Shown here piece after piece: positions 1 to 64,000 of a DNA stretch of 64,000 bases. The stretch comes from Bradyrhizobium canariense (lineage in GTDB: Bacteria > Pseudomonadota > Alphaproteobacteria > Rhizobiales > Xanthobacteraceae). The translations under genes were made by a program, and so were the position numbers. A model generated the notes under the pieces. It was not told the origin of the DNA. It searched no databases and was given only the letters and a program-made list of their open reading frames with translations. How positions within the stretch are numbered: position 1 is the first letter of the stretch; every line of letters begins with the position of its first letter. The DNA lies in assembly GCF_900105125.1 (NCBI RefSeq), contig NZ_LT629750.1, positions 6,723,001-6,787,000 on the forward strand, read 5' to 3'.

Positions 1-2618
1 TCGATATCGACCCGGACAAGCTGCTGTCCCGGGGTCTGACGCCGCTCGACATCGTGAACGCGGTCAATACCCAGAACCTGACGCTGCCGTCAGGAACCGC
101 GAAGATCGGAAAAACCCAATATACCGTGCGAACCAACGCGACACCGGCGTCGATCGACGATCTCAATCAAATGCCGGTCAAGTTCGTCAACGGCGCCACC
201 ATCCTGTTGAAGGACGTGGCTCAGGTCCGCGACGGATCGCTGGTGCAGCAGAACATCGTGCGCGAGGACGGCCATCGCTCGGTCTTGCTCAGCGTGATCA
301 AGAATGGCAATGCCTCCACATTGGCGGTCGTCAACGGCGTGAAGCAGGCCCTGCAGGCGATCCGCGCCGCGGCGCCGGCGGGACTGAAGATCAACGAGCT
401 GTTCGACCAGTCGGTATTCGTTACGAACTCGGTTAACGGCGTGCTGCGGGAAGGCGCCATCGCGGCGGGTCTCACCGCGCTGATGATTCTGATCTTCCTT
501 GGCTCCTGGCGCTCGACGCTGGTGGTGATGATCTCAATCCCGCTGGCGATCCTGTCGTCCCTCATCATGCTGTACTTTCTCGGAGAAACGTTGAACACCA
601 TGACGCTCGGCGGCCTTGCGCTGGCGGTCGGTATATTGGTCGACGACTCGACCGTCACCATCGAGAACACCCACCGACTATGGACCGAAGAGCGGATGCC
701 GCTTTCGGAGGCGACGCTGCACGGCGCCGCCGAAATTGCGGTGCCGACGCTGGTTTCGACTCTCGCCATCAGTTGCGTGTTCACGTCGGTGGTGTTCCTC
801 GACGGGCCGGCCAAGTACCTGTTCACGCCACTTGGACTTGCCGTCGTATTTGCGATGCTGGCTTCCTACGGTTTGTCGCGCACCCTGACGCCGATCACGA
901 TCGGCTTGCTGCTGAGGAGTGAGCGTCATGGCACGGACGATGGGCGCCCGGCAGGTTTCTTCTCGCGGATCTCCGCCGCATTCGAGCGCGGCTTCGAGCG
1001 ACTGCGTGATGGCTATATGAAAATTCTCACCCTTCTGCTTCGGCGGCGAGCCATCGTGCCTGTCGTCGCCGTGTTGATACTCGGTCTCGGCGCAGTAATG
1101 GCGATGCTCGTTGGCCGGGATTTTTTCCCGCTCATCGACGGCGGCCAGATCCAGCTTCACGTTCGCGCTCCCGCCGGGACCCGCATCGAAAGCACCGAGG
1201 CGATATTCCAGAAGGTCGAGGACAAGATCCGCGAAGTCATTCCGGACAAGGACCGCGGGCTCATTATCGACAATATCGGGCTGCCGGCGCGAGCCTACAA
1301 TCTGGCATTCGCCGACGGCTCCACGATTGGAATCAACGATGGTGTTATCCAGGTGGCGCTCAAGGAAGGCCATAGGCCGACCGCCGACTACATCAAGAAA
1401 TTGCGTCAGGTGCTGCCCGCCGAATTTCCCGAGGATACGTTTTATTTCCAGGCAGCCGACATCGTGACGCAGATTCTGAACTTCGGATTGCCGGCGCAGA
1501 TCGACGTCCGGACGATGGGCTCCGACCCGAACAACCTACCGTTGGCAAAGAAACTTCGTCAGCGTCTTGCCGCGATTCCCGGCATCGCCGACGCGCACCT
1601 GCAACAGGAAGTCGACGGTCCGGATTTCTACACAGATATCGACCGGACTCGGGCCGCTGAGCTTGGCCTCAATGCCAGCACGGTGGCCACCAACATCAAT
1701 GTCAGCCTGAGTTCGTCGGTGCAGGTGTCGCCAAATTTCTGGACCGATCCGGCTTCGGGGATTCCGTATTATCTGGCCGTACAGACACCGGAATACAGGG
1801 TCAACTCGCTGAACGCGCTCGCCAACACCCCGGTGTCGACTTCGCTGGCGGTCAGCGGTCAAATCGTCCCTGGCATGCTCAGCAATATCGCGACGTTCAA
1901 GCGGGACACGGTTCCGACCAATTCCAACCAGAGCAATGTTCAGGAGGTTTACGACGTTTATGCGAGCGTGCAGGGGCGCGATCTCGGCGGTGTCGCAGCC
2001 GACATCGATAAAGTGACAACGCAGCTGCAGAAGGAACTCAAGCCCGGCAATTCGATTCAGGTGATCGGCCAGATCCAGAGCATGAACGACTCGTTCCGGA
2101 ATCTTGGCATCGGTCTGCTGTTCGCCGCGGTCTTCGTCTATCTGCTGATGGTTGTGAACTATCAGACCTTCGGCGACCCGTTCGTGGTGATCCTGGCTCT
2201 GCCGGCGACGCTCTGTGGGATCGTCACGATGCTGTTCATCACCGGTACCACGCTGAACGTGCCGTCGCTGATGGGGGCGATCATGGCGGTCGGCGTCGCT
2301 TCCGCGAACTCAATTCTGCTCGTGACTTTCGCGCGCGAGCAGCAGCTGAAAGGGCACTCCGCCTTTGAGGCCGCACTGAGTGCCGGCCACACCCGAATCC
2401 GTCCCGTGCTGATGACAGCCGCCGCGATGATCGTCGGCATGATCCCGATGGCGATCGGAGGCGCCGGCGAGGAACAGAACGCGGCGCTTGCGCGCGCCGT
2501 CATCGGCGGCCTGCTGTTCGCGACACCGACAACATTGCTGATCGTGCCTTACCTGTTCGCCATGCTGCGCAAAGGCAACGACGGAAAGCCTCACCATGGC
2601 GTATTCGAGGAAATCTAA
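1..2618 (+). CDS. RND efflux permease, 5' end outside window
   Basis: This is the C-terminal part (about 870 residues) of an inner-membrane HAE1/AcrB-family RND permease, a proton-driven exporter. The reading frame is open from base 3 and the true start lies upstream of the window. Seen: a transmembrane cluster opening with LREGAIAAGLTALMILIFLG, the proton-relay motif GILVDDSTVTIENT with the paired Asp, a large periplasmic loop, then a second cluster ending in PYLFAMLR. The stop lies two bases before the adaptor gene, so the two are co-transcribed. The permease-before-adaptor order is the reverse of the usual arrangement. No outer-membrane factor gene is in the window. Substrate cannot be told from sequence. 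Confidence 0.95.
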   Translation, partial: DIDPDKLLSRGLTPLDIVNAVNTQNLTLPSGTAKIGKTQYTVRTNATPASIDDLNQMPVKFVNGATILLKDVAQVRDGSLVQQNIVREDGHRSVLLSVIKNGNASTLAVVNGVKQALQAIRAAAPAGLKINELFDQSVFVTNSVNGVLREGAIAAGLTALMILIFLGSWRSTLVVMISIPLAILSSLIMLYFLGETLNTMTLGGLALAVGILVDDSTVTIENTHRLWTEERMPLSEATLHGAAEIAVPTLVSTLAISCVFTSVVFLDGPAKYLFTPLGLAVVFAMLASYGLSRTLTPITIGLLLRSERHGTDDGRPAGFFSRISAAFERGFERLRDGYMKILTLLLRRRAIVPVVAVLILGLGAVMAMLVGRDFFPLIDGGQIQLHVRAPAGTRIESTEAIFQKVEDKIREVIPDKDRGLIIDNIGLPARAYNLAFADGSTIGINDGVIQVALKEGHRPTADYIKKLRQVLPAEFPEDTFYFQAADIVTQILNFGLPAQIDVRTMGSDPNNLPLAKKLRQRLAAIPGIADAHLQQEVDGPDFYTDIDRTRAAELGLNASTVATNINVSLSSSVQVSPNFWTDPASGIPYYLAVQTPEYRVNSLNALANTPVSTSLAVSGQIVPGMLSNIATFKRDTVPTNSNQSNVQEVYDVYASVQGRDLGGVAADIDKVTTQLQKELKPGNSIQVIGQIQSMNDSFRNLGIGLLFAAVFVYLLMVVNYQTFGDPFVVILALPATLCGIVTMLFITGTTLNVPSLMGAIMAVGVASANSILLVTFAREQQLKGHSAFEAALSAGHTRIRPVLMTAAAMIVGMIPMAIGGAGEEQNAALARAVIGGLLFATPTTLLIVPYLFAMLRKGNDGKPHHGVFEEI

Positions 2619-2620
2619 GA

Positions 2621-3901
2621 ATGACCCAGACCAGTGTGCGGCCGGAAAGAGAAAGTGTTCAGAACCGGCTTGATTCCGAAACAGATCGCGTTGTTGCACT
2701 GCCCAATGTGACGTCCAAGAGGCGACGTCGCTATGGAGGGGCGCTGCTTGGCGGCGTTGCCCTGCTGTTGCTCGTGGGCGGCCTTGGAACGGGCGCCTGG
2801 CGCCACTACCAGGCCGGGCTGGATGTCGAGGCTGTCGCACAGCAGAGCCGGACCCTTGTTCCCGATGTTGCCGTGGCTACGGTCCGCGCCAGCGACAGTA
2901 AAATTACTGTCAGCTTGCCGGCGACGACGACGGCATTTGAGGCGGCCAATATCTTCGCGCGCACCAATGGCTACATCGAAAAGCGCTACGTCGATATCGG
3001 CGATCGCGTCAAGGCCGGAGCCCTGCTGGCGGACATTACCGCCCCCGAGCTTGATCACCAGATTACGCAAGCCAAGGCGACGCTGGCCCAGAATCAGGCG
3101 ACGTTGCAGCAGACGCAGGCAAGCCATGAGCTCGCCCGGGTCACGAATGCGCGCGACAGCACGCTGGTCAAGCAGGGATGGCTCACGCTTCAGCAGGGCG
3201 ACAACGATCGCCTGACCCTGCAGGCGCAGCAAGCGGCGGTGGGAGTGGCTCAGTCCAATATTGCTGCCCAGGAAGCCCAGATTCGTATCCTCGAGCAGGA
3301 AAAGGCATATCAGCGCGTCGTCGCGCCATTTGACGGTGTGATCACACAACGCAACATCGACAACGGGAGCCTGGTGACCTCCGGATCGACCTTCATGTTC
3401 ACGCTGATGCACCCTGATGTGATCCGCACCCAGGTGTTCGTCCCGCAGGACGAGGCTTTCGGACTTGGGCCCGGCGTCGACGCGGTGGTCCGTGTCCCCG
3501 AGATTCCGGATCGCAGCTTTCCCGGCAAGGTCACGCGCATCGCGAGCGCGTTGCAGCCCGGCAGCCGGACGCTGCTGACCGAGATCGACGTCCCCAATCC
3601 GGACGGCGCGCTTAGTCCCGGAATCTACTGTACCGTCGAGTTGTATATTCCACGCAAGACGCCATCGATGATCATACCGGCCGAGGCGGTCGTATTCGAT
3701 GAGAACGGCCTGCATGTCGCGGTCGTCGAGAACGGAGCAACTCATCTGCAGAAGATCACGATCGCGCGTGACTTCGGCACGGAAGTCGAAGTGCACGACG
3801 GCGTCAAGCCGGGCGATCAGGTCATCCTCAATCCGATGGTGAACCTGGCGGAAGGCAGCAAGGTCGCGGTGCGGTCGGTGCGCAAAACTCAGACGAGCTA
3901 A
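2621..3901 (+). CDS. RND efflux adaptor (membrane fusion protein)
   Basis: A 426-residue periplasmic adaptor of the HlyD/AcrA type linking the RND permease to an outer-membrane channel. There is one N-terminal transmembrane anchor (residues about 40-62, ALLGGVALLLLVGGLGTGAW), then a barrel-sandwich half (IEKRYVDIGDRVKAGALLAD), a coiled-coil hairpin rich in Gln and Ala (about 145-235), the second half (RVVAPFDGVITQRNIDNGSL) and beta-barrel/membrane-proximal segments. It starts two bases after the permease stop, and the next gene follows after 24 bases, so a three-gene operon is likely. The unusually long cytoplasmic N-terminus (about 40 residues) is typical of adaptors paired with HAE1 pumps in rhizobia. 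Confidence 0.95.
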   Translation: MTQTSVRPERESVQNRLDSETDRVVALPNVTSKRRRRYGGALLGGVALLLLVGGLGTGAWRHYQAGLDVEAVAQQSRTLVPDVAVATVRASDSKITVSLPATTTAFEAANIFARTNGYIEKRYVDIGDRVKAGALLADITAPELDHQITQAKATLAQNQATLQQTQASHELARVTNARDSTLVKQGWLTLQQGDNDRLTLQAQQAAVGVAQSNIAAQEAQIRILEQEKAYQRVVAPFDGVITQRNIDNGSLVTSGSTFMFTLMHPDVIRTQVFVPQDEAFGLGPGVDAVVRVPEIPDRSFPGKVTRIASALQPGSRTLLTEIDVPNPDGALSPGIYCTVELYIPRKTPSMIIPAEAVVFDENGLHVAVVENGATHLQKITIARDFGTEVEVHDGVKPGDQVILNPMVNLAEGSKVAVRSVRKTQTS

Positions 3902-3925
3902 ATCATCGCGGAGGAAGGATTTGCG

Positions 3926-4936
3926 ATGCGACGCCTGCTGTTCACAACGGCCGCCCTATTGTTAGCCTGTAACGCCAGCTGGGCGCAGGTGTCCACCATG
4001 GGCACCACAGCCATGGGACTTTCATCGACGCCAGCGACGATCGTGACTTCGCCGCTCAATGGTCCAAGCCCGTTCTCGGCGACAACCCAGCCGGGCGCTC
4101 CCGACACGACGTTGGCCGCCGTGCCGCTGGCCTCTGATCCTACGATTCCGGGGACGGTCGTGGTCTGCTCCACACCGACAGGGCAAATTACGCCGGGAAC
4201 TCCGGCAGTGCCTGTTACTTCCTTCTCGTCTATGGCTGGTACAACCGGAACGACACCGTCGATACCCGCGGCCCCGACGACATCGGCTGTAGCGATTACC
4301 TCTTCCACGTCTACAACTGATTCCACGTCTGCACCTGGAAGTGCGATCCCACCGCTGACATTTGCCCAACAGCCGGAAACATCATCCGTGACTGTTTTTC
4401 CCGGCTCGACCATACCGGCACGACAGCTGCCCGCGATACCCCCTCTGCCGTCGCCTTCCATTGCCGCGATTCCCGTACCGATGTCATCGACGGTACAGAG
4501 CGTAATTTCCACATCAATGCCAGGCACGACGGCCACAACGACGTCACCGACCGCGATGACGCCGGTGGGACCTTTGGGAACCATTCCCACGTCAATCGGT
4601 ATCACCACGACCGGAAATATCTCGCCAACGGCCCCGCTTGGCAGTTCCTCTACCACCCTATGCAGCTCTATGCCGGGAGGCCCGCCGACCAACGGCGCGG
4701 CTTTGCCGCTCTCGACGCCGGAAATTCCGGCGAACCCGCCGCCCGGTGCGATTCAGCAAGACGTCGCGCAGCTTGGTGGCACCAGTATCGATCCGACAGG
4801 GGCGGTTGTACCAACGCCGAACACGTCGGCATGCGCCGAGAGTACGACGATGAATCTGGCAACGCCCGGCACGATGTCACCGGCCAACGCGACCGGCGCT
4901 TCGGCAACGCCGGGAGTATCGCCGCCCGGCTGCTGA
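3926..4936 (+). CDS. Ser/Thr/Pro-rich exported protein of an RND operon
   Basis: A 336-residue protein with a clear signal peptide (MRRLLFTTAALLLACNASWA, cleavage before QVS). The mature part is low complexity, dominated by Thr, Ser, Pro, Ala and Gly, with few charged residues and only scattered Cys, and it ends in PPGC. I recognise no domain. A strong ribosome site (GGAGGAAGG) sits just upstream. It lies 24 bases after the adaptor gene in the same direction and is probably the last gene of the pump operon. A protein of the same composition starts the second RND operon at 36.7 kb, which argues for a role linked to the pump or envelope. Function unknown. Confidence 0.75.
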   Translation: MRRLLFTTAALLLACNASWAQVSTMGTTAMGLSSTPATIVTSPLNGPSPFSATTQPGAPDTTLAAVPLASDPTIPGTVVVCSTPTGQITPGTPAVPVTSFSSMAGTTGTTPSIPAAPTTSAVAITSSTSTTDSTSAPGSAIPPLTFAQQPETSSVTVFPGSTIPARQLPAIPPLPSPSIAAIPVPMSSTVQSVISTSMPGTTATTTSPTAMTPVGPLGTIPTSIGITTTGNISPTAPLGSSSTTLCSSMPGGPPTNGAALPLSTPEIPANPPPGAIQQDVAQLGGTSIDPTGAVVPTPNTSACAESTTMNLATPGTMSPANATGASATPGVSPPGC

Positions 4937-4960
4937 TCGGAAAAATCGCTTCCTTGCGTC

Positions 4961-4978
4961 TCCGCCCAAAACGGCGGA
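4961..4978. terminator. Small hairpin between convergent genes
   Basis: A six-base-pair stem (TCCGCC / GGCGGA) with a CAAAAC loop lies between the convergent ends of the Ser/Thr/Pro-rich gene and hemA. There is no T-tract, so intrinsic termination is only a possibility. Confidence 0.25.
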
Positions 4979-5038
4979 TGCGCCAGATCAATGGACCCCA
5001 AACGCACTGAGATTGCGAAGGGTCGAGCAATCCCGATG

Positions 5039-6301
5039 TTATCCTCCAGCGGCGATCGTCTGTGTACGGTGCTGGACGGGCTCGTTGTCTGTTCCGAGCG
5101 GGAGATCGAGCTCCTGCCACACGGAAATCATGGCGTCAGTTAGCTGTTGGATCAGCCGAATGTCATGCGCGGGGGTTGGAGTAATCCGCAATCGCTCGGT
5201 GCCTCTGGCAACCGTTGGATAATTGATCGGTTGGATGTAGATCCCATGCCGGTCAAGCAGGATATCGCTCGCCCGCTTGCACAGGTCGGGATCGCCGACC
5301 ATGACCGGCACGATATGCGTCTCCGTCGCCAGCACGGGCAGGCCGGCTTTTCGCAGCGCCGCCTTGGTCGCTGCCACGGCGGTGCGCTGGCCCGCACGCT
5401 CTGCACCCGACGTCTTGAGATGGGCTATCGAGGCTGTCGCAGCCGCAGCTACCGCGGGAGGCAATGCCGTCGTGAAGATAAATCCGGGCGCATGGGATCG
5501 GACCGCGTCCACGACAGCGTCGCTGGCGGCGATGTAGCCGCCGAGCGTCCCGAAGGCCTTGGCGAGCGTTCCCTCGATGACGTCGATGCGCGCCATCACG
5601 CCTTCTTGCTCGGCGATTCCAGCGCCGCGCGGCCCATACATGCCAACTGCATGTACCTCGTCCAGATAGGTCATCGCGTTATAGCGCTCTGCGAGGTCGC
5701 AGATCGCTTCGAGTGGAGCGATGTCGCCGTCCATCGAATAGACGCTCTCGAACACGATCAGCTTCGGGCGGTCGGGCGCTGCGCGCGAGAGCAACTCCTC
5801 GAGGTGCTCAAGATCGTTGTGGCGCCAGATCTGCCTGGCACAGCCAGCGGCACGCACGCCTTCGATCATGGAATTATGGTTGAGTGCATCAGAAAGGATC
5901 AGGCAGTTCGGAAGGAGCTTCGCGATCGTCGCGATGCCCGTATGGTTGGATACGTAGCCCGAGGTGAAAACGAGTGCCGCTTCCTTGCCGTGGAGGTCGG
6001 CAAGCTCGTCCTCCAGTTTTACCAGCGCCCGATTAGTGCCCGAGATGTTGCGCGTTCCGCCCGCGCCCGCGCCCATCGTGCGCGCGGCGGCGCACATCGC
6101 TTCGATCACTTTCGGATGCTGGCCCATGCCGAGATAGTCGTTCGAGCACCACACAACGACATTCCGTTTACCGCTCGGGCTGTTCCAGAGCGCGTGAGGG
6201 AACTGTCCCGCTTTGCGTTCCAGATCGGCGAACATGCGATAGCGGCGTTCACGTTTCAGGGCAGCGATGGCAGATTGAAAGCTCCCGTTATAGTCGAACA
6301 T
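5039..6301 (-). CDS. hemA: 5-aminolevulinate synthase
   Basis: A 420-residue PLP enzyme that condenses glycine with succinyl-CoA to 5-aminolevulinate, the first step of haem synthesis in alphaproteobacteria. Seen: the ALAS signature [13 protein letters not shown] (about residues 77-89), [12 protein letters not shown] with the PLP-binding Asp (214), and the Schiff-base lysine K248 in TLAKAFG. Length fits the family (about 405-425). The ATG is preceded by AAAGGA at good spacing. It is the last of three same-strand genes (catalase, aquaporin, hemA) with gaps of about 110 and 95 bases, so its product may feed haem to the catalase. Whether another hemA exists elsewhere in the genome cannot be seen here. 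Confidence 0.95.
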
Positions 6302-6396
6302 TCTGGGAATCCTTTGGTGATCGGGTTTGTCTGCTACGCGCTACCTGCGAAGCAGGCCGGCGCACAGGCCCTCGACGTATAAGCCTTGAATGGGAT

Positions 6397-7140
6397 TCAT
6401 TCGGCGGGTGTCCGGACGGCCCTGCCGAGCTCGGGCGCCCGTTCTTGGGTGAGCCAGGCGAGACCGGTGTGCAGAATGGCAGCGACGATGGCGCCAACGA
6501 TTGGGGCTGTCACGTAAAGCCAAGCGTCGTTGAAATTACCGGTCGCGACCATCGGGCCCAGCGCTCGCGCCGGGTTGAAGGGGGCGCCCGTGAGCGCCCC
6601 GCCCATGAGGATGTTGAGCGTCAGCGTCATTCCGATCGCCAGCGGAGCGAGAGCGCCGGCGCGGCCCGCGACCGCCGTGCTGAGTACGACCGTGACCAGG
6701 AAAAAGCCGAGCACGGCTTCGATCGTGAAGCCGGCGGCGGGCGTAATCGTCAGGGACGTGGTGCCCAGAGCGAGGTTGTGCGCGAGTGCAGGTGTGCCGA
6801 GGCCGGTTTCTGCTCCTCCCAGTACGTTCCGCAACAACAGCGCACCGACGACACCGCCAATGAGCTGACTGATGATGTAGCCAATCGCCTCACCGGCGCT
6901 GATCGCGCCCGTCGCGAGCACGCCGACAGTGACGGCGGGATTCATATGCCCGCCCGACACGGAGCCGTAGGCGAAGACGAAGGCCATGATGGCGAGGCCA
7001 TGGGCGAACGCAACCGCGACGATACCGGGTAGGCCGACACCATCGCCGATCACCGCTGCGGTGCCGGCGCCGATGAACACGAATGCGAAGGTGCCGATGA
7101 ACTCCGCGAGGAGTTTGGGTGCAATCCGGTTGGACGTCAT
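6397..7140 (-). CDS. aqpZ: Aquaporin (MIP family, AqpZ-like)
   Basis: A 247-residue six-helix channel protein. Both pore NPA motifs are present (SGGHMNPAVT and GAPFNPARALGP), and the second carries the conserved Arg right after NPA that belongs to the selectivity filter. The N-terminus LLAEFIGTFAFVFIGAGTA is typical of AqpZ. The ATG at 7140 has GGAG seven bases upstream; a TTG 27 bases further upstream is less likely. It lies between catalase and hemA on the same strand. Family members conduct water, and some conduct hydrogen peroxide; a peroxide role here is inferred only from the neighbours. The AqpZ-versus-glycerol-channel split was not tested. Confidence 0.9.
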   Translation of the reverse strand: MTSNRIAPKLLAEFIGTFAFVFIGAGTAAVIGDGVGLPGIVAVAFAHGLAIMAFVFAYGSVSGGHMNPAVTVGVLATGAISAGEAIGYIISQLIGGVVGALLLRNVLGGAETGLGTPALAHNLALGTTSLTITPAAGFTIEAVLGFFLVTVVLSTAVAGRAGALAPLAIGMTLTLNILMGGALTGAPFNPARALGPMVATGNFNDAWLYVTAPIVGAIVAAILHTGLAWLTQERAPELGRAVRTPAE

Positions 7141-7251
7141 CGTCGACTCCAAAGATGAGATTGACAACTCGGCGCGATCAGATTTTGCCGAGGAGCGATA
7201 CGTTGGTTGGGGATGGCTGGCGGCGCAGGTGAGTGCCGCCAGCCAGCGAGC

Positions 7252-8742
7252 CTATTCCGCCGCGATCGTCCGCGGTCTGAAATCGAGGCCGAGCGCCTTC
7301 GCGACGCCAGCGCCGTAGGCCGGATCCGCGCGCGTGCAATTGTCGACGTGCCGCTGCTTGATGTGCAACCTGGCGTCGCCCATCGCCCGCGCCGTGTTCT
7401 CGAACAGCAGCTGCTGCTGTGCCGGCGTCATTTTTCGGAACAGGTTGCCGGGCTGCTCCCAATGGTCATCGTCGACGCGGTGGTCCCAATGCGCCGCATC
7501 GCCCTCGATCGGCATCGGCGGCTCAGCGAAATCGGGTTGGTTGTCCCAAAGCCCCGCGCTGTTGGGATTGAAAGTAAGCGTCTCGCCTAGATTGCCGTCG
7601 GTACGCATCTTGCCGTCGCGATGGTAGCTCTGGAACGGGCATTTTGGTGCGTTGACCGGGATGTGGTTGAAGTTGACGCCGAGCCGGTAGCGTTGGGTGT
7701 CGCCATAGGAGAACAGCCGCCCCTGGAGCATCTTGTCCGGGGAAAAGCCGATACCGGGCACGATGTTGGCGGGCGAGAAGGCGGCCTGCTCCACTTCCGC
7801 AAAATAGTTGTCCGGGTAACGATTGAGCTCCATCACGCCGACCTCGATTAGCGGATACTCCGCCTTCGGCCAGACCTTGGTCAGGTCGAACGGATTGTGC
7901 CGATGAGTCTTTGCCTGCGCTTCGGTCATCACCTGAATGAAAAGCGTCCAGCGCGGGAAGTCGCCCGCCTCGATCGCATTGAGCAGGTCGCGGCCGTGGC
8001 TTTCGCGATCCTTGGCGACAAGGGCCTCGGCCTCGGCGTCGGTGAGGTTCTGGATCCCCTGCTGGGAGCGGAAGTGAAACTTGACCCAGACGCGCTCATT
8101 GGCGGCATTGAGCATCGAGAAGGTGTGGCTGCCGAACAGGTGCATGTTGCGGAAGCTCTTCGGGATACCGCGATCGGACATGACGACGGTGACCTGGTGC
8201 AGCGCCTCGGGGAGCAGCGTCCAGAAATCCCAATTGTTGTCCGCGCTGCGCAGCCCGGTGCGCGGGTCGCGCTTGATGGCATGGTTGAGGTCGGGGAACC
8301 GCAACGGATCGCGGAAGAAGAACACCGGCGTGTTGTTGCCGACGATGTCCCAGTTTCCGTCCTCGGTATAGAACTTGAGGGCGGTGCCGCGGATGTCGCG
8401 TTCCGCATCGGCCGCGCCGCGCTCACCGGCCACGGTCGAGAACCGCACGAACATCGGCGTTTGCTTTCCGATCTTCGAGAAAATCTTGGCCTTGGTGTAG
8501 CGGCTGATGTCGTGGGTTACCGTGAACGTGCCGTGGGCTCCCCAGCCCTTGGCGTGCATGCGCCGCTCCGGGATCACTTCCCGGTCAAAATGCGCCAGCT
8601 TCTCGATCAGCCAGATATCCTGGAGCAGCGCCGGGCCGCGCCGACCCGCGGTCATGATGTTGGTGTTATCGGCGACCGGCGAGCCGGTGGCATTGCTAAA
8701 TCGCTTCGTTGTGGACATGGTGTGCTCCTGGGTTTTGGACAT
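7252..8742 (-). CDS. Monofunctional haem catalase, small-subunit type
   Basis: A 496-residue catalase that dismutates hydrogen peroxide to water and oxygen. Seen: distal His63 in [12 protein letters not shown], the distal Asn region [14 protein letters not shown] (about 133-146), and the proximal haem ligand Tyr346 in [14 protein letters not shown]. Length and absence of a C-terminal flavodoxin-like domain fit the small-subunit (clade 3) class. No signal peptide, so it is cytoplasmic. Two in-frame ATGs 24 bases apart each carry their own ribosome site (see 8712-8754), so the start is ambiguous by eight residues. It heads a likely catalase-aquaporin-hemA operon, with a winged-helix regulator 213 bases upstream on the same strand. 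Confidence 0.96.
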
Positions 8743-8754
8743 GGTGGGCTCCTG
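8712..8754 (-). promoter_or_regulatory. Tandem duplicated ribosome site and start codon of catalase
   Basis: A 19-base unit, CAGGAGCNCACCATGTCCA, occurs twice in tandem with a 24-base offset (8736-8754 and 8712-8730 on the minus strand). Each copy has AGGAG six bases before an ATG, and both ATGs are in the catalase frame. The duplication therefore gives two complete initiation sites and optionally adds eight residues (MSKTQEHT). Confidence 0.85.
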
Positions 8755-8955
8755 AATGTGCGAGACTTCTTGCGTTGCCGCCGGCCGGTACCGTCCGACC
8801 GATGCTTTCCGAAAGCCTCAGCGCTAGAATTTTCGATTGGAGGACGCGGAGAGGTTTACCCTCGCCAGACGCGAGGCGCGGATCACGCTGCAGAAAATGC
8901 CGCGCCGGAAGGACGGATCTTCGTCCGTTGGTCTTATCGGTTGTCATTGCACCGC

Positions 8956-9783
8956 TCATGCTACCGACCGCGGAGATTTATCTGCGACGGCCAGAGTGCT
9001 TGATCGCTCGTCCGCTCTCGACGGCGAATTCTGTGAGCAGGGAGTCGCGCTTAGAACGAAGCCAACGCCGCGGACGTTGCGAATCATGGGGGCTTCATTT
9101 GGCCCGTCCACCTTGCGACGAAGTCGGCCCATGTGAACATCGACAAGGTTCGTTTCAGGGACGAACCTATAGCGCCATACCTCCTTGAAGAGGGTTGCCC
9201 GAGTCAGCAACTGGTCGCGTCGTTGCATCATGTATTTGAGCAAGTGAAACTCGCGTGGCCGCAGATCGATCTGACGGTCGTCACGCTTCGCAGTTCGATC
9301 CAGGAGGTCGAGCTCCAGCGGTCCCACGCGCAGCACGGTTTCATTCAGCAGCGCCGGCAGCCGGACCAAAGGTTCTGCCCGCGATCGCGATTCAACTATC
9401 GCGAGCGGCCGATTTGAGGTGAGTCCTCTCCGCAGGGAAGATCCACGCGTTCGATCAACTATCTTTTCAAGTGTGCTCAAAAGCAGCGAATGAATATCGG
9501 CGACCTTGGAGCTAAAGTCAGATCGCATTTCCGCCGATAGATCCTTGATGAGGGAACGAACCAGAATAGGCACGCTGTCGATATCGGCCAGAAGCTTCGC
9601 CATTTCATCCTGCGTCGTTGGCGGCACCGGCGTGCTCCGAACGGCGCCTCGGTGCCCTCCAGGTTTGGTTGATGGATTTAGCAAATGTATTGACGCTGAC
9701 CTCGGCTCCGAAGTCTTTGACTCAGAACCGACGAATAATGAGTCCGTCCGATCGGGTCTGTGGCTGATGTTATGAGCTCTCAT
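8956..9783 (-). CDS. Winged-helix OmpR/PhoB-type regulator without receiver
   Basis: A 275-residue protein whose C-terminal part (about 150-250) is an OmpR/PhoB winged helix: LRPREFHLLKYMMQR, the recognition region NLVDVHMGRLRRKVD and the wing NVRGVGFVL. No receiver domain precedes it. The N-terminal 140 residues are polar, lack the Asp/Lys phospho-acceptor motifs and include a probable helical stretch (DEMAKLLADIDSVPILVRSL). The ATG has AAGGA eight bases upstream. Stand-alone winged-helix proteins of this kind are DNA-binding regulators not controlled by classic phosphotransfer. Its position just upstream of the catalase cluster on the same strand suggests it may control that cluster or itself. 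Confidence 0.85.
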   Translation of the reverse strand: MRAHNISHRPDRTDSLFVGSESKTSEPRSASIHLLNPSTKPGGHRGAVRSTPVPPTTQDEMAKLLADIDSVPILVRSLIKDLSAEMRSDFSSKVADIHSLLLSTLEKIVDRTRGSSLRRGLTSNRPLAIVESRSRAEPLVRLPALLNETVLRVGPLELDLLDRTAKRDDRQIDLRPREFHLLKYMMQRRDQLLTRATLFKEVWRYRFVPETNLVDVHMGRLRRKVDGPNEAPMIRNVRGVGFVLSATPCSQNSPSRADERSSTLAVADKSPRSVA

Positions 9784-9905
9784 CGTAATGTCCTTTCCCC
9801 CGACCGCACGGACTCGTCCCCGATGGCCGGATTGGTTGATCGTTCAGCAGATCTCGCCGGTGATTCCTTCTCGCCCGTACGCCCGGCGGACGAAGGGGAG
9901 GGCCG

Positions 9906-10112
9906 TCACCCTGTCGAGAGGCTTTGCGATTTTGGGGCGCGAACGCGGCGGGCGGGCCATTGGGCGCGCCAGCGCGAGAGCATCACCAGATAGAAATCGA
10001 TGGCGCTCAGCATTGCTGGGAAATGGTGCAGTTGATACATCGAAAAGTGCCTGTTCATCGCTTCACTGGGGACTAAGTAGATTGATGTCAGTTTGGCCTC
10101 TACGGCAGACAT
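9906..10112 (-). CDS. Small hypothetical protein
   Basis: Up to 68 residues with an amphipathic segment YQLHHFPAMLSAIDFYLVML followed by a basic tail. Internal ATGs at 10058 and 10040 are alternative starts, and ribosome sites are weak for all. It resembles the composition of small rhizobial hypothetical proteins, but coding status is uncertain. No function assigned. Confidence 0.35.
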   Translation of the reverse strand: MSAVEAKLTSIYLVPSEAMNRHFSMYQLHHFPAMLSAIDFYLVMLSRWRAQWPARRVRAPKSQSLSTG

Positions 10113-10157
10113 CCAACGATTCTGGCCAAAGGCCCGGCTTATTCGGCCATGAAGGCT

Positions 10158-10346
10158 TCACGATGCTTTTGACTGACTTTCGAGAAGCAGCACGGCGCTT
10201 TGGCAGTGACCTGCATAGCAATTGTGATCGCAGTAGATGAGTTGCGTTCCGATTTCGCGCAGGTAGTTCACTCCGACCGGCTGATCGCACATCACACACA
10301 CGGATCGCGGGCGGGGCGTCCTCCCATTCACCAAGATGAATCTCAC
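10158..10346 (-). CDS. Small Cys-rich (zinc-ribbon-like) protein
   Basis: A 62-residue protein with paired Cys motifs spaced like a treble-clef or zinc-ribbon fold: CVMC, then YCDHNCYAGHC. It starts at GTG preceded by GGGAGG at good spacing (TTGGGAGGCAGCAC), which decides the start. I recall similar short proteins (GRTPRP motif near the N-terminus) in Bradyrhizobium, without known function. It is the downstream member of a group of same-strand Cys-rich ORFs (10.16-10.96 kb). A metal-binding or nucleic-acid-binding role is inferred from the Cys pattern only. Confidence 0.7.
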   Translation of the reverse strand: MRFILVNGRTPRPRSVCVMCDQPVGVNYLREIGTQLIYCDHNCYAGHCQSAVLLLESQSKAS

Positions 10347-10960
10347 GTGCTGCCTCCCAATGCGAAGAAAAGGGCCGTACCGGACGGGTGAGGACCAAGG
10401 GGTTGCGGAGGGCAGAGGTGATTTCTGCCGTTGGAGTAGTTTCTATGTCGCTCGACCTTTTCCGGCGGAACGAGAATGTACTTTCGGTCCTCTCGGCGGT
10501 TTACGTAGATGTTGCCGTCGACGTACCTGATTTCGGTCGGATAGCAGTCCGCATCGTCGCAACAGCTAACGCGCGGGCGATCGGGCATGTGCCATGTTGC
10601 CCGGGAAGTGTTGCCGCAACCGTTGTCAGGCTGCGTGAAGTCGACGCAACCATCTGCGGTCGCCTTCCTGGCGCGTCTTGAGGCGGTCGACGCACCTCTT
10701 CGAACAGAGGGGCGTTCGCCAGCAGTAGTGGCGTATAAGGCCAAACTTTCCGTCGCAGACTGCGCAACGCTTGGCTGCGCCGTTCCAGGAATATTGAGGG
10801 CTGTTGCGCATTGTTGCCTCCTGTGGACCTTGCGTGGGTGGTGGGTGCTCGCTCCTGGGCCATCGCACTTCGCGCAGACGTGAAGAACCCCTTCGGAGTA
10901 GCAATGGCCTGCCAAGTCTCGCGGCGCATAAGGACATTGTGAGCAGAGTTTGGTTCTCAT
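10343..10960 (-). CDS. Cys-rich hypothetical protein, possibly composite or decayed
   Basis: An open frame of 205 residues from the ATG at 10960, which has TAGGAG eight bases upstream. The N-terminus has zinc-ribbon spacing (CSQCPY then CAKCD). The C-terminal third carries SCCDDADCYPTEIRYVDG and PPEKVERHRN, a motif set I recall from a separate family of small rhizobial exported proteins. The middle (about residues 35-115) is Arg/Ser/Ala-rich and looks like out-of-frame translation of the small ORF at 10626-10811. Either two short genes happen to share one frame or this is a fused, decaying remnant. Frame continuity is seen; gene status is inference. Confidence 0.45.
   Translation of the reverse strand: MRTKLCSQCPYAPRDLAGHCYSEGVLHVCAKCDGPGASTHHPRKVHRRQQCATALNIPGTAQPSVAQSATESLALYATTAGERPSVRRGASTASRRARKATADGCVDFTQPDNGCGNTSRATWHMPDRPRVSCCDDADCYPTEIRYVDGNIYVNRREDRKYILVPPEKVERHRNYSNGRNHLCPPQPLGPHPSGTALFFALGGST
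10626..10811 (-). CDS. Small Cys-rich protein nested out of frame
   Basis: A 61-residue protein (MRNSPQYSWNG start) with RCAVCDGKFG and TPLCSKRCVDR, a four-Cys metal-site pattern I recall from conserved short Bradyrhizobium proteins. The ATG is preceded by an excellent ribosome site (CAGGAGG, six-base spacing), which supports expression. It lies entirely inside the longer Cys-rich frame at 10343-10960 but in a different frame on the same strand. Of the two overlapping readings, this is the more convincing protein over its span. Confidence 0.65.
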   Translation of the reverse strand: MRNSPQYSWNGAAKRCAVCDGKFGLIRHYCWRTPLCSKRCVDRLKTRQEGDRRWLRRLHAA

Positions 10961-11579
10961 GTGCGCGTCTCCTAAGATGAAGCAGCAGACTTCTTCGCCG
11001 ACGTGAAGATCGTTTGCCGAGGGGCCAGCTACGTGATCCAGCCCCGCGGTCTTGCTGCGGCTTCGCTCAATCTTTTTCACCGAGGTCGTGAACATGTTGT
11101 CACCTGCAATCGGCTCTTCGGATTAACGGTGAAACTAAGATGATTGAGGCTGATGGCTCAATCGTACGTAGGTAAGCGCGCGATATCGAAAGGGATCAGA
11201 CGAGCTATACGGAAGTTTGTGGTGTTTGCCTTTCGCGCCACGATGTTCCTGCAGCGCAGCGGCGAGTGTCCGCCTAAGTTGACGGACCAACGGGACCGTC
11301 GTCATTTATGCGCGGCGGCGACGCGTCCCTGCGGACACCCGCGGCGAACAAAGCCGCGTGCGGACCAGTCCGGTAAACCGCCGTCATGCGCCGGTTCAAG
11401 CCGGAACGAATTGCTGATTTTCTTCCGAAGTGCTCTAATAGCGCTCGCCGGGAGACCCGGTAGCTCTGCGAAATGATGCGTAGCCAGACCATGAATTTCG
11501 GGTATTTAGCCGCGCAGTTTGGTGGCGTCGCGAGCTGTCCCCAGCGTCCGTCAGCAGTCTCATCACCCGAAGCAGACGA
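10961..11579. other. Intergenic region before histidine kinase
   Basis: No supported gene over about 620 bases. Open frames here, including one of 110 codons on the plus strand from 11144, have Arg/Cys-rich composition typical of shadow frames and no convincing ribosome site. No hairpin or repeat noticed. Confidence 0.5.
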
Positions 11580-14318
11580 GTGCCGAGAATGACTAAACCT
11601 GATCTCTCACAATGGCCAAAGCTGTCCACGATATCCTGCCACGCAATGGCAGTCTTTTCGGTCGCAATGGCGATAATTGCTACGGAGCTTATAACACTTC
11701 TACTGCATGCTGAAGCCATCGCATCGTTGATGCTTTGCGCCGTTATTTTTACTGCATGGTTTGGCGGTTTCGGCCCTGCCTTGATGGCGACTGTACTCGC
11801 AGTTCTGGCCTTCCACTATTACCTGATGCCCCCAATCAATTCATTTACTTGGAAGCAAAGTTTATTTGCTCTGGAGAGTTCGGAGGTACCGCGTCTCATC
11901 CTGTTTTTAATTACGTCCATCGTTGTTTCATTCATGGTTTCATCGCAGAGAAAGACAACGGAAGATCTCCGGCTTTCCGGCGATGATCTGCGGATGGCGA
12001 TGAAGGATCAAAAGCGGATCGAAGCCGCGTTGCTGCATAGCGAGATGCATTTGACCGAAGCGCAGAGATTGAGCCGTACTGGAAGCTTTGGATGGAATAT
12101 CTCGACGGGAGAAATCTTCTGGTCAGATGAAACGTTCCGAATCCTCCAATACGACCGAGCGGCGAGACCGAGCCTGGAGCTTCTTTTCCAACGCACCCAT
12201 CCTGAAGATCGCGCCGCCGTGCAAAAGACCATCCAGCAGGCGTCCAGTGACGGCAACGATTTCGACCATGAATATCGATTGTTGATGCCAGATGGCTCCG
12301 TGAAGTACCTCCACGCCGTAGCTCACGCCGTGAGAGATGAATCGGGTGAAATCGAGTTTGTCGGGGCGATGACGGATGTGACGGTTGCACGGGAAGCGGA
12401 ACGGAAGCTGCGGCGCACCGAGACCTATTTGGCCGAAGCCCAGCGTTTGAGTCATACAAGTAGCTGGGCCTGGGACGTGCGGCGGCGGGAGTTCGTGTAT
12501 CGGTCGGCCGAAGTATATCAACTGTTCGGGTTTGATCCGGAAAGAGATAAGGACATTTTGTCAGCACAAACGTTTCAGGATCGTATTTTTCCCGAAGACA
12601 GGTGTCGGATTTTGGAAGTAGTACCCAAGGCCATCCGTGAGAAAGCAGACTTCGAAGTTGATTTTCGAATCGCTCTGCAGGATGGATCGACAAAGCACGT
12701 ACATTCCGTGGGTCATCCTGTCGTGAGCAGTGACGGTGACGTGATCGAGGTAATCGGTACGCATGTCGACGTCACCGAGCAATACGCCGCAAAGCAGACG
12801 CTGCAAAAGGCCGTTGACGAAATCAAGAAATCCGAAGATCGCCTGCGACTGGTCATCGACACAATCCCGACGCTGGTCTGGCGCGCAGGACCCGATGGGA
12901 GCCCCGATTTCCTTAATCAACCGGCCCTCGACTATACCGGCCTCTCACTGGATCAGGCCGCGGTCGGTTGGCCTCGCGCTTTTCATCCTGACGACAAGAA
13001 GGGCATGTTGCAGAAGTGGAGCGCAATACGGGAGTCCGGTAGGCGGGGCGGGCTTGAGGCTCGGCTCCGGCGATTCGACGGTGAATATCGCTGGTTTTTG
13101 TTCCAAGCCGAACCGTTGCGCGATGAATTGGGTAACATTGTCAAATGGTACGGGTCGTCTACCGACATTGAGGACCGCAAGCTTGCCGAGGTTGCACTTC
13201 GCGAGAGCGAGCAGCGCTTTCGCGACTATGCCGAAACGGCTTCCGACTGGCTCTGGGAGACCGGACCTGACCACCGGATCAACCGCATATCGGAGCACGT
13301 CAAAGCCGTTGGCATCGTGCCGTCACCCATAACTGGCGTGGCTCGCTGGGATCTTGCAACCGACGTCGAATCCGAACCAGAAAAATGGCAACTGCATCGG
13401 GCGATGCACGAGGCACATCTGCCATTTCGCGATTTCGTGTACAGCACCGTGAGCGAGAGTGGATCTCCGATATATGTCCGGTCAAGCGGCAAGCCATTTT
13501 TTGACATAAGCGGCGATTTCCTGGGCTATCGGGGCACCGGCACCGATATCACTGCGACGATCCGCGCAGATCACGCCGAAGAGGCGCTGCGCAAGGCGCA
13601 GGCGGAACTCGCGCATGTTACGCGCGTGACCACCTTGGGCGAACTGACAGCCTCCATCGCCCATGAAGTGAACCAGCCGCTCGCCGCTGTCGTCGCCAAC
13701 GCCGAGGCCTGTCTAGGCTGGCTCAACCGGGAGACGCCCGACTTGAACGCAGCGCGCCGCTCGGTGGAGTGGGTGATAGACGACGGCAACCGGGCGAGCG
13801 AGGTAGTCCGGCGTGTCTGGGCGCTCGCGAACAAGACTGAGACAGAGAAGGTTCCGCTCGACGTCAATGATGTCGTCAGGGAGGTCGTCACGCTGGTGCA
13901 GCGCGAGTTGATCAGCCACCGGATCTCGTTGCGAACGGAGTTGGCGCCAGCTCTGCCCACGGTCCTTGGTGATCGGGTCCAACTGCAGCAGGTGATTATC
14001 AACCTGGTGATGAATGGAATTGAAGCAATGCAGTCGGTGACGGATCGACCACGCGAACTGGTCATCCGATCAGGCCAGGACGAGACATCCCGAGTGTTCC
14101 TGAGTGTGACGGATTGTGGCGTTGGAATTTCCGTCGATGACGCGGACCGGCTGTTCAAGGCCTTCTTCACTACCAAGTCCAGCGGCATGGGCATGGGGCT
14201 CTCAATTTGCCGTTCGATCGTGGAAGCCCACGGCGGACGTCTGTCGGCCTCCCGCAACGAGGGCCCCGGTGCTACGTTTCAATTCGTGCTGCCATTGCAT
14301 CTAGAGGATGCGTCATGA
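11580..14318 (+). CDS. Multi-PAS sensor histidine kinase with DUF4118-like membrane domain
   Basis: A 912-residue sensor kinase. Residues about 20-120 form a compact multi-helix membrane module of the DUF4118/KdpD-like type. About four PAS domains follow (roughly 150-270, 280-400, 415-530, 545-660; for example [19 protein letters not shown] and [13 protein letters not shown]). The phospho-acceptor is His695 in [14 protein letters not shown], followed by an ATPase domain with VMNGIEAM (N box), TDCGVGIS and [10 protein letters not shown]. This is the FixL/DctB-like transmitter class. The start may be GTG at 11580 or ATG at 11589. It overlaps the downstream response regulator by ATGA, so they form a cognate pair. 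The transmitter is strikingly similar to the end of the 1846-residue hybrid at 41.8 kb. PAS ligands are unknown. Confidence 0.93.
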
Positions 14319-14974
14319 CCGAGCGCCCCAGATCATCGCATGAACCGGCCAATGCCGAGGAGCCGGTCGTCTTTGTTATCGACGACGATGCATCGATGCG
14401 CAGGGCACTGGTCAATCTTTTTCAATCGGTGGGCCTGAAGGCTGAGGTGTTCGGTTCGGCGCCCGAAATGCTGCACAGTAAGCTGCCTGAGGTCGCCAGT
14501 TGCCTGGTCCTTGACATCAGGTTGCCCGGGTTGAGCGGGCTGGACTTTCAAACCGAACTGGCCAAGGCGAACATTCACATGCCAATCATCTTCATGACCG
14601 GCCATGGCGACATTCCGATGACCGTCAGGGCCATGAAGGGCGGAGCGGTCGATTTCCTCACCAAACCGTTTCGCGAACAAGAGATGCTCGACGCTGTGGT
14701 GACGGCGATTGAACGGGATCGAAAGCGGCGCGAAGCTGACAAGATAGTCGCGCATTTGCAGAGGCTTCTTGAGACCCTGACCCCCCGCGAGCGGGAGGTT
14801 TTGGCTTTGGTATCGTCTGGCCTCATGAACAAACAGGTAGCGGCCGAACTTGGACTTGCCGAGATTACAGTGAAGCTCCATCGCGGCCATATCATGAGGA
14901 AAATGGGGGCGAAGTCATTGGCCGATCTGGTGAGAAAGGCCGAAACGCTCGGAATTCGCCGCAACAAACCCTAG
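14315..14974 (+). CDS. FixJ/LuxR-type response regulator
   Basis: A 219-residue two-domain regulator. The receiver has the acidic pair in [10 protein letters not shown], phospho-acceptor Asp67 in [11 protein letters not shown], the Thr in FMTGHGD and the Lys in FLTKPF. The C-terminal LuxR/FixJ helix-turn-helix begins [15 protein letters not shown] and includes [17 protein letters not shown]. The ATG overlaps the kinase stop (ATGA), fixing the start and implying translational coupling. It should be phosphorylated by the upstream multi-PAS kinase and then bind DNA. Target genes are not evident from sequence. Confidence 0.95.
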
Positions 14975-15078
14975 CGCCTACAAACCTAAGTATGATTTTG
15001 CAACCCTGATTCATGGCGCATTTGTTGGCTGGGGCGGTGCCAAGGCAAGCGCCTTGCTCTCACTTCAGGAAGGCCGAC

Positions 15079-15468
15079 TTGTCAACGCTTTCAATGATTT
15101 CAGTAATTGACGACGATGCGTCGGTCCGTGCCGCGACCAATAATCTTCTCAGCTCGCATGGATATCTGGTCGATGCATTCGCGTCGGCCGAGGAGTTTTT
15201 GCAGTCGATCCGTCTAAACGACTCGTCGTGCGTCATTGCGGATGTGCAGATGTCCGCTATGAGCGGCTTGGACCTTCTGGACCATATGCGCGCCCAGGGA
15301 TACACCGTGCCGTTTATCTTTATCACGGCCTTCCCCGAAGAGAGCGTCCGCGCCCGCGCGCTGAAGGCGGGAGCCGTTTGCTTCCTGGCCAAGCCTTTCG
15401 CTGGACCCGCCTTGATCAGCTGCGTCGAAGGCGCCCTGAACCGGCATCGCGGCGGAACCAGTCGGTAA
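15079..15468 (+). CDS. Single-domain response regulator
   Basis: A stand-alone receiver of about 129 residues with no output domain: acidic pair in SVIDDDASVR, phospho-acceptor Asp55 in VIADVQMSAMSG, and Lys in FLAKPF. The best start is TTG at 15079, with CAGGAAGG just upstream; an ATG 15 bases later (15094) and an upstream ATG at 15013 are alternatives. It lies about 100 bases after the LuxR-type regulator and before an orphan histidine kinase, and may modulate phosphate flow among these kinases as FixJ-like single receivers do. That role is inference. Confidence 0.85.
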   Translation: MSTLSMISVIDDDASVRAATNNLLSSHGYLVDAFASAEEFLQSIRLNDSSCVIADVQMSAMSGLDLLDHMRAQGYTVPFIFITAFPEESVRARALKAGAVCFLAKPFAGPALISCVEGALNRHRGGTSR

Positions 15469-15819
15469 CGCGGTGAGCGCTGGCGCAGTATCACGCAAAA
15501 TCCGCATCACGCAAAATCTGCACCACCCGCGATGGCTTCTTAGAAAGAGGCCGCACGTCTGCAGCGAGTCCTCCCGCGGGTTAAACCAAAGTATGGGGTA
15601 TCCCAAACCAACACGACATTCGAAACAACCTCTGTAGGATCGAGCCTTCGCGTTGGTCAGACTAGGCTCGCTTGCAACTGGACCAGGTAATTGGGCCGGG
15701 CGGGCGCGAGCAGCGAGTCAAATGCGGAGTACAGATTATGTTGACGAAGGCAGGGCCGCTTTGCCCCAAGCCTCGCAATTAACTCCCGAGTCCAGCAGAA
15801 AAGTGGCGCGCCTGTCTAA
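15469..15819. other. Intergenic region before HAMP histidine kinase
   Basis: About 350 bases without a supported gene. Frames crossing it on both strands are Arg-rich and lack ribosome sites. No clear hairpin or dyad found. Confidence 0.45.
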
Positions 15820-17208
15820 TTGCTCGTGGAAGAATCTCATGCAATTGCCCGAGCTCGCGCGTCGACCACGCTGCGGTGGACTTTGGTGGTCGCCTGGATC
15901 TTCGCGGCCTTTGTCGTTGCGTTGCTCGGCTTCGTCTATCTGAAAACCAAAAATGACTTGACGATGCGATCGGATCGTATGATCGCCTCCCAAATGCGCC
16001 TCTTCGTGCAGTTGTCACCCGAACGGAGGCTTGACGCGATCGATGAGGATCTGAAGCAGGATTCGGACCGCGTTCGGCTCACGGCATTGTTTGGCTCAGA
16101 CGGCCGCAGGATCGCTGGTAACCTGGAACATCTGCCGCCTGATCTTAAGGCCGGTGATGCGGTACAGACCGCTGTGGTCGACAGGGCGGACGAAAGTGGC
16201 CGGGAGCAACAGGCGGTCCGCCTGATTGCACGAAAATTGCCGAATGGCGACGTGCTCGTGATCGGACGGAGCGTCGATGAGGTCGGGGAGATCGCACGTG
16301 TTCTGGGTGGGGCGCTCGCGCTTGGTCTGCTTCCCGCCGTCCTTCTTTGCCTCTGCGTCGGCTGGGCGCTGAGCGCTCGCGCCCGTAGACGTATCTTTGA
16401 GGTGAACGAGCGGGTACAGCGCATCGTCGCCGGCAACCTGCGTGAACGACTGCCACACGGAAACGGCGACGATCCCTTCTCCAATCTTGCCATGATAGTC
16501 AATGGCATGCTCGACGAGATGGAGACCCTCATTCAGTCCCTTGCCGGCGTCGGCAATGACATCGCGCATGATTTGCGCACACCTCTCGCCCGGGCGAGAC
16601 TGACGCTTGAGCGCGGTCTTACCAAAGCCAGAACGCTGGATCAGCTGAGGATGGTTGCGGACAAAACAATTGCGGGAATCGATCAGTCGCTTGCGATCGT
16701 CACGGCCATTCTGCGGCTTGCAGAAATCGAGAAAAGCCAGCGGTTGGCGGGCTTTGGTAAAGTAGCGCTTGCGGATCTCATACGTGAAGTAGGTGACATG
16801 TACGATCCCATTGCCGAAGACAAAGGCATTACTCTTCTCGTTCACTCACCGGACGAACTTAGCGCTTACGGTGACCGGGATTTGCTGATCGAGGCTGTGG
16901 CCAATCTCGTCGACAACGCGGTCAAATTCACTCCGGGTGGAGGGAGGGTGGAAATCAGACTGATTCCCGGCCACGGCGAAAGCATTGTGCGCGTCAAGGA
17001 TACTGGCGCGGGTATAAGCGAACACGAGCGTGACGCCGTCCTGCGGCGTTTCTACCGCTCCGATAAAGCAGGACACACGTCAGGGTTAGGACTCGGACTG
17101 AACCTGGTCGCCGCAATTGCAAGGCTGCACGGCTTTCGATTGACCATCGTTCCCGGGTCTGGCTGCGTGGTTGAGATCGGATGCCCGTATGCATCGACGC
17201 CGGCGTGA
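15820..17208 (+). CDS. HAMP-domain sensor histidine kinase
   Basis: A 462-residue membrane kinase of the classical EnvZ-like type. Transmembrane helices are at about 18-42 (TLVVAWIFAAFVVALLGFVY) and 165-190, flanking a periplasmic sensor of about 120 residues. HAMP is at about 190-240, the phospho-acceptor His in NDIAHDLRTPLARA, then ATPase motifs NLVDNAVKFTPGG, VKDTGAGIS and SGLGLGLNLV. The start is uncertain (TTG at 15820 or GTG at 15826). No DNA-binding response regulator is adjacent downstream; the nearest receiver is the single-domain protein at 15079. Kinases of this type usually pair with OmpR-like regulators, so its partner is probably elsewhere. Confidence 0.9.
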   Translation: MLVEESHAIARARASTTLRWTLVVAWIFAAFVVALLGFVYLKTKNDLTMRSDRMIASQMRLFVQLSPERRLDAIDEDLKQDSDRVRLTALFGSDGRRIAGNLEHLPPDLKAGDAVQTAVVDRADESGREQQAVRLIARKLPNGDVLVIGRSVDEVGEIARVLGGALALGLLPAVLLCLCVGWALSARARRRIFEVNERVQRIVAGNLRERLPHGNGDDPFSNLAMIVNGMLDEMETLIQSLAGVGNDIAHDLRTPLARARLTLERGLTKARTLDQLRMVADKTIAGIDQSLAIVTAILRLAEIEKSQRLAGFGKVALADLIREVGDMYDPIAEDKGITLLVHSPDELSAYGDRDLLIEAVANLVDNAVKFTPGGGRVEIRLIPGHGESIVRVKDTGAGISEHERDAVLRRFYRSDKAGHTSGLGLGLNLVAAIARLHGFRLTIVPGSGCVVEIGCPYASTPA

Positions 17209-17301
17209 ACAATCAGAGTGCGCTGACATAAGAGGGTTCATCAACCACAAGCTGGTGCAACGGCGGACACCCGAGGCTCGATGTACCGCAGACAGCCGGC
17301 A

Positions 17302-18099
17302 TTACGTTGCGTAGTGAAAGCCAACCTGTTGCAACTCGGGCAGCGTGCCAGCGGCACCTGGAATTAGAACGGCGCCGTCCACCAGATGGTTGGTCAGTTC
17401 TGCGGCGAGCGCAGCATGAGAGAGCTTGTCAGGGTTGATGTCGGATTTGAGGAGGGCTGCGGCTTGCTCCCAAATTGCATTGTGGCAGGACATGAAGACA
17501 ACGCCGCGCCGCATCAGCGCAGGGATCGAATTATCTTCGCCGGAGAAGGCCCCCGCCGGGTCCTCATAGTTGGCTGAATCGGCCGTCACCGACCCCCGCT
17601 CGGTGATCAGCGTATTGGTCTTGAACTCGTCGCCGGCCAGTCTGCGGAGTTGGTACTTGTCCCACATGGCCTGATCGTAGAGCGCAAGCTGCGCGGTGCC
17701 GTGGGTCACCGAAACGGCGAGGAAATCCGGATGCTTGAATGACCAGATCTGCGAATTGAGCGCGTTGCGCATCAGGTTCAGCCAGGGGCCGGCGATGTCG
17801 GTGTTGTCCCAGGCCTGCCTTGGCGCAGGCCGATAGGAGAGTACCTCCGTCAATGCTTCGTGATCCCATTCTTCCTGACGGCTTAGGATCATCGGTACGG
17901 TTTTGAAGTCGCGCCGGCGAGGCGCCTGCGTCAAACGTCTCTTCAATGCTTCGAGGTAGGTGGCACCGGGAGGTGTCATGACGGATTCGGCAGCCGTTGT
18001 TGCGGGCTCAGCCCGCGCCGAGGCAAGACCGATCGCGCCTGTCGCCGCAGTCAAAGCCAATGTCCTCAATACGCCCCGTCTTCCGGTGATGAGATTCAC
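17302..18099 (-). CDS. Tat-exported protein, function unknown
   Basis: A 265-residue protein with a twin-arginine signal (GRRGVLRTLALTAATGA, cleavage near SARA). The mature part contains AGPWLNLMRNALNSQIWSFKHP, GVVFMSCHNAIWEQAAAL and GTLPELQQVGFHYAT at the C-terminus. I recall similar rhizobial proteins with a DsrE-like fold, often labelled only as Tat pathway proteins; the Cys in FMSCHNAIWEQ may be functional. It starts at GTG preceded by AGGAG. It stands alone on the minus strand, diverging from the small exported protein at 18293. No reaction can be assigned. Confidence 0.75.
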   Translation of the reverse strand: MNLITGRRGVLRTLALTAATGAIGLASARAEPATTAAESVMTPPGATYLEALKRRLTQAPRRRDFKTVPMILSRQEEWDHEALTEVLSYRPAPRQAWDNTDIAGPWLNLMRNALNSQIWSFKHPDFLAVSVTHGTAQLALYDQAMWDKYQLRRLAGDEFKTNTLITERGSVTADSANYEDPAGAFSGEDNSIPALMRRGVVFMSCHNAIWEQAAALLKSDINPDKLSHAALAAELTNHLVDGAVLIPGAAGTLPELQQVGFHYAT

Positions 18100-18204
18100 G
18101 GCCGTTATCTCCTGCTAGTTCTCTGCAGGCAGATAGGCAGCGGGGTGGTTCGGTACCATTAAATCTTTTGAATGAGATCAACGCGAGAACCGCACCGAAA
18201 TGAT

Positions 18205-18225
18205 TTCTGAAACATAATTTATTGG
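18205..18225 (-). promoter_or_regulatory. TAAATT-N4-TTCAGAA dyad (site 1)
   Basis: The minus strand reads TAAATT-ATGT-TTCAGAA, a strong match to the recurrent intergenic dyad of this window. It lies 70-90 bases upstream of the small exported protein at 18293 and about 105 bases upstream of the divergent Tat-protein gene. A weaker relative (ATTAAATCTTTTGAATGA) begins near 18159. Confidence 0.6.
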
Positions 18226-18292
18226 CGGAAGTGCAATCGCGTTCCGATGTAGAGGCTCACCGCTACCCCATACGCTCAACCAGGAGATCAAG

Positions 18293-18559
18293 ATGAAATT
18301 CGCACTGATCGGCGCCGCCGCTGTTGCCGCGGCAGCTTTCGCAACGCCTGCGCTGGCGCAGGCCGTTATCTCTAACCCCGGCTATTGTGCCCAGTTCTAC
18401 CCGAACGCCAATTGCGAAAACTATGGAGCCGGCAATCCCTATACTGACGGCGGCTACTTTCGCGACGACAGGTGGCAGAACAGGAACGCCATGATCCCGC
18501 ATCCCGCGGCCGAGCCCAATGCGTATCGTTATCATGGCGGACCGAAATACGACGATTGA
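18293..18559 (+). CDS. Small exported protein
   Basis: An 88-residue protein with a signal peptide (MKFALIGAAAVAAAAFATPA, cleaved after ALA) and a short mature domain beginning QAVISNPGYCAQFYPNANCE, rich in Tyr, Asn and Pro with two Cys that could form a disulfide. AGGAG lies six bases before the ATG. The start of the mature part resembles that of the exported protein at 51501 (QAAIQEPGSFAFYYPNND), so they may be related. Periplasmic location is likely; function unknown. Confidence 0.8.
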   Translation: MKFALIGAAAVAAAAFATPALAQAVISNPGYCAQFYPNANCENYGAGNPYTDGGYFRDDRWQNRNAMIPHPAAEPNAYRYHGGPKYDD

Positions 18560-18787
18560 TAACATGGCCTAGCCGCTTCGAGCGGCATCCGAACGCGGAC
18601 GCAGGGGTGGGATTTGGCCCACCTCTGCGTTGCGGTACGGGAAGACCGGGAGCAAGAGACAGAGGATCACGAAGAGCAGGGCGATCAGCCTTGCCAAAGT
18701 TCGGCTGATCTTGCGTGATTCTAATGTGACCCCCTAAATTCAGAGTGGTCGGCGGACGTCCGCTTGGTGCGCGTTCTGGACTCAAGT

Positions 18788-18807
18788 CGGACCTCGCGTG
18801 AGGTCCG
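18788..18807. terminator. Hairpin downstream of porin
   Basis: A perfect eight-base-pair stem (CGGACCTC / GAGGTCCG) with a GCGT tetraloop, about 90 bases beyond the porin stop. It has no T-tract in the porin direction, so termination or transcript-end protection is inferred. The rest of 18560-18894 holds no supported gene; a perfect 12-base palindrome (GCGGACGTCCGC) occurs near 18757. Confidence 0.4.
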
Positions 18808-18894
18808 AAAAGTGTCCACAACCAGACTCATGCACCGCGGCAAAGCTTCTTCAAATCAGCTCGCCGGCGCGGGCTAAAAGCACCTGCAGGTTTC

Positions 18895-20379
18895 TCAGAA
18901 GCGGAAGCGAAGACCAACCGTGGGATCGATCGTGTTGCGATTAAGGTAACCGTTCGCCAAGCCGCCATTGACCTGTGAGAACATGATACCGGCGTAGGCA
19001 TCAAACTTTTTCGCGAACTGCCAATCAGCGACGAAAGAAACAGCGTCGAACGTCCCGTGGCAGTTTGCGAACGCTGCGGCGTTGGCGGCGCAATTGACCG
19101 ATGTACCAAAGGCGGGCTGGTCGTAGTGATAATAAGCGCCGATCACATCCAGATTGTCAGTGACGGCGTATTTCACTCCGGTCCAGAATACGTGGAATAA
19201 CTTGTCGCCGGCGTCGAAAGCCGTGTTGTTGATGTTCGTGCCGTTGATCGCACTGCAGCCGGCGCAGACGAAGTCTCCCGCGATATCGCTAAAGCCGGCA
19301 CCGGGGGCAAAGCGATTGCTGGGGGGCGCATATTGAATGAATTCATATCCAGCAAACAGCTTGACGGGCCCGTTGCTGTATTTGCCAACCAGCATCACGC
19401 TGGAATCATCGGAAAGCGTGGCGGTGGCGACCTGAGGCAACACCGCCGGCAGCGTATTACCGGCAAGCGCTATCGCCACGGCGTTCTGGACGTAGCTGCC
19501 AATTGCATCGAGCGAAAGCGTGCCGCCGGCCAAATTGGCGATGTCGCCGCCGATTTGGAACTGATAGGAACCCGTCGCGGCGTTGTTCAGCTCGTAGCCA
19601 CCGAATTGCCAGAGCGCTGCAACCCTGAACTGGCCAATGTTCACACGATACTTCACCGACGTGCTAAATCGGCAGTCTTCAGTGTCACCGACGCCGCAGG
19701 TGATCCCCTGCCAGCCTATCGGCGAAAAAGCGTACGAAGCGCCCATCGGATCGTAGGCGAAAACAGCGTCCAAAGTTAGCGAGTTCTGCCGGAAAACGGT
19801 CAGAGTGCCATAGGGCGAACTGACGCCCAAATAGCCCACGGAATTATAAAATTGCCCGGCCCGGCTTGAATCGGAGCCCGAGTTTTGGCTGGTGAGCGGC
19901 ACGCCGGCATTCTGAAGCACCGAGTGCGGTCCATTGGAAAATTGGAGAGAATAAGGATCGAACCCGGCTTGCAGATCGAAGATAAAAGCCCATCCGGGAG
20001 CGAACGGCTCGTTTCCCTTGATGCCGATGTTTGAATTGGACAAACCGTTCGGCGCGAGACTCCACTGCGGGCGATTGCTGTACTTCTGGATGAGATAATC
20101 TGCCCCGACGGCGGATGTCCCATTGAAGGGCGCTCCATGGCTAAGCCACGTCACACCTGCGTCGATCGTGCCGTAGACCGTGATGCCATTCCAGGTCAAT
20201 GGGCAGGCCGTGGCGACAAAGTCCTCAAGGCTGCTACACGTCGCTGACGTCGGCGGAGACTTCGTGGCGACGGCGGGCGCAGCCTTCGTTACCATTATGT
20301 CGTCGGCCGAAGCAGCCGTCGCGTACGCGACGCCAGCGAGTCCAAGAATGATCGCTGTGCAAACAGCAAATCTCTTCAT
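18895..20379 (-). CDS. Outer-membrane porin
   Basis: A 494-residue beta-barrel porin of the rhizobial Omp family. Seen: a signal peptide (MKRFAVCTAIILGLAGVAYA), a Cys-containing linker (TCSSLEDFVATACPL), the first strand WNGITVYGTIDAGVTW, alternating amphipathic strands, and the C-terminal strand PTVGLRFRF ending in Phe as needed for Bam-dependent insertion. GGGAGG precedes the ATG. It would allow diffusion of small solutes; specificity cannot be read. Flanked by intergenic hairpins and transcribed alone. Confidence 0.92.
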   Translation of the reverse strand: MKRFAVCTAIILGLAGVAYATAASADDIMVTKAAPAVATKSPPTSATCSSLEDFVATACPLTWNGITVYGTIDAGVTWLSHGAPFNGTSAVGADYLIQKYSNRPQWSLAPNGLSNSNIGIKGNEPFAPGWAFIFDLQAGFDPYSLQFSNGPHSVLQNAGVPLTSQNSGSDSSRAGQFYNSVGYLGVSSPYGTLTVFRQNSLTLDAVFAYDPMGASYAFSPIGWQGITCGVGDTEDCRFSTSVKYRVNIGQFRVAALWQFGGYELNNAATGSYQFQIGGDIANLAGGTLSLDAIGSYVQNAVAIALAGNTLPAVLPQVATATLSDDSSVMLVGKYSNGPVKLFAGYEFIQYAPPSNRFAPGAGFSDIAGDFVCAGCSAINGTNINNTAFDAGDKLFHVFWTGVKYAVTDNLDVIGAYYHYDQPAFGTSVNCAANAAAFANCHGTFDAVSFVADWQFAKKFDAYAGIMFSQVNGGLANGYLNRNTIDPTVGLRFRF

Positions 20380-20675
20380 ATCGCCCTCCCGACCGGTTCA
20401 AATAGGAACGGTCGCGAAGCTGTGCCGGGCATACACGCCTCGGTCCGATACACGATAGGACCGGATCAAGATATCGCAACAATCGTCCTCAGTAAATCGC
20501 TGAGTACTGTCCGAAGTGACAACACGTACCGGATTGCGCGGATGAAAGAGGGCTCCCCGGCTAATCGGCTTCAACAGTTGGCGCGCTGCACTCGCCTGGT
20601 TGCGCGAACTGGTGAACCATTACCCGTACCATCATCTATGGCCTTCTGGACGGCAAACTCGATTGTACGAGGGGG

Positions 20676-20936
20676 TTACCCGTCAAGGACGATTCCGACC
20701 TGAACCGTCCGATTAGCCACGGCGCGCATCGCTTCCTTGACCTGTTCCAGGGGAAGGAAGCGATCGATCGGTGGAATCTTCCCCTCGGCCAACAATTGCG
20801 CCAGCGTGTCATTCATGCGCGCAGCCTGCTCCAGGAATTTCTCTATCCAGGCGTCGGTAAAGACACCAACAATGGAATAGTTCTTCGATAGTGGGAGGTT
20901 CATTGGCACCGACCCTCTTTCGATGGGTTCCGTCAC
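20676..20936 (-). pseudogene. C-terminal fragment of a zinc/quinone-type alcohol dehydrogenase
   Basis: An 86-codon frame matching only the last quarter of an NADPH:quinone-oxidoreductase-like medium-chain dehydrogenase: VPMNLPLSKNYSIVGVFTDA, RMNDTLAQLLAEGKI, LEQVKEAMRAVANRTVQVGIV. The family is about 320-340 residues; the catalytic and nucleotide-binding parts are missing. It begins 27 bases after the AraC gene end, so the AraC side may mark the deletion boundary. Most likely a remnant. Confidence 0.7.
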
Positions 20937-20963
20937 AGGTCGTCCCGATTTCCACTTTTGAGG

Positions 20964-21872
20964 TTATTCCTCCGCGTGACGCCGGTATTCGGTCGGCGTA
21001 AGTCCCGTGAATTTACGAAACGCCCTCGTAAACGAACTTGTTTCGCGAAAGCCGGTCTGCGCGCCGATCTGCGTCACCGAGAGCGCGGGCCTCTGCAACA
21101 GGCTCCTGGCGCGATCCATCCGGCGGGCCGAATGGTAGCGATGCGGAGGCACGCCGAAGGATTGTTTGAAGGCGCGTGCAAAATGAAAGAGGCTCAGGTT
21201 GACGAGCTCTGCAAGAGTGCCCAACGAAATTTCCTCCGCGAGATGCTCCTCGATGAATTCCACCACGCGCTTTCGCTGCCACGCCGGCAAGCCGCCACTA
21301 AGCGGCCTCGCTGTGGATGTTGTGCGGTCCAATCGGATGAGTTCGTGCATTAGTACGAGGCCCAGTGCCTCTGCGTACTGGCGGCTCCCTGGGTCGGAAT
21401 TCCCAACCTCAGCCTTGAGTTTGAGTGCCGTATCCCAGATGGCTTTATCGAAGAAGAACAGGCGCGGCCTGATCGCGGTGGTGATGCCAGATTCCAGATC
21501 GAACAACGGGTCCTGTAAATCGATATAGAAATAGGTGACGCGCGTCAGCACCCGTGGCGCCTGCCACCCGTAGAACCGACGCCCAGCAGGCACAAAGCTG
21601 AGCTTGCAATTGAATTCGCGTAAGGTTGATTTTGGCAAGCCATCGATAAGCGTCTCGCCGTCATCTCGCTCTGCGCGTTCGTAAGCGATCAGCAAATGTC
21701 TCCGAGCTTGAAAGCCGTATTCGAAAGTCTCGCGCCGGGTAATTCTCACATTGTCTGCCTGTATTGAACCCCAATGCGCCAGTCGGCGGCGAGCGATATC
21801 GGGCGGTGAAATTTCGACGATCGATGGAAGGGAGGGACAGAAACCCGAAACGCCGATACCGAGGTCACTCAT
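20964..21872 (-). CDS. AraC-family transcriptional regulator
   Basis: A 302-residue regulator. The C-terminal 100 residues hold the two AraC helix-turn-helix motifs: SLGTLAELVNLSLFHFARAF and SVTQIGAQTGFRETSSFTRA, ending FRKFTGLTPTEYRRHAEE. The N-terminal sensor part is the AraC-binding-like type seen in rhizobial stress regulators. The start at 21872 is chosen because GGAGG lies at ideal spacing; an upstream extension lacks one. It diverges from the hydroxyisobutyrate-dehydrogenase-like gene across a 427-base gap that carries a paired dyad (22058-22100). It may control that gene and the neighbouring aldo/keto reductase. Confidence 0.92.
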   Translation of the reverse strand: MSDLGIGVSGFCPSLPSIVEISPPDIARRRLAHWGSIQADNVRITRRETFEYGFQARRHLLIAYERAERDDGETLIDGLPKSTLREFNCKLSFVPAGRRFYGWQAPRVLTRVTYFYIDLQDPLFDLESGITTAIRPRLFFFDKAIWDTALKLKAEVGNSDPGSRQYAEALGLVLMHELIRLDRTTSTARPLSGGLPAWQRKRVVEFIEEHLAEEISLGTLAELVNLSLFHFARAFKQSFGVPPHRYHSARRMDRARSLLQRPALSVTQIGAQTGFRETSSFTRAFRKFTGLTPTEYRRHAEE

Positions 21873-22057
21873 TCTTGTTCCTCCGGACATCCGTATCGGC
21901 TCTCTTCCTCTGCCAGCATCTTTGCGTCGAGGATCTGGAAGTTGTGGCAGGAGCATACGATCACAAAGCCATCATTACCGCGCACGGACGAAGAGACATT
22001 CGTCCGCCTCAGGAGAATTACCGTCGAAGGCCAAGGTAAGCGGGTGCAATTTCGGCA

Positions 22058-22100
22058 CCATTAAATTTCGGTTCAGATAGCTAAATTCGATTTTATTCAG
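22058..22100 (+). promoter_or_regulatory. Paired TAAATT dyads, 20 bp apart
   Basis: Two dyads in tandem: TAAATT-TCGG-TTCAGA from 22062 and TAAATT-CGAT-TTTATT from 22082, start-to-start exactly 20 bases. By hand alignment 36 of 43 bases match the module at 50697-50739 (minus strand). It lies in the divergent region between the AraC regulator and the dehydrogenase at 22300. Confidence 0.7.
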
Positions 22101-22299
22101 GGCGGGCAGGCACGAACTCCGGCGGAGCGTGTGCCATGCCGTTACCAAGCGGGACCGCGGCTTCAGGTAATCCAAGCAAAAAACGGTAAAGCGCCGCAAG
22201 CTGAGACAAGCGCAAGTCCGGCCCATCACCAGATCCCGGATATGCCCGCCGCAAAGGGCACGCATCAGACCGCGCGGCCGCGGCAGATCAGGAGCCCGG

Positions 22300-23325
22300 A
22301 TGTCCAAGCACGATTCTCGCTCTCCACCTACCTTCGGAGATGCATCCAAAATTCGGTCCCGCGAGTACTCCGGCAGCTCGAAAGCGACGGCCACCCGCCG
22401 GTCCGCGCTTGGCGAAATCGGTTTTGTCGGCCTTGGTCGCATGGGAGTGGCGATGGCTGCGAACCTCGCGGCCGAGGGACGACAGGTGATTGCCTATGTC
22501 CGTCACCCGGACCAGATCGGCAAGCTTGAGGCACTCGGTCTCCGGCCCACAACGGATATCGGTGATTTGCTCCACTGCGAGGTCGTCATCAGCATGTTGC
22601 CGGATGACGATGCCGTGAGCGAGATCGTGCTCGGTCGCGCCGATGTTAACCTCGCCGGACTGGCGGCGGGTCTGGGTCCCGGCGCGATCCATCTGTCGAT
22701 GAGTACCATCAGCACGACGACCGCGTCGCTATTGGCCAACGCGCACGCACGGAACGGACAAGGCTACGTGAGTGCGCCGGTGTTCGGAAATCCGGAAGCC
22801 GCCAAGGCGCGCCAGCTGTTCATTGTTGCTGCCGGCGCCCCAGCCGATATCGAGCGTTGCCGACCGGTCCTCGACGGCCTCGGACAAAGGACTTTTGTGA
22901 TCGGTGCCGACCCGGGAGACGCGAACCTCGTTAAATTGCTCGGCAATATGATGAGCGCGACGGCGCTGGAGATGCTTGGAGAAGTCGTTGCTGTAATTCG
23001 AAAGCGCGGGCTAGACCCGCAACCTTTCATCGACATTATGACGAGCACGATGTTTGGCGGCCGGGCGCATAAAATCTACGGCGACAAGATTGCGAAACAG
23101 ACATACGCGCCCGGGTTTGTCTTGCCCCTCGTGCTCAAGGACGTGCGCTTGGCGCTCGCGGAGGCAGAGAAAGCGGGGGTCCCGATGCCTTCGGTGGGCG
23201 TGGTTCGGGACCGGTTGATCACAGGTATCGCGCGTGGTCATGGCGAACTCGACTGGACCGCCCTCGGGCTTATCGCCGCGGAGGAAGCGGGACTCGTTCC
23301 CGTGCCCGCGGTCATTGGCGAGTAA
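22300..23325 (+). CDS. 3-hydroxyisobutyrate dehydrogenase-like oxidoreductase
   Basis: A 341-residue beta-hydroxyacid dehydrogenase with an N-terminal Rossmann fold (EIGFVGLGRMGVAMAANLAA) preceded by about 35 polar residues, the substrate-loop region (YVSAPVFGNPEAAKA) and the catalytic-lysine helix (NLVKLLGNMMSATALEMLGE). Members oxidise or reduce small 3-hydroxy acids or succinic semialdehyde with NAD(P); the exact substrate is not readable. CAGGAG precedes the ATG. The aldo/keto reductase starts 60 bases downstream in the same direction, suggesting an operon for carbonyl or hydroxy-acid turnover. Confidence 0.9.
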   Translation: MSKHDSRSPPTFGDASKIRSREYSGSSKATATRRSALGEIGFVGLGRMGVAMAANLAAEGRQVIAYVRHPDQIGKLEALGLRPTTDIGDLLHCEVVISMLPDDDAVSEIVLGRADVNLAGLAAGLGPGAIHLSMSTISTTTASLLANAHARNGQGYVSAPVFGNPEAAKARQLFIVAAGAPADIERCRPVLDGLGQRTFVIGADPGDANLVKLLGNMMSATALEMLGEVVAVIRKRGLDPQPFIDIMTSTMFGGRAHKIYGDKIAKQTYAPGFVLPLVLKDVRLALAEAEKAGVPMPSVGVVRDRLITGIARGHGELDWTALGLIAAEEAGLVPVPAVIGE

Positions 23326-23385
23326 GGCCGGATTTGTCCGCCGCCTCCACGCCCGGGGCGCGCGCAGTTAAGAAGGAATAGAATC

Positions 23386-24411
23386 GTGGATGATCAAACA
23401 GAAGTTGTCAAAACGAACATGAAGCTTACGCAAATTCCAGGCACCTCACTCGAGGTGTCGCCCGTCGCGATCGGCACTTGGGCGATCGGCGGTTGGATGT
23501 GGGGCGGTACCGACGAAGCCGAATCTGTCGCTACCATCCGGGCCGCATTCGAGCATGGCATCAACATTGTCGACACGGCCCCGGTGTATGGATTCGGTCG
23601 CTCCGAGGAGATCGTGGGCAAGGCGATCGCCGAAGGCCGGCTGCGTTCGGACGTGCTTGTTGCCACCAAGGCCGGGCTGCAATGGGAAGGCGGACGAGTA
23701 TCCCGCAACGCCAGCCGCGGCCGGATCATGCGGGAGGTTGATGATTCCCTGCGCCGGCTTCGAACCGATTACATCGACATCTATCAGGTTCATTGGCCCG
23801 ATCCATTGGTGATGATCGAAGAAACCGCGGAAGCGATGCTCACGCTATTGCAGCAGGGGAAGATCCGCGCCATCGGCGTGAGCAATTTTTCGGTTCTCCA
23901 GATGGAGCGGTTTCGCCGTGTTGCGCCGTTGCATGTGCTGCAGCCGCCGTACAATTTGTTCGAACGCGGAATTGAGACCGACCTTCTACCCTATTGCCAG
24001 GAAAATAAAATCGCGATGCTGGGATATGGCGCGCTGTGCCGCGGCCTCCTGTCCGGTAGGATGCGGGCGGATACGGTTTTCGATGGAGATGATCTGAGGC
24101 GTAGCGATCCGAAGTTCATCGGGCCTCGGTTCGCACAATATCGGGCCGCCGTGGGCCGGCTCGATAGCCTCGCGCAACGCTTCGGCAAGCGCGTTATTCA
24201 CCTGGCGGTCCGCTGGATGCTCGACCAGGGCATCACGACAGCATTATGGGGGGCGCGTCATCCCGATCAGTTGCAGCCAGTCGACGAGGTGGTTGGCTGG
24301 TCGCTCGATCCTTCGGCCAAGGCCGAGATTGACCTGATCCTGCGCGAGACCATCACGGATCCGGTCGGCCCTGAATTCATGGCCCCACCGGCACGCAGCG
24401 CCGCGGCGTGA
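23386..24411 (+). CDS. Aldo/keto reductase
   Basis: A 341-residue TIM-barrel NADPH reductase. The catalytic tetrad is in place: Asp in NIVDTAPVYGFG, Tyr in VYGFG, Lys in VLVATKAGL and His in YQVHWPDP; the nucleotide-binding end includes ALWGARHPDQLQPVDE. It starts at GTG with AGAAGGA eight bases upstream; an internal ATG (MKLTQIPGTSLEV) 33 bases in is the alternative. Second gene of a likely two-gene operon with the hydroxyisobutyrate-dehydrogenase-like enzyme. Substrate unknown. Confidence 0.93.
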   Translation: MDDQTEVVKTNMKLTQIPGTSLEVSPVAIGTWAIGGWMWGGTDEAESVATIRAAFEHGINIVDTAPVYGFGRSEEIVGKAIAEGRLRSDVLVATKAGLQWEGGRVSRNASRGRIMREVDDSLRRLRTDYIDIYQVHWPDPLVMIEETAEAMLTLLQQGKIRAIGVSNFSVLQMERFRRVAPLHVLQPPYNLFERGIETDLLPYCQENKIAMLGYGALCRGLLSGRMRADTVFDGDDLRRSDPKFIGPRFAQYRAAVGRLDSLAQRFGKRVIHLAVRWMLDQGITTALWGARHPDQLQPVDEVVGWSLDPSAKAEIDLILRETITDPVGPEFMAPPARSAAA

Positions 24412-24539
24412 CGCAACAAAGGTTGCTCGTATGAAATTTCACGCGGAGCAGTTACGGCTCGATGATACTCTTGATGATTTCCTTGGCCCACATGTCGAAA
24501 ACGCTGGATCGCTCGACCGGTCTAGTTTTGGGTCTAAAA

Positions 24540-24558
24540 CCTGACGGCGAATTTAATA
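24540..24558 (-). promoter_or_regulatory. TAAATT-N4-GTCAGG dyad
   Basis: Minus strand: TAAATT-CGCC-GTCAGG preceded by CTAT, as in other members of the family. It is in a convergent intergenic region, where no annotated start is near. Confidence 0.5.
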
Positions 24559-24777
24559 GTCCTCGGATGTCCCGTTGTTATCTTCAGGTAGTGGCTCTCG
24601 TCCGCCACGATCGACTTTAAGAGGCAAGGGCAGCCAGTTATTACGGCGAGCCTAGGCCGGGAGATTTGCGATGGATATGACGGCGCTTCTCCTGTCGCGA
24701 ACTCAAGTTGCGTTCACCAGGTGATGCGAAGGCGCCGGCCGGTCGCGCCTCCAAGAGATAAGTTCACGCATATCATT

Positions 24778-24800
24778 AGCCATTAAATTAGCATCCAGGA
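24778..24800 (+). promoter_or_regulatory. TAAATT-N4-TCCAGGA dyad
   Basis: GCCAT followed by TAAATT-AGCA-TCCAGGA, a member of the recurrent family, 45 bases beyond the stop of the cytochrome gene. Confidence 0.5.
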
Positions 24801-24844
24801 TGTCTTGCGGATCGAGCCGTTATGAATCTCTGGCATGGCGAGGG

Positions 24845-25381
24845 TCAATTCCGCGACGTGTTGTCGGTGTCTAAATCCGACGCAGATATCCGGCCGGGGA
24901 CGCGGATTCTGACAACGCCGTGGTTGAGAGCCTGGTGGCATGAATTACACGCGTCCGTCAGATCGGCATAAGCCTTGGCGAATGCCGCACCGTCTTTGGA
25001 TTGGATCGCGCTGTTGAGCTCCCTGAACGGCCGCTCCACGATGGAGGCTATCATCTCCGGAAAGGAGATATCGTGTTCAAGCGGGTGGGCGTGCCCGAGT
25101 CGATCGAATGCGCCGCGGAGATTTCCAAGCTCGTAGGCCGCAAATTCTCAGTTTCCATCCTGCTCGGCCCGCTGGAGCCGCTCGTGCCGCGGTTGAATCG
25201 TCGCAATCATCAGGTCACTGATGCTCGGCAGGTATTCGGTGGCACGGGGCGAGGGCGCGACTTCCGGCCCAGCGGCCGTGCCGCGCGAGGTCGCAAGACT
25301 AATCGCTGCGGCCGCGGCCATCGCGATCGCGGCAACCACGATCGGGCGGCGCCGGCTGCTCGCTGCGTCTGCCTCGATCAT
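24845..25381 (-). pseudogene. c-type cytochrome gene with one in-frame TGA
   Basis: The ATG overlaps the paoC-like stop (ATGA), and the frame runs to 24845 except for a single TGA at 25150-25148. The upstream part has a signal/anchor (RRRPIVVAAIAMAAAAAISL) and EYLPSISDLMIATIQPRHER. After the TGA the same frame continues as EFAAYELGNLRGAFDRLGHA, then DISFPEMIASIVERPFRELN and the haem motif CNSCHQ. The junction reads Asn-TGA-Glu where Trp (TGG) would fit, so one G-to-A change separates two coherent halves. The intact product (178 codons) would be a periplasmic cytochrome c taking electrons from the aldehyde oxidoreductase. It may be a real nonsense mutation or a sequencing error. Confidence 0.8.
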
Positions 25382-27579
25382 GCGCGCCTCGGCAGCCCGG
25401 AAAGCAGCTTGTCGAGCGTGATCGGGTAGTCTCGAATCCGGACTCCGCACGCGTTGTAGACTGCGTTGGCGATCGCGGCACCGGCACCGCAGATGCCGAG
25501 TTCGCCGATCCCCTTGCTCTTTAACGGATTGGACTTGTTGTCCAGCTCGGCAAGAAAAATCGCGTCGATGGCTGGAATATCGGCGTGCACCGGCACGAGG
25601 TATTCGGCCAGGTCGCGGTTGACGAAATAGCCGAAGCGGGGATCGAGCGTCATCTCTTCCTGCAGTGCAGCTCCCACGCCAAAGACCATCCCGCCGATCG
25701 CCTGAGAGCGGGCCGTCTTCGCGTTTAGGACGCGGCCGGCCGTGAACACGCCCAGCATGCGCCGCAGCCGGATTTCTCCGGTATCTTCGTCGACGCCGAC
25801 TTCGACGAAGTGCGCGCCATAGGATTGTTGCGAGAAATCCTTGTTGTTGCGGCCCGGCTGGATCTCGCCGTCGGCGTCCATCCCCGTGCCGACAAGGTCG
25901 GTCAGCTTTTTGGATTGTTCTCCGGATGCGATGCTGCTGTCGGCGAAGCGTGCGGTTGCCGGATCCATGCCGGCCGTCCGCGCCAGCTTTTCACGTAGGG
26001 CATTGCAGGCCTCGAACAGGGCCGAGCCCGAACTGCCTGCACCCCACGATCCACCCGAACCCGCTGCCTGCGGAAAGTTGGTATCGCCGAGTTCGACCCG
26101 GACGTGTTGCGTTGGCAGGCCGAGCATCTCGGCGGCGATCTGGGCCAGGATGGTATAGGTTCCGGTACCGATGTCGGTCATCGCCATTCGCACGGTGGCG
26201 GTACCATCAGGGTCCAATCGGACATTGGCCTTGGAAAGGTGGAGCGGGTTGCCGCGCGTCGCCGCGGCCATGCCCATTCCAACAAGCCAACGTCCGTCGC
26301 GGATCTGGCCTGGCTTCGCATTGCGCTTGTCCCATTCAAAGCGCCGCGCACCTTCCTGCATGCAGGCGATCAAGTGACGGCTGGAATAGGGAATATGCTT
26401 TTCCGGATCCTCGCTCGGCTCGTTTCGAATGCGAAGTTCGATCGGGTCGAGGTCGAGCTTTTCGGCAAGCTCGTCCATCGCGCATTCGAGTGCCATCAGT
26501 CCGACAGCCTCGCCGGGTGCGCGCATTGAGGATGCGACCGGAATATCCAGGGGCGCGAGACGATGTCGCGTCAGCCGATTGGGACCAGCATAGAGCGTGC
26601 GGGTTTGAAGGGCGGCGCCTTCGTAAGTTTGCTCGCTGGGTAAATTGCCGGAGAACACATCGTGGCCAATCGCGAGGATACGGCCGTCGCGATCGGTGCC
26701 CAGGCGCAGCCGCTGGATGGTGTCGGAGCGGTGCGTCGTGACGTGAAAGATCTGTTGCCGCGTCAGTGCGATTTTCACAGGCCGCTTGAGCTGCCGCGCG
26801 GCGATCGCCGCCAGGATGGCATCGGCATTGACCCAGAGTTTGCCGCCGAATCCGCCGCCGATGAACGGGCTGATCAGGCGCACATTCTCAATGGGAATTT
26901 TCAGGGTTGTCGCGATGGCCTGCTGACCCTGGTTGAGCATCTGGTTAGCGGTGTGCAGTAACAATTGGTCGCCGTCCCACATCGCAAGCGTGGCATGCGG
27001 TTCCATCATCGCATGACTTTGCAATGGGGTGGTATAGATCACGTCGATTTGCACCGGAGCGCTGGCGAACGCACCGGTGAAATCGCCAACCGCACTGTCG
27101 GCTGCCTGCGCATCGCTCGACTTTGGAGCGCGCGCCTCGGCGACGTTGGCACGGAGCGCATATTTCCCGGTCGACTGATCGTATTTCACATCCACCAGGT
27201 AAGCCGCCGCCCTGGCTTGCTCGAAGCTTTCGGCAACCACGAACGCAACCGGCTGGCCATAACGCGTCACTTGCGGCCCGGTGAGCACCGGGTGTGCCTC
27301 ACGGTGATTGCCGGTGCCCTGCGCGGGCGCGTTGCGATGGGTGAGAACCAGCGCGACGCCCGGCGCCTTCTCCGCAGCGCGTGTCTCGATCGATCTGATT
27401 GTTCCTTTTCCGATCGAGGCTTCCACGACAAAGCCATACAGCACGTTGTCCTGCTGCGTCTCGTAGGCGTAACGCGCGCCGCCGGTCACCTTCAATCGCC
27501 CGTCCACGCGGTCGAGCGGCTTGCCGACAATGCCCTGGGCATCGAGGGCATTTGGACCGACGGGTGAATTCATTTCCAT
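25378..27579 (-). CDS. paoC: Molybdenum-cofactor subunit of periplasmic aldehyde oxidoreductase
   Basis: A 733-residue xanthine-oxidase-family large subunit of the YagR/PaoC type. Seen: LRLGTDRDGRILAIGHDVFS, the Moco-binding stretches SPFIGGGFGGKLW and GSGGSWGAGSSGSA, and the catalytic glutamate E693 in KSKGIGELG. It has no own signal and would be co-exported with the Tat-tagged small subunit. It is the third gene of an operon (small, FAD, large subunit), 13 bases after the FAD subunit, and overlaps the cytochrome gene by ATGA. Expected reaction: oxidation of aldehydes (often aromatic) to acids. Specificity is inferred from the subunit type only; isoquinoline-oxidoreductase-like activity is the alternative. 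Confidence 0.9.
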   Translation of the reverse strand: MEMNSPVGPNALDAQGIVGKPLDRVDGRLKVTGGARYAYETQQDNVLYGFVVEASIGKGTIRSIETRAAEKAPGVALVLTHRNAPAQGTGNHREAHPVLTGPQVTRYGQPVAFVVAESFEQARAAAYLVDVKYDQSTGKYALRANVAEARAPKSSDAQAADSAVGDFTGAFASAPVQIDVIYTTPLQSHAMMEPHATLAMWDGDQLLLHTANQMLNQGQQAIATTLKIPIENVRLISPFIGGGFGGKLWVNADAILAAIAARQLKRPVKIALTRQQIFHVTTHRSDTIQRLRLGTDRDGRILAIGHDVFSGNLPSEQTYEGAALQTRTLYAGPNRLTRHRLAPLDIPVASSMRAPGEAVGLMALECAMDELAEKLDLDPIELRIRNEPSEDPEKHIPYSSRHLIACMQEGARRFEWDKRNAKPGQIRDGRWLVGMGMAAATRGNPLHLSKANVRLDPDGTATVRMAMTDIGTGTYTILAQIAAEMLGLPTQHVRVELGDTNFPQAAGSGGSWGAGSSGSALFEACNALREKLARTAGMDPATARFADSSIASGEQSKKLTDLVGTGMDADGEIQPGRNNKDFSQQSYGAHFVEVGVDEDTGEIRLRRMLGVFTAGRVLNAKTARSQAIGGMVFGVGAALQEEMTLDPRFGYFVNRDLAEYLVPVHADIPAIDAIFLAELDNKSNPLKSKGIGELGICGAGAAIANAVYNACGVRIRDYPITLDKLLSGLPRRA

Positions 27580-27592
27580 GCGTTCGTTCCCT

Positions 27593-28573
27593 TCAGGTCC
27601 GGGTCATCTCTGCCAGCACGCTGTGCAGGGTGCGCCGCGTCAGCGGTATCTTGAAATCGTTGCCGCCGAACCCGCGCGCGCCTTCGAGCACGGCATTTGC
27701 GGCTGCGTCGAAGGTGGTCGTGTCTGCGGAAGCGTTCGCCAGCTTTTGCTCCGCCTGCGGTGACCGCCAGGGCTTATGCGCCAGACCACCGAAGGCGAGC
27801 CGAGCCGAGCGAATCCGGCCGCGCGTGCTATCGACGATCGCGGCGACGGAAACCAGCGCAAAGGCGTAGGAGGCGCGGTCGCGTACTTTGCGGTAGACCT
27901 GCACACCTGGAGGCGGCGGAGGCAGCGTCACCGCAGTGACGATCTCGCCCGGCTTGAGCGACGTCTCGATCTCGGGAGTCCTGCCCGGAAGACGATGAAA
28001 CTCCGCGATCGGAATGACTTTGGTATCGCCCTCGCGGTTCGACGTCTCTACCTTGGCATCGAGTGCGCGCATCGCGACAGCCATATCCGACGGATGCGTC
28101 GCGATGCATTGGTCGCTGGTGCCCAGGATGGCGTGAATACGGTTGAAGCCGGCGAGCGCCGCGCAGCCGGAGCCGGGGCTGCGCTTGTTGCAGGGTTTTG
28201 AGATGTCATAGAAATAGTAACAGCGGGTTCGCTGCAGCAGATTTCCGCCGGTCGTTGCCTTGTTGCGCAACTGTGCGCTGGCGCCTGCCAGCAATGCACG
28301 GCTCAGGACGCCGTAACGCTGCCGTACGCGAGGGTCGGCCGCGAGATCGCTGTTTCGAACCAGCGCACCGATGCGTAAGCCGCCTTCCGGTGTCTCGTCG
28401 ATCTTGTCGAGCGGCAGCCGATTGATATCGATCAAGGTAGATGGCGTCTCGACCTGCAACTTCATCAGGTCGAGCAAATTGGTGCCGCCGGCAATGATTT
28501 TCGCGCTAGGTTTGACCGCAGCGGCGGCGGCACCGGTGGCTGTATCTGCGCGTTGATAGGTGAAGGCTTTCAT
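27593..28573 (-). CDS. paoB: FAD subunit of periplasmic aldehyde oxidoreductase
   Basis: A 326-residue CoxM-type FAD-binding subunit ([35 protein letters not shown]). It carries the additional Cys set CYYFYD...[13 protein letters not shown] (about residues 125-146), which in the YagS/PaoB group holds an extra 4Fe-4S cluster, separating it from ordinary xanthine dehydrogenases. The ATG overlaps the stop of the small-subunit gene (ATGA). It would pass electrons between the 2Fe-2S subunit and, probably, the downstream cytochrome c. Confidence 0.9.
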
Positions 28574-29235
28574 GCCGGCGTTCCTGCAGCTTGTTTAATA
28601 GCGGCCACGATGTTGGGGTAGGCTGCGCAGCGGCAGATGTTACCGCTCATCCTCTCGCGAATTTCCGGATCGGTGAGTTCAGCGACCGGTTGCGTCAGGT
28701 CCTCCGTCACGTAGCTCGGCATGCCCAGCCGGCTTTCGGCCAGCATTCCGATGGCGGAGCAGATCTGGCCAGAGGTGCAGTAACCGCACTGAAAGCCGTC
28801 ATGCTCGACAAAAGCCGTCTGCAGCGGATGCAGATTCTCGCCTTCGGCCAGCCCCTCGATCGTGGTGATGGATTGGCCGTCATGCATCACTGCAAGCGTC
28901 AGGCAGGAGTTAATGCGCCGCCCTTCGACCAGAACGGTGCAGGCGCCGCATTGGCCGTGATCACAACCTTTCTTCGAGCCTGTGAGTGCGAGGTGTTCTC
29001 GCAGAGCATCGAGCAGCGTTGTGCGGGGATCAAGCGTCAGCGAATGAGGGTGGCCGTTGATCTGAAGTTCGACATTCACAGGCGCTGGGGGCGGCCCACT
29101 TTCGTCGATCGGGCCGGCCGCAAAGACGGCACGCGGCAGCGTGGTCAAAAGCAGAGCGGTGGTTCCAGTCTCGATCACAGTGCGGCGGGTAACCTCAGTT
29201 CTGTCGAGCGCAGTATTGGATTCGTACTCGTCCAT
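28570..29235 (-). CDS. paoA: 2Fe-2S subunit of periplasmic aldehyde oxidoreductase, Tat signal
   Basis: A 221-residue small subunit with two 2Fe-2S clusters: the plant-type ferredoxin motif [14 protein letters not shown] and the second cluster motifs [15 protein letters not shown] and [12 protein letters not shown]. The N-terminus has a twin-arginine signal ([20 protein letters not shown]), which directs the complex to the periplasm and distinguishes PaoA/YagT from cytoplasmic CO- or xanthine-dehydrogenase subunits. First gene of the paoABC-cytochrome operon; the 95-base gap upstream toward the cupin gene may hold its promoter. Confidence 0.92.
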
Positions 29236-29331
29236 GATTGCTCCATGCTTGCATAGTCCGCAAAGACTATCGCAGAGGGCATCAGGCTTACGGCCTGCTG
29301 CTATCCTGCTGCCTGAAGGAAGACATCCGGC

Positions 29332-29736
29332 TTACGGCCAGGTGTCGTCCGGAACATTGACGACGATGGGCGTCGCGGTGCTGCGCACGACAACCCATCG
29401 AAACGGCTCCAGTTTTGATGGATTGACTTCCATGTGCAGCAGGAAGGCGGGAACGTGAATGAAATCGCCAGCCTTTGCGCGCGCGACGGATTCTCCCTTC
29501 GTCCCCCAGCGTATTTCGCAGATGCCGGAGAGGACGTAGGCGATCGTCTCTTGCTCTCCGTGATGGTGAACTCCCGTCCGTGATCCCGGTTCCACCTCGA
29601 ACAGACCGCCCCACATCGCCGACGCGATGCCGAGCGCCGGCGCGATAGCGGCGCGACGTTCAGAGCCCGGCGTCTGCGCGGTTCCCGGATCGAATTCAGC
29701 TGGGCTGACGATTTTGATTGCAGAAAAAGAATTCAT
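29332..29736 (-). CDS. Small cupin-domain protein
   Basis: A 134-residue single-cupin protein. Cupin motif 1 is present as GSRTGVHHHGEQETIAYVLSG (His/His/Glu metal ligands); motif 2 is degenerate around FIHVPAFLLHMEVN, still giving a His. The start at 29736 is chosen because GGGA precedes it; a TTG 15 bases upstream is the alternative. No signal peptide. It lies between the bicupin and the pao operon on the same strand, and a dyad lies just upstream (29797-29816). Metal binding is likely, reaction unknown. Confidence 0.8.
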   Translation of the reverse strand: MNSFSAIKIVSPAEFDPGTAQTPGSERRAAIAPALGIASAMWGGLFEVEPGSRTGVHHHGEQETIAYVLSGICEIRWGTKGESVARAKAGDFIHVPAFLLHMEVNPSKLEPFRWVVVRSTATPIVVNVPDDTWP

Positions 29737-29796
29737 GGCGTCCCGCATCAATTTGAATCTTCCACTCGGAAGTTAATCAGCGGCCATTTAGAGAGC

Positions 29797-29816
29797 CACT
29801 AAATTGGAGTTTAGAA
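29797..29816 (+). promoter_or_regulatory. TAAATT-N4-TTTAGAA dyad
   Basis: CTAAA-TTGGAG-TTTAG, a perfect inverted repeat and the best symmetric member of the family. It lies 60-80 bases upstream of the minus-strand cupin gene start, where an operator or promoter would sit. A half-site-like TTTAGAG occurs 23 bases earlier. Confidence 0.65.
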
Positions 29817-29977
29817 AATCCGCTTCGCATTGAAGTCAGGTCACGTGTTCTCGGCGGTCGTGCCAATCGTGACATGTTCACCGCGCCGGCGCGCGAAGCG
29901 GATGTCTAAGCAGACAGGTGGCCGAAGTCGGAAGGGGGTGGCATGTTGTTTTCGGCAAAGGCCCCCCCCTGTTCCGA

Positions 29978-31246
29978 TCATACCGGCATGATTTCCGGCT
30001 TGTTCTTGGGGAATTTTGCGATCGTAGCCTCGCTCACGTTCAGGTGCTGGGCAACCATCGCCGGCGGCGTACGGGTGATCCAGTCGGACAGCGAGACATC
30101 TGCGAAATATGAACTTCTGAACACCTCGAGGAACTGCAAGTCGGTGTCGCCTGTGTTCTTGATATAATGTCCGAGGTTTTTCTTGACGTAGCCGACGTCG
30201 CCCGCGTTGAAGTCCATGGTGACGGCGTTCGGGCCAGTGTTGAAGACCGTCATTTGCCCTTTGCCCTTGATCCAGTACTGCCACTCATCGGCGTTGGGGT
30301 GCCAGTGCATCTCCCGCAGGCCGCCAGGATGCACCGTTACCAGCGCAGCAGCGACCGTCGTGGAAACGGTGAAGTTGCGGCTGTCGGCAATGTGCACCGT
30401 ACCGCCCTTGGTCTCGCGCGCCGGGGCTCCCGATCCGAGCGAGAAGGTGAAGGGGTGCGGAGGCGCGCCCCTTCCGCTCACCGCTTCGCGGTCCGCGGCC
30501 AGATCGCCGGGTAACTTGCCCTGGAAGATGTAGAGGTCGCGCAGCGGAATGTCCTGGAACGTCTCGGCCGGAACACCGAAATTGTCGGCGAGAATATCGG
30601 GCGGCGTATGCGTGAACCATTCCGACACCAGGAGGGTGGTGAATTCGGAGGCCTTGCCTTCATCGAAGCATATCACGAACTCGCAGCCGTCCGGGCCGAG
30701 TCCCTGCAGCGAATGCGGCAGGCCGGCGGGGAAATACCACAGGTCGCCTTCTTTCACGTCGGCGATGTAAGGCCGGCCCAATTCGTCGAGAACAGTGATC
30801 CGGCAGGTGCCGTAGGTCATGTAGGCCCACTCTGCAAACTGGTGCCAGTGCATCTCCCGTATGCCGCCGGCCGTCAGCCGCATGTTGACGCCGGAAATGG
30901 TGTCCGCGACCGCGAAGGAGTCTTGTGTTACCTGACGTGCCCAGCCGCCATTTTGAATGCGCCGTGGCGCGTTGTTGAATGACGCCCAGCTCAAGGGCAT
31001 GCTGCCGGTGTCGGTTGCGGGCGGAGAGAATGCCCCCGGAAATTGATCCCTTATCGCCGGATTCTGCGGACCTGGATCGATAACGCTTCTTGGATTCCTG
31101 GCGTTGATTGCACCCTGCGGCGGATCGTTCGGATTGCCGAAGGTGATATCGCTCTTCACCGGCGTAGCGTTCGCCGTTGTCATTGTCGCTGCCGTCACCA
31201 GCCCACCCGCGGCTGTCGCCGCCAACATGTCACGCCGCGAGAACAT
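29978..31246 (-). CDS. Tat-exported bicupin, oxalate decarboxylase type
   Basis: A 422-residue bicupin with a twin-arginine signal (MFSRRDMLAATAAGG). Each half has the Mn-binding cupin motif: GGIREMHWHQFAEWAYMTYG (about 127-146) and GGLREMHWHPNADEWQYWIKG (about 310-330), with second motifs FPAGLPHSLQGLG and VKKNLGHYIKNTG. Length and the two conserved REMHWH sites fit oxalate decarboxylase (oxalate to formate and CO2) and related bicupins. AGGAG precedes the ATG. The minus-strand order is bicupin, cupin, pao operon; formate made in the periplasm would be one possible link to redox genes nearby. Specificity is not proven. Confidence 0.9.
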   Translation of the reverse strand: MFSRRDMLAATAAGGLVTAATMTTANATPVKSDITFGNPNDPPQGAINARNPRSVIDPGPQNPAIRDQFPGAFSPPATDTGSMPLSWASFNNAPRRIQNGGWARQVTQDSFAVADTISGVNMRLTAGGIREMHWHQFAEWAYMTYGTCRITVLDELGRPYIADVKEGDLWYFPAGLPHSLQGLGPDGCEFVICFDEGKASEFTTLLVSEWFTHTPPDILADNFGVPAETFQDIPLRDLYIFQGKLPGDLAADREAVSGRGAPPHPFTFSLGSGAPARETKGGTVHIADSRNFTVSTTVAAALVTVHPGGLREMHWHPNADEWQYWIKGKGQMTVFNTGPNAVTMDFNAGDVGYVKKNLGHYIKNTGDTDLQFLEVFRSSYFADVSLSDWITRTPPAMVAQHLNVSEATIAKFPKNKPEIMPV

Positions 31247-31313
31247 CGTTTGTCACTCCTGTGCAAGAATGAAGCTTGAATAGTTGAGAGGTAGTCGGGA
31301 GCTTTTTGTGCGC

Positions 31314-31333
31314 CATTAAATTGAAGTTCAGAA
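31314..31333 (+). promoter_or_regulatory. TAAATT-N4-TTCAGAA dyad
   Basis: CCAT followed by TAAATT-GAAG-TTCAGAA, an exact consensus member, about 70 bases upstream of the bicupin start and about 105 bases beyond the RND permease stop. Confidence 0.6.
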
Positions 31334-31437
31334 CGGCCCGCTCACGCGTATGCTGTCGGGCTCGTCGCCTCCTACATTCAGATGCTGGTCAACCGATCCT
31401 GGTGGCGGCAGCATTGGAGATGGCTCCGATCTTCGGT

Positions 31438-34400
31438 TCATTCGGCGGCCTGTCGCTCTGCGTGGCCAGCGGCCGCCTCATTCTTTTTGTCCCCGAAGAA
31501 CCGGGTCTGCAGCTTGTCGAGATAGATGTAGACGACCGGCGTCGTATACAGAGTGAGAATCTGCGACAGAGCGAGGCCGCCGACGATGGCGTAGCCGAGC
31601 GGCTGGCGAATCTCCGAGCCGACCCCCGTGCCCACCATCATCGGCACGCCACCGAGCAGCGCCGCCATCGTCGTCATCAGGATCGGCCGGAAACGCAGTA
31701 CGCAGGCCTGGTAGATCGATTCCTCGGCCGTCAGGCCTTCGTTGTGTTCGACCTGCTGGGCAAAATCGACCAGCATGATGCCGTTCTTCTTGACGATGCC
31801 GATGAGCAATATGATGCCAACGATTGCGATCACGCTCAGATCCATGTGAACCGCCATCAGTAGCAGCAGCGCGCCGACGCCGGCCGAGGGCAGGGTGGAG
31901 ATGATGGTGATCGGATGGATCAGGCTCTCGTACAGCACGCCCAGGATAATGTAGATGACGAAGAGCGATGCGACGATGAGGATCGGCGTGCTCTTGAGCG
32001 ATGCTCCGAATGCCTGGGCGTTGCCCTGAAAGCTGGTCTGGAGCGAGAGCGGCGGGTGCAACTCCTTTTCAACCGTCTGAATGCGGCTTACCGCCTGGCC
32101 GATCGCGGTGCCGGGCGCGAGGTTGAACGAGATCGTCACCGACGGGAACTGGCCCTGGTGGTTGATCACGAGCGGCGCGACCTTCACCACCGAATCGACC
32201 AGCGTCGATAACGGCACCTGCTGTCCGCTCGATGATTTGACGTAGATACCATTGAGCGCTTCGGGCCCGTACTGGAATTTGGGATTGACCTCCAGGATGA
32301 CATGGTACTGCTGCAGGGTGGTATACATGGTCGAGACGATACGCTGGCCGAAGGCGTCGTCGAGCGTGTTGTCGATCGTGTAAGGCAGGATGCCGTAGCT
32401 CGAGGCGACCTCGCGCTTGATCGTGATGTCGAGCATCGGTCCGGCATTGAGCTGGTCGGTGGTGACGTCGGTGATGCCTGGGACCGCCTTGATCTTGTCG
32501 AGGAACTGCGTCGCCCAATGGTCGAGCTCGCCGGGATCGGCGTCGTTCAAGGTGTACTGAAACTGGGTCTTGTTCAGCCGCGCGCCGATGGTGATGTCCT
32601 GCGCGGGCTGCATATAGAGCGTGATGCCCTGGATTTTGGCGAGGTTGGTCCGCAGCCGTGCGATTACCTTATCGATCGGATCGCGCTGGTCGTTGGGCTT
32701 GAGCTGGATGAATACACGGCCGTCGTTGAGCGTGTAGAGGCCACCGCCCGCACCCACCGCTGATCCGACTGTTGCCACGGCTGGATCCCGCACGATGGCA
32801 TTGAGCAAAGCTTGCTGGCGTTCCGCCATAGCCTGGAATGAAATATCCTGTGCCGCCTCGGACTGGCCGAGGATCAATCCGGTGTCCTGCTCGGGAAAGA
32901 AACCCTTGGGAATCACCACGTAGAGATACCCGGTCAAGGCGATGGTGCCGAACATCACCATCAGCGTCGCGAACTGATGCCGCAGCACGATCTTGAGGCC
33001 TGCCTCATAGACATTCAGCAGGCCGTCGAAGCCGCGCTCGGACAACCGGTAGAGCCGTCCGTGGTCTTTGCTCTCCGGCTTGAGCAGATAGGCGCACATC
33101 ATCGGCGTGAGCGTCCGCGAGATCACTAGCGAGAGGACGAGCGCCACGCTCACCGTCACCGCAAACTCACGGAACAGCAATCCGACATAGCCGCCCATCA
33201 GGAACAGCGGGATGAACACGGCGATCAGCGAGAACGTGATCGCCATGACGGTGAAGCCGATCTCGCCGGATCCCTTCATCGCCGCGTCGTACGGCGAGAG
33301 GCCTTCCTCCATATGCCGTACGATGTTCTCGATCTCGACCACGGCGTCGTCGACCACGAATCCGACCGCGATCGACAGGGCCATCAGCGAGAGGTTGTCG
33401 AGACTATAGCCGAGTTCGTAGAGCACCGCGAAGGTGCCGACCAGCGCCAGCGGCACGGTGACGGCCGGGATAACGGTCGCCCAGAAATTACGGAGGAATA
33501 TGAAGATCACCATGACGACGAGCGCAACTGTCAGCAGCAACGTAAATTGCACGTCGGCAACCGATGCGCGGATGGTCTGGGTGCGATCGGAAATGATATT
33601 GACCTTGACGGCGGCCGGGATCGAGGCCTCGAGCACGGGCATCATCGCCTTGACCCGATTCACGGTCTCGATGACGTTGGCACCGGGCTGGCGCTGGATC
33701 GCCAGGATGATCGCCCGCTGCTTGTTGTACCAGCCGGCGATCAGTTCGTTCTCTCCCGCGCTGACGGCGCGGCCGATATCGCGGATCCGGACCGGCGACC
33801 CGTTGCGGTAGGCGATGACCAGGTCGTCGTATTGGTTGGGCTTGAACAGCTGATCGTTGGTATTGAGCGTGTAGGTCTGGCGAGGGCTGTTGAGCGTACC
33901 TTTCGGGAGGTCGACATTGGCCTGACCGAGTACCGTGCGAACATCCTCGAGGTTGATGCCGCGAGCGGCCAGCGCCTCTGGATCGACCTGTACGCGGACG
34001 GTCGGCTGTTGCGTGCCTCCAATGCCCACGAGGCCTACCCCGGATATCTGCGAGATCTTTTGCAGCAGAATGTTTTGCGCATAGGCGTCGACAACGGTCA
34101 GCGGCAGGCTGTCCGAGGTGATCCCGAGCACCAGAATCGGCGTGTCAGCCGGATTGACCTTGCGGATGAGCGGCGGATACGGCAAGCCCACCGGCAGGTA
34201 GGCGTTCGCCGCATTGATGGCCGACAGCGTGTCGCTCACCGCCCCGTCGATGGGGCGGTTCAAATCGAACTGCAGCGTGATCTGGACATAGCCGAGCGCA
34301 CTGGCCGACGTCATCTGGGTGAGGCCGGGGATCTCACCGAACTGCAGCTCGAGCGGCGATGCCACCGTGGATGCCATGGTCTGCGGGTCGGCGCCCGGCA

Positions 34401-34551
34401 ATTGGGCCGTGACCGTAAGCGTCGGATAGTTGACGTTCGGCAGCGACGCCACCGGCAATAGCGGATAGGCGATCAGTCCGGCCACCAGCAATCCTACCAT
34501 CAGCAGAGCGGTCGCGATCGGTCGTTGGATGAATGGCGCGGAAATATTCAT
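31438..34551 (-). CDS. RND efflux permease (MdtC-like)
   Basis: A full-length 1037-residue RND permease of the HAE1 family, closest in pattern to MdtB/MdtC: start MNISAPFIQRPIATALLMVG, porter-domain VASLPNVNYPTLTVTAQLPG, proton-relay motif VGFVVDDAVVEIENIVRH, second half FGTIALTGYLYVVIPKGFFP and GIILLIGIVKKNGIMLVDFA. Twelve transmembrane helices in the 1+5, 1+5 arrangement are expected. It overlaps the adaptor gene by ATGA, giving a tightly coupled adaptor-permease pair. No second permease or outer-membrane channel follows. Substrate unknown. Confidence 0.96.
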   Translation of the reverse strand: MNISAPFIQRPIATALLMVGLLVAGLIAYPLLPVASLPNVNYPTLTVTAQLPGADPQTMASTVASPLELQFGEIPGLTQMTSASALGYVQITLQFDLNRPIDGAVSDTLSAINAANAYLPVGLPYPPLIRKVNPADTPILVLGITSDSLPLTVVDAYAQNILLQKISQISGVGLVGIGGTQQPTVRVQVDPEALAARGINLEDVRTVLGQANVDLPKGTLNSPRQTYTLNTNDQLFKPNQYDDLVIAYRNGSPVRIRDIGRAVSAGENELIAGWYNKQRAIILAIQRQPGANVIETVNRVKAMMPVLEASIPAAVKVNIISDRTQTIRASVADVQFTLLLTVALVVMVIFIFLRNFWATVIPAVTVPLALVGTFAVLYELGYSLDNLSLMALSIAVGFVVDDAVVEIENIVRHMEEGLSPYDAAMKGSGEIGFTVMAITFSLIAVFIPLFLMGGYVGLLFREFAVTVSVALVLSLVISRTLTPMMCAYLLKPESKDHGRLYRLSERGFDGLLNVYEAGLKIVLRHQFATLMVMFGTIALTGYLYVVIPKGFFPEQDTGLILGQSEAAQDISFQAMAERQQALLNAIVRDPAVATVGSAVGAGGGLYTLNDGRVFIQLKPNDQRDPIDKVIARLRTNLAKIQGITLYMQPAQDITIGARLNKTQFQYTLNDADPGELDHWATQFLDKIKAVPGITDVTTDQLNAGPMLDITIKREVASSYGILPYTIDNTLDDAFGQRIVSTMYTTLQQYHVILEVNPKFQYGPEALNGIYVKSSSGQQVPLSTLVDSVVKVAPLVINHQGQFPSVTISFNLAPGTAIGQAVSRIQTVEKELHPPLSLQTSFQGNAQAFGASLKSTPILIVASLFVIYIILGVLYESLIHPITIISTLPSAGVGALLLLMAVHMDLSVIAIVGIILLIGIVKKNGIMLVDFAQQVEHNEGLTAEESIYQACVLRFRPILMTTMAALLGGVPMMVGTGVGSEIRQPLGYAIVGGLALSQILTLYTTPVVYIYLDKLQTRFFGDKKNEAAAGHAERQAAE

Positions 34552-35729
34552 GGGATCGGCGCCTGCAGTGCGTCTTGTGCGGCTGCTTCCTCTGCGGCAT
34601 GGCCGTGCAGTATCGCGACCTGCGTGCCGGGCTGCAGCTTGTATTGTCCGTCGACCACGACCTGCTCGTTGGCTTTGAGACCGGAATCAATGAGCGCCTG
34701 GCCATCGCTGATTTGCGCGACCTTGATTGGGCGGATTGCCACGGTGCCATCCGGATTGACGACATAGGCATAGGTTCCTTGCGGGCCTCGCTGCACGACC
34801 GCTGCGGGAACAGTCAGGCCGTTGTGCCGCGTATCGACCAGCAGCCGCGCGTTGACGAGCTGGCCCGGCCAGAGCCGGTTCGCCTTGTTGGCAAAATTCG
34901 CCTTGAGCTGGATCGAGCCGGTGGTCTGCAGGATCTCGTTGTTGACGAGGCCGAGCACCCCTTGATCCAACTGGATCTTGTCATCTTGGGTGTAGGCGAG
35001 AACGGGGAGCGGCGCGTTGCTCTTTTGCTGCTGCTGCTGGATTTGCGGCAGGCTCGTCTCCGGAAGGGTGAATATCAGCGAAATCGGATGGAGCTGCGTA
35101 ACGACGACGAGGCCGTTCGTATTCGACGGGCTGATGATGTTGCCGACGTCGATCTGACGAATGCCGACCACGCCATCGATCGGCGACGTCAGCCGCGTGT
35201 AGCTGAGCTGCACCTTCGCGGCGTCGATCAGCGCCTGGTCGGCCTTGATAGCCGCCTGCAGTTCCCCCACTTGCGCTTGCTGGGTCTCGATCAATTGTGG
35301 AGTGGCCCAGCCCTTGTCACCCAATTGGCTGTAGCGAGTGAGATTGGCCTGAGCATTGACGAGCTGGGCCTGATCGCGTTCCAGGTTTCCAGTGTACTGG
35401 TCAATCAACGCCTGATAGGGACGTGGATCGATCTGCGCGAGCAGGTCGCCGGCATGCACGGTCTGGCCTTCGGTGAAGTTGATGCTGATGATTTGCCCCT
35501 GGATCTGGGCGCGCACGATGTCGGTGTTGTACGCAATCACCGTGCCGACACCGCTGAGATAGATCGGCACGTCATGCTGGTCGACAATCCCGGCGACGAT
35601 CGGCACCGCGGGCGGCGGAGCGGGCGCGGCAACGACTTTCTCCAACGGGACAATATGCGTCAGGTACAGCAGACCGCCGGCCGCAAGCACCGCAGCTATT
35701 AAGGCAGGGACAACGACTTTCTTTTTCAT
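34548..35729 (-). CDS. RND efflux adaptor (MdtA-like)
   Basis: A 393-residue membrane fusion protein with an N-terminal anchor (VVVPALIAAVLAAGGLLYLT), lipoyl halves (GQTVHAGDLLAQIDPRPYQA and RLTSPIDGVVGIRQIDVGNI), a helical hairpin between them, a poly-Gln stretch (IQQQQQKSN, about 229-237) and the adaptor C-terminal domain. It pairs with the overlapping permease gene. The Ser/Thr/Pro-rich gene lies 87 bases upstream on the same strand and is probably the first gene of this transcription unit. Confidence 0.95.
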   Translation of the reverse strand: MKKKVVVPALIAAVLAAGGLLYLTHIVPLEKVVAAPAPPPAVPIVAGIVDQHDVPIYLSGVGTVIAYNTDIVRAQIQGQIISINFTEGQTVHAGDLLAQIDPRPYQALIDQYTGNLERDQAQLVNAQANLTRYSQLGDKGWATPQLIETQQAQVGELQAAIKADQALIDAAKVQLSYTRLTSPIDGVVGIRQIDVGNIISPSNTNGLVVVTQLHPISLIFTLPETSLPQIQQQQQKSNAPLPVLAYTQDDKIQLDQGVLGLVNNEILQTTGSIQLKANFANKANRLWPGQLVNARLLVDTRHNGLTVPAAVVQRGPQGTYAYVVNPDGTVAIRPIKVAQISDGQALIDSGLKANEQVVVDGQYKLQPGTQVAILHGHAAEEAAAQDALQAPIP

Positions 35730-35816
35730 GACCGCTCTCGATTACAGATGAAAATTATTTCACTACCGCCTGGAATGATCGACGTTCCGGTTGTTCTGAT
35801 GGTCAGGCTCGGCTCT

Positions 35817-36680
35817 TTAATCCGAGCCCGCACCCGTCGGAGTTAGTGTGGATCCGCTCGGATCAATCACGGAAAGAGCGTTCCTCCCTGAGGAGGTGCT
35901 TGCCGTCATGGATGAAACAGCGGGCGGAGATGCAACAGTGGGTATCGTTGGCACCAGCGGTGCTGAACTCCCCATGGCACCTACGGTGGGCAATACACTT
36001 ATCGTCGGTACCGCTGCTGCGGAACTAACCCCAAGATTGCCAATCTCGAAAGATCCCAACGGAAGTCCGGTTCGAGCGCCGCCGCCCGGCGTGGTGGGCA
36101 ATGTTGATGTTGGACTGGACGAGGCGGCAATGCTGCTTGAGCCGGAGCCGCACATTCCCGACATGCCAGACGTGTCCAGCATTCCCGAGGATGTCGACAT
36201 TCCCGGCGATGTTGAGGTTCCCGAGGTTGCAAGGATGCCAGGATCCACCGCGGCGGCTGGCGCCGAGGCTCCAACTGCCGTTCCGCCGCCGTCGAAAGTC
36301 GCGGTCGATCCGAACATTTGAGATGGCGAAGTCGCCAGCGTCGAACATGCCGTACCGCTGCCCGTGGTTGGAGTTGTAATTGTGCCCGTTACGCCGATGG
36401 GTGCCGGACTGACTCCAGCTGATGTGATTTCGGTAGAGCCAAGGGGAATGCCGGTGGGCGAAACCGCCGAACCCGTCTCTAAGCCAAGCGGCGAGGTCGC
36501 GCCAATGGCAGGTGTCGGGCTGGCCATTCCGCCAACTTGTGCCATGGCAACGTTGCAGACAACCAGCGCTGGAAGGACTGCGGCGATCAACGCTAATCGT
36601 TTACCGGCAGCGTTACCGCAGCGAGCGCCAATGTCGATCAGTTTCGCGACGATCCCGCTTGGTGCGAGGCTATTGGACAT
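35817..36680 (-). CDS. Ser/Thr/Pro/Gly-rich exported protein of second RND operon
   Basis: A 287-residue protein with a long n-region signal peptide (hydrophobic core LALIAAVLPALVVCNVAMA). The mature part is Ser, Thr, Pro, Gly and Ala rich. A repeat-like segment occurs twice: GIPLGSTEITSAGVS (about residue 76) and GLPLGSFEIGNLGVS (about residue 201). I recall this LGS-E-GVS segment from abundant rhizobial hypothetical proteins. It precedes the adaptor gene in the same direction. Composition, export and pump linkage match the protein at 3926, though gene order differs. Function unknown. Confidence 0.75.
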   Translation of the reverse strand: MSNSLAPSGIVAKLIDIGARCGNAAGKRLALIAAVLPALVVCNVAMAQVGGMASPTPAIGATSPLGLETGSAVSPTGIPLGSTEITSAGVSPAPIGVTGTITTPTTGSGTACSTLATSPSQMFGSTATFDGGGTAVGASAPAAAVDPGILATSGTSTSPGMSTSSGMLDTSGMSGMCGSGSSSIAASSSPTSTLPTTPGGGARTGLPLGSFEIGNLGVSSAAAVPTISVLPTVGAMGSSAPLVPTIPTVASPPAVSSMTASTSSGRNALSVIDPSGSTLTPTGAGSD

Positions 36681-36858
36681 CGGTCAATCCCTCCGTAGGG
36701 CGCATAGAGCGTCCGAATGGTCGGCCACGGCAGATGTTCAACTTCTCGTTCAGCGCGACCAATCTTGGTCGTCTCGCACCGTACGTCGAAAGCTGATTTG
36801 CTCTGAACTGGTCTGCGGCCTGCTGCACAAGTTGGCCGGTTCGCGTGAGCTGTTCAAT

Positions 36859-36874
36859 TAAATACGAGTTTATG
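36859..36874 (+). promoter_or_regulatory. TAAATA-N4-TTTATG dyad variant
   Basis: TAAATA-CGAG-TTTATG resembles the second-site subtype also seen at 49646 (TAAATT-CGAG-TTTATT) and 22082. Confidence 0.45.
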
Positions 36875-36962
36875 CTCTCGTCGCTGATTTCATCGCAGCT
36901 GACCGCAAATCCGATTGTCTGAGCTCGAACGAAGGGATGCCGAGCTCATTCAAGAGTCAGAA

Positions 36963-36979
36963 GTCTGAACTTTATTTTA
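36963..36979 (-). promoter_or_regulatory. TAAAAT-N4-TTCAGAC dyad
   Basis: Minus strand: TAAAAT-AAAG-TTCAGAC, one mismatch in the left arm, 114 bases upstream of the YdeP-type start. Confidence 0.5.
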
Positions 36980-37092
36980 CTTGAGCGGACTTTGTTCACG
37001 CCCGATGTCCATCGACCATCTCGGATGGAAAACCATCCGTTCGTAACGAGAATATCTCTCGGCCAAACGTCACCGCGACTATGGAGAGCACA

Positions 37093-39447
37093 ATGAGTGA
37101 AGACGATGTCGCAGGCGTCGGCGAATACGAGGGAGCTGCAGCGGGGTGGGGCGCTCTAAAAGCAGTGGCAGATGCCGTGCGTGGTCAAATGGCTGTCGTA
37201 AAAGAGACCCGCGGTCTCCTTAGCATGAACCAGCCGCACGGGTTCGATTGCCCAGGCTGCGCCTGGCCTGATCCGAAACATACCTCGTCTTTCGAGTTCT
37301 GCGAGAACGGCGCCAAAGCTGTCGCTTGGGAGGCGACAGCTAAACGGACGACGCCGGAGTTCTTCGCCACGCATACGGCGAGCGAACTCTGGAAATGGTC
37401 GGATTTCGACCTGGAGAATGAGGGACGGCTCACTCATCCGATGGTCTACGACCAGGCCACTGATCGATATCTGCCGATTTCATGGGACGAGGCGCTTGCA
37501 AAGATCGGAGCCGCGCTCCGTGAGTTGCCGCACCCCGATATGGCGGAGTTTTATACGTCCGGTCGGGCATCCAACGAGGCGGCCTTTCTCTATCAGCTGT
37601 TTGCTCGGGAATATGGAACCAACAACTTTCCCGATTGCTCGAACATGTGTCACGAGGCGACGAGTGTCGGGCTGCCGGAGTCGATCGGTGTCGGCAAGGG
37701 AACGGTGACCCTGGAGGATTTCGATCATTGCGACGCGCTATTTTGTATAGGCCATAATCCTGGGACCAATCACCCCCGCATGCTGACGACCCTGCGCGAG
37801 GTTTCGAAGCGGGGGGTACCGATTATCGTATTCAACCCGCTGCGCGAGCGCGGATTGGAGCGGTTCACATCACCGCAGCACCCTGTCGAGATGCTAACAC
37901 TGAGTTCGACGCCGATTGCCTCGACCTACTATCTGGTGAAGGTCGGCGGTGACATCGCGGTGCTGAAGGGAATCATGAAGACCCTGCTGGCGCTCGATGA
38001 GAAAAGCCGTTCCGAAGGTGGTCCAGATGTTCTCGACCGTGACTTCATCAGGAATCATACCACCGGAATCGACGAACTGCTGGTTGATCTCCAAATGACC
38101 TCGTGGGACGCGATTGAGGAGGCATCGGGTTTGTCGCGATCAGATATCGAGTTTGCGGGTAATGTCTACGCCAAGGCGGGGCGGGTCATCATCAACTACG
38201 GTATGGGAATCACCCAGCATCGCCATGGTACAGGCAATGTGCAGCAGATCGCCAATCTGTTGATGCTCCGCGGCAATATCGGGCGTAAGGGAGCCGGCAT
38301 TTCTCCGTTGCGGGGCCACTCCAATGTGCAGGGAGACCGCACGGTCGGCATTACAGAAGCGCCGAGTGATGAGCTTCTGGATGGAATAGTTCGCGTGTTT
38401 GGATTCGAGCCGCCACGCAACAAGGGCCATAACGCGATCGAATCTATCGAGGCGATCCGGGACGGGCGTTCGAAGGCTCTGGTCTGTCTTGGCGGCAATC
38501 TCGCGGTTGCGATGTCCGATCCACAAACGACGTTCAAGGCGATGAGGAACCTCGATCTCGCGGTGCATATCGCCACCAAGCTCAATCGCTCCCATTTATT
38601 GGTTGCGAAACAATCCTTCATTCTTCCCTGTCTGGGGCGCACCGAGATTGATATTCAGGCGACGGGGCGGCAGTCGGTTACCGTGGAAGATTCAATGTCG
38701 ATGGTCCACGCCTCTCGCGGCGGACTGAAGCCCGCGTCCGAGCATCTCAGGTCGGAACCGGAAATCATCGCAGGGATGGCGCTTGCCACATTGCCGAACA
38801 CGCGGGTCGGATGGACCGACCTGGTCTCCGATTACGGAAAGATTCGTGATTCCATCGAGGCGGTCTTTCCGGCGTTCGCAGACTTCAATGCCCGCATTAA
38901 GAAGCCAGGTGGATTTCGGCTGTATGTTGCTGCATCGGAACGAGAGTGGCTGACGCCGACAGGGAAGGCCAATTTTCTCGTCTACCCCGGTCTCGATGAG
39001 GATCCGCGTGTCGCGAATCGGGAAGCTCTCACGCTCACGACGATCAGAAGCCATGATCAGTACAACACGACGATCTACGGCCTGAATGATCGCTATCGTG
39101 GGATTACGGGACGCCGTGATGTCGTGTTCGTCAATGAGAGGGACCTCGCCAGCCGCGGTCTGAAGCACGGCGATCTCGTCGATGTGAGTGTCGTGCCCGA
39201 TGCGGTATCGAAACCGGACAAGCGTGTTATGCGCAACCTGACGGCGGTCGCCCACAACATCGCGCAGGGAGCGATCGCGGCTTATTATCCGGAGGCAAAC
39301 GTCCTGGTGGCGCTCGATCATTACGACACAAAATCCGGAACGCCTTCCTACAGATCGACTCCGGTTCTGCTCCGCGCCTCGCCAAATCATGAAGTATTGC
39401 GTCGACTGGTCGAGACCGCCAAGGTGGAAGAGGTCTACGGTACATGA
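37093..39447 (+). CDS. YdeP-type molybdopterin oxidoreductase (FdhF-like alpha subunit)
   Basis: A 784-residue member of the DMSO-reductase superfamily, FdhF/YdeP branch. Seen: an N-terminal Cys set FDCPGCAWPDP and FEFCENG, TSGRASNEAAFLYQLFAREYG, the active-site region CSNMCHEATSVGL with Cys in the metal-ligand position, NYGMGITQHRHGTGNVQQI and GRKGAGISPLRGHSNVQGDR. No Tat signal, so it is cytoplasmic. The start at 37093 is chosen because GGAG lies at good spacing; an ATG 12 bases upstream is possible. No fdhD or electron-transfer subunit is adjacent. In other bacteria YdeP is linked to acid and stress resistance; the reaction here is unknown. Confidence 0.9.
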   Translation: MSEDDVAGVGEYEGAAAGWGALKAVADAVRGQMAVVKETRGLLSMNQPHGFDCPGCAWPDPKHTSSFEFCENGAKAVAWEATAKRTTPEFFATHTASELWKWSDFDLENEGRLTHPMVYDQATDRYLPISWDEALAKIGAALRELPHPDMAEFYTSGRASNEAAFLYQLFAREYGTNNFPDCSNMCHEATSVGLPESIGVGKGTVTLEDFDHCDALFCIGHNPGTNHPRMLTTLREVSKRGVPIIVFNPLRERGLERFTSPQHPVEMLTLSSTPIASTYYLVKVGGDIAVLKGIMKTLLALDEKSRSEGGPDVLDRDFIRNHTTGIDELLVDLQMTSWDAIEEASGLSRSDIEFAGNVYAKAGRVIINYGMGITQHRHGTGNVQQIANLLMLRGNIGRKGAGISPLRGHSNVQGDRTVGITEAPSDELLDGIVRVFGFEPPRNKGHNAIESIEAIRDGRSKALVCLGGNLAVAMSDPQTTFKAMRNLDLAVHIATKLNRSHLLVAKQSFILPCLGRTEIDIQATGRQSVTVEDSMSMVHASRGGLKPASEHLRSEPEIIAGMALATLPNTRVGWTDLVSDYGKIRDSIEAVFPAFADFNARIKKPGGFRLYVAASEREWLTPTGKANFLVYPGLDEDPRVANREALTLTTIRSHDQYNTTIYGLNDRYRGITGRRDVVFVNERDLASRGLKHGDLVDVSVVPDAVSKPDKRVMRNLTAVAHNIAQGAIAAYYPEANVLVALDHYDTKSGTPSYRSTPVLLRASPNHEVLRRLVETAKVEEVYGT

Positions 39448-39532
39448 AAAGTGTTTACGCGGAGCTTGTACGGGTTGATTTGTAGTTCAACAACCCAAAC
39501 GTTTGAAGGAGATCTGCGGATTGGACCCCAGT

Positions 39533-40465
39533 TCAGGCGCTCCAGGTCTCGAGCATCGCCGCCGGCGCTTTTGTGGCAAGGTTCTTGGCCGCTTTCCTGA
39601 CTTTTTCGAATGCGCGCGCCTCGATTTGCCGGATGCGTTCACGCGATACGTTGAACTGTTCCGCAAGCTCTTCCAGCGTCAGCGGCTCGTCGACCAGATG
39701 GCGTGCCTCGAAGATGCGACGTTCGCGTTCGTCCAGTACGTCGATCGCGGCGGTCAGTGCGTTATGCTGGTGTTCCTTGTCGTTCTGTTCGACGACGATG
39801 GCTTCAGGCGAAGGGGACTGATCAACGAGATGGTCCTGCCATTCGTCGGTTTCACCGTCCATATGAACCGGCGCATTGATTGACCTATCGCCGCCGAGAC
39901 GCCGATTCATGTCGATGACATCCTTGTCGTTGACGTCGAGGTCCTTTGCGATCAAAGCAACTTGATCGGGGCGCAGGTCGCCGCTTTCGAATGCAGCGAT
40001 CTTGCTCTTTGCCGAGCGCAATTTGAAGAACAGCTTCTTCTGGTTCGCGGTAGTTCCGATTTTCACAATTGACCACGAACGCAGAATGTAATCCTGTATG
40101 GAAGCCTTGATCCACCACATTGCATAAGTGGCAAAGCGAAAACCTTTTTCGGGCTCAAAGCGGTTCACCGCCTGCATCAGGCCGACATTGCCTTCGGAGA
40201 TGATTTCCGAAACCGGCAGGCCGTAACCGCGGTAACCCATGGCGATTTTGGCGGCGAGACGCAGATGGCTTGTGACCAACTGGTTGGCGGCATCACGATC
40301 GCCGCGTTCCCGCCAACGTTTGGCGAGCTCATACTCCTGCTTCCTTTCGAGCATGGCAAAGCGCCGGATGTCGGACAGGTAACCTTTGCCGCGTCCATCT
40401 CTGGTAAACGCTGGTTGACCTCGTGTCCGAGTTGTGAGGCCCGCGAATTGTCCCTCAATGCCCAT
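39533..40465 (-). CDS. rpoH: RNA polymerase sigma factor RpoH (sigma-32 type)
   Basis: A 310-residue sigma-70 family factor of the heat-shock group. Seen: region 2 GLPVSEIISEGNVGLMQAVN with FRFATYAMWWIKASIQDYIL, the RpoH-type box NQKKLFFKLR, region 3, and region 4 LTLEELAEQFNVSRERIRQI with EARAFEKVRKAA. The start at ATG 40465 has GGAG eight to nine bases upstream; a longer TTG-started form (331 residues) is less likely. Rhizobia often carry several rpoH copies with distinct stress roles; which one this is cannot be told. It is alone on its strand, with a paired dyad upstream at 40555-40593. Confidence 0.93.
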   Translation of the reverse strand: MGIEGQFAGLTTRTRGQPAFTRDGRGKGYLSDIRRFAMLERKQEYELAKRWRERGDRDAANQLVTSHLRLAAKIAMGYRGYGLPVSEIISEGNVGLMQAVNRFEPEKGFRFATYAMWWIKASIQDYILRSWSIVKIGTTANQKKLFFKLRSAKSKIAAFESGDLRPDQVALIAKDLDVNDKDVIDMNRRLGGDRSINAPVHMDGETDEWQDHLVDQSPSPEAIVVEQNDKEHQHNALTAAIDVLDERERRIFEARHLVDEPLTLEELAEQFNVSRERIRQIEARAFEKVRKAAKNLATKAPAAMLETWSA

Positions 40466-40554
40466 ATCAATCGCTCCGTCGTAAAAATGGGATAGCTTCT
40501 GCCGTTCGAAACTCGATCGGATCACCAAATGATAAGGGCAGCGTACGGAGGAGC

Positions 40555-40593
40555 CATTAAATTGAGATTTAGGACATTAAATTCGAATTCAGG
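40555..40593 (+). promoter_or_regulatory. Paired TAAATT dyads, 20 bp apart, upstream of rpoH
   Basis: TAAATT-GAGA-TTTAGGA starts at 40558 and TAAATT-CGAA-TTCAGGC at 40578, exactly 20 bases apart. The pair is 90-130 bases upstream of the rpoH start. The rest of 40529-40860 holds no supported gene. Confidence 0.7.
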
Positions 40594-40860
40594 CGCGGGG
40601 TTCGTTGGATGCGGCGTGGTGCTTCTCGCTCACCGCGGATCAGTCACAGCCACGTCATCAGCCATAACGCCTGTGATTCCGATCGAACGTCATGCCACCC
40701 AGCTCGCCGCTTCCGTGTCATCACGCTCGAATGGCGTCGGTTCAAAACCACTACTCTCGCAAATCGGGCCCAGCCGGTAGAGCTGGCTATCGCCAATTCT
40801 CCAGGTGAGCCCAATAAGTTAGCGAAAGCCGTGCGCTCGCGACTTCCGATTGACCTGCCA

Positions 40861-41319
40861 TTAGTAGGCGCAGGGGTACGTCCAAGTAGACGACGTATTG
40901 TACGGGTAATACGGGCAATCAAGGCCGTAGCCGTAAAGGCCGTTGCCAGCGAAATGATGCCTTCGAATGCCATGAAAACCGTGGCCGTAAAGGCCGCCGC
41001 CGGCGAAATGATCTCTTCCAACACCAAAGTGATCGTGGTCGAGGTTCGCCATGCGACCGCCGCCAACACCACCGACGCGGTCTCGGCCAAGACCTCCAAT
41101 GCGATCGCTGCCAAAACCACCGACACGGTCTCCGCCAAGACCTCCGATGCGGCCGCCGCCAAAGCCACCCATATGGCCTCCACCAAAGCCACCGATGTGA
41201 CCTCCGCCACCGCCGCCATGTCCACCGCCGCCCCCGCCACCGCGGGCTTGTGCACCCGTGGCAAGAAGGCTGCCGGCAAGCACCGCGCTTGCCAAAATCA
41301 TCATCACTCGTCCTCTCAT
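40861..41319 (-). CDS. Glycine-rich exported protein
   Basis: A 152-residue protein with a signal peptide (MRGRVMMILASAVLAGSLLA, cleaved near AQA) and a mature part built of Gly-rich repeats with a period of about eight residues (GGFGGGHM, GGFGGGRI, GGLGGDRV, GGFGSDRI, GGLGRDRV), then a His-rich part and a Tyr-rich tail with two Cys (DCPYYPYN...YPCAY). GGAG precedes the ATG at 41319. Such proteins are usually surface- or periplasm-located and of unknown function; His content could allow metal binding. A long Thr/Ala-rich frame opposite is a shadow of the repeats. Confidence 0.8.
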   Translation of the reverse strand: MRGRVMMILASAVLAGSLLATGAQARGGGGGGGHGGGGGGHIGGFGGGHMGGFGGGRIGGLGGDRVGGFGSDRIGGLGRDRVGGVGGGRMANLDHDHFGVGRDHFAGGGLYGHGFHGIRRHHFAGNGLYGYGLDCPYYPYNTSSTWTYPCAY

Positions 41320-41440
41320 GTCATTCTCCATTGAGATGGGCGGACTTTCCGCCACAGGCGCTGTCAATACGTTGGTGTTTCAGCGCAGGGCTTTCCAACG
41401 TCGCGATTGACTGGAGATGGGAATGCCTGCTTCTCGTCTC

Positions 41441-41459
41441 TACTAAATTCCCGTTCAAT
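41441..41459 (+). promoter_or_regulatory. TAAATT-N4-TTCAAT dyad
   Basis: CTAC then TAAATT-CCCG-TTCAAT, about 125 bases upstream of the Gly-rich gene start. Position +20 (41464) retains only a degraded arm (CGAATT). A perfectly symmetric relative, CAAATT-GTAG-TTTG, lies at 41619-41632 in the same gap, which otherwise holds no supported gene (41320-41768). Confidence 0.5.
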
Positions 41460-41768
41460 CAACCGAATTGAATACTGAGGCACTGAGCAAAACGGGCAGG
41501 CAAGCCAGATACGGCGTGGATCTTGGCTCAGTCGGCTGTCGATGGCGTTCAACCGTCGATCCGGAGGGTCCCCGGCAATAGCGAGGCATTCCCTGATAAG
41601 GGCAGCGTTGGTCGCGGCCAAATTGTAGTTTGTTTGGCGAAGTCAAGCAGGGTGGTTGCTATGGGCCACCCCGTCGAGATCAAGCTCGAGGAGAGCTGAT
41701 GTTAATTTCTTGATCATGAAGATTGGAATCGTTGCCCCGGAAAGAACCGGCTGCACTTCCGCGCAACC

Positions 41769-44700
41769 TCACGACACCGTGTCTGCGTTAACCGGCAGGG
41801 TGAACTGAAACGTAGCACCGTGGGATAAGTTATCCGTAGCCCACAGCTTGCCGCCGTGGGCTTCTATGATCGAACGGCAGATCGAGAGTCCCATACCCAT
41901 GCCGCTGGATTTGGTGGTGAAGAAGGCGTCGAACAGCCGGTCCGCATTAGCCGCTGGCATCCCGACGCCGGCATCCGTCACACTTACGAGCACTTGTTGC
42001 GCATCTTCCTGACGCGATCGGATTATCAATTCGCGCGGTCGATCCGTGATCGATTGCATGGCTTCGATGCCATTCATCACGAGGTTGATAATCACCTGCT
42101 GCAATTGGATCCGGTCGGCCGGGATCATGGGTAGAGTAGTTACCAACTCCATTTGCAACGATATCTGGTGGCTGGTCAGTTCGCGCTGCACCAGTGCGGC
42201 GATTTCCCTAACGACGTCATTGATGTTGAGTGGCATCTTCTCAACGCTGGTCTTGTTCGCGAGCGAACGGACGCGCTGGATCACTTCGTTCGCACGATTG
42301 CCGTCGTCGATAATCCATTTCACCGAGCGTCGCGCTGCGTCGAGGTCCGGAGTTCCGCGGTCGAGCCAGCGGAGACAAGCCTCTGCGTTGGCAACGACGC
42401 CAGCGAGCGGCTGGTTCACTTCATGCGCGATCGAGGCGGTGAGCTGCCCCATTGTCGTGACGCGGTTGACGTGCGCGAGCTCCATTTGGGCCTCGAGAAG
42501 GCGTCGTTCGCTGGCACGCAGTTTATCTTCGGCCAACTTGCGGTCGGTCATGTCTATGGCAAAGACAACTCCCTCGTCTCGCTTTCTCTCGAAAAACGCG
42601 CCACCGACTAAAATCGGCACGCGGCTGCCATCCTTGCGGAAATACTCCTTCTCGAAAGGCTTGCAGCTTCCAGTCGCACTCATCTGGTCCAGCGCATCCT
42701 GGTCGGCGGCGGCCCACTCGGCGGGCGTTAGCTTGGTCCAGCGTATCCGACCTGCGATAAGATCTTCACGGCTGTAGCCCAACATGTCGAGAAAGGCTTC
42801 GTTGGCTTCGAGTATCCGGCCCCGAGAGTCTCCGATCATGATTCCGATGATGTTCGAGTCGACCAGGCGGCGGATCCTGGCCTCCCTTTCCCCGAGATCG
42901 TTGTACAAACGGGCATTTTCAAGCGAGATCGCCGCTTGCGACGCCAATAGCTCCAGTACCGAGATCCGGTCGGGCGTGAACACGTGCGATGCCAGGTTGT
43001 TCTCGAGATAGAGCAGCCCGATCAGCTTGGACTGTTTCATCAGCGGCAGGCAGAGGATCGACCGAGGGAGCTTCCGAGAGATGTACTCATCCGTCGAAAA
43101 CTGATTCTGCGCCGAGGCGTCCTCAAGGATCACGCTCTCCCCCGTCCGGATCACATAATGGAGCACGGCTTCGGGGAGTTCTGCAGGTGACAGGGCAGCT
43201 TCCCGTAATGTGAGCTCAACCTGGCCGCGACCGGTGGTCGCTTCCGCCGCGATCCGTGGCTCGTCGTCCGGGCACAGGATGAGCAGCCCACGCTCGGCGG
43301 CGGCGTGTTCGACCGCGATCCGCAGCAGTTTCTCGATGAGCTTGCCGAGTTCGATCTCGCCGGACACAGTCTGCGCGGCCTTGAGCACCGTCCCGACATC
43401 CAGCCGCTCGACGGGCGCGCCGATGGTAGCGGCGAGAGATGCGGGGATTGGCGGGTCGCGGAGATGCAGATGAATGTGTTCGAGTTGTCGCACCTTGCCG
43501 TCAGCTCCCCAACGCAGGTAGCCGTAGCGGGCCTCCTGCAAATACACACGAGCGATCTTCTCGAACCCCCGTGCCGCGTAGAAGCGGGAAGCGAGTTCAT
43601 TGGCGAGCGCCTCATTGTGAATAAAGCCGTAGTCGTGGGCCGATCGGATCGCCCGTTCGTAGAGGCGCTCGGCATCGATCTCCCGGCCTTCGATCCGCGC
43701 GATCTCGGCGCCGACAAGCGCGGCGCGGTTTTCGAAATTGCTTGGGCAATTCGTCGCCCAGACTTCGAACTGTCGGTGATGGGCAACCAGAGCTGCGACG
43801 TGCTGCCGGCGTTGGTCGACTGCGGCGGCGTCGCAGACTGCCGCGAGGGAAAGCGCCCCGTAGAAATGATACTCCGCCGCTTCCACAGCGTATCGCGCTA
43901 TCCAGAGCAGCGATTGCGCCCTCGATGCGGCATTCACGGCTGATGTATAGTCACCTGCAAGAAAGCGCGCCTGCAACTTGCGTGTCCAATAGGAGAACTC
44001 GGCACGCGCCAGATCCGGGTTAGCGGCCAAACGGCGCTCGATCCGAATCTCGTCAAACTCCGCATCGTTAAAGGAGCCGAATTTCGGCGTAAGTCCGCGC
44101 AGAGTCCGGAGCAGCCCAAGCTGGATGGCGATGAGGTCAATGACCACCCTGAACTGGGCCTTGTCTGCAAACGCGAGACCATGCTCGGCTTGGCGCTGCA
44201 CCTCGGGAAGCGGGTCGCCCACCGCGAGAAGGTTCGTGGTCAAGGCGTGGCAACTATACGCGCTGAAGGTCAGGTCGCCGTTCTTGTTGGCCACCTCGAA
44301 CGCCCGACGCAGCAGATCGCGACAATCTTTGAAATGTCTCGTCCAAGGGAGAACGTGAGTTCCAAACTGGTTATAGACTCTGGCCTGGGAACCCCAGAGA
44401 CGGCGTTGCTCGACCAGCTCATAGCCAAGCTGGCCGAGGCGAAGACCGCCCCTATAATCGCCAAAACGCGCGCCGGCGATTGCGCCAAGCATTACGTAGG
44501 CGAACGTCGAGCCATCGCTGTTACCACGGTCGAGGCTGAGATTGACTGCTCTACAGATGACCAGGCAAGCCAGGTTGGCCTCTGTGTACATAGCTGCAGC
44601 AAACACCTTGGTCAGAACATTCAGAGTTGCGAGGGAGGCCGGGTCGGTCATCATGGGCAGATCAACGAGCTCCTCGATCGGACGGCTCCCAAGTTGCAAC

Positions 44701-47309
44701 CAGATCCGATCGTATTCTCGGCGCGCTTCTTCTTCTGTTGGATGCGGCGACCAGTGGATGCCCAAACGCCCGAGGCAATCGAGACCGACGGCAATGGCGC
44801 GCGCGTTCCGACCGACGGTCGTGTACAGATCGACGCACACGCACACAACGGTCGCCCGCTCCACCGTACTTGCGGCGCGGGTCGAAAGCACATTCAACCG
44901 CTGCTCCGCTTCTGGCAGCGCTCCGGTGAGGAGCTCGCATTCGGCCCGGTGCAGTTCCAGCGCAAAGGTGAGTTCGTGCCGGCGGTCCCAGGAGTCTTCC
45001 GGCAACAGGGCCGCACCGGCGGTCAGATAGGTGATCGCCGCGGCGTAGGCGGTCGTGGCTTTGGCGCGCCGGCCGGCGATCAGGTTGAGTTCGGCCAGTT
45101 GCTCGCGCTCGTCTTGTGAGGTGATCAAGGCGGCGCCGCGGTTGAGCTGATTGACGATTTCGAAGATCGTCTCTTCGCGCTTTTCTGCGGGCGTATGCGC
45201 CACGAGCAGCCTTCCGATCAGGAGGTGCGCCTCGGCACGCACCCGCTCCGGTATGAGCGAATAGGCGGCCTCCTGGACACGGTCATGGATGAACCTGTAC
45301 GAGCCCTCCAGGTGCTCGACCAGTTCCAGACGAACGGCTTCCCAGAGATCCGAACAGACCTCGTCGTTCGATTTTCCGAGAACGGCCGAAAGCATCGTGA
45401 TTTCGGCGACGTTGCCGAGGCAGGCGAGCCGCTGCAACGCAGCCTGGGTGTCGACGGGCAGGCGGGTCAATTTCCCGACCATAAGGTCCACCACGTTGTC
45501 AGTGTATCGCTTGGCGTGAAGGCGATCGAGCTCCCAGCGCCAGCGCGCCGCTTCATGATCGAAGCGGAGCAGCCCCTCTTCGGCGAGCGCGGAAATGAAC
45601 TGAATGGCGAAAAACGGATTGCCACCCGTCTTCTCGTGCACCAGTCGCGCAAGCGGGGCGGCCCGGTCGGGCGCGCAGCGAAGCGTATCCGCAATGAGCC
45701 GGCCCAGGTCTTCCTGGGCGAGCGGCGCAAGTCTAATCTCCTGCACGGACGCGCCCGCCTCGCGGATAGCATCGAGCTTCCGGATCAGCGGATGAGCGGC
45801 ATCGACCTCGTTGTCGCGATAGGCGCCGATCAGCATGAGGTGCTGCAGATCCGAGCGGATCAACAGATCCGCGAGCAAGTCGAGCGTCGCCGCGTCAAGC
45901 CACTGCAAATCGTCGAGAAAGAGTGCGAGCGGATGTTCCGGTCGGGCAAACACACCAATAAATCGGCGGAACACCAGTTGGAAACGGCTTTGCGCCTGCT
46001 TCGGTTCAAGCTCCGCGACCGGCGGCGGCTCACCGATGATGAGCCTCAGTTCGGGGATGAGGTCGGTCATGAGCCGTGCATTCGGGGCCAGCGCCTCCAG
46101 AAACGCGCCGTGCCAGATCTCCAGCTCGGTGTCGCTCTTGCCAAGAAGCGGTCGCACAAGGCTCTGAAAAGCCTGCACCAGGGTCGAATAGGGAATGTCG
46201 CGCTTGTACTGATCGAACTTGCCCGATGCGAAAAGGCCGCGCGGCGGCAGCAGTGCCTTGTGCAGTTCGTTCACGACCGAGGATTTACCGATGCCGGAAT
46301 AGCCGGTGACCAGCACCAGCTCCGGCGCGCCGTTTTTGACAATGCGGTCGAAGGAAGCGAGCAGGGTCTCGACCTCGCGCGCTCTGCCATACAGTTTCTC
46401 GGGGATCAGCAGCCGGTCGGGAATGTCTTGTTGGCCCAGCGGGAAGTCATCGATGTGACCTCGGGCTTCCCAGTCGGTCAGGCACTGCCGCAGATCGCGC
46501 TCGACACCAGCGGCGGTTTGGTATCGCTCCTCGGCGGTTTTGGCGAGCAGCTTTAGGACGAGGGCGGAAATCACGGCCGGAACCGTCTCCAGCCGCTCGC
46601 TTGGCGGCACCGGCTTTCTGGCGATATGGCAATGGACCCACTCCATGGGATCGGCCGCCGTAAACGGCAGTGAGCCCGTGAGCATCTGGTAGAACGTGAC
46701 GCCGAGCGCATAGAGGTCGCTGCGGGCGTCGATCGAGCGGTTCATTCGTCCGGTCTGTTCGGGCGCCATATAGGCGAGCGTGCCCGCGATCGACGCTGGC
46801 GGCGCGGGAGCTTGGCGTTCGCGCGGCAGACGCGAGGCAATGCCGAACCCCGTCAGCCACACACCGCCGCTTGCAGCATCCAGCAGGATATTTGCCGGCT
46901 TGATGTCCTTGTGGATTAGGCCTCGCTCATGCACTTGGCGCAGCACCCCCGCGAGAGGGATTGCGATGCGCAGGAAATGCGATACGTCCAGTGGCTGGCC
47001 AAGCAGCCGATCGAGCGGCGCACCGCCGGGATCTTCAAGTACCAGCGTCGTGCGGTCGTTGTGGTGTGTCAGCGCGACGGGTCGCGCCGCCCACGCACCA
47101 TCCAGGTCGTCCTTCAGTCCGTATTCGTGAGTGAGGCGATTGAGGCTGTCGAATGTTGGCTGCTCTGCGGCGGGAAACACGACGAGGACCGTGTTCCGGT
47201 TGCCGTCGGCGCCATCGCGCCATCCCCTGCAGAAGACGCGATCGCCATCCTCCCACACCACCCGGAGGCCACTATCCCCGCCAACGTCGAACCAAGAGGA
47301 TGAGATCAT
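41769..47309 (-). CDS. Giant hybrid: kinase-like, AAA ATPase, TPR, GAF, PAS and histidine kinase
   Basis: An 1846-residue cytoplasmic signalling protein. Residues about 15-280 have a Ser/Thr-kinase-like fold with LIHKDIKPANILLD (Asp135, Asn140) and GTLAYMAPEQTGRMNRSID, but the Mg-binding DFG is TGFG (153-156) and no Gly-rich loop or clear VAIK lysine is visible, so it may be a pseudokinase. An AAA_16/PknK-like ATPase follows (P-loop GYSGIGKSS at 336-344; Walker B LALFLDDLQWLD), then TPR-like helices (about 700-1300), a GAF domain (about 1320-1480), a PAS domain (about 1490-1605) and a transmitter with His1629 in [13 protein letters not shown] and ATPase motifs [15 protein letters not shown] and [10 protein letters not shown]. 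No response regulator is adjacent. The class occurs widely as trifunctional kinases; its ligand and partner are unknown. Confidence 0.93.
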   Translation of the reverse strand: MISSSWFDVGGDSGLRVVWEDGDRVFCRGWRDGADGNRNTVLVVFPAAEQPTFDSLNRLTHEYGLKDDLDGAWAARPVALTHHNDRTTLVLEDPGGAPLDRLLGQPLDVSHFLRIAIPLAGVLRQVHERGLIHKDIKPANILLDAASGGVWLTGFGIASRLPRERQAPAPPASIAGTLAYMAPEQTGRMNRSIDARSDLYALGVTFYQMLTGSLPFTAADPMEWVHCHIARKPVPPSERLETVPAVISALVLKLLAKTAEERYQTAAGVERDLRQCLTDWEARGHIDDFPLGQQDIPDRLLIPEKLYGRAREVETLLASFDRIVKNGAPELVLVTGYSGIGKSSVVNELHKALLPPRGLFASGKFDQYKRDIPYSTLVQAFQSLVRPLLGKSDTELEIWHGAFLEALAPNARLMTDLIPELRLIIGEPPPVAELEPKQAQSRFQLVFRRFIGVFARPEHPLALFLDDLQWLDAATLDLLADLLIRSDLQHLMLIGAYRDNEVDAAHPLIRKLDAIREAGASVQEIRLAPLAQEDLGRLIADTLRCAPDRAAPLARLVHEKTGGNPFFAIQFISALAEEGLLRFDHEAARWRWELDRLHAKRYTDNVVDLMVGKLTRLPVDTQAALQRLACLGNVAEITMLSAVLGKSNDEVCSDLWEAVRLELVEHLEGSYRFIHDRVQEAAYSLIPERVRAEAHLLIGRLLVAHTPAEKREETIFEIVNQLNRGAALITSQDEREQLAELNLIAGRRAKATTAYAAAITYLTAGAALLPEDSWDRRHELTFALELHRAECELLTGALPEAEQRLNVLSTRAASTVERATVVCVCVDLYTTVGRNARAIAVGLDCLGRLGIHWSPHPTEEEARREYDRIWLQLGSRPIEELVDLPMMTDPASLATLNVLTKVFAAAMYTEANLACLVICRAVNLSLDRGNSDGSTFAYVMLGAIAGARFGDYRGGLRLGQLGYELVEQRRLWGSQARVYNQFGTHVLPWTRHFKDCRDLLRRAFEVANKNGDLTFSAYSCHALTTNLLAVGDPLPEVQRQAEHGLAFADKAQFRVVIDLIAIQLGLLRTLRGLTPKFGSFNDAEFDEIRIERRLAANPDLARAEFSYWTRKLQARFLAGDYTSAVNAASRAQSLLWIARYAVEAAEYHFYGALSLAAVCDAAAVDQRRQHVAALVAHHRQFEVWATNCPSNFENRAALVGAEIARIEGREIDAERLYERAIRSAHDYGFIHNEALANELASRFYAARGFEKIARVYLQEARYGYLRWGADGKVRQLEHIHLHLRDPPIPASLAATIGAPVERLDVGTVLKAAQTVSGEIELGKLIEKLLRIAVEHAAAERGLLILCPDDEPRIAAEATTGRGQVELTLREAALSPAELPEAVLHYVIRTGESVILEDASAQNQFSTDEYISRKLPRSILCLPLMKQSKLIGLLYLENNLASHVFTPDRISVLELLASQAAISLENARLYNDLGEREARIRRLVDSNIIGIMIGDSRGRILEANEAFLDMLGYSREDLIAGRIRWTKLTPAEWAAADQDALDQMSATGSCKPFEKEYFRKDGSRVPILVGGAFFERKRDEGVVFAIDMTDRKLAEDKLRASERRLLEAQMELAHVNRVTTMGQLTASIAHEVNQPLAGVVANAEACLRWLDRGTPDLDAARRSVKWIIDDGNRANEVIQRVRSLANKTSVEKMPLNINDVVREIAALVQRELTSHQISLQMELVTTLPMIPADRIQLQQVIINLVMNGIEAMQSITDRPRELIIRSRQEDAQQVLVSVTDAGVGMPAANADRLFDAFFTTKSSGMGMGLSICRSIIEAHGGKLWATDNLSHGATFQFTLPVNADTVS

Positions 47310-47576
47310 CCGCCGGACTCCACCGCCAGACCGGTGTGAAGATACTAAACTACCATTCGTCCCATGCAGACGATCGCCCGGGCGCGAATTGAACTAGTAG
47401 CTTACCACATACGGGGGGCGCACAAGGATATCCGGTTCTGTGGGTACAAGGCTGCCGACTGGCGTCCCCCTTTGCCGGGTTTGAAAAAGATGATGCCGAT
47501 TAAAATAACAAAATTGGTGGTCATTATGACGTAATAGTGAGCCGATGTGGTCAGCGAGAGCGTCATCCGAACGTCA

Positions 47577-47605
47577 CCGCATGGCGCTTTCTCTGCGCCA
47601 TGCGG
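47577..47605. terminator. Strong hairpin downstream of the dehydrogenase gene
   Basis: A perfect 11-base-pair stem (CCGCATGGCGC / GCGCCATGCGG) with a seven-base loop, 70 bases past the stop of the sorbosone-dehydrogenase-like gene. There is no T-tract on either strand. It probably ends or protects that transcript. The rest of 47310-47674 holds no supported gene; an imperfect palindrome ATTATGACGTAAT lies near 47523. Confidence 0.5.
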
Positions 47606-47674
47606 GGTGTTCGCTCGATCAACTGGCTAGTACACGGGACCTGTCTATCGACGACACGGATTATATCGGGCCTG

Positions 47675-49042
47675 CTAACTGGCTCGCTTTGGTGGAGAAC
47701 CCGGCTTAAGTGACGACACGCGCCAAACCGTGTTTCCAACATCGTCGGCGATCAACAACCCGCCACTCCGGTCGACTGCCAAACCAACTGGCCGCCCGCG
47801 CGCGTGATCGTTTGCATCGAGGAAGCCTGTGACGACATCCTGCGCCGGCCCGCTCGGCCGTCCACCGCTGAAGGGCACGAAGACAACTTTGTAGCCGTTA
47901 AGCGGCGTTCGATCCCAGCTTCCGTGTTCGCCGACGAACGCACCGCTGCGGTAGTTGGCGGGAAGATCGGTGCCTGTGTACATCGCTACACCTAGCGGCG
48001 CCACGTGGGAGCTCAGCGCATAGTCCGGCACGGTTGCTGTGGCCACCAGATCGGGCCGCTGCGGTTCGACGCGTGGGTCCAGATGCTGGCCGTAATAGCT
48101 ATAGGGCCAGCCATAGAAGGCTCCGTCTCGCACCGAGGTCAGATAGTCCGGAACCAGGTCGGGCCCGATCTCGTCGCGCTCGTTGGCGATGGCCCAAAGC
48201 TTACCGGTCTCAGGCTCCCACTGCAGCCCGGTGGGATTGCGAATTCCGCTGGCGAAGATGCGATGCGCGCCCGATGCCCGATCGACCTCCCAGATCGCGG
48301 CGCGTTCGTATTCGGCCCCGATCCCGTTTTCGGTGATGTTGCTGTTTGAGCCGACCCCGACATAGAGCTTGGAGCCGTCCGGACTGGCCAACAGAGCCTT
48401 CGTCCAGTGATGATCGATGGGGCCGCCAGGAAGATCGGTGAGCTTGGTGCCCGCGGCCGTGATGCTGGTTTGTCCATCCTGATACGGATAGCGGACGATC
48501 GCATCGGTGTTGGCGACGTAAAGATCGTGACCAATCAGGGCGACGCCAAACGGCGAGTTGAGATGATCCAGAAACACGGTTCGCAATTCGGGAACGCCAT
48601 CGCCTTTGGTATCGCGTAGCAACGTGATGCGGTTTGCGTCCTTTGCCTTGGCGCCGGCGAACGATTGTACCCAGCCAGTGATGATGTCCTTGGGCCGACT
48701 GATCGGCGCTTTCGGACCATTGCTCTCAACCACCAGTACGTCTCCATTGGGGAGAACGTAGAGGGACCTCGGATGCTCAAAGCCGGTCGCCAATGCATGG
48801 ACCTGCAATCCCTGCGGCACCGCGGGAGTTTCGTCGTTTCCCCATCCGACAGCTTTTGCGATCCGTATCGGCGGCATCAAATATTGCTGCAGCTTGGGCA
48901 GCACGGGGTTGGCGCCGATCTGCACTTTCGGGTCGCCGCCATGATCATCACAGCCGGCGAGTCCCAAGCCGGCAAAGGCGACAACAATGGCGGCGAGACG
49001 CGGTAGCTTCGCCGTACGTGAAATTCCGAGTGCGTGCATCAT
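47675..49042 (-). CDS. Sorbosone/glucose dehydrogenase-like PQQ-type lipoprotein
   Basis: A 455-residue six-bladed beta-propeller of the soluble glucose/sorbosone dehydrogenase family. The N-terminus has a lipoprotein signal with lipobox LAGC (about residues 26-29), so it is membrane-tethered in the envelope. Seen: GFEHPRSLYVLPNGDVLVVE, DHLNSPFGVALIGHDLYVAN, the PQQ-site region GPIDHHWTKALLASPDGSKL, FASGIRNPTGLQWEPETGKLW and EHGSWDRTPLNGYKVVFVPF. GGAGG precedes the ATG. It starts three bases after the stop of the DUF2231 gene, so the two are one operon. Substrate unknown; family oxidise sugars or related alcohols with PQQ. Confidence 0.9.
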   Translation of the reverse strand: MMHALGISRTAKLPRLAAIVVAFAGLGLAGCDDHGGDPKVQIGANPVLPKLQQYLMPPIRIAKAVGWGNDETPAVPQGLQVHALATGFEHPRSLYVLPNGDVLVVESNGPKAPISRPKDIITGWVQSFAGAKAKDANRITLLRDTKGDGVPELRTVFLDHLNSPFGVALIGHDLYVANTDAIVRYPYQDGQTSITAAGTKLTDLPGGPIDHHWTKALLASPDGSKLYVGVGSNSNITENGIGAEYERAAIWEVDRASGAHRIFASGIRNPTGLQWEPETGKLWAIANERDEIGPDLVPDYLTSVRDGAFYGWPYSYYGQHLDPRVEPQRPDLVATATVPDYALSSHVAPLGVAMYTGTDLPANYRSGAFVGEHGSWDRTPLNGYKVVFVPFSGGRPSGPAQDVVTGFLDANDHARGRPVGLAVDRSGGLLIADDVGNTVWRVSSLKPGSPPKRAS

Positions 49043-49045
49043 ATT

Positions 49046-49516
49046 TTATCCTCCAACACGATGGCGATTTGCCAGGGCTATGCCAACCCAAGCCGTCAAC
49101 AAGAGAACGACAACGACGAGCCCGGAAAGCATCAGGCCGGTCGGGACCACCGCGGTGTAGCCGTCGCGGCTATGAACGAAGGCGTTTATCAGAGAGAGCG
49201 AGACAGCGAGCGCGTAACCAACCACGCGGGGCCAAGCCGGCCTGTCGATTTGTCTGCTGCCTGCAAGGTCGATCACATAAGCGATGGCGGCAAAGCCCGC
49301 CATTATCAGACCCGCGGTGATCAGCCAGATCGAGAATCTCTCCCACAGCACATCAGGAATCCGCCAATAGACGAGATCGGTGATGAAAGCGCCGGCGAAA
49401 TACGCGGCGGAAAACGACACCACCATTTTATGCATCGGCCGTCCACGAGGCTTCGCGGTCGGCCTCAAATCGGCATCGCCAAAGAAAGTCGCTTCCGTGA
49501 TCATAGCATGCTTCAT
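49046..49516 (-). CDS. DUF2231-type small membrane protein
   Basis: A 156-residue integral membrane protein with about four helices (VVSFSAAYFAGAFITDLVYW, WLITAGLIMAGFAAIAYVID, VVGYALAVSLSLINAFV, GLMLSGLVVVVLLLTAWVGI) and the DUF2231-like start GRPMHKMVVSFSAAYF. AGGAGG lies eight bases before the ATG. It forms an operon with the dehydrogenase lipoprotein, which starts three bases after its stop. Such pairs have been seen with periplasmic dehydrogenases, where the membrane partner may pass electrons or anchor the complex; that role is inference. Confidence 0.85.
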   Translation of the reverse strand: MKHAMITEATFFGDADLRPTAKPRGRPMHKMVVSFSAAYFAGAFITDLVYWRIPDVLWERFSIWLITAGLIMAGFAAIAYVIDLAGSRQIDRPAWPRVVGYALAVSLSLINAFVHSRDGYTAVVPTGLMLSGLVVVVLLLTAWVGIALANRHRVGG

Positions 49517-49645
49517 GCGTCAATCCTCCTAACGGTCGTGCGCATCTGCGCTTCCAACAAGCGATTGATCCTCCAAGCGCGCATGGGGGAGGTGCAAACC
49601 TCGCGCTCATGATCCAACATTGTCTCGGCCCCACGCATTGTCTTC

Positions 49646-49661
49646 TAAATTCGAGTTTATT
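49646..49661 (+). promoter_or_regulatory. TAAATT-N4-TTTATT dyad
   Basis: CTAAATT-CGAG-TTTATT, the same subtype as the second site at 22082. It is about 130 bases upstream of the DUF2231-dehydrogenase operon start. Confidence 0.55.
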
Positions 49662-49975
49662 CTCCGGGAGCCGCTCGAACGATTTCGCCAATGCCCGACG
49701 GCAATCGCGAGTAGCCTTCTGTCAGCTCATCTCGAAACGATGGCTCGGTTCCGATTAGCCGGCGGCAGAACCAATCAGAGGTTCAAGCGCAGCATTTGCA
49801 TGAGTTGATCCATCGGCATCACGTTGTGTTTGAGGTTCGCCATGATCCGGGGCGATCTGCCTGAGCCACGCCGAGGCGATCAAAGATGGCCTTCAGATTC
49901 TCCAGCTCGCAGGCTGCGGCTCTGCTAACAATGTGTCGTAAGTCAGCAGGAGAACGCGGTCGAGCGCGACGTCCT

Positions 49976-50016
49976 CATTAAAAGCCGATTTAGAATTCTC
50001 AAATTGAAATTCAGAT
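49976..50016 (+). promoter_or_regulatory. Paired dyads, 21 bp apart
   Basis: TAAAAG-CCGA-TTTAGAA starts at 49979 and CAAATT-GAAA-TTCAGAT at 50000, so the offset is 21 rather than 20. Each has one degraded arm. The pair lies beyond the 3' end of the thioesterase gene rather than near a known start. Confidence 0.5.
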
Positions 50017-50200
50017 GATGCGTCGGAGGACGCGCGGTGGGCTAGACCGGAAGTGACAGGCACGCAAGTTAGAATGACGTGAACGCTGCAGCACCAAACC
50101 ATCCAGCTTGAAAAATCATGATTTGGTGGCGCTGCCGATCGTAAGCTTGCGTACATGCTTAAAGGATCGGTCTGATCGGTAGGCGATTGAGCTCGAACGA

Positions 50201-50599
50201 CTAACGTTTGCTCTTTTTTGCGAGACGCTCGTTGAACGATTGGAGGTTGATCACGATTCTCTGATGGGTCCCGTTGCCGATCTCTTCTGTCTCGTCCCTC
50301 GCCGACACCTTGAACACGATCCGCTTTCCCTCGGTCCTGATCACCTCTGCTTCGGCACGGACATTATGACCGACGGGCGTCGCTGCAAGGTGCCGAACAT
50401 CTATTTCGGTGCCGACCGCGCTCTCACCCGTCTCCAGAAATGGTCTTATCGCGTTCAGAGCGGCATTCTCCATGACCAGGATCATAACGGGGGTCGCCAG
50501 CACCTGCGGCAGCATCGCGTCTTTGAATTGATTGGCGAGATGCTCGGGCAGCACGCGCAGCGTGAACGTTCCTTTCGTTCCCAACGGTATTTGGCGCAT
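50201..50599 (-). CDS. Hotdog-fold thioesterase (FlK-like)
   Basis: A 132-residue hotdog protein resembling the fluoroacetyl-CoA-thioesterase-like group: VLATPVMILVMENAALNAIR (core helix with Glu), GTEIDVRHLAATPVGHNVRAE (conserved Thr and His) and EEIGNGTHQRIVINLQSFNE. GGAG precedes the ATG. Such small proteins hydrolyse acyl-CoA thioesters or bind acyl groups; the acyl substrate is unknown. It stands alone on the minus strand, divergent from XapX, with a strongly conserved paired dyad about 100 bases upstream of its start. Confidence 0.85.
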   Translation of the reverse strand: MRQIPLGTKGTFTLRVLPEHLANQFKDAMLPQVLATPVMILVMENAALNAIRPFLETGESAVGTEIDVRHLAATPVGHNVRAEAEVIRTEGKRIVFKVSARDETEEIGNGTHQRIVINLQSFNERLAKKSKR

Positions 50600-50696
50600 T
50601 CAGTTGTCTCCGTCTCGCCAGTAATCATTCTTGGCGCGGCTTACAGTAACAGATAGACAGATGGCTCGTGAAATGAGCAACTATTTGAATATCCAA

Positions 50697-50739
50697 CTTC
50701 ATAAAATCAAATTTAGCGTTCTGAACCGCAATTTAATAG
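50697..50739 (-). promoter_or_regulatory. Paired TAAATT dyads, 20 bp apart
   Basis: Minus strand: TAAATT-GCGG-TTCAGAA (50735 to 50719) and TAAATT-TGAT-TTTATG (50715 to 50700), 20 bases apart. By hand alignment 36 of 43 bases agree with 22058-22100. It lies in the divergent gap between the thioesterase and XapX genes, about 100-150 bases from each start. Confidence 0.7.
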
Positions 50740-50885
50740 CGATATGTCATTTTGCTATCTTCAATTGTCACGATATCGCGGTGATGTTCGGATCGACGGA
50801 ATCGTCAGGCATTGCCGATCGATTACAGAGGTCGTTCGTTGGGCGGACGGGTTCGCGTTGATGGTAACTGGCCAAGGAGCATTCG

Positions 50886-51146
50886 ATGCGACCTTATCTC
50901 GCTTCTCTTATCTTGGGTGTGGCAGTCGGAGTCGTCTATGGGCTCGTTAAAGTACGGTCTCCGGCACCGCCTGCGATCGCACTTCTCGGCCTCCTCGGTA
51001 TGCTGGCTGGCGAGCAGGCCGTATCGCTCGTTAGATCGCATGTATTCAAAAGCGGCCTACAACCCGGCGTGGCCTCAGGCGGTCACGGTGAAGCGGCGAT
51101 CTCTGACGACGTTCGCCGCACCGAGGGAAACGAACGGCGCTTTTGA
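50886..51146 (+). CDS. XapX-domain small membrane protein
   Basis: An 86-residue protein whose first 50 residues match the XapX domain: MRPYLASLILGVAVGVVYGL, then VKVRSPAPPAIALLGLLGML and AGEQ. Two transmembrane helices are expected, with a polar C-terminal tail. AAGGAG precedes the ATG. XapX proteins are widespread small inner-membrane proteins of unknown function. The 354-base gap downstream (51147-51500) holds only a paired dyad. Confidence 0.85.
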   Translation: MRPYLASLILGVAVGVVYGLVKVRSPAPPAIALLGLLGMLAGEQAVSLVRSHVFKSGLQPGVASGGHGEAAISDDVRRTEGNERRF

Positions 51147-51344
51147 CGTCGCAGAGTCCGATCCGATGCTGATTTCTTCGGGCCAGTTTCCGCGATATCG
51201 GGAGCGCCTTTCCCCAGGCGCGTTCTACCGAACATGATCTCGAGATTTGCCCTGCGGCTCCTCTTCAGTTCGCTTCAGTTCTCTTAAGCCACTCCGTCTC
51301 GCGCAAAAGCCGCTGCCCTTCGTCGTCCAGGGCGACGTCGGGTT

Positions 51345-51387
51345 CGACGTAAATTTCAGTTTAGCATCTTGAAGCGCAATTTAGTGG
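51345..51387 (-). promoter_or_regulatory. Paired TAAATT dyads, 20 bp apart
   Basis: On the plus strand TAAATT-TCAG-TTTAGCA starts at 51350 and TGAAGC-GCAA-TTTAG at 51370. Read on the minus strand it aligns with the modules at 22058 and 50697, beginning CCAC-TAAATT-GCGC-TTCAAG. It lies about 115-155 bases upstream of the exported protein gene at 51501. Confidence 0.65.
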
Positions 51388-51500
51388 GATGGGTAGTGCT
51401 TCGGCTTACCTCCGTGGTGAGGCCTCTGAGCATTCAGGGGCGCAGAAAGCGAGGTTTCTGAAAATCTCGCTCCCACTCGATTCACGGAAGAGGACAAGCT

Positions 51501-51821
51501 ATGACCAAATTCAAGATTCTCAGCGCGGCAGCCATTCTGTCGCTGACGTTCGTAACGCCGGTATTCGCGCAGGCGGCTATCCAGGAGCCGGGTTCGTTCG
51601 CATTTTACTATCCGAACAATGATATCCTGAACGGCGGCCGGCCTACACCGGCGGCACGCATGGACGCCGAGGCGGGTTTGGGACCGTTCAGTGGCAGTTA
51701 CGCTTATGCCGCCCCGGAAGGCAGTGCGAATGGTGGGTCTTGCGCCCAGCGTTACCATTCCTACGATCCGTCATCAGAGACGTTCCTTGGATATGATGGC
51801 CGCCGGCACGCCTGCAAATAA
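51501..51821 (+). CDS. Small exported protein with BA14K-like C-terminus
   Basis: A 106-residue protein with a signal peptide (KILSAAAILSLTFVTPVFA, cleaved before QAA). The mature part starts QAAIQEPGSFAFYYPNND and ends in CAQRYHSYDPSSETFLGYDG and RRHAC, the BA14K-type motif common in rhizobial and Brucella exported proteins; two Cys bracket it. GAGG precedes the ATG. BA14K proteins are envelope proteins (immunoreactive and lectin-like in Brucella); the role here is unknown. A strong hairpin follows 46 bases after the stop. Confidence 0.85.
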   Translation: MTKFKILSAAAILSLTFVTPVFAQAAIQEPGSFAFYYPNNDILNGGRPTPAARMDAEAGLGPFSGSYAYAAPEGSANGGSCAQRYHSYDPSSETFLGYDGRRHACK

Positions 51822-51867
51822 GGTGGCACGAAGCACCAAATGCAGCCGGTCGAAACTGGGCTGCTCC

Positions 51868-51908
51868 TGCAGAAGGCCGCATCATCGGCTATGGTGCGGC
51901 CTTCTGCA
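51868..51908. terminator. Long hairpin after the BA14K-like gene
   Basis: A perfect 14-base-pair stem (TGCAGAAGGCCGCA / TGCGGCCTTCTGCA) with a 13-base loop, 46 bases after the stop of the BA14K-like gene. No T-tract follows. Probably a transcript end or stabilising structure. Confidence 0.6.
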
Positions 51909-52104
51909 TGAGCTATGTTCAGGCAAGGGCCATGGCGGGCTGCGTCCCCATCAACGGCACTGGATCGGCTAGATTGAAACAGGCGGAGCGATGCTCGGCA
52001 AGCGGCGCTTGGCTCGGTGAACGACAACGAAGACGCCTTTAAAAGTCCCGGCAGCCTAACCCGGCTAGCGTTATGCCCAGGTTGTGTGGAAACAGCCTCG
52101 ATCC

Positions 52105-52121
52105 TTAAAACAGAATTTAAT
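52105..52121 (-). promoter_or_regulatory. TAAATT-N4-TTTAAG dyad
   Basis: Minus strand: CCAT then TAAATT-CTGT-TTTAAG, directly upstream of the proposed small RNA at 52110-52233. Confidence 0.5.
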
Positions 52122-52233
52122 GGGACTGGCGGATTGCTGAACCTATACCAGGGTTGTGCCGGGACCCCCATCCGGCACTCCTCCCTGCCAGACTTCGGCC
52201 CCAGCTTTCTGCCCTCGCTGGGGCCGTTTCTTT
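52110..52233 (+). ncRNA. Candidate small RNA ending in an intrinsic terminator
   Basis: Two stable hairpins lie side by side in non-coding DNA: GTGCCGG / CCGGCAC (52156-52178) and CGGCCCCAGC / GCTGGGGCCG (52196-52226), the latter followed by TTTCTTT as a textbook rho-independent terminator on the plus strand. The nearest upstream plus-strand gene ends at 51821 and already has its own hairpin, so the terminator is unexplained by an annotated gene. A short independent transcript is the simplest reading; its 5' end is a guess. Confidence 0.45.
52196..52233 (+). terminator. Rho-independent terminator
   Basis: A perfect 10-base-pair GC-rich stem, an 11-base loop and TTTCTTT immediately after the stem on the plus strand. 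Confidence 0.75.
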
Positions 52234-52433
52234 GGCACCGTTCGCAGCACTTGCATTCATGGCTTGCGCGCCATCTCCCGCGATGGAGCTGGCTCGGTTC
52301 GTTTTGCCTGCGAGCCCATCCTTAGGACGCACGAGCACGTGCACCCGCTGTATCGCAGAACGTTCCAATCTTGCCTGTCCGATGGCGGCGGCCATGGTTT
52401 ACCCAAAACCAGAGAAGAGTTGCCACAGAAAAA

Positions 52434-52706
52434 TTATCTGTAAGGCCCGGAGTCCCCTGGAAAACCCATGGGGGTTTGTGTTGATTGGTCGTATTTATCG
52501 ATTGAATTACCAGAGCTGTGGAACGTGTTGCTCGATGTGGGGGGCTTCGAATACCGGCCCTCCGACGGCCACACATAGGAACCCGCCGACGAAGCTGCCG
52601 ATGATCCAAATTCAGGAGTTGCAGCTTCAGCAGTTCTGGCTTGCGCCAGCGCGACCGTGCCCGAGAGCACGAATGCAGTTGCCAGTACGATTTTCGTGAG
52701 CTTCAT
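52434..52706 (-). CDS. Small exported protein
   Basis: A 90-residue protein with a signal peptide (MKLTKIVLATAFVLSGTVAL, cleaved after ALA) and a Ser/Pro/Tyr-rich mature part (YVWPSEGRYSKPPTSSNTF ... DKYDQSTQTPMGFPGDSG). No Cys and no known domain. AAAGGA precedes the ATG. Similar short exported proteins are common in rhizobia; function unknown. A dyad (52759-52774) lies just upstream of its start. Confidence 0.75.
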   Translation of the reverse strand: MKLTKIVLATAFVLSGTVALAQARTAEAATPEFGSSAASSAGSYVWPSEGRYSKPPTSSNTFHSSGNSIDKYDQSTQTPMGFPGDSGPYR

Positions 52707-53192
52707 GGTTGTGTCCTTTCCTTCGGTTGAAGGTAGGAAGTTTGCTCGACCGTTCGATTAAAATGTTCTTTAAGTGGGAGCCGCGATCATCGCGCTCTTG
52801 CGGGTGATGAACAGATACGTCAGCAACTTGCCGCCGATGCCCGGTGTATGCCCAGATCATCCGCGAGCCGATACACAACGGCAAAGATCGGATGCGGATC
52901 GTTTGTGATGAACCGTTGCAGCCGATCTCCTTAGTTCGCTGCGTTTTGATCGGCGCATCGATCATGTGGGCTGTTCCATTGATTGGAAGCGAAGGCTACG
53001 CGGATAATGGCGAAACAAATCACACGCTGCATCGCCTGCTGAACACAGGCCCTTCCATCCGCGGCGGATCAGCGGTGGCGAGGTTGCTTGATCTGGCTGA
53101 CGGAAACGCGCGAGATTTCGCCTGTTGACGTTACAAACATTTCACGGAGAAATCCTGTTGAAACCGTCCGCCATTCGGGCCATCTGGCCAGT
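52707..53192. other. Intergenic region with one dyad
   Basis: About 490 bases with no well-supported gene. A 94-codon plus-strand frame from 52844 has a hydrophobic stretch but no ribosome site or known motif. A dyad is at 52759-52774. Confidence 0.4.
52759..52774 (+). promoter_or_regulatory. TAAAAT-N4-TTTAAG dyad
   Basis: TAAAAT-GTTC-TTTAAG, 53-68 bases upstream of the minus-strand small exported protein start, a promoter or operator position. Confidence 0.5.
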
Positions 53193-53372
53193 ATGAGTTT
53201 GGCTGATATTTTCCGTGATAACGCTGAGGACTGCGCCTTCTTAGCTCAACGCTCCGAAGACGAGGAGACAAGATGTACCTTCCTGCAGATGGAAGCCGCG
53301 TGGCGCACTTTGGCGAACCAGCAGGAGCGACTGGACAACAAAAGATGGATAGTGAAAAAGGCACGCGAGTGA
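53193..53372 (+). CDS. Small hypothetical protein
   Basis: A 59-residue helical protein: MSLADIFRDNAEDCAFLAQR, then DEETRCTFLQMEAAWRTLAN and QQERLD. The pattern NAEDC...MEAAWR.LA.QQ..LD is one I recall from abundant short rhizobial proteins of unknown function. The start is the internal ATG at 53193; an upstream extension in frame is unconvincing. No domain assigned. Confidence 0.65.
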   Translation: MSLADIFRDNAEDCAFLAQRSEDEETRCTFLQMEAAWRTLANQQERLDNKRWIVKKARE

Positions 53373-53605
53373 AGGGTTTTGGCGCTAGAATAATCCAATC
53401 CTTGCGGGGGTAGTTTCGGCTCGTTTGTCGCACCGGCGGGTCGTTGCGGAATTCAAGGATTGGGAAGCGAGGTCGAACTCGGATCTTGCCTTCCTCGCTC
53501 ACGTGCGAGTGCTTTGTTGTGCTTCCGATGATTGGTTACGGTTGACCGAAAACAAATATGCGGGTGTCGTGCACAAGGCTCTAGCCTGGGGGAAACCTGG
53601 CCACG

Positions 53606-54511
53606 ATGTTTGACCTGACTTTCCTCGGCACGTCGGCTAGCGTTCCGTCGACGGAGCGTAACCATCCGGGCCTCCTCGTCGCGGCAGGCGGCAAGCGCAT
53701 ACTGGTAGATTGCGGCGAAGGGACCCAGCGCCAGTTGTTGCGGAGTGGCGTCGGTTTTCGACGGCTTGAGCGGCTCTTGCTAACCCATGCCCATTTCGAC
53801 CACGTACTCGGCATTCCCGGTCTTTTGTCCACCCTTGGCTTACAACGGAGCGCCGACGTCATGACCATCCATGGCGGTCCGGCCACGCTTGAAGTCGTTG
53901 CCCGCATGCTCGCTGGCCTATGGGGTGAAGGCCGGGCACCTATTCCGCTCGAACTGATGCCGTTGGCGGAAGGGCAGGTCATCGACTTGGATGACTTCAC
54001 CATCGCCTGCTTTCCAGTCCGACATCGTGATACGGACAGTTTCGGATTCTCCTTCGAGAGTGCAGAACGCCGACATCTTCAGCCCGACCGTCTTGCCGCG
54101 CTCGGAGTACCCGACGGTCCAGTGCGCAAATCGCTTGCGAAAGGCGTAGCCGCGGTTCTGGGGGACGGCAGGACAATTGACCCCGAAGACGTTCTCGGAC
54201 CCCCTGAGGTTCGCAGAAAGCTCGTTATTGTAGGCGACACCGAAACCGCGGATGGGTTGGCTGAGCGAGTTCAAGAGGCGGACGTCCTGGTCATCGAGGC
54301 GACGTTCCTTGAAAGAGATGCCGCCATTGCGCGCGATTACGGCCACCTGACCGCCGCGGAGGCCGCGGGTCTCGCGGCGATGAGTAACGTGAAGCAACTC
54401 GTTCTGACCCACATTTCCGGACGCTACCCGGCAGAGGACATACTGGCCGAGGCGACGAAGATATTCCCGATGACGAGCGTTGCCGCTGACCTCGACCACA
54501 TCGTCGTGTGA
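53606..54511 (+). CDS. rnz: Ribonuclease Z (MBL-fold tRNA 3'-processing endonuclease)
   Basis: A 301-residue metallo-beta-lactamase protein of the RNase Z type, which trims the 3' trailer of tRNA precursors. Seen: FLGTSASVPSTERNHPGLLV near the start, the zinc motif THAHFDHVLGIPGLL, CFPVRHRDTDSFGF (His), the aspartate in VIVGDTETADG, HLTAAEAAGLA and the final LTHISGRY. Length fits bacterial RNase Z (about 300-310). It is a single gene on the plus strand, convergent with the transporter. Some relatives are phosphodiesterases, but the His/Asp arrangement favours RNase Z. Confidence 0.88.
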   Translation: MFDLTFLGTSASVPSTERNHPGLLVAAGGKRILVDCGEGTQRQLLRSGVGFRRLERLLLTHAHFDHVLGIPGLLSTLGLQRSADVMTIHGGPATLEVVARMLAGLWGEGRAPIPLELMPLAEGQVIDLDDFTIACFPVRHRDTDSFGFSFESAERRHLQPDRLAALGVPDGPVRKSLAKGVAAVLGDGRTIDPEDVLGPPEVRRKLVIVGDTETADGLAERVQEADVLVIEATFLERDAAIARDYGHLTAAEAAGLAAMSNVKQLVLTHISGRYPAEDILAEATKIFPMTSVAADLDHIVV

Positions 54512-54610
54512 GCGATCAATTCGCTGCGCGAGCCGATAGGGTCCACCCAAGGCCATTCGTTCAAGATGGAGGGCGCAACCGACTTTTCCGATGCTACGAT
54601 AACCGAACGC

Positions 54611-55621
54611 TCAGGCGGACCTTGCGGCGAGACCTGAAGGCGGTTCACTCGCCGTGACCCGGCGCGCTGCGTAGTGCCGTGCGAGCGAGGCGCAGACCAT
54701 GAGTTGGATCTGGTGGAACAGCATCAACGGGATGACAACGAGCCCAACGTGCCCGGCGAACAGCAAGGTTGCTATCGGCAAGCCGCTGGCGAGGCTTTTC
54801 TTTGATCCGCAGAAAACGATGGTGATTTCATCGGCACGCGCAAAGCCAAGCTGCCTGCTCGCAAAAGTCAGGATGGTGATCACGGCCGCAAGCAGCGCGA
54901 CATCGACGAGCGCGACCTTGAACAGGTCTCCCGCAGCGATCTGATGCCAGATACCGTCCACGACGCCGTGACTGAAAGCCGAGTAGACGATGAGCAGGAT
55001 CGAGCCGTAATCCACGCTCTTGAGCGCGCGCGCATGGCGCGTGACATAGGCGCCGATCCACGGCCGCAATAGCTGACCGGCGACGAAGGGCAGCAGAAGC
55101 TGCACGACGATGGCAAGAACCGAGTGCACGGAGATGTCGACGCCGTGGCGGGTGAGCAGGAAACCGGCGATCAGGGGAGTGAGGAAAACGCCGAGCAGAT
55201 TCGAAGCGGAAGCGCTGCACAGCGCCGCAGGCACGTTGCCGCCGGCCACCGACGTGAAAGCGATCGAGGCCTGCACCGTCGAGGGCAGTGCGGTGAGCAG
55301 GATCACCCCGGCCCAGAGCGGCTCGGGGAGAAAATTTGGGGCCAGGAATCGCGCCGAAATTCCGAGCATCGGAAACAGCACGAACGTGCTCAGGAACACC
55401 ATCGAGTGCAGTCGCCAGTGCCGCGCGCCAAGAAGCGCGATTTCGGGCGAAAGCTTGGCCCCGTGCATGAAAAACAACAGCGCGATGGCGGCATCCGTTA
55501 GCCAGCCAACGGCCACGGCCGCATCGCCGCGGGCCGGCATCACGGCGGCGAAAGCAACCGTCAGCAAGATGGCCGCGAGGAACCTATCGATGCGTGACCA
55601 GACGGAGCGGAGCAAAATCAT
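54611..55621 (-). CDS. Bile-acid:sodium-symporter-like transporter (YfeH type)
   Basis: A 336-residue integral membrane protein with about ten helices of the SBF-like family: TDAAIALLFFMHGAKLSPEI, ALPSTVQASIAFTSVAGGNV, ASASNLLGVFLTPLIAGFLL, EITIVFCGSKKSLASGLPIA. The motif GSKKSLASGLP and a duplicated crossover region are typical. AGAGAGG precedes the ATG. It diverges from a LysR gene over about 105 bases, the usual arrangement for a LysR-controlled transporter. Natural substrate unknown; organic anions are likely. Confidence 0.88.
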   Translation of the reverse strand: MILLRSVWSRIDRFLAAILLTVAFAAVMPARGDAAVAVGWLTDAAIALLFFMHGAKLSPEIALLGARHWRLHSMVFLSTFVLFPMLGISARFLAPNFLPEPLWAGVILLTALPSTVQASIAFTSVAGGNVPAALCSASASNLLGVFLTPLIAGFLLTRHGVDISVHSVLAIVVQLLLPFVAGQLLRPWIGAYVTRHARALKSVDYGSILLIVYSAFSHGVVDGIWHQIAAGDLFKVALVDVALLAAVITILTFASRQLGFARADEITIVFCGSKKSLASGLPIATLLFAGHVGLVVIPLMLFHQIQLMVCASLARHYAARRVTASEPPSGLAARSA

Positions 55622-55727
55622 TTCGAGCCTCTCTTGCGGGGGACAACTGGTTTGATATCAACGCCACCGGTCATTGTGAATGCCGCATACCGCTATTATT
55701 GTAATCGAAAATCGTGATGATAGAGCC

Positions 55728-56576
55728 ATGCTAGATCCCGTCCTGCTTCAGACTTTCCTGGCGATTGCCCAGACCCGGAGTTTCACCCGGGCCGCCGAGC
55801 GGCTCGGCTTGCGCCAGTCGACGGTCAGCCAGCACATCCGAAAGCTTGAGGACGAGGCCGGACGGCGGCTCTTCGTCCGCGATACCCATTCGGTAGCAAT
55901 GACGGCTGATGGCGAGGCCATGATCGAGTTCGCTCGGAGCATCCTGGCGGCGAACGAACGGGCGGAGCGCTATTTGGCGGGCTCCGAGCTGCGCGGCCGG
56001 CTGCGATTCGGCGCGTCAGAGGATTTTGTGACATCGCTTCTGCCGGAAGTGTTGCGGCAGTTTGTTCGCACACATCCACTTGTCGAATTCGAGCTCACGG
56101 TTGGCCTGAGCGGTGAGCTCAACGAGAAACTTGAGCGCGGAGAGCTTGACCTCGTCTGCGGCAAACGTCGTCCGGGAGAGGATCGCGGACGCGTCGTCTG
56201 GCGCGATCGGTTAGCTTGGGTGTCCGGCGATCTGCCACGCCTCGATCCATCAACGCCTGTACCGCTGATCCTCTATTCACCGCCCAGCATAACCCGCGAC
56301 ATCGTTCTCGCCGCGCTTGAGCGGCGCGGTCGTCCCTGGCGCATCGTGTGCACAAGCGGCAGCTTGAGCGGACTTCGAGCCGCGGCGCTCGCCGGACTCG
56401 GCGTCGCGGTTTTCCCCGGAGACCTGATCCCGACGGGCCTTGTCGAGCTCCCAAATGGTCACGGTCTGCCAGATCTCGGCACCGTCGAATTCGTTCTGCT
56501 CGGCACGGGTAGAACCTTAAGCGGACCTGCCGCCGAACTCGCGGACGCAATTCTGGCAAGCGGCATGCGAATGTAG
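55728..56576 (+). CDS. LysR-family transcriptional regulator
   Basis: A 282-residue LysR regulator. N-terminal winged HTH: MLDPVLLQTFLAIAQTRSFT, RAAERLGLRQSTVSQHIRKL and EDEAGRRLFVRDTHSV; then a linker helix and a PBP-like effector domain (GRLRFGASEDFVTSLLPEVL; LRAAALAGLGVAVFPGDLIP). The start is the ATG at 55728, matching the usual family N-terminus; an upstream in-frame ATG adds 16 atypical residues. It probably controls the divergent transporter gene and its own promoter. Effector unknown. Confidence 0.93.
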   Translation: MLDPVLLQTFLAIAQTRSFTRAAERLGLRQSTVSQHIRKLEDEAGRRLFVRDTHSVAMTADGEAMIEFARSILAANERAERYLAGSELRGRLRFGASEDFVTSLLPEVLRQFVRTHPLVEFELTVGLSGELNEKLERGELDLVCGKRRPGEDRGRVVWRDRLAWVSGDLPRLDPSTPVPLILYSPPSITRDIVLAALERRGRPWRIVCTSGSLSGLRAAALAGLGVAVFPGDLIPTGLVELPNGHGLPDLGTVEFVLLGTGRTLSGPAAELADAILASGMRM

Positions 56577-56834
56577 TCGGCAAAGCGAACGCGAGGTCTT
56601 TGGATCGTCTTGACCTCGGAAAAATTCGAAGGCCAGCGTCTCCTATCGGCTCCAAACGTATCGACGATCCTCAAACAAGAAGGAGGACTATCGAACTCTT
56701 GGAAAGCCTGGTCACCAAATCGAAACAGTGCTGCTTGCCTCCACGAGCAGCCCATTTTTGATCAATGAATGGATTGCTGGATGCCAGGTGGCGAAAGGAA
56801 TTCACCGCATGGAAGCTTCCGCGCGATGTCGCGC

Positions 56835-57911
56835 CTAACGTTTGCTGCCGAGTTGCTGGCGGCGCTGCCATGCCCCCGCGGAGGTTTTCACCAATGCATT
56901 GTCATAGAGATAGGCGGTGGTGCAGGCGTGTTGCGGCATCAGGAAAACCCGGTCTCCGACCTTCAGATCATCGGCCTCGACGACAGTGTGTTCCTCGCTC
57001 ATCGAAATGATCTTTCTGGGCCAACGAAACCGTTCCGGGATGGGCTTGTCGGGAGAGACCGCCTTCGAGCCGGCATCCAGGGTCGCGGTCCCCGCATGAA
57101 CCGAAACGACCGTGGCCAGCACGAAAGCCGCGGGCTCCCAGCCGAGATCGGCGAGTTCAATGTCGTGCTGGGAACTCGAATAGGTCCAGCTTCCCGGCGA
57201 TACGTAGCGCGCCACCTCAGGCGGCCACAGATTGAACGTATAGCTGCCGCCGGCCACGACGTCGGATACCACGCCATCCGCGTGCAACGACGCCTGCAAA
57301 CCGGACAATCTTTCGGCAATCTCCGAGACCTGTCGCCGTCGTGTTTCCCGATCGCCCTTGATGTGGCCATCGTAGACATGCCATCCCGCGAAGCGGGCGA
57401 ATTTGCCGGCTTCCGCCGCAAGACCGAGGGCGACGCCTGACATGGGCGCGCCGGTCCGTCCCATTCCAGGATCGAGATCAACGCGAATATCGACATTGTC
57501 GTCTTCGGCGCTCAGTTGCGCCTTCCAGACGTCAAGGCCCTGTTCGGAATCGACCATGCCGGTCAGCCGCGCATCCTTGTGGGCGCGCGCCAGCGCAAGA
57601 AACCGCGCGAGGTTGGCGGGACTGACCGCCGGATAGGCCCAGGTCACGCGCTTCGCCCCAGCCGCCAGCACCATCTCGACTTCGGCCGGCGTCGCGCATT
57701 TGAAGGCGCCGACGCCCTGCGCCATCAACAGCTTCGCAATCCAGGGCGCGCGATGCGTCTTGACGTGCGGCATCAGTCGCTCGATGCCGCCGCAGGCTTC
57801 CGCGGTTCGCTTGAGGTTGCGCAACACCATGTCTTCAAAAATGACGAAGCACGGCGTCGAGACCTGCTCGTCCGGCTGTTGATACCGCGCGTCGATCGAG
57901 ACATCCGTCAT
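56835..57911 (-). CDS. D-threonine aldolase / D-serine dehydratase-like PLP enzyme
   Basis: A 358-residue alanine-racemase-fold enzyme of the DSD1/D-threonine aldolase group. PLP lysine K51 lies in PHVKTHRAP; other marks are DLDPGMGRTGAP, GWHVYDGHIKGD and GGSYTFNLWP. The C-terminal metal site is FLMPQHACTTAYLYD, with the His and Cys ligands of the group. The ATG at 57911 has GAGGA upstream. It is the last gene of the ABC-transporter operon, 61 bases after the cyclase-like gene. Activity could be D-threonine aldolase, D-serine or D-threo-3-hydroxyaspartate dehydratase; the divergent ridA favours a dehydratase, by inference. Confidence 0.85.
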   Translation of the reverse strand: MTDVSIDARYQQPDEQVSTPCFVIFEDMVLRNLKRTAEACGGIERLMPHVKTHRAPWIAKLLMAQGVGAFKCATPAEVEMVLAAGAKRVTWAYPAVSPANLARFLALARAHKDARLTGMVDSEQGLDVWKAQLSAEDDNVDIRVDLDPGMGRTGAPMSGVALGLAAEAGKFARFAGWHVYDGHIKGDRETRRRQVSEIAERLSGLQASLHADGVVSDVVAGGSYTFNLWPPEVARYVSPGSWTYSSSQHDIELADLGWEPAAFVLATVVSVHAGTATLDAGSKAVSPDKPIPERFRWPRKIISMSEEHTVVEADDLKVGDRVFLMPQHACTTAYLYDNALVKTSAGAWQRRQQLGSKR

Positions 57912-57972
57912 GTCCGTAATCCTCATTCCATCACCAGCACCGATCCGAAAGGCCCTTGCCGCATTGCCCACG

Positions 57973-58890
57973 TCACCCGACGGCTGCTGCGATCTCCTCG
58001 AGCAGGATCGCGTGTTGCTCCCACGGAATCCGGTCGACGCTCATCTGCGGCCGACCCGGACTGTCAACCCGGCTGTCGTCCACCGCCTGTCCGATCTCGA
58101 CGGCCGCGGTCAGCAGCCGATGATCCATCTCGCGATTGAAATGACGCAGCAGCGCGGCGGCCTTCTGCGGCCGCAAGCAGGCCATCGCCGCCAGAAGTCC
58201 GTAGCCGCCCCAATTCGAAACGCCGGCTACGATGAGGTGATCGGCCGGCGTCGTCGCCGCGATCACGCGGCCATTCGGTATTTCGCTCTCGACGATGTTC
58301 TGGGGCAGCGATCCCATGCCGATCTCGTTGCCGCCATCGCCGATGCCGATGGTGATCCAGCGCCGCTGCCAGGTCGGATCATCGAACAGCAAATGCAATG
58401 GCGCGGTTTCGCGCGACATGTCCCAACCATGCTCACGATGCGGCTTGCCATCTGCGGCGGGCGATACCCGCTCGATCGCGATCAGATGCGTGATCGGCCG
58501 ATCGGCGCTTTCAAGCGATTTCCGCAGGCGGCGGACCGATCTTTCGTTGGTCGCCGTTACTTCCAGGTCGACCTGCTCCGGAACCGCATCGACCACGGCC
58601 CAGACCGCCTTGGCACAGGGTGCATCCGTGATCACGGTCACCGGCACGCCGGCGCTGGCCAGGCCCGCCGCGAGATGCCCCATCCCGATCAGCCCGTCCG
58701 TCTCCGGCGATGGTGGCGTGGCGTGCTGGATGAAAAATCCGGTCACGATGCCGACATGGGCATTGGGGCTGTCCATGATCGAGGCCGCCGCCTTCTCCAG
58801 ATTGCCCTTCATCAGCTCCGTCATGCGCGTGATGTCGCGCTTGACCTTGCGGCCGACAATCGCCTCGATTTTATCGATCTTGTCACTCAT
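57973..58890 (-). CDS. D-glutamate cyclase-like protein (DUF4392)
   Basis: A 305-residue protein of the DUF4392/D-glutamate-cyclase C-terminal family: VGIVTGFFIQHATPPSPETD, GPAA-type loop region TNERSVRRLRKSL, and the signature WITIGIGDGGNEIGMGSLPQ followed by VAGVSNWGGYGLLAAMACL. The mammalian relative converts D-glutamate to 5-oxo-D-proline; bacterial members are often labelled only as DUF4392. It sits between the substrate-binding protein and the D-amino-acid PLP enzyme in one operon, consistent with D-amino-acid metabolism. Reaction inferred from family. Confidence 0.85.
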   Translation of the reverse strand: MSDKIDKIEAIVGRKVKRDITRMTELMKGNLEKAAASIMDSPNAHVGIVTGFFIQHATPPSPETDGLIGMGHLAAGLASAGVPVTVITDAPCAKAVWAVVDAVPEQVDLEVTATNERSVRRLRKSLESADRPITHLIAIERVSPAADGKPHREHGWDMSRETAPLHLLFDDPTWQRRWITIGIGDGGNEIGMGSLPQNIVESEIPNGRVIAATTPADHLIVAGVSNWGGYGLLAAMACLRPQKAAALLRHFNREMDHRLLTAAVEIGQAVDDSRVDSPGRPQMSVDRIPWEQHAILLEEIAAAVG

Positions 58891-59022
58891 TTTGGAAACA
58901 CCTCAATCGCTTATCCTACGCTTATCCCGAACGTGTACCGCCGTAACGGGCGCAGCCGGCGCAAGCCTCGATGCTTGTCGTGCAATCGAGACTGCGCTGC
59001 TGTCGCCCTTTCGCCGCTCGCG

Positions 59023-59874
59023 TTACAGAACCTCGGCGGCATATTTGTCGAACAGGCGCTGAACTTCGCCGTTCGCGGTGATGAAGGTGCACCACGAATC
59101 GAGAAAATTCTTCCAGGCGACGTCGCCATGCCGGATCATCCAGGTGTTCGGCCGCTTGTCGAAGGCATTCTTGGCATCGACGATCATCGCCCAGTCCGGA
59201 TTTCGCTTGGCGAGCGCAACCGCCTCGGTGTCACCGACGATGCAGGCGGTGACGCGGCCGGCACGCACGGGTTCGGCGGCCATCGAATATTGACCGGCGA
59301 CGGCCTGGAACTTGGCCTTGGGGAACAGCGGTGGCATCCGCTGCTCATCACTCGAGCCAGCATTGACCGAGATCGTCACATCCGGGTTGTTGAGATCCGC
59401 GGCGGTCTTGTACTTGTCGGCATCGGCCTTCCGGATCACCGCCAAGCTGCCCTTCGACCACAGCGGCCCGACATAATTGCAGACGGTGGCGCGCGGCACG
59501 GTGTAGGACGCCGACGAACCGAACATGTCGTAGTCGCCCGAACGCAGGGCGATCGTGGAGTTGGCGAAGGTCACCTCGTGCCAGTTCACGGTCATTTCAA
59601 GTTCCTTCGCCAGATTATCGACGAGTTCCTTGAAGACGCCCTTCAACTCTCCGCTTTTTGCGTCCTTGTAGAACCACAGCGGAAGCTGCGCATAGCCGAC
59701 CTCAAGGGTTCCACCCTTCTTGACCTTGGCCAGCACCGATTTGGGATCGATGCCGGACTCCAGAAGCTGCGCGTGTGCGTCCTGCATCGCCCCGGCGAGC
59801 GTGGCGGCGCCGACACCGGCTGCGAGGGCGCCGGTCAGTAGAGAGCGCTTGGAGAGATCGAACTGATCTTGCAT
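59023..59874 (-). CDS. Amino-acid ABC transporter substrate-binding protein
   Basis: A 283-residue periplasmic binding protein of the polar-amino-acid family (SBP_bac_3): signal with a Tat-like start (LSKRSLLTGALAAGVG, KR rather than RR) cleaved after AHA, KKGGTLEVGYAQLPLWFYKD, GVFKELVDNLAKELEMTVNW, RSGDYDMFGSSASYTVPRAT, and ITANGEVQRLFDKYAAEVL at the end. The ATG at 59874 has GAGGAG at good spacing. It is co-directional with both permeases, the ATPase and two D-amino-acid enzyme genes. The ligand is probably an acidic or hydroxylated amino acid, possibly a D-form. Confidence 0.9.
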   Translation of the reverse strand: MQDQFDLSKRSLLTGALAAGVGAATLAGAMQDAHAQLLESGIDPKSVLAKVKKGGTLEVGYAQLPLWFYKDAKSGELKGVFKELVDNLAKELEMTVNWHEVTFANSTIALRSGDYDMFGSSASYTVPRATVCNYVGPLWSKGSLAVIRKADADKYKTAADLNNPDVTISVNAGSSDEQRMPPLFPKAKFQAVAGQYSMAAEPVRAGRVTACIVGDTEAVALAKRNPDWAMIVDAKNAFDKRPNTWMIRHGDVAWKNFLDSWCTFITANGEVQRLFDKYAAEVL

Positions 59875-59931
59875 GGTCATACTCCTCGAGGGTTTACGAT
59901 GGACGTGGATTTTCGGACGGATGGAAGGTTT

Positions 59932-60609
59932 TTATCGCGCATTCGCCAGTCCAAACTTCGCTTGAAAATGAACATAGGCGTAGTTCGCCGCCCGGGAGAT
60001 TCCGAACAGGAGAATGAAATAGATCAGAGCGATCGTCGTCAGGACTTCGATCGGCTCGTACCACTGATTGACGATCTTCAGGCCCTGGTACATCAGATCG
60101 GAGATCGCGATCACGGAGACCAGCGTCGATGATTTGACGACGACCGCGAGCTGGTTGATCACCAGCGGCGCAATCACCAAAGCGACCTGGGGCATCTCGA
60201 TCCGCGATACGATGCGCCATCGGTTCATCCCGACGGCGAGCGCGGCCTCGCTCTGGCCTTTCGGAAGTCCCTCGAAGCCGGACCGGAATGTCTCCGCCAG
60301 ATAGCCGCTCGACTGCAGTGCCAGCGCGATGATGCCGGCGCCGGTCACCGTCTGCGGGAACCCGAAGATTTCCGGCCAGACGTAATTGACCCACAACAAC
60401 TGCACCAGAATGGGGGTCGCGCGGCAGAACTCGATATAGGCAATTGCGATGACCCGCACATAGGGCACGCGCATGCGTACAAAACAGGCGACAAGGCCCA
60501 ATACAATCGCCAGCAGAAACGCCCAGAAGCAGACGTAGATCGTCACCCAGAGGCCGTCGAACAGCGCGCCGAGATTGGCCAGGACGTAGCGGTTGAAGTT
60601 TTCAAGCAT
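59932..60609 (-). CDS. Amino-acid ABC transporter permease
   Basis: A 225-residue HisM/GlnP-type permease with five or so helices: GLWVTIYVCFWAFLLAIVLG, IEFCRATPILVQLLWVNYVW, the EAA loop SEAALAVGMNRWRIVSRIEMP and LVINQLAVVVKSSTLVSVIA. It partners the permease encoded just upstream (10-base gap) to form the membrane part of the importer. Confidence 0.92.
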   Translation of the reverse strand: MLENFNRYVLANLGALFDGLWVTIYVCFWAFLLAIVLGLVACFVRMRVPYVRVIAIAYIEFCRATPILVQLLWVNYVWPEIFGFPQTVTGAGIIALALQSSGYLAETFRSGFEGLPKGQSEAALAVGMNRWRIVSRIEMPQVALVIAPLVINQLAVVVKSSTLVSVIAISDLMYQGLKIVNQWYEPIEVLTTIALIYFILLFGISRAANYAYVHFQAKFGLANAR

Positions 60610-60618
60610 CGTGATCGC

Positions 60619-61320
60619 TCATGCCCAACCCCGGCGACGCCACCGTTCGGTCAACCGCTGGAACAACTGGGTGGCGCAAATGATCACGACGCAATAGAGC
60701 AACGCGGCCCCGGTATAGAGCGGAACCGGCCTCATCTCGGCGACGCTGATCATCGAGACCTGGTACATGATGTCCTGCACCGCAATCAGCGATACGATCG
60801 TGGTCGCCTTGAACAGCGAGACCAGTTGATTGACCGTGTCGGGAAGCATCCGGCGCACCGCCTGCGGCAGCACGATGCGGCGCAACGTTGTGAATCCCGA
60901 CATTCCCAGCGAAAGCGCAGCTTCAGTCTGGCCGTAGGCGACCGAGCGCAAGCCGGCGCGCACGGTCTCCGACAGGAAGCCGCTATAGGCAACGCCGAGG
61001 CCGAGAACCGCGGCCACTTCGGGGCTGAGATTGACCTTGCTCCCAACCAGCTTGCCGATGATCAAGGGAAGAACGAAGTAGACCCACACCAGCAGCACGT
61101 ATTCCGGCGTATTCCGGAAAAACTCGGCATAGGCAACGGCTATCCAGCGAATAATGGCGTGACGGCTGAGGCTCGCGGCGCCGACGACGAAGGCAAGTAC
61201 CGCCGCCAGCACGGCGCTTTCGGCAAAGATGATGACGTTGCGCAGCAGCCCGGTCAGCAGAACGACGCGGTACTCCCAGAACAGCCCGGGGTCGAACGCG
61301 TTATGCAGGGCGGCGAACAC
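60619..61320 (-). CDS. Amino-acid ABC transporter permease
   Basis: A 233-residue HisQ/GltJ-type permease: GLLRNVIIFAESAVLAAVLA, AYAEFFRNTPEYVLLVWVYF, the EAA loop TEAALSLGMSGFTTLRRIVLP, and VNQLVSLFKATTIVSLIAVQ. It begins seven bases after the ATPase stop. With the next permease it forms the heteromeric channel. Confidence 0.92.
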   Translation of the reverse strand: MFAALHNAFDPGLFWEYRVVLLTGLLRNVIIFAESAVLAAVLAFVVGAASLSRHAIIRWIAVAYAEFFRNTPEYVLLVWVYFVLPLIIGKLVGSKVNLSPEVAAVLGLGVAYSGFLSETVRAGLRSVAYGQTEAALSLGMSGFTTLRRIVLPQAVRRMLPDTVNQLVSLFKATTIVSLIAVQDIMYQVSMISVAEMRPVPLYTGAALLYCVVIICATQLFQRLTERWRRRGWA

Positions 61321-61326
61321 CGGCGG

Positions 61327-62103
61327 CTAACCAAGCGCCGACGAAATAAAACGCTGGCAGCGCTCGCTGGACGGCGCTCCGAATACCTGCGCTGCGGTGC
61401 CATCCTCCTCGATCTTCCCTTCGTGCAGAAAGATCACCCGGTCCGACGCATCGCGCGCAAAACCCATCTCGTGGGTCACGACCAGCATCGTCATGCCCTC
61501 CCGCGCGAGGTCGCGCATCACTTCCAGCACCTCGCCGGTCAATTCGGGATCGAGCGAGGACGTCGCCTCGTCGAACAACATCACTTTCGGCTGCATCGCC
61601 AGCGCACGCGCGATCGCAACCCGCTGCTGCTGGCCGCCCGACAATTTGGCGGGATAGGCGCCTTCCTTGTCGAGCAAATTGACCTTGGCGAGAAAGCGCC
61701 GCCCGACGTCAGCGGCTTCCCTGCGCGGCATGCGCTTGACCTGAATCAGCGCCTCGATCACGTTTCCGAGCACCGTCATGTGCGGCCACAGGTTGAACTG
61801 CTGAAACACCATGCCGAGCTTCGTGCGCATTCGCGCAATATCTTTCGGCGACGCGCCGGATGTCCGCCGGCCGCCGGCTGTCGATGGTCCGATCGCCTCG
61901 CCATCGATCACGATATCGCCCGACGTCGGGCGCTCAAGATAATTCAGGCAGCGCAGAAAGGTGCTCTTCCCCGATCCGCTGGCGCCGATGATGCTGAGCA
62001 CCGATCCCGGCGACACATCGAGCGTGATGCCGCGCAGCACCTCCGAAAGTCCGAACGACTTGCGCAAATCCTTTACCTGGATGATCGGTCGGCCCGCGTC
62101 CAC
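61327..62103 (-). CDS. Amino-acid ABC transporter ATP-binding protein
   Basis: A 258-residue GlnQ/HisP-type ATPase: Walker A IIGASGSGKSTFLRCLNYLE, Q-loop MVFQQFNLWPHMTVL, signature KLSGGQQQRVAIARAL, Walker B VMLFDEATSSLDPEL and H-loop LVVTHEMGFARD. The proposed start is GTG at 62103, with GGAG eight bases upstream; the frame stays open upstream to 62211 but that part does not fit the family. First gene of the six-gene operon. Confidence 0.93.
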   Translation of the reverse strand: MDAGRPIIQVKDLRKSFGLSEVLRGITLDVSPGSVLSIIGASGSGKSTFLRCLNYLERPTSGDIVIDGEAIGPSTAGGRRTSGASPKDIARMRTKLGMVFQQFNLWPHMTVLGNVIEALIQVKRMPRREAADVGRRFLAKVNLLDKEGAYPAKLSGGQQQRVAIARALAMQPKVMLFDEATSSLDPELTGEVLEVMRDLAREGMTMLVVTHEMGFARDASDRVIFLHEGKIEEDGTAAQVFGAPSSERCQRFISSALG

Positions 62104-62430
62104 GACTAACTCTCCAACACCATTTGGCGGCCAGCGCCTGCGCGACTTCCGAACTGCAGATTGAGCGCCAACAGTCCGTACATGATCTGTCGCGCGATCT
62201 CGTTGTTGCAAACGATATATGTCACGTATACTTTGTCAACGACACGGAAATGCACGCACTGCACAATTTGCTCGCAAGCATGATCGAAGAACAGGCAACA
62301 CGCAGACCCATCAAACGAGCAAGCGGTTGGCGAAGCGCGCAATTCGGAGTCGCCCAACGATGACAACCGGTCTGTCAAAAGCCGTTCAGGCGCGACAGAT
62401 ATCTTGCGGATCCCACGGAGAGAGAAGCCC
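62104..62430. promoter_or_regulatory. Divergent promoter region with candidate GntR operator
   Basis: A 327-base region between the ABC operon and ridA. An imperfect long dyad lies at 62205-62240: outer arms GTTGCAAA and TTTGTCAAC, inner arms TATA flanking TGTCACG (62216-62230). It is a good candidate operator for the GntR regulator encoded at 62864, controlling both directions. No gene seen here. Confidence 0.5.
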
Positions 62431-62814
62431 ATGACACGTTCCGAGACTGACGATATGCCGATGGCCGGTGGTCATTATTCGCACGGCCTGCGCGCCGGCG
62501 ACTTTGTCTATACGGCCGGACAGGTGCCGCGGGATTCCAAGAGAAACGTGATCGGCACCACGATCGAGGAGCAAACGGCTGCCACTCTGGAAAATGTCGA
62601 GCGCGTGCTGAAGTCGTTCGGAGCGACATTCGACAACGTCGTCAAAGCCACAGTGCATCTCTCCGACGTCGCCAACGCGCCTCGCTTCAACGCGGTCTAT
62701 GCGCGCTATTTTCCGAATAACAAGCCCGTCCGCACGCTGACCGGCAGCCAACTCAACGGCGTGTTGGTGGAGGTGGATGTGGTCGCCTATCTCGGCCCGA
62801 TAACGACAAGTTAG
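62431..62814 (+). CDS. ridA: RidA-family enamine/imine deaminase
   Basis: A 127-residue RidA/YjgF protein: ADGM-like start, HYSHGLRAGDFVYTAGQVPR, TLENVERVLKSFGATFDNVV, and PVRTLTGSQLNGVLVEVDVV with an Arg where the catalytic Arg of RidA is expected. RidA removes reactive enamines such as 2-aminoacrylate made by PLP-dependent dehydratases. The ATG at 62431 has GGAGAGAG upstream. It diverges from the ABC/D-amino-acid operon and is followed by the GntR gene 50 bases later, so it probably belongs to the same regulon. Confidence 0.88.
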   Translation: MTRSETDDMPMAGGHYSHGLRAGDFVYTAGQVPRDSKRNVIGTTIEEQTAATLENVERVLKSFGATFDNVVKATVHLSDVANAPRFNAVYARYFPNNKPVRTLTGSQLNGVLVEVDVVAYLGPITTS

Positions 62815-62863
62815 GGCCGCGTACCCGGGGGGTGAGCTAGAACCTGTTGGCAAGAGGACACGC

Positions 62864-63712
62864 ATGAAGCGTTCAAAGGGCGTCAAACCGTTGGCTGGCG
62901 CACGAAACAGGCCGGGCGCTGCGCGCAACTCGGGCAATCGGGGCTCGCGCAGGACCGCGGAGGAGCCTCGGGAGGCATCTCAAACGGACGCAGCGGTCGA
63001 CCTTATCCGGTCCAAAATCATCGATATGAGCCTGCAGCCAGGAAGCAGGCTCGACGAACCGCTGCTGCGAAATCATTTCAAGTTGGGACGGACTCCCGCG
63101 CGCGAGGCCATCAATCGGCTTGTCGCCGAAGGCCTCGTCAATATTTCTCCAAATCGGGGCGGCATGTTTGTGCGCGGCCTGGATTTTGTTGAAATCGGCG
63201 AGGTCATCATGGCCTACCAGTTGGTCGAAACCGTGCTCGCCCAGCTTTGCAGCTTCGACGACGACAGCCTCGTTGCGGACCTCGAGGAAATCCAGGCACG
63301 CTACACGCGTGAGGTTCGGGGAAAATCCTTCCTGGGGATCACCTCGGTGAACGAAGAGTTTCATTTACGGATGCACCGCTCGATCGGCAATGCGCTGTTT
63401 TACGAGTTCGCTCTTTCGACCCATCGTCACCTCCGGCGCCTGCTGGTGCTGATCTATAAGATCGAGAACCGGGAGCGGAACGTCCTGGAGGCGCAGATGG
63501 AGATCAATCTCGATGAGCATGTGCGGATTATCGATGCGATCAGCCGCCGCGACCGCACCGGCTTGAGCCAGCTCCTGCCGGCCCACGCCCAACAAGCCCA
63601 GACGCGGCTTGCCCGGATCCTGAGCGAAGAGCGCGTTCCGCCGCTCACCGTGGATCGACTGCTGAATGATTTTTTCGCCACCAGGCGCGGCCGGTGGGCC
63701 GATCGAGACTAG
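62864..63712 (+). CDS. GntR-family regulator (FCD/FadR subgroup)
   Basis: A 282-residue regulator with a basic N-terminal extension of about 40 residues, then the GntR winged HTH (AVDLIRSKIIDMSLQPGSRL, RTPAREAINRLVAEGLVNIS, GGMFVRGLDFVEIGEV) and an all-helical FCD domain with metal-site residues (NEEFHLRMHRSIGNALFYEF and EHVRIIDAISRRD). AGAGGA precedes the ATG. It follows ridA and is likely to bind the divergent region at 62104-62430, with an amino acid or keto-acid as ligand. That is inferred from position. Confidence 0.92.
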   Translation: MKRSKGVKPLAGARNRPGAARNSGNRGSRRTAEEPREASQTDAAVDLIRSKIIDMSLQPGSRLDEPLLRNHFKLGRTPAREAINRLVAEGLVNISPNRGGMFVRGLDFVEIGEVIMAYQLVETVLAQLCSFDDDSLVADLEEIQARYTREVRGKSFLGITSVNEEFHLRMHRSIGNALFYEFALSTHRHLRRLLVLIYKIENRERNVLEAQMEINLDEHVRIIDAISRRDRTGLSQLLPAHAQQAQTRLARILSEERVPPLTVDRLLNDFFATRRGRWADRD

Positions 63713-63938
63713 CGAGTTACGGGCGATGGGTTCGAGTATCGGCGCGCCATATTGAGCGCGTGCCTGGAGCAGCAATTTGAGATCGTGGCACGTCCTCACG
63801 ATCAGTCCTCTCGCCTTAACGCCCGTCATTTTCGAGGGTCTTCTGTTTCCGCGGCTCAAATGGCGGGCACACCCGATTTCCGGTTCTGATCAAAAGTTGA
63901 CCGCATTAGCGCAAAGCCGACATTGGTAGAAGTGAAAC

Positions 63939-63965
63939 TACCTTGCCGCTTCCTTCGGCAAGGTA
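63939..63965. terminator. Perfect hairpin near window end
   Basis: A perfect 10-base-pair stem (TACCTTGCCG / CGGCAAGGTA) with a seven-base CTTCCTT loop, followed on the plus strand by TTTAT. A likely terminator, though 227 bases after the GntR stop, so it may belong to another transcript. The remaining bases after 63713 hold no supported gene. Confidence 0.5.
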
Positions 63966-64000
63966 TTTATGGACCCTCACTTTGCAGCCCCGAGGGCGTA

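Follow-up and report, generated by a model that had tools for sequence, protein, structure and literature searches.

A recurrent directional box in an accessory block of Bradyrhizobium canariense and its likely reader, a distantly encoded OmpR/PhoB-family response regulator

Boxes of the window and the genes they face

The window analyzed here is a stretch of 64,000 nucleotides of Bradyrhizobium canariense (contig NZ_LT629750.1, positions 6,723,001 to 6,787,000), in which a 35-kb accessory block with stress- and envelope-type genes carries repeated copies of a short motif. The first-pass annotation had reported this motif as an intergenic family of 22 listed sites, and a position matrix (22 columns, threshold set on shuffled sequence) recovered 20 of them in the window above 17 bits, which confirms the recurrent family as real. 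The two sites below this level are 52759 and 41619, the latter already described as a variant, and five starts were shifted by 1-2 bases (corrected to 18206, 36964, 50720, 51368 and 52104). The intergenic placement holds for 19 of the 20 sites, located outside gene calls, and fails for 52104, within a doubtful ORF. An earlier iterated matrix of 28 columns with a low threshold was dropped, as it drifted into coding sequence (1719 hits). Read in the direction of the gene, the consensus of the box is TYTRAA-N4-AATTTARTGG. The sites and an additional gene considered below are the following.

8956..9783, minus strand: paralog of the candidate regulator, with a winged-helix DNA-binding domain (Pfam: Trans_reg_C only)
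18206..18221, minus strand: box, 25.2 bits, 80 bp before the gene of an exported 88-aa protein (18293-18559, +)
22062..22097, plus strand: tandem boxes 22062 and 22082, 25.7 and 23.6 bits, facing an AraC-type gene (20964-21956, -)
24540..24555, minus strand: box, 17.9 bits, no clear target gene seen
24784..24799, plus strand: box, 21.2 bits, no clear target gene seen
29800..29815, plus strand: box, 28.3 bits, facing a cupin gene (29332-29736, -; cupin by Pfam)
31317..31332, plus strand: box, 27.7 bits, facing an oxalate-decarboxylase-family bicupin gene (29978-31246, -)
36859..36874, plus strand: box, 22.1 bits, facing gene 35817-36680 (-)
36964..36979, minus strand: box, 22.1 bits, facing a YdeP-type oxidoreductase gene (37081-39447, +)
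40558..40593, plus strand: tandem boxes 40558 and 40578, 25.5 and 26.5 bits, facing an RpoH-type sigma factor gene (39533-40528, -)
41444..41459, plus strand: box, 21.1 bits, facing the gene of a Gly-rich, probably exported protein (about 40861-41319, -)
49646..49661, plus strand: box, 22.6 bits, facing a DUF2231 gene (49046-49516, -)
49979..50015, plus strand: two boxes 21 bp apart (49979 and 50000), 24.5 and 18.4 bits, no target assigned
50700..50735, minus strand: tandem boxes 50700 and 50720, 26.1 and 25.0 bits, facing a DUF1427 gene (50886-51146, +; Pfam)
51350..51383, both strands: overlapping opposed boxes 51350 (+) and 51368 (-), 18.2 and 21.7 bits, the latter facing the gene of a BA14K-type exported protein (51501-51821, +)
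52104..52119, minus strand: box, 23.8 bits, within the doubtful ORF, no target assigned

Five of the 20 sites were left without a target gene and a further one points away; the genes for the 29800, 41444 and 50700/50720 boxes were picked by a direction rule. Several of the facing genes are followed by others: three molybdo-dehydrogenase subunit genes (28570-29235, 27593-28573 and 25378-27579) come after the cupin gene, MFP (34548-35729) and RND (31438-34551) genes after 35817-36680, and a GSDH-like gene (47675-49042, -) after the DUF2231 gene. The bicupin scores above the TIGR03404 cut-off and the RpoH-type sigma factor above that of TIGR02392. Other regulator-type genes of the window encode a LuxR-type protein (14207-14974) and a single receiver (15013-15468), and these two, like the AraC-type gene, were considered as possible readers of the box.

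The composition of AT-rich spacers, proposed at first pass as the check that could dismiss the motif, does not account for it: when 200 sequences were generated by a Markov model of the noncoding part of 17209-53600, hits above 17 bits averaged 0.06 (maximum 2) versus 20 observed. Reversed and complemented matrices gave no hits in 464 kb, against 32 for the true matrix. Both counts are partly in-sample because the matrix was trained on the same region, whereas the tests on other genomes are not. The simpler pattern CTAAA-N6-TTTAG, with at most one mismatch, is matched 7 times in the window for 0.24 expected. The motif had been called a dyad, a description that suits it in part: the core CTRAA-N6-TTTAR is roughly symmetric, but the TGG flank is present on one side only. 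The self-correlation of the box with its reverse complement is 0.57, and that with copies shifted directly by 10-12 bp is 0.20-0.25. To our knowledge, none of the rhizobial FixK, Irr, RegR and EcfG boxes resembles this consensus.

Genomic distribution, promoter geometry and conservation

Allowing one mismatch, CCAYTAAATTNNNNTTYAGR occurs at 13 places genome-wide, 11 of them in 6720244-6775123 and one each at 6828314 and 3205630, the strong boxes being clustered within 55 kb of the 7.84-Mb genome. Over the whole genome, looser patterns exceed their reversed controls only mildly (15 versus 8, 113 versus 78 and 100 versus 60), and the signal is therefore a local cluster of strong sites. The reported absence of copies before 18 kb and after 53 kb is correct for sites of the window that exceed 17 bits, but further members appear beyond its edges, at window coordinates -2752, -1331, -1313, 105080 and 105314, with a distant lone hit of 21.7 bits at -134273. 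The G + C content of the block ranges from 0.575 to 0.615 per 10 kb, and that of the surrounding region from 0.572 to 0.645. A tRNA-linked island was also considered, a tRNA-Met being present at L008:13045-13121, but the 464-kb region contains no other copy of this stretch exceeding 14 bases and an integration site is thus not shown.

The position of the box relative to promoter elements was analyzed on 120 distinct sites, after removal of 61 of the initial 181 whose flanks made them redundant. Of these 120 sites, 31 have a -10-like TANNNT at +42 or +43, for a background of 0.83 per position, and the other 89 lack it there; this fixed distance would make the box overlap -35. Close box pairs are spaced by 18-21 bp.

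Among homologs with at least 45% identity and a match beginning within the first 40 residues, the position of the box, the other check proposed at first pass, is kept at several promoters of orthologs, though not at every one. The same pair is found at -98 to -133 in all four copies of the AraC-type gene, a box at -137 to -144 in five of six copies of the DUF2231 gene, a pair in 7/9 copies of the RpoH-type sigma gene and an upstream box in 6/8 copies of the bicupin gene. Conversely, the boxes of all three YdeP homologs point away from the gene, and the box is reversed in four of the six box-bearing copies of the 18293 gene.

A candidate regulator and its kinase

The likely reader of the box, as judged from sequence comparisons, is an OmpR/PhoB-family response regulator encoded with a histidine kinase at G000:7543968 (locus L138), about 0.76 Mb beyond the window. 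The protein has the architecture of this family, a receiver followed by a Trans_reg_C output domain, and it matches OmpR-family regulators of solved structure over the full length (best, PrrA 1ys6), with both PF00072 and PF00486 in its close homologs. Two receiver residues are invariant in 13 aligned orthologs: D52, which we take to be the phospho-acceptor aspartate, and K102, presumably the conserved receiver lysine. The kinase gene adjoins that of the regulator in L109, L110 and L138, and a kinase match is present in 35/35 ortholog loci.

Using a matrix trained on the window region only, and thus blind to the regulator loci, a box was found between -400 and -60 of the gene for the regulator itself in 34/35 ortholog loci, facing the gene in 28, while random stretches of the same loci gave 2.2 on average and 8 at most. 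In the window's genome, the stretch before this gene where binding is predicted is 7543425-7543444. The count becomes 29/30 when the five loci fetched for box matches are omitted, and 26/35 and 22/35 at the stricter thresholds of 16 and 19 bits, respectively. No upstream box was detected in 20 loci of OmpR-type paralogs with 49-52% identity. A total of 80 loci was considered, 64 sorted into four groups for the upstream-box count and the other 16 scanned separately. The box precedes the regulator gene in 10/13 Acetobacteraceae loci and in 14/33 Pseudomonas loci, every time at -73 to -77 in the latter, and faces it in one of 11 Burkholderia-type loci.

Across 60 genomes of the genus, an ortholog of the regulator is present in 32 and the strict box in 14 (55 matches, none for the reversed pattern). 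All 14 belong to the 32 ortholog carriers and none to the 28 ortholog-free genomes (Fisher p 3e-5, a value that overstates the evidence because the genomes are related and hence not independent); when the genome of the window is left out, the strict box occurs in 13/31 carriers and 0/28 others. It is absent from 18 of the 32 regulator-bearing genomes. In one genome, G052, boxes precede genes whose products are a subunit of malonate decarboxylase and one of cytochrome-oxidase type.

Predicted regulon, competing readings and known systems

We consider it probable that the motif is the binding box of one OmpR/PhoB-family regulator that, together with its kinase, would serve to activate roughly eleven units of genes from a box overlapping -35. 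The regulator, presumably controlled by phosphorylation, would bind the box as a dimer, neighbouring genes behind the boxes would form operons, and the stress and envelope gene units of the 35-kb block would be switched on together by this sensor-driven protein. The first-pass annotation had proposed one dimeric regulator or nucleoid protein, or else a repeat family. The single regulator on an accessory block fits, with its candidate encoded elsewhere; a nucleoid protein or a degenerate repeat is unsupported because the box is directional, phased to a -10-like element, kept at several promoters of orthologous genes and associated with a single regulator gene. That the boxes are silencer sites of nucleoid type or an AT-rich repeat spread in the block, consistent with the AT-rich sites and the G + C values of the block, is hardly credible given also the lack of hits for reversed or complemented matrices in 464 kb, the fixed promoter geometry and spacing, the distinct flanks of 120/181 sites and the recurrence of the box before one regulator gene across genera.

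A more serious competitor is the paralog 8956-9783, in which Pfam recognised no receiver domain. Its gene lies beside the block, the DNA-binding part of the protein shares 59% identity with the regulator of L109 and the presumed recognition helix is nearly the same in the alignment, so that it may read the same box. Full-length forms of this paralog occur in 5/60 genomes, four of them box-bearing and holding 33 of the 55 strict matches. In the window's genome, block boxes could be read mainly and constitutively by the paralog, the regulator at 7.54 Mb mattering only for its own locus. We regard this as unlikely, since at the search threshold no full-length form was found in 10 of the 14 box-bearing genomes, including G018, G027 and G050 with their dense box clusters, and the paralog gene has no box of more than 17 bits in its vicinity. 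Another reading, in which the motif is recognized by an alternative sigma factor, for instance the RpoH-type protein encoded in the block, as part of its promoters rather than by an activator, is suggested by the fixed downstream element and by RpoH-type genes that are boxed and, in some loci, near the regulator. It is very improbable: both the length of the box and its distance upstream exceed those of a -35/-10 pair, and the box occurs in tandem and precedes the regulator gene where the RpoH search found no sigma gene, including in the window's genome.

The predicted regulon, with its response regulator and adjacent kinase, winged-helix output and short box near the promoter, resembles those of PhoB, PmrA and CpxR, and the position of the box suggests a contact at -35 as in this family. 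It would belong to a known OmpR-family kind, the box sequence itself being its own and different from the PhoB, PmrA and CpxR boxes. No named subfamily cut-off is reached by the regulator among 25 NCBIfam families in the matches listed, including PhoB (TIGR02154, 181.6 versus 296.2 bits), PmrA (NF007928, 153.7 versus 330) and CpxR (NF008199, 118.3 versus 341). Its best match, the heavy-metal response regulators cztR_silR_copR (TIGR01387), stays at 204.4 bits for a cut-off of 279.2, the kinase likewise scores 181 bits for a cut-off of 293 in the kinase partner family, and the assigned targets include no metal gene. DsbRS of Pseudomonas aeruginosa is comparable as a two-component system of envelope stress, and the DsbR box TTA-N8-TTAA shares its spacing with the box described here. 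DsbRS was linked to copper and disulfide-bond genes (PMC10141476), in passages that give no DsbR box. In the accessible part of the open-licence literature, no earlier description of the present box was found.

HP1043 of Helicobacter pylori offers a model for a regulator working without receiver phosphorylation, such as the paralog 8956-9783 might be: PMC8345958 describes it as a regulator of the OmpR/PhoB type whose receiver is highly degenerate and which is independent of phosphorylation. The two differ in that HP1043 is an essential orphan, whereas the paralog has an intact relative in the same genome. Returning to the regulator-kinase pair as the main reader, a more tentative and rather doubtful extension is that the block is a mobile, pre-wired regulon using a host switch in trans, with receiver-less copies setting a phosphorylation-independent level at the same boxes. 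As its operons carry the box of a trans-encoded switch, the block would plug into host signalling wherever this switch exists.

A two-component system of 32/60 genomes of the genus, known in the sources consulted just as “OmpR family response regulator”, gains a predicted box and promoter logic, its roughly eleven predicted target units including a sigma factor, RND efflux, an oxalate-decarboxylase-type cupin, molybdo-enzymes and exported proteins. The predicted regulon would also illustrate a way for a large accessory block to come under one host switch encoded in trans. The bicupin and YdeP of the block, together with the boxed malonate decarboxylase and cytochrome-oxidase-type subunits of G052, hint at acid or organic-acid stress as the signal.

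Detection and distribution of the box

A directional box, with the gene-ward consensus TYTRAA-N4-AATTTARTGG (pooled from 181 sites scoring 19 bits or more in the window and in fetched loci of related genomes), is scattered through a gene block of about 35 kb. The first-pass annotation had listed 22 copies of this motif by eye, and 20 of them were recovered above 17 bits by a 22-column matrix, seeded with ten clear window sites, refined over 464 kb of surrounding genome and applied with a threshold fixed from shuffled sequence. Over these 464 kb the matrix gave 36 matches, and the reversed and complemented matrices gave none. Among the 22 matches above 21 bits, 19 fall within genome positions 6720245-6775101 (window -2752 to 52104), two lie near 6828077 and one at 6588724. 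An origin in AT-rich spacer composition, which the first-pass annotation had considered, would leave few such sites: 200 Markov sequences fitted to the noncoding DNA of window 17209-53600 averaged 0.06 sites above 17 bits, whereas the stretch itself holds 20.

Genome-wide, TAAATTNNNNTTYANR occurs exactly in 17 places, 11 of them inside a 55-kb block, with a binomial p of 2e-20 that is in-sample since the pattern was derived from this same block. Mismatch-tolerant patterns showed only a mild genome-wide excess over the reversed pattern (15 vs 8, 113 vs 78 and 100 vs 60). Twenty control stretches (400 kb) yielded 14 matches at a lower matrix threshold, three of them of at least 18.4 bits, a control that overstates the background because four stretches (L029, L032, L034 and L039) had been picked for a prior pattern match and hold two of the three strongest matches. 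The box core resembles an inverted repeat more than a direct one, by a margin that is not decisive. Among 20 neighbouring pairs within 60 bp, some of which represent a single promoter sampled from more than one related genome, 17 have both boxes on one strand, 19-21 bp apart, and the remaining three have opposite orientations at a spacing of 18 bp. The first box of the block has a tRNA-Met gene (L008:13045-13121, G000:C1:6716045) 4 kb to its left; a search of the 464-kb region for an attachment repeat at this gene found none.

Predicted target genes and promoter geometry

Of the 20 window sites, 14 face an assigned gene, the site at 51350 points away and the other five are without an assigned target. 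Sites 29800, 41444, 50700 and 50720, among these 14, were assigned using the direction rule, by which the TGG flank points to the gene, and lend it no independent support. Genes in a row within a boxed unit would share a transcript, judging from gene order.

Boxed units of the window (exported proteins predicted from their N-termini)
18293, predicted exported protein
AraC-type regulator
Cupin gene, then three molybdo-dehydrogenase genes
Oxalate-decarboxylase-family bicupin
Protein preceding an RND efflux pair
YdeP-type oxidoreductase
RpoH-type sigma factor
Predicted Gly-rich exported protein
DUF2231 gene and GSDH-like gene
DUF1427 gene
Predicted BA14K-type exported protein

In the middle of the block, 41769-47309 (-) encodes a protein of 1846 aa that combines Ser/Thr kinase, AAA, GAF, PAS and histidine kinase domains and is faced by no box.

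The block is present in rearranged versions in the fetched stretches of other genomes. The conservation at orthologous promoters raised by the first-pass annotation held in part, in stretches selected for holding box matches and in counts that include the window's own copy: the tandem pair is kept in place before the AraC gene (4/4 copies) and rpoH (7/9), a box stands at -137 to -144 of DUF2231 in 5/6 and upstream of the bicupin in 6/8. Contrary to the direction rule, the boxes of the three YdeP homologs all point away, and copies of 18293 have a box upstream in 6/8 but reversed in four. In G052, boxes precede genes for a malonate decarboxylase alpha subunit and a cytochrome-oxidase COX_ARM-domain protein (L092, L093), a hint of acid or organic-acid stress.

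Removal of sites with similar flanks reduced the 181 sites to 120, in which TANNNT was sought with orientation taken from the box itself and gene calls unused. Position +42 carries it in 17 sites and position +43 in another 14, where the background is 0.83 per position; the remaining 89 have it at neither. PMC4842269 reports a spacing of 16-18 bp for B. japonicum promoters, with which the -35 hexamer would coincide with the box's ARTGG end. This placement matches the geometry of an activator contacting or replacing the -35 element, from which we infer activation.

A candidate reader of the box

In two genomes with few boxes (G005 and G020), these surround a small locus composed of a response regulator, a histidine kinase, an RpoH-type sigma factor and an RND pump. 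The genome under study carries this regulator at 7543968, outside the window, followed by the kinase gene; a box lies at 7543425-7543444. The regulator's domain architecture, the conserved residues of its receiver and the adjacent kinase place it in the OmpR/PhoB family; it scores below every cut-off among the 25 NCBIfam families listed, and the named proteins among the 120 homologs listed all bear just “OmpR-family response regulator”.

Searched in 60 genomes, the DNA-binding part matches at 222 bits or more in 32 and at 187 bits in the next best, a two-class split resting on each genome's best match. The strict box is found in 14 of the 60 (55 matches; none for the reversed pattern), that is in 14/32 regulator-bearing genomes vs 0/28 others (Fisher p 3e-5, with related genomes and the window's own counted).

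Of 35 regulator loci from the 32 genomes, none used in training the matrix, 34 have a box at -400 to -60, gene-facing in 28; randomly chosen stretches of these loci gave 2.2 on average. Five loci (L071, L078, L087, L109 and L110) had originally been fetched for box matches, and without them the box is found in 29/30, facing in 23. Stricter cut-offs retained 26/35 at 16 bits and 22/35 at 19 bits. Paralog loci (49-52% identical) had an upstream box in 0/20; six showed a weak match (13-14 bits) farther upstream, pointing away.

Box at -400 to -40 of named loci (expectation 0.054 per locus)
Bradyrhizobium: 7/7, 6 facing
Acetobacteraceae: 10/13
Pseudomonas: 14/33, all facing, at -73 to -77
Burkholderia-type: 5/11, 1 facing

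The box is real, specific, directional and regulatory, and this regulator is a strong candidate for its reader. The DsbR box has the same spacing. Searches of the open-licence literature, by title and abstract opening, turned up no description of the present box; what is new here is the box, its target set and a receiver-less companion of the regulator.

The receiver-less paralog and neighbouring signalling genes

This companion, encoded at 8956-9783 (-), keeps the winged helix, with a presumed recognition helix nearly identical to that of the candidate regulator, and no receiver was recognised in its N-terminal part. It may be a phosphorylation-independent reader of the same box. Full-length forms occur as seven copies in five of the 60 genomes, four of these five being box-bearing; the alignment of the G030 copy crosses a TGA.

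Nearby, 11580-17208 (+) encodes a PAS histidine kinase, a LuxR-type response regulator, a lone receiver and a HAMP histidine kinase, the last 59% identical to the partner kinase of the candidate regulator and with no OmpR-type regulator adjoining. Short or partial matches to the regulator's DNA-binding domain also lie at G052:C1:3723346-3723651, G026:C1:6585995-6586360, G024:C1:2368982 and 4255673, and G031:C12:88975, all in genomes that also carry the intact regulator, and possibly reflect repeated truncation of one regulator.
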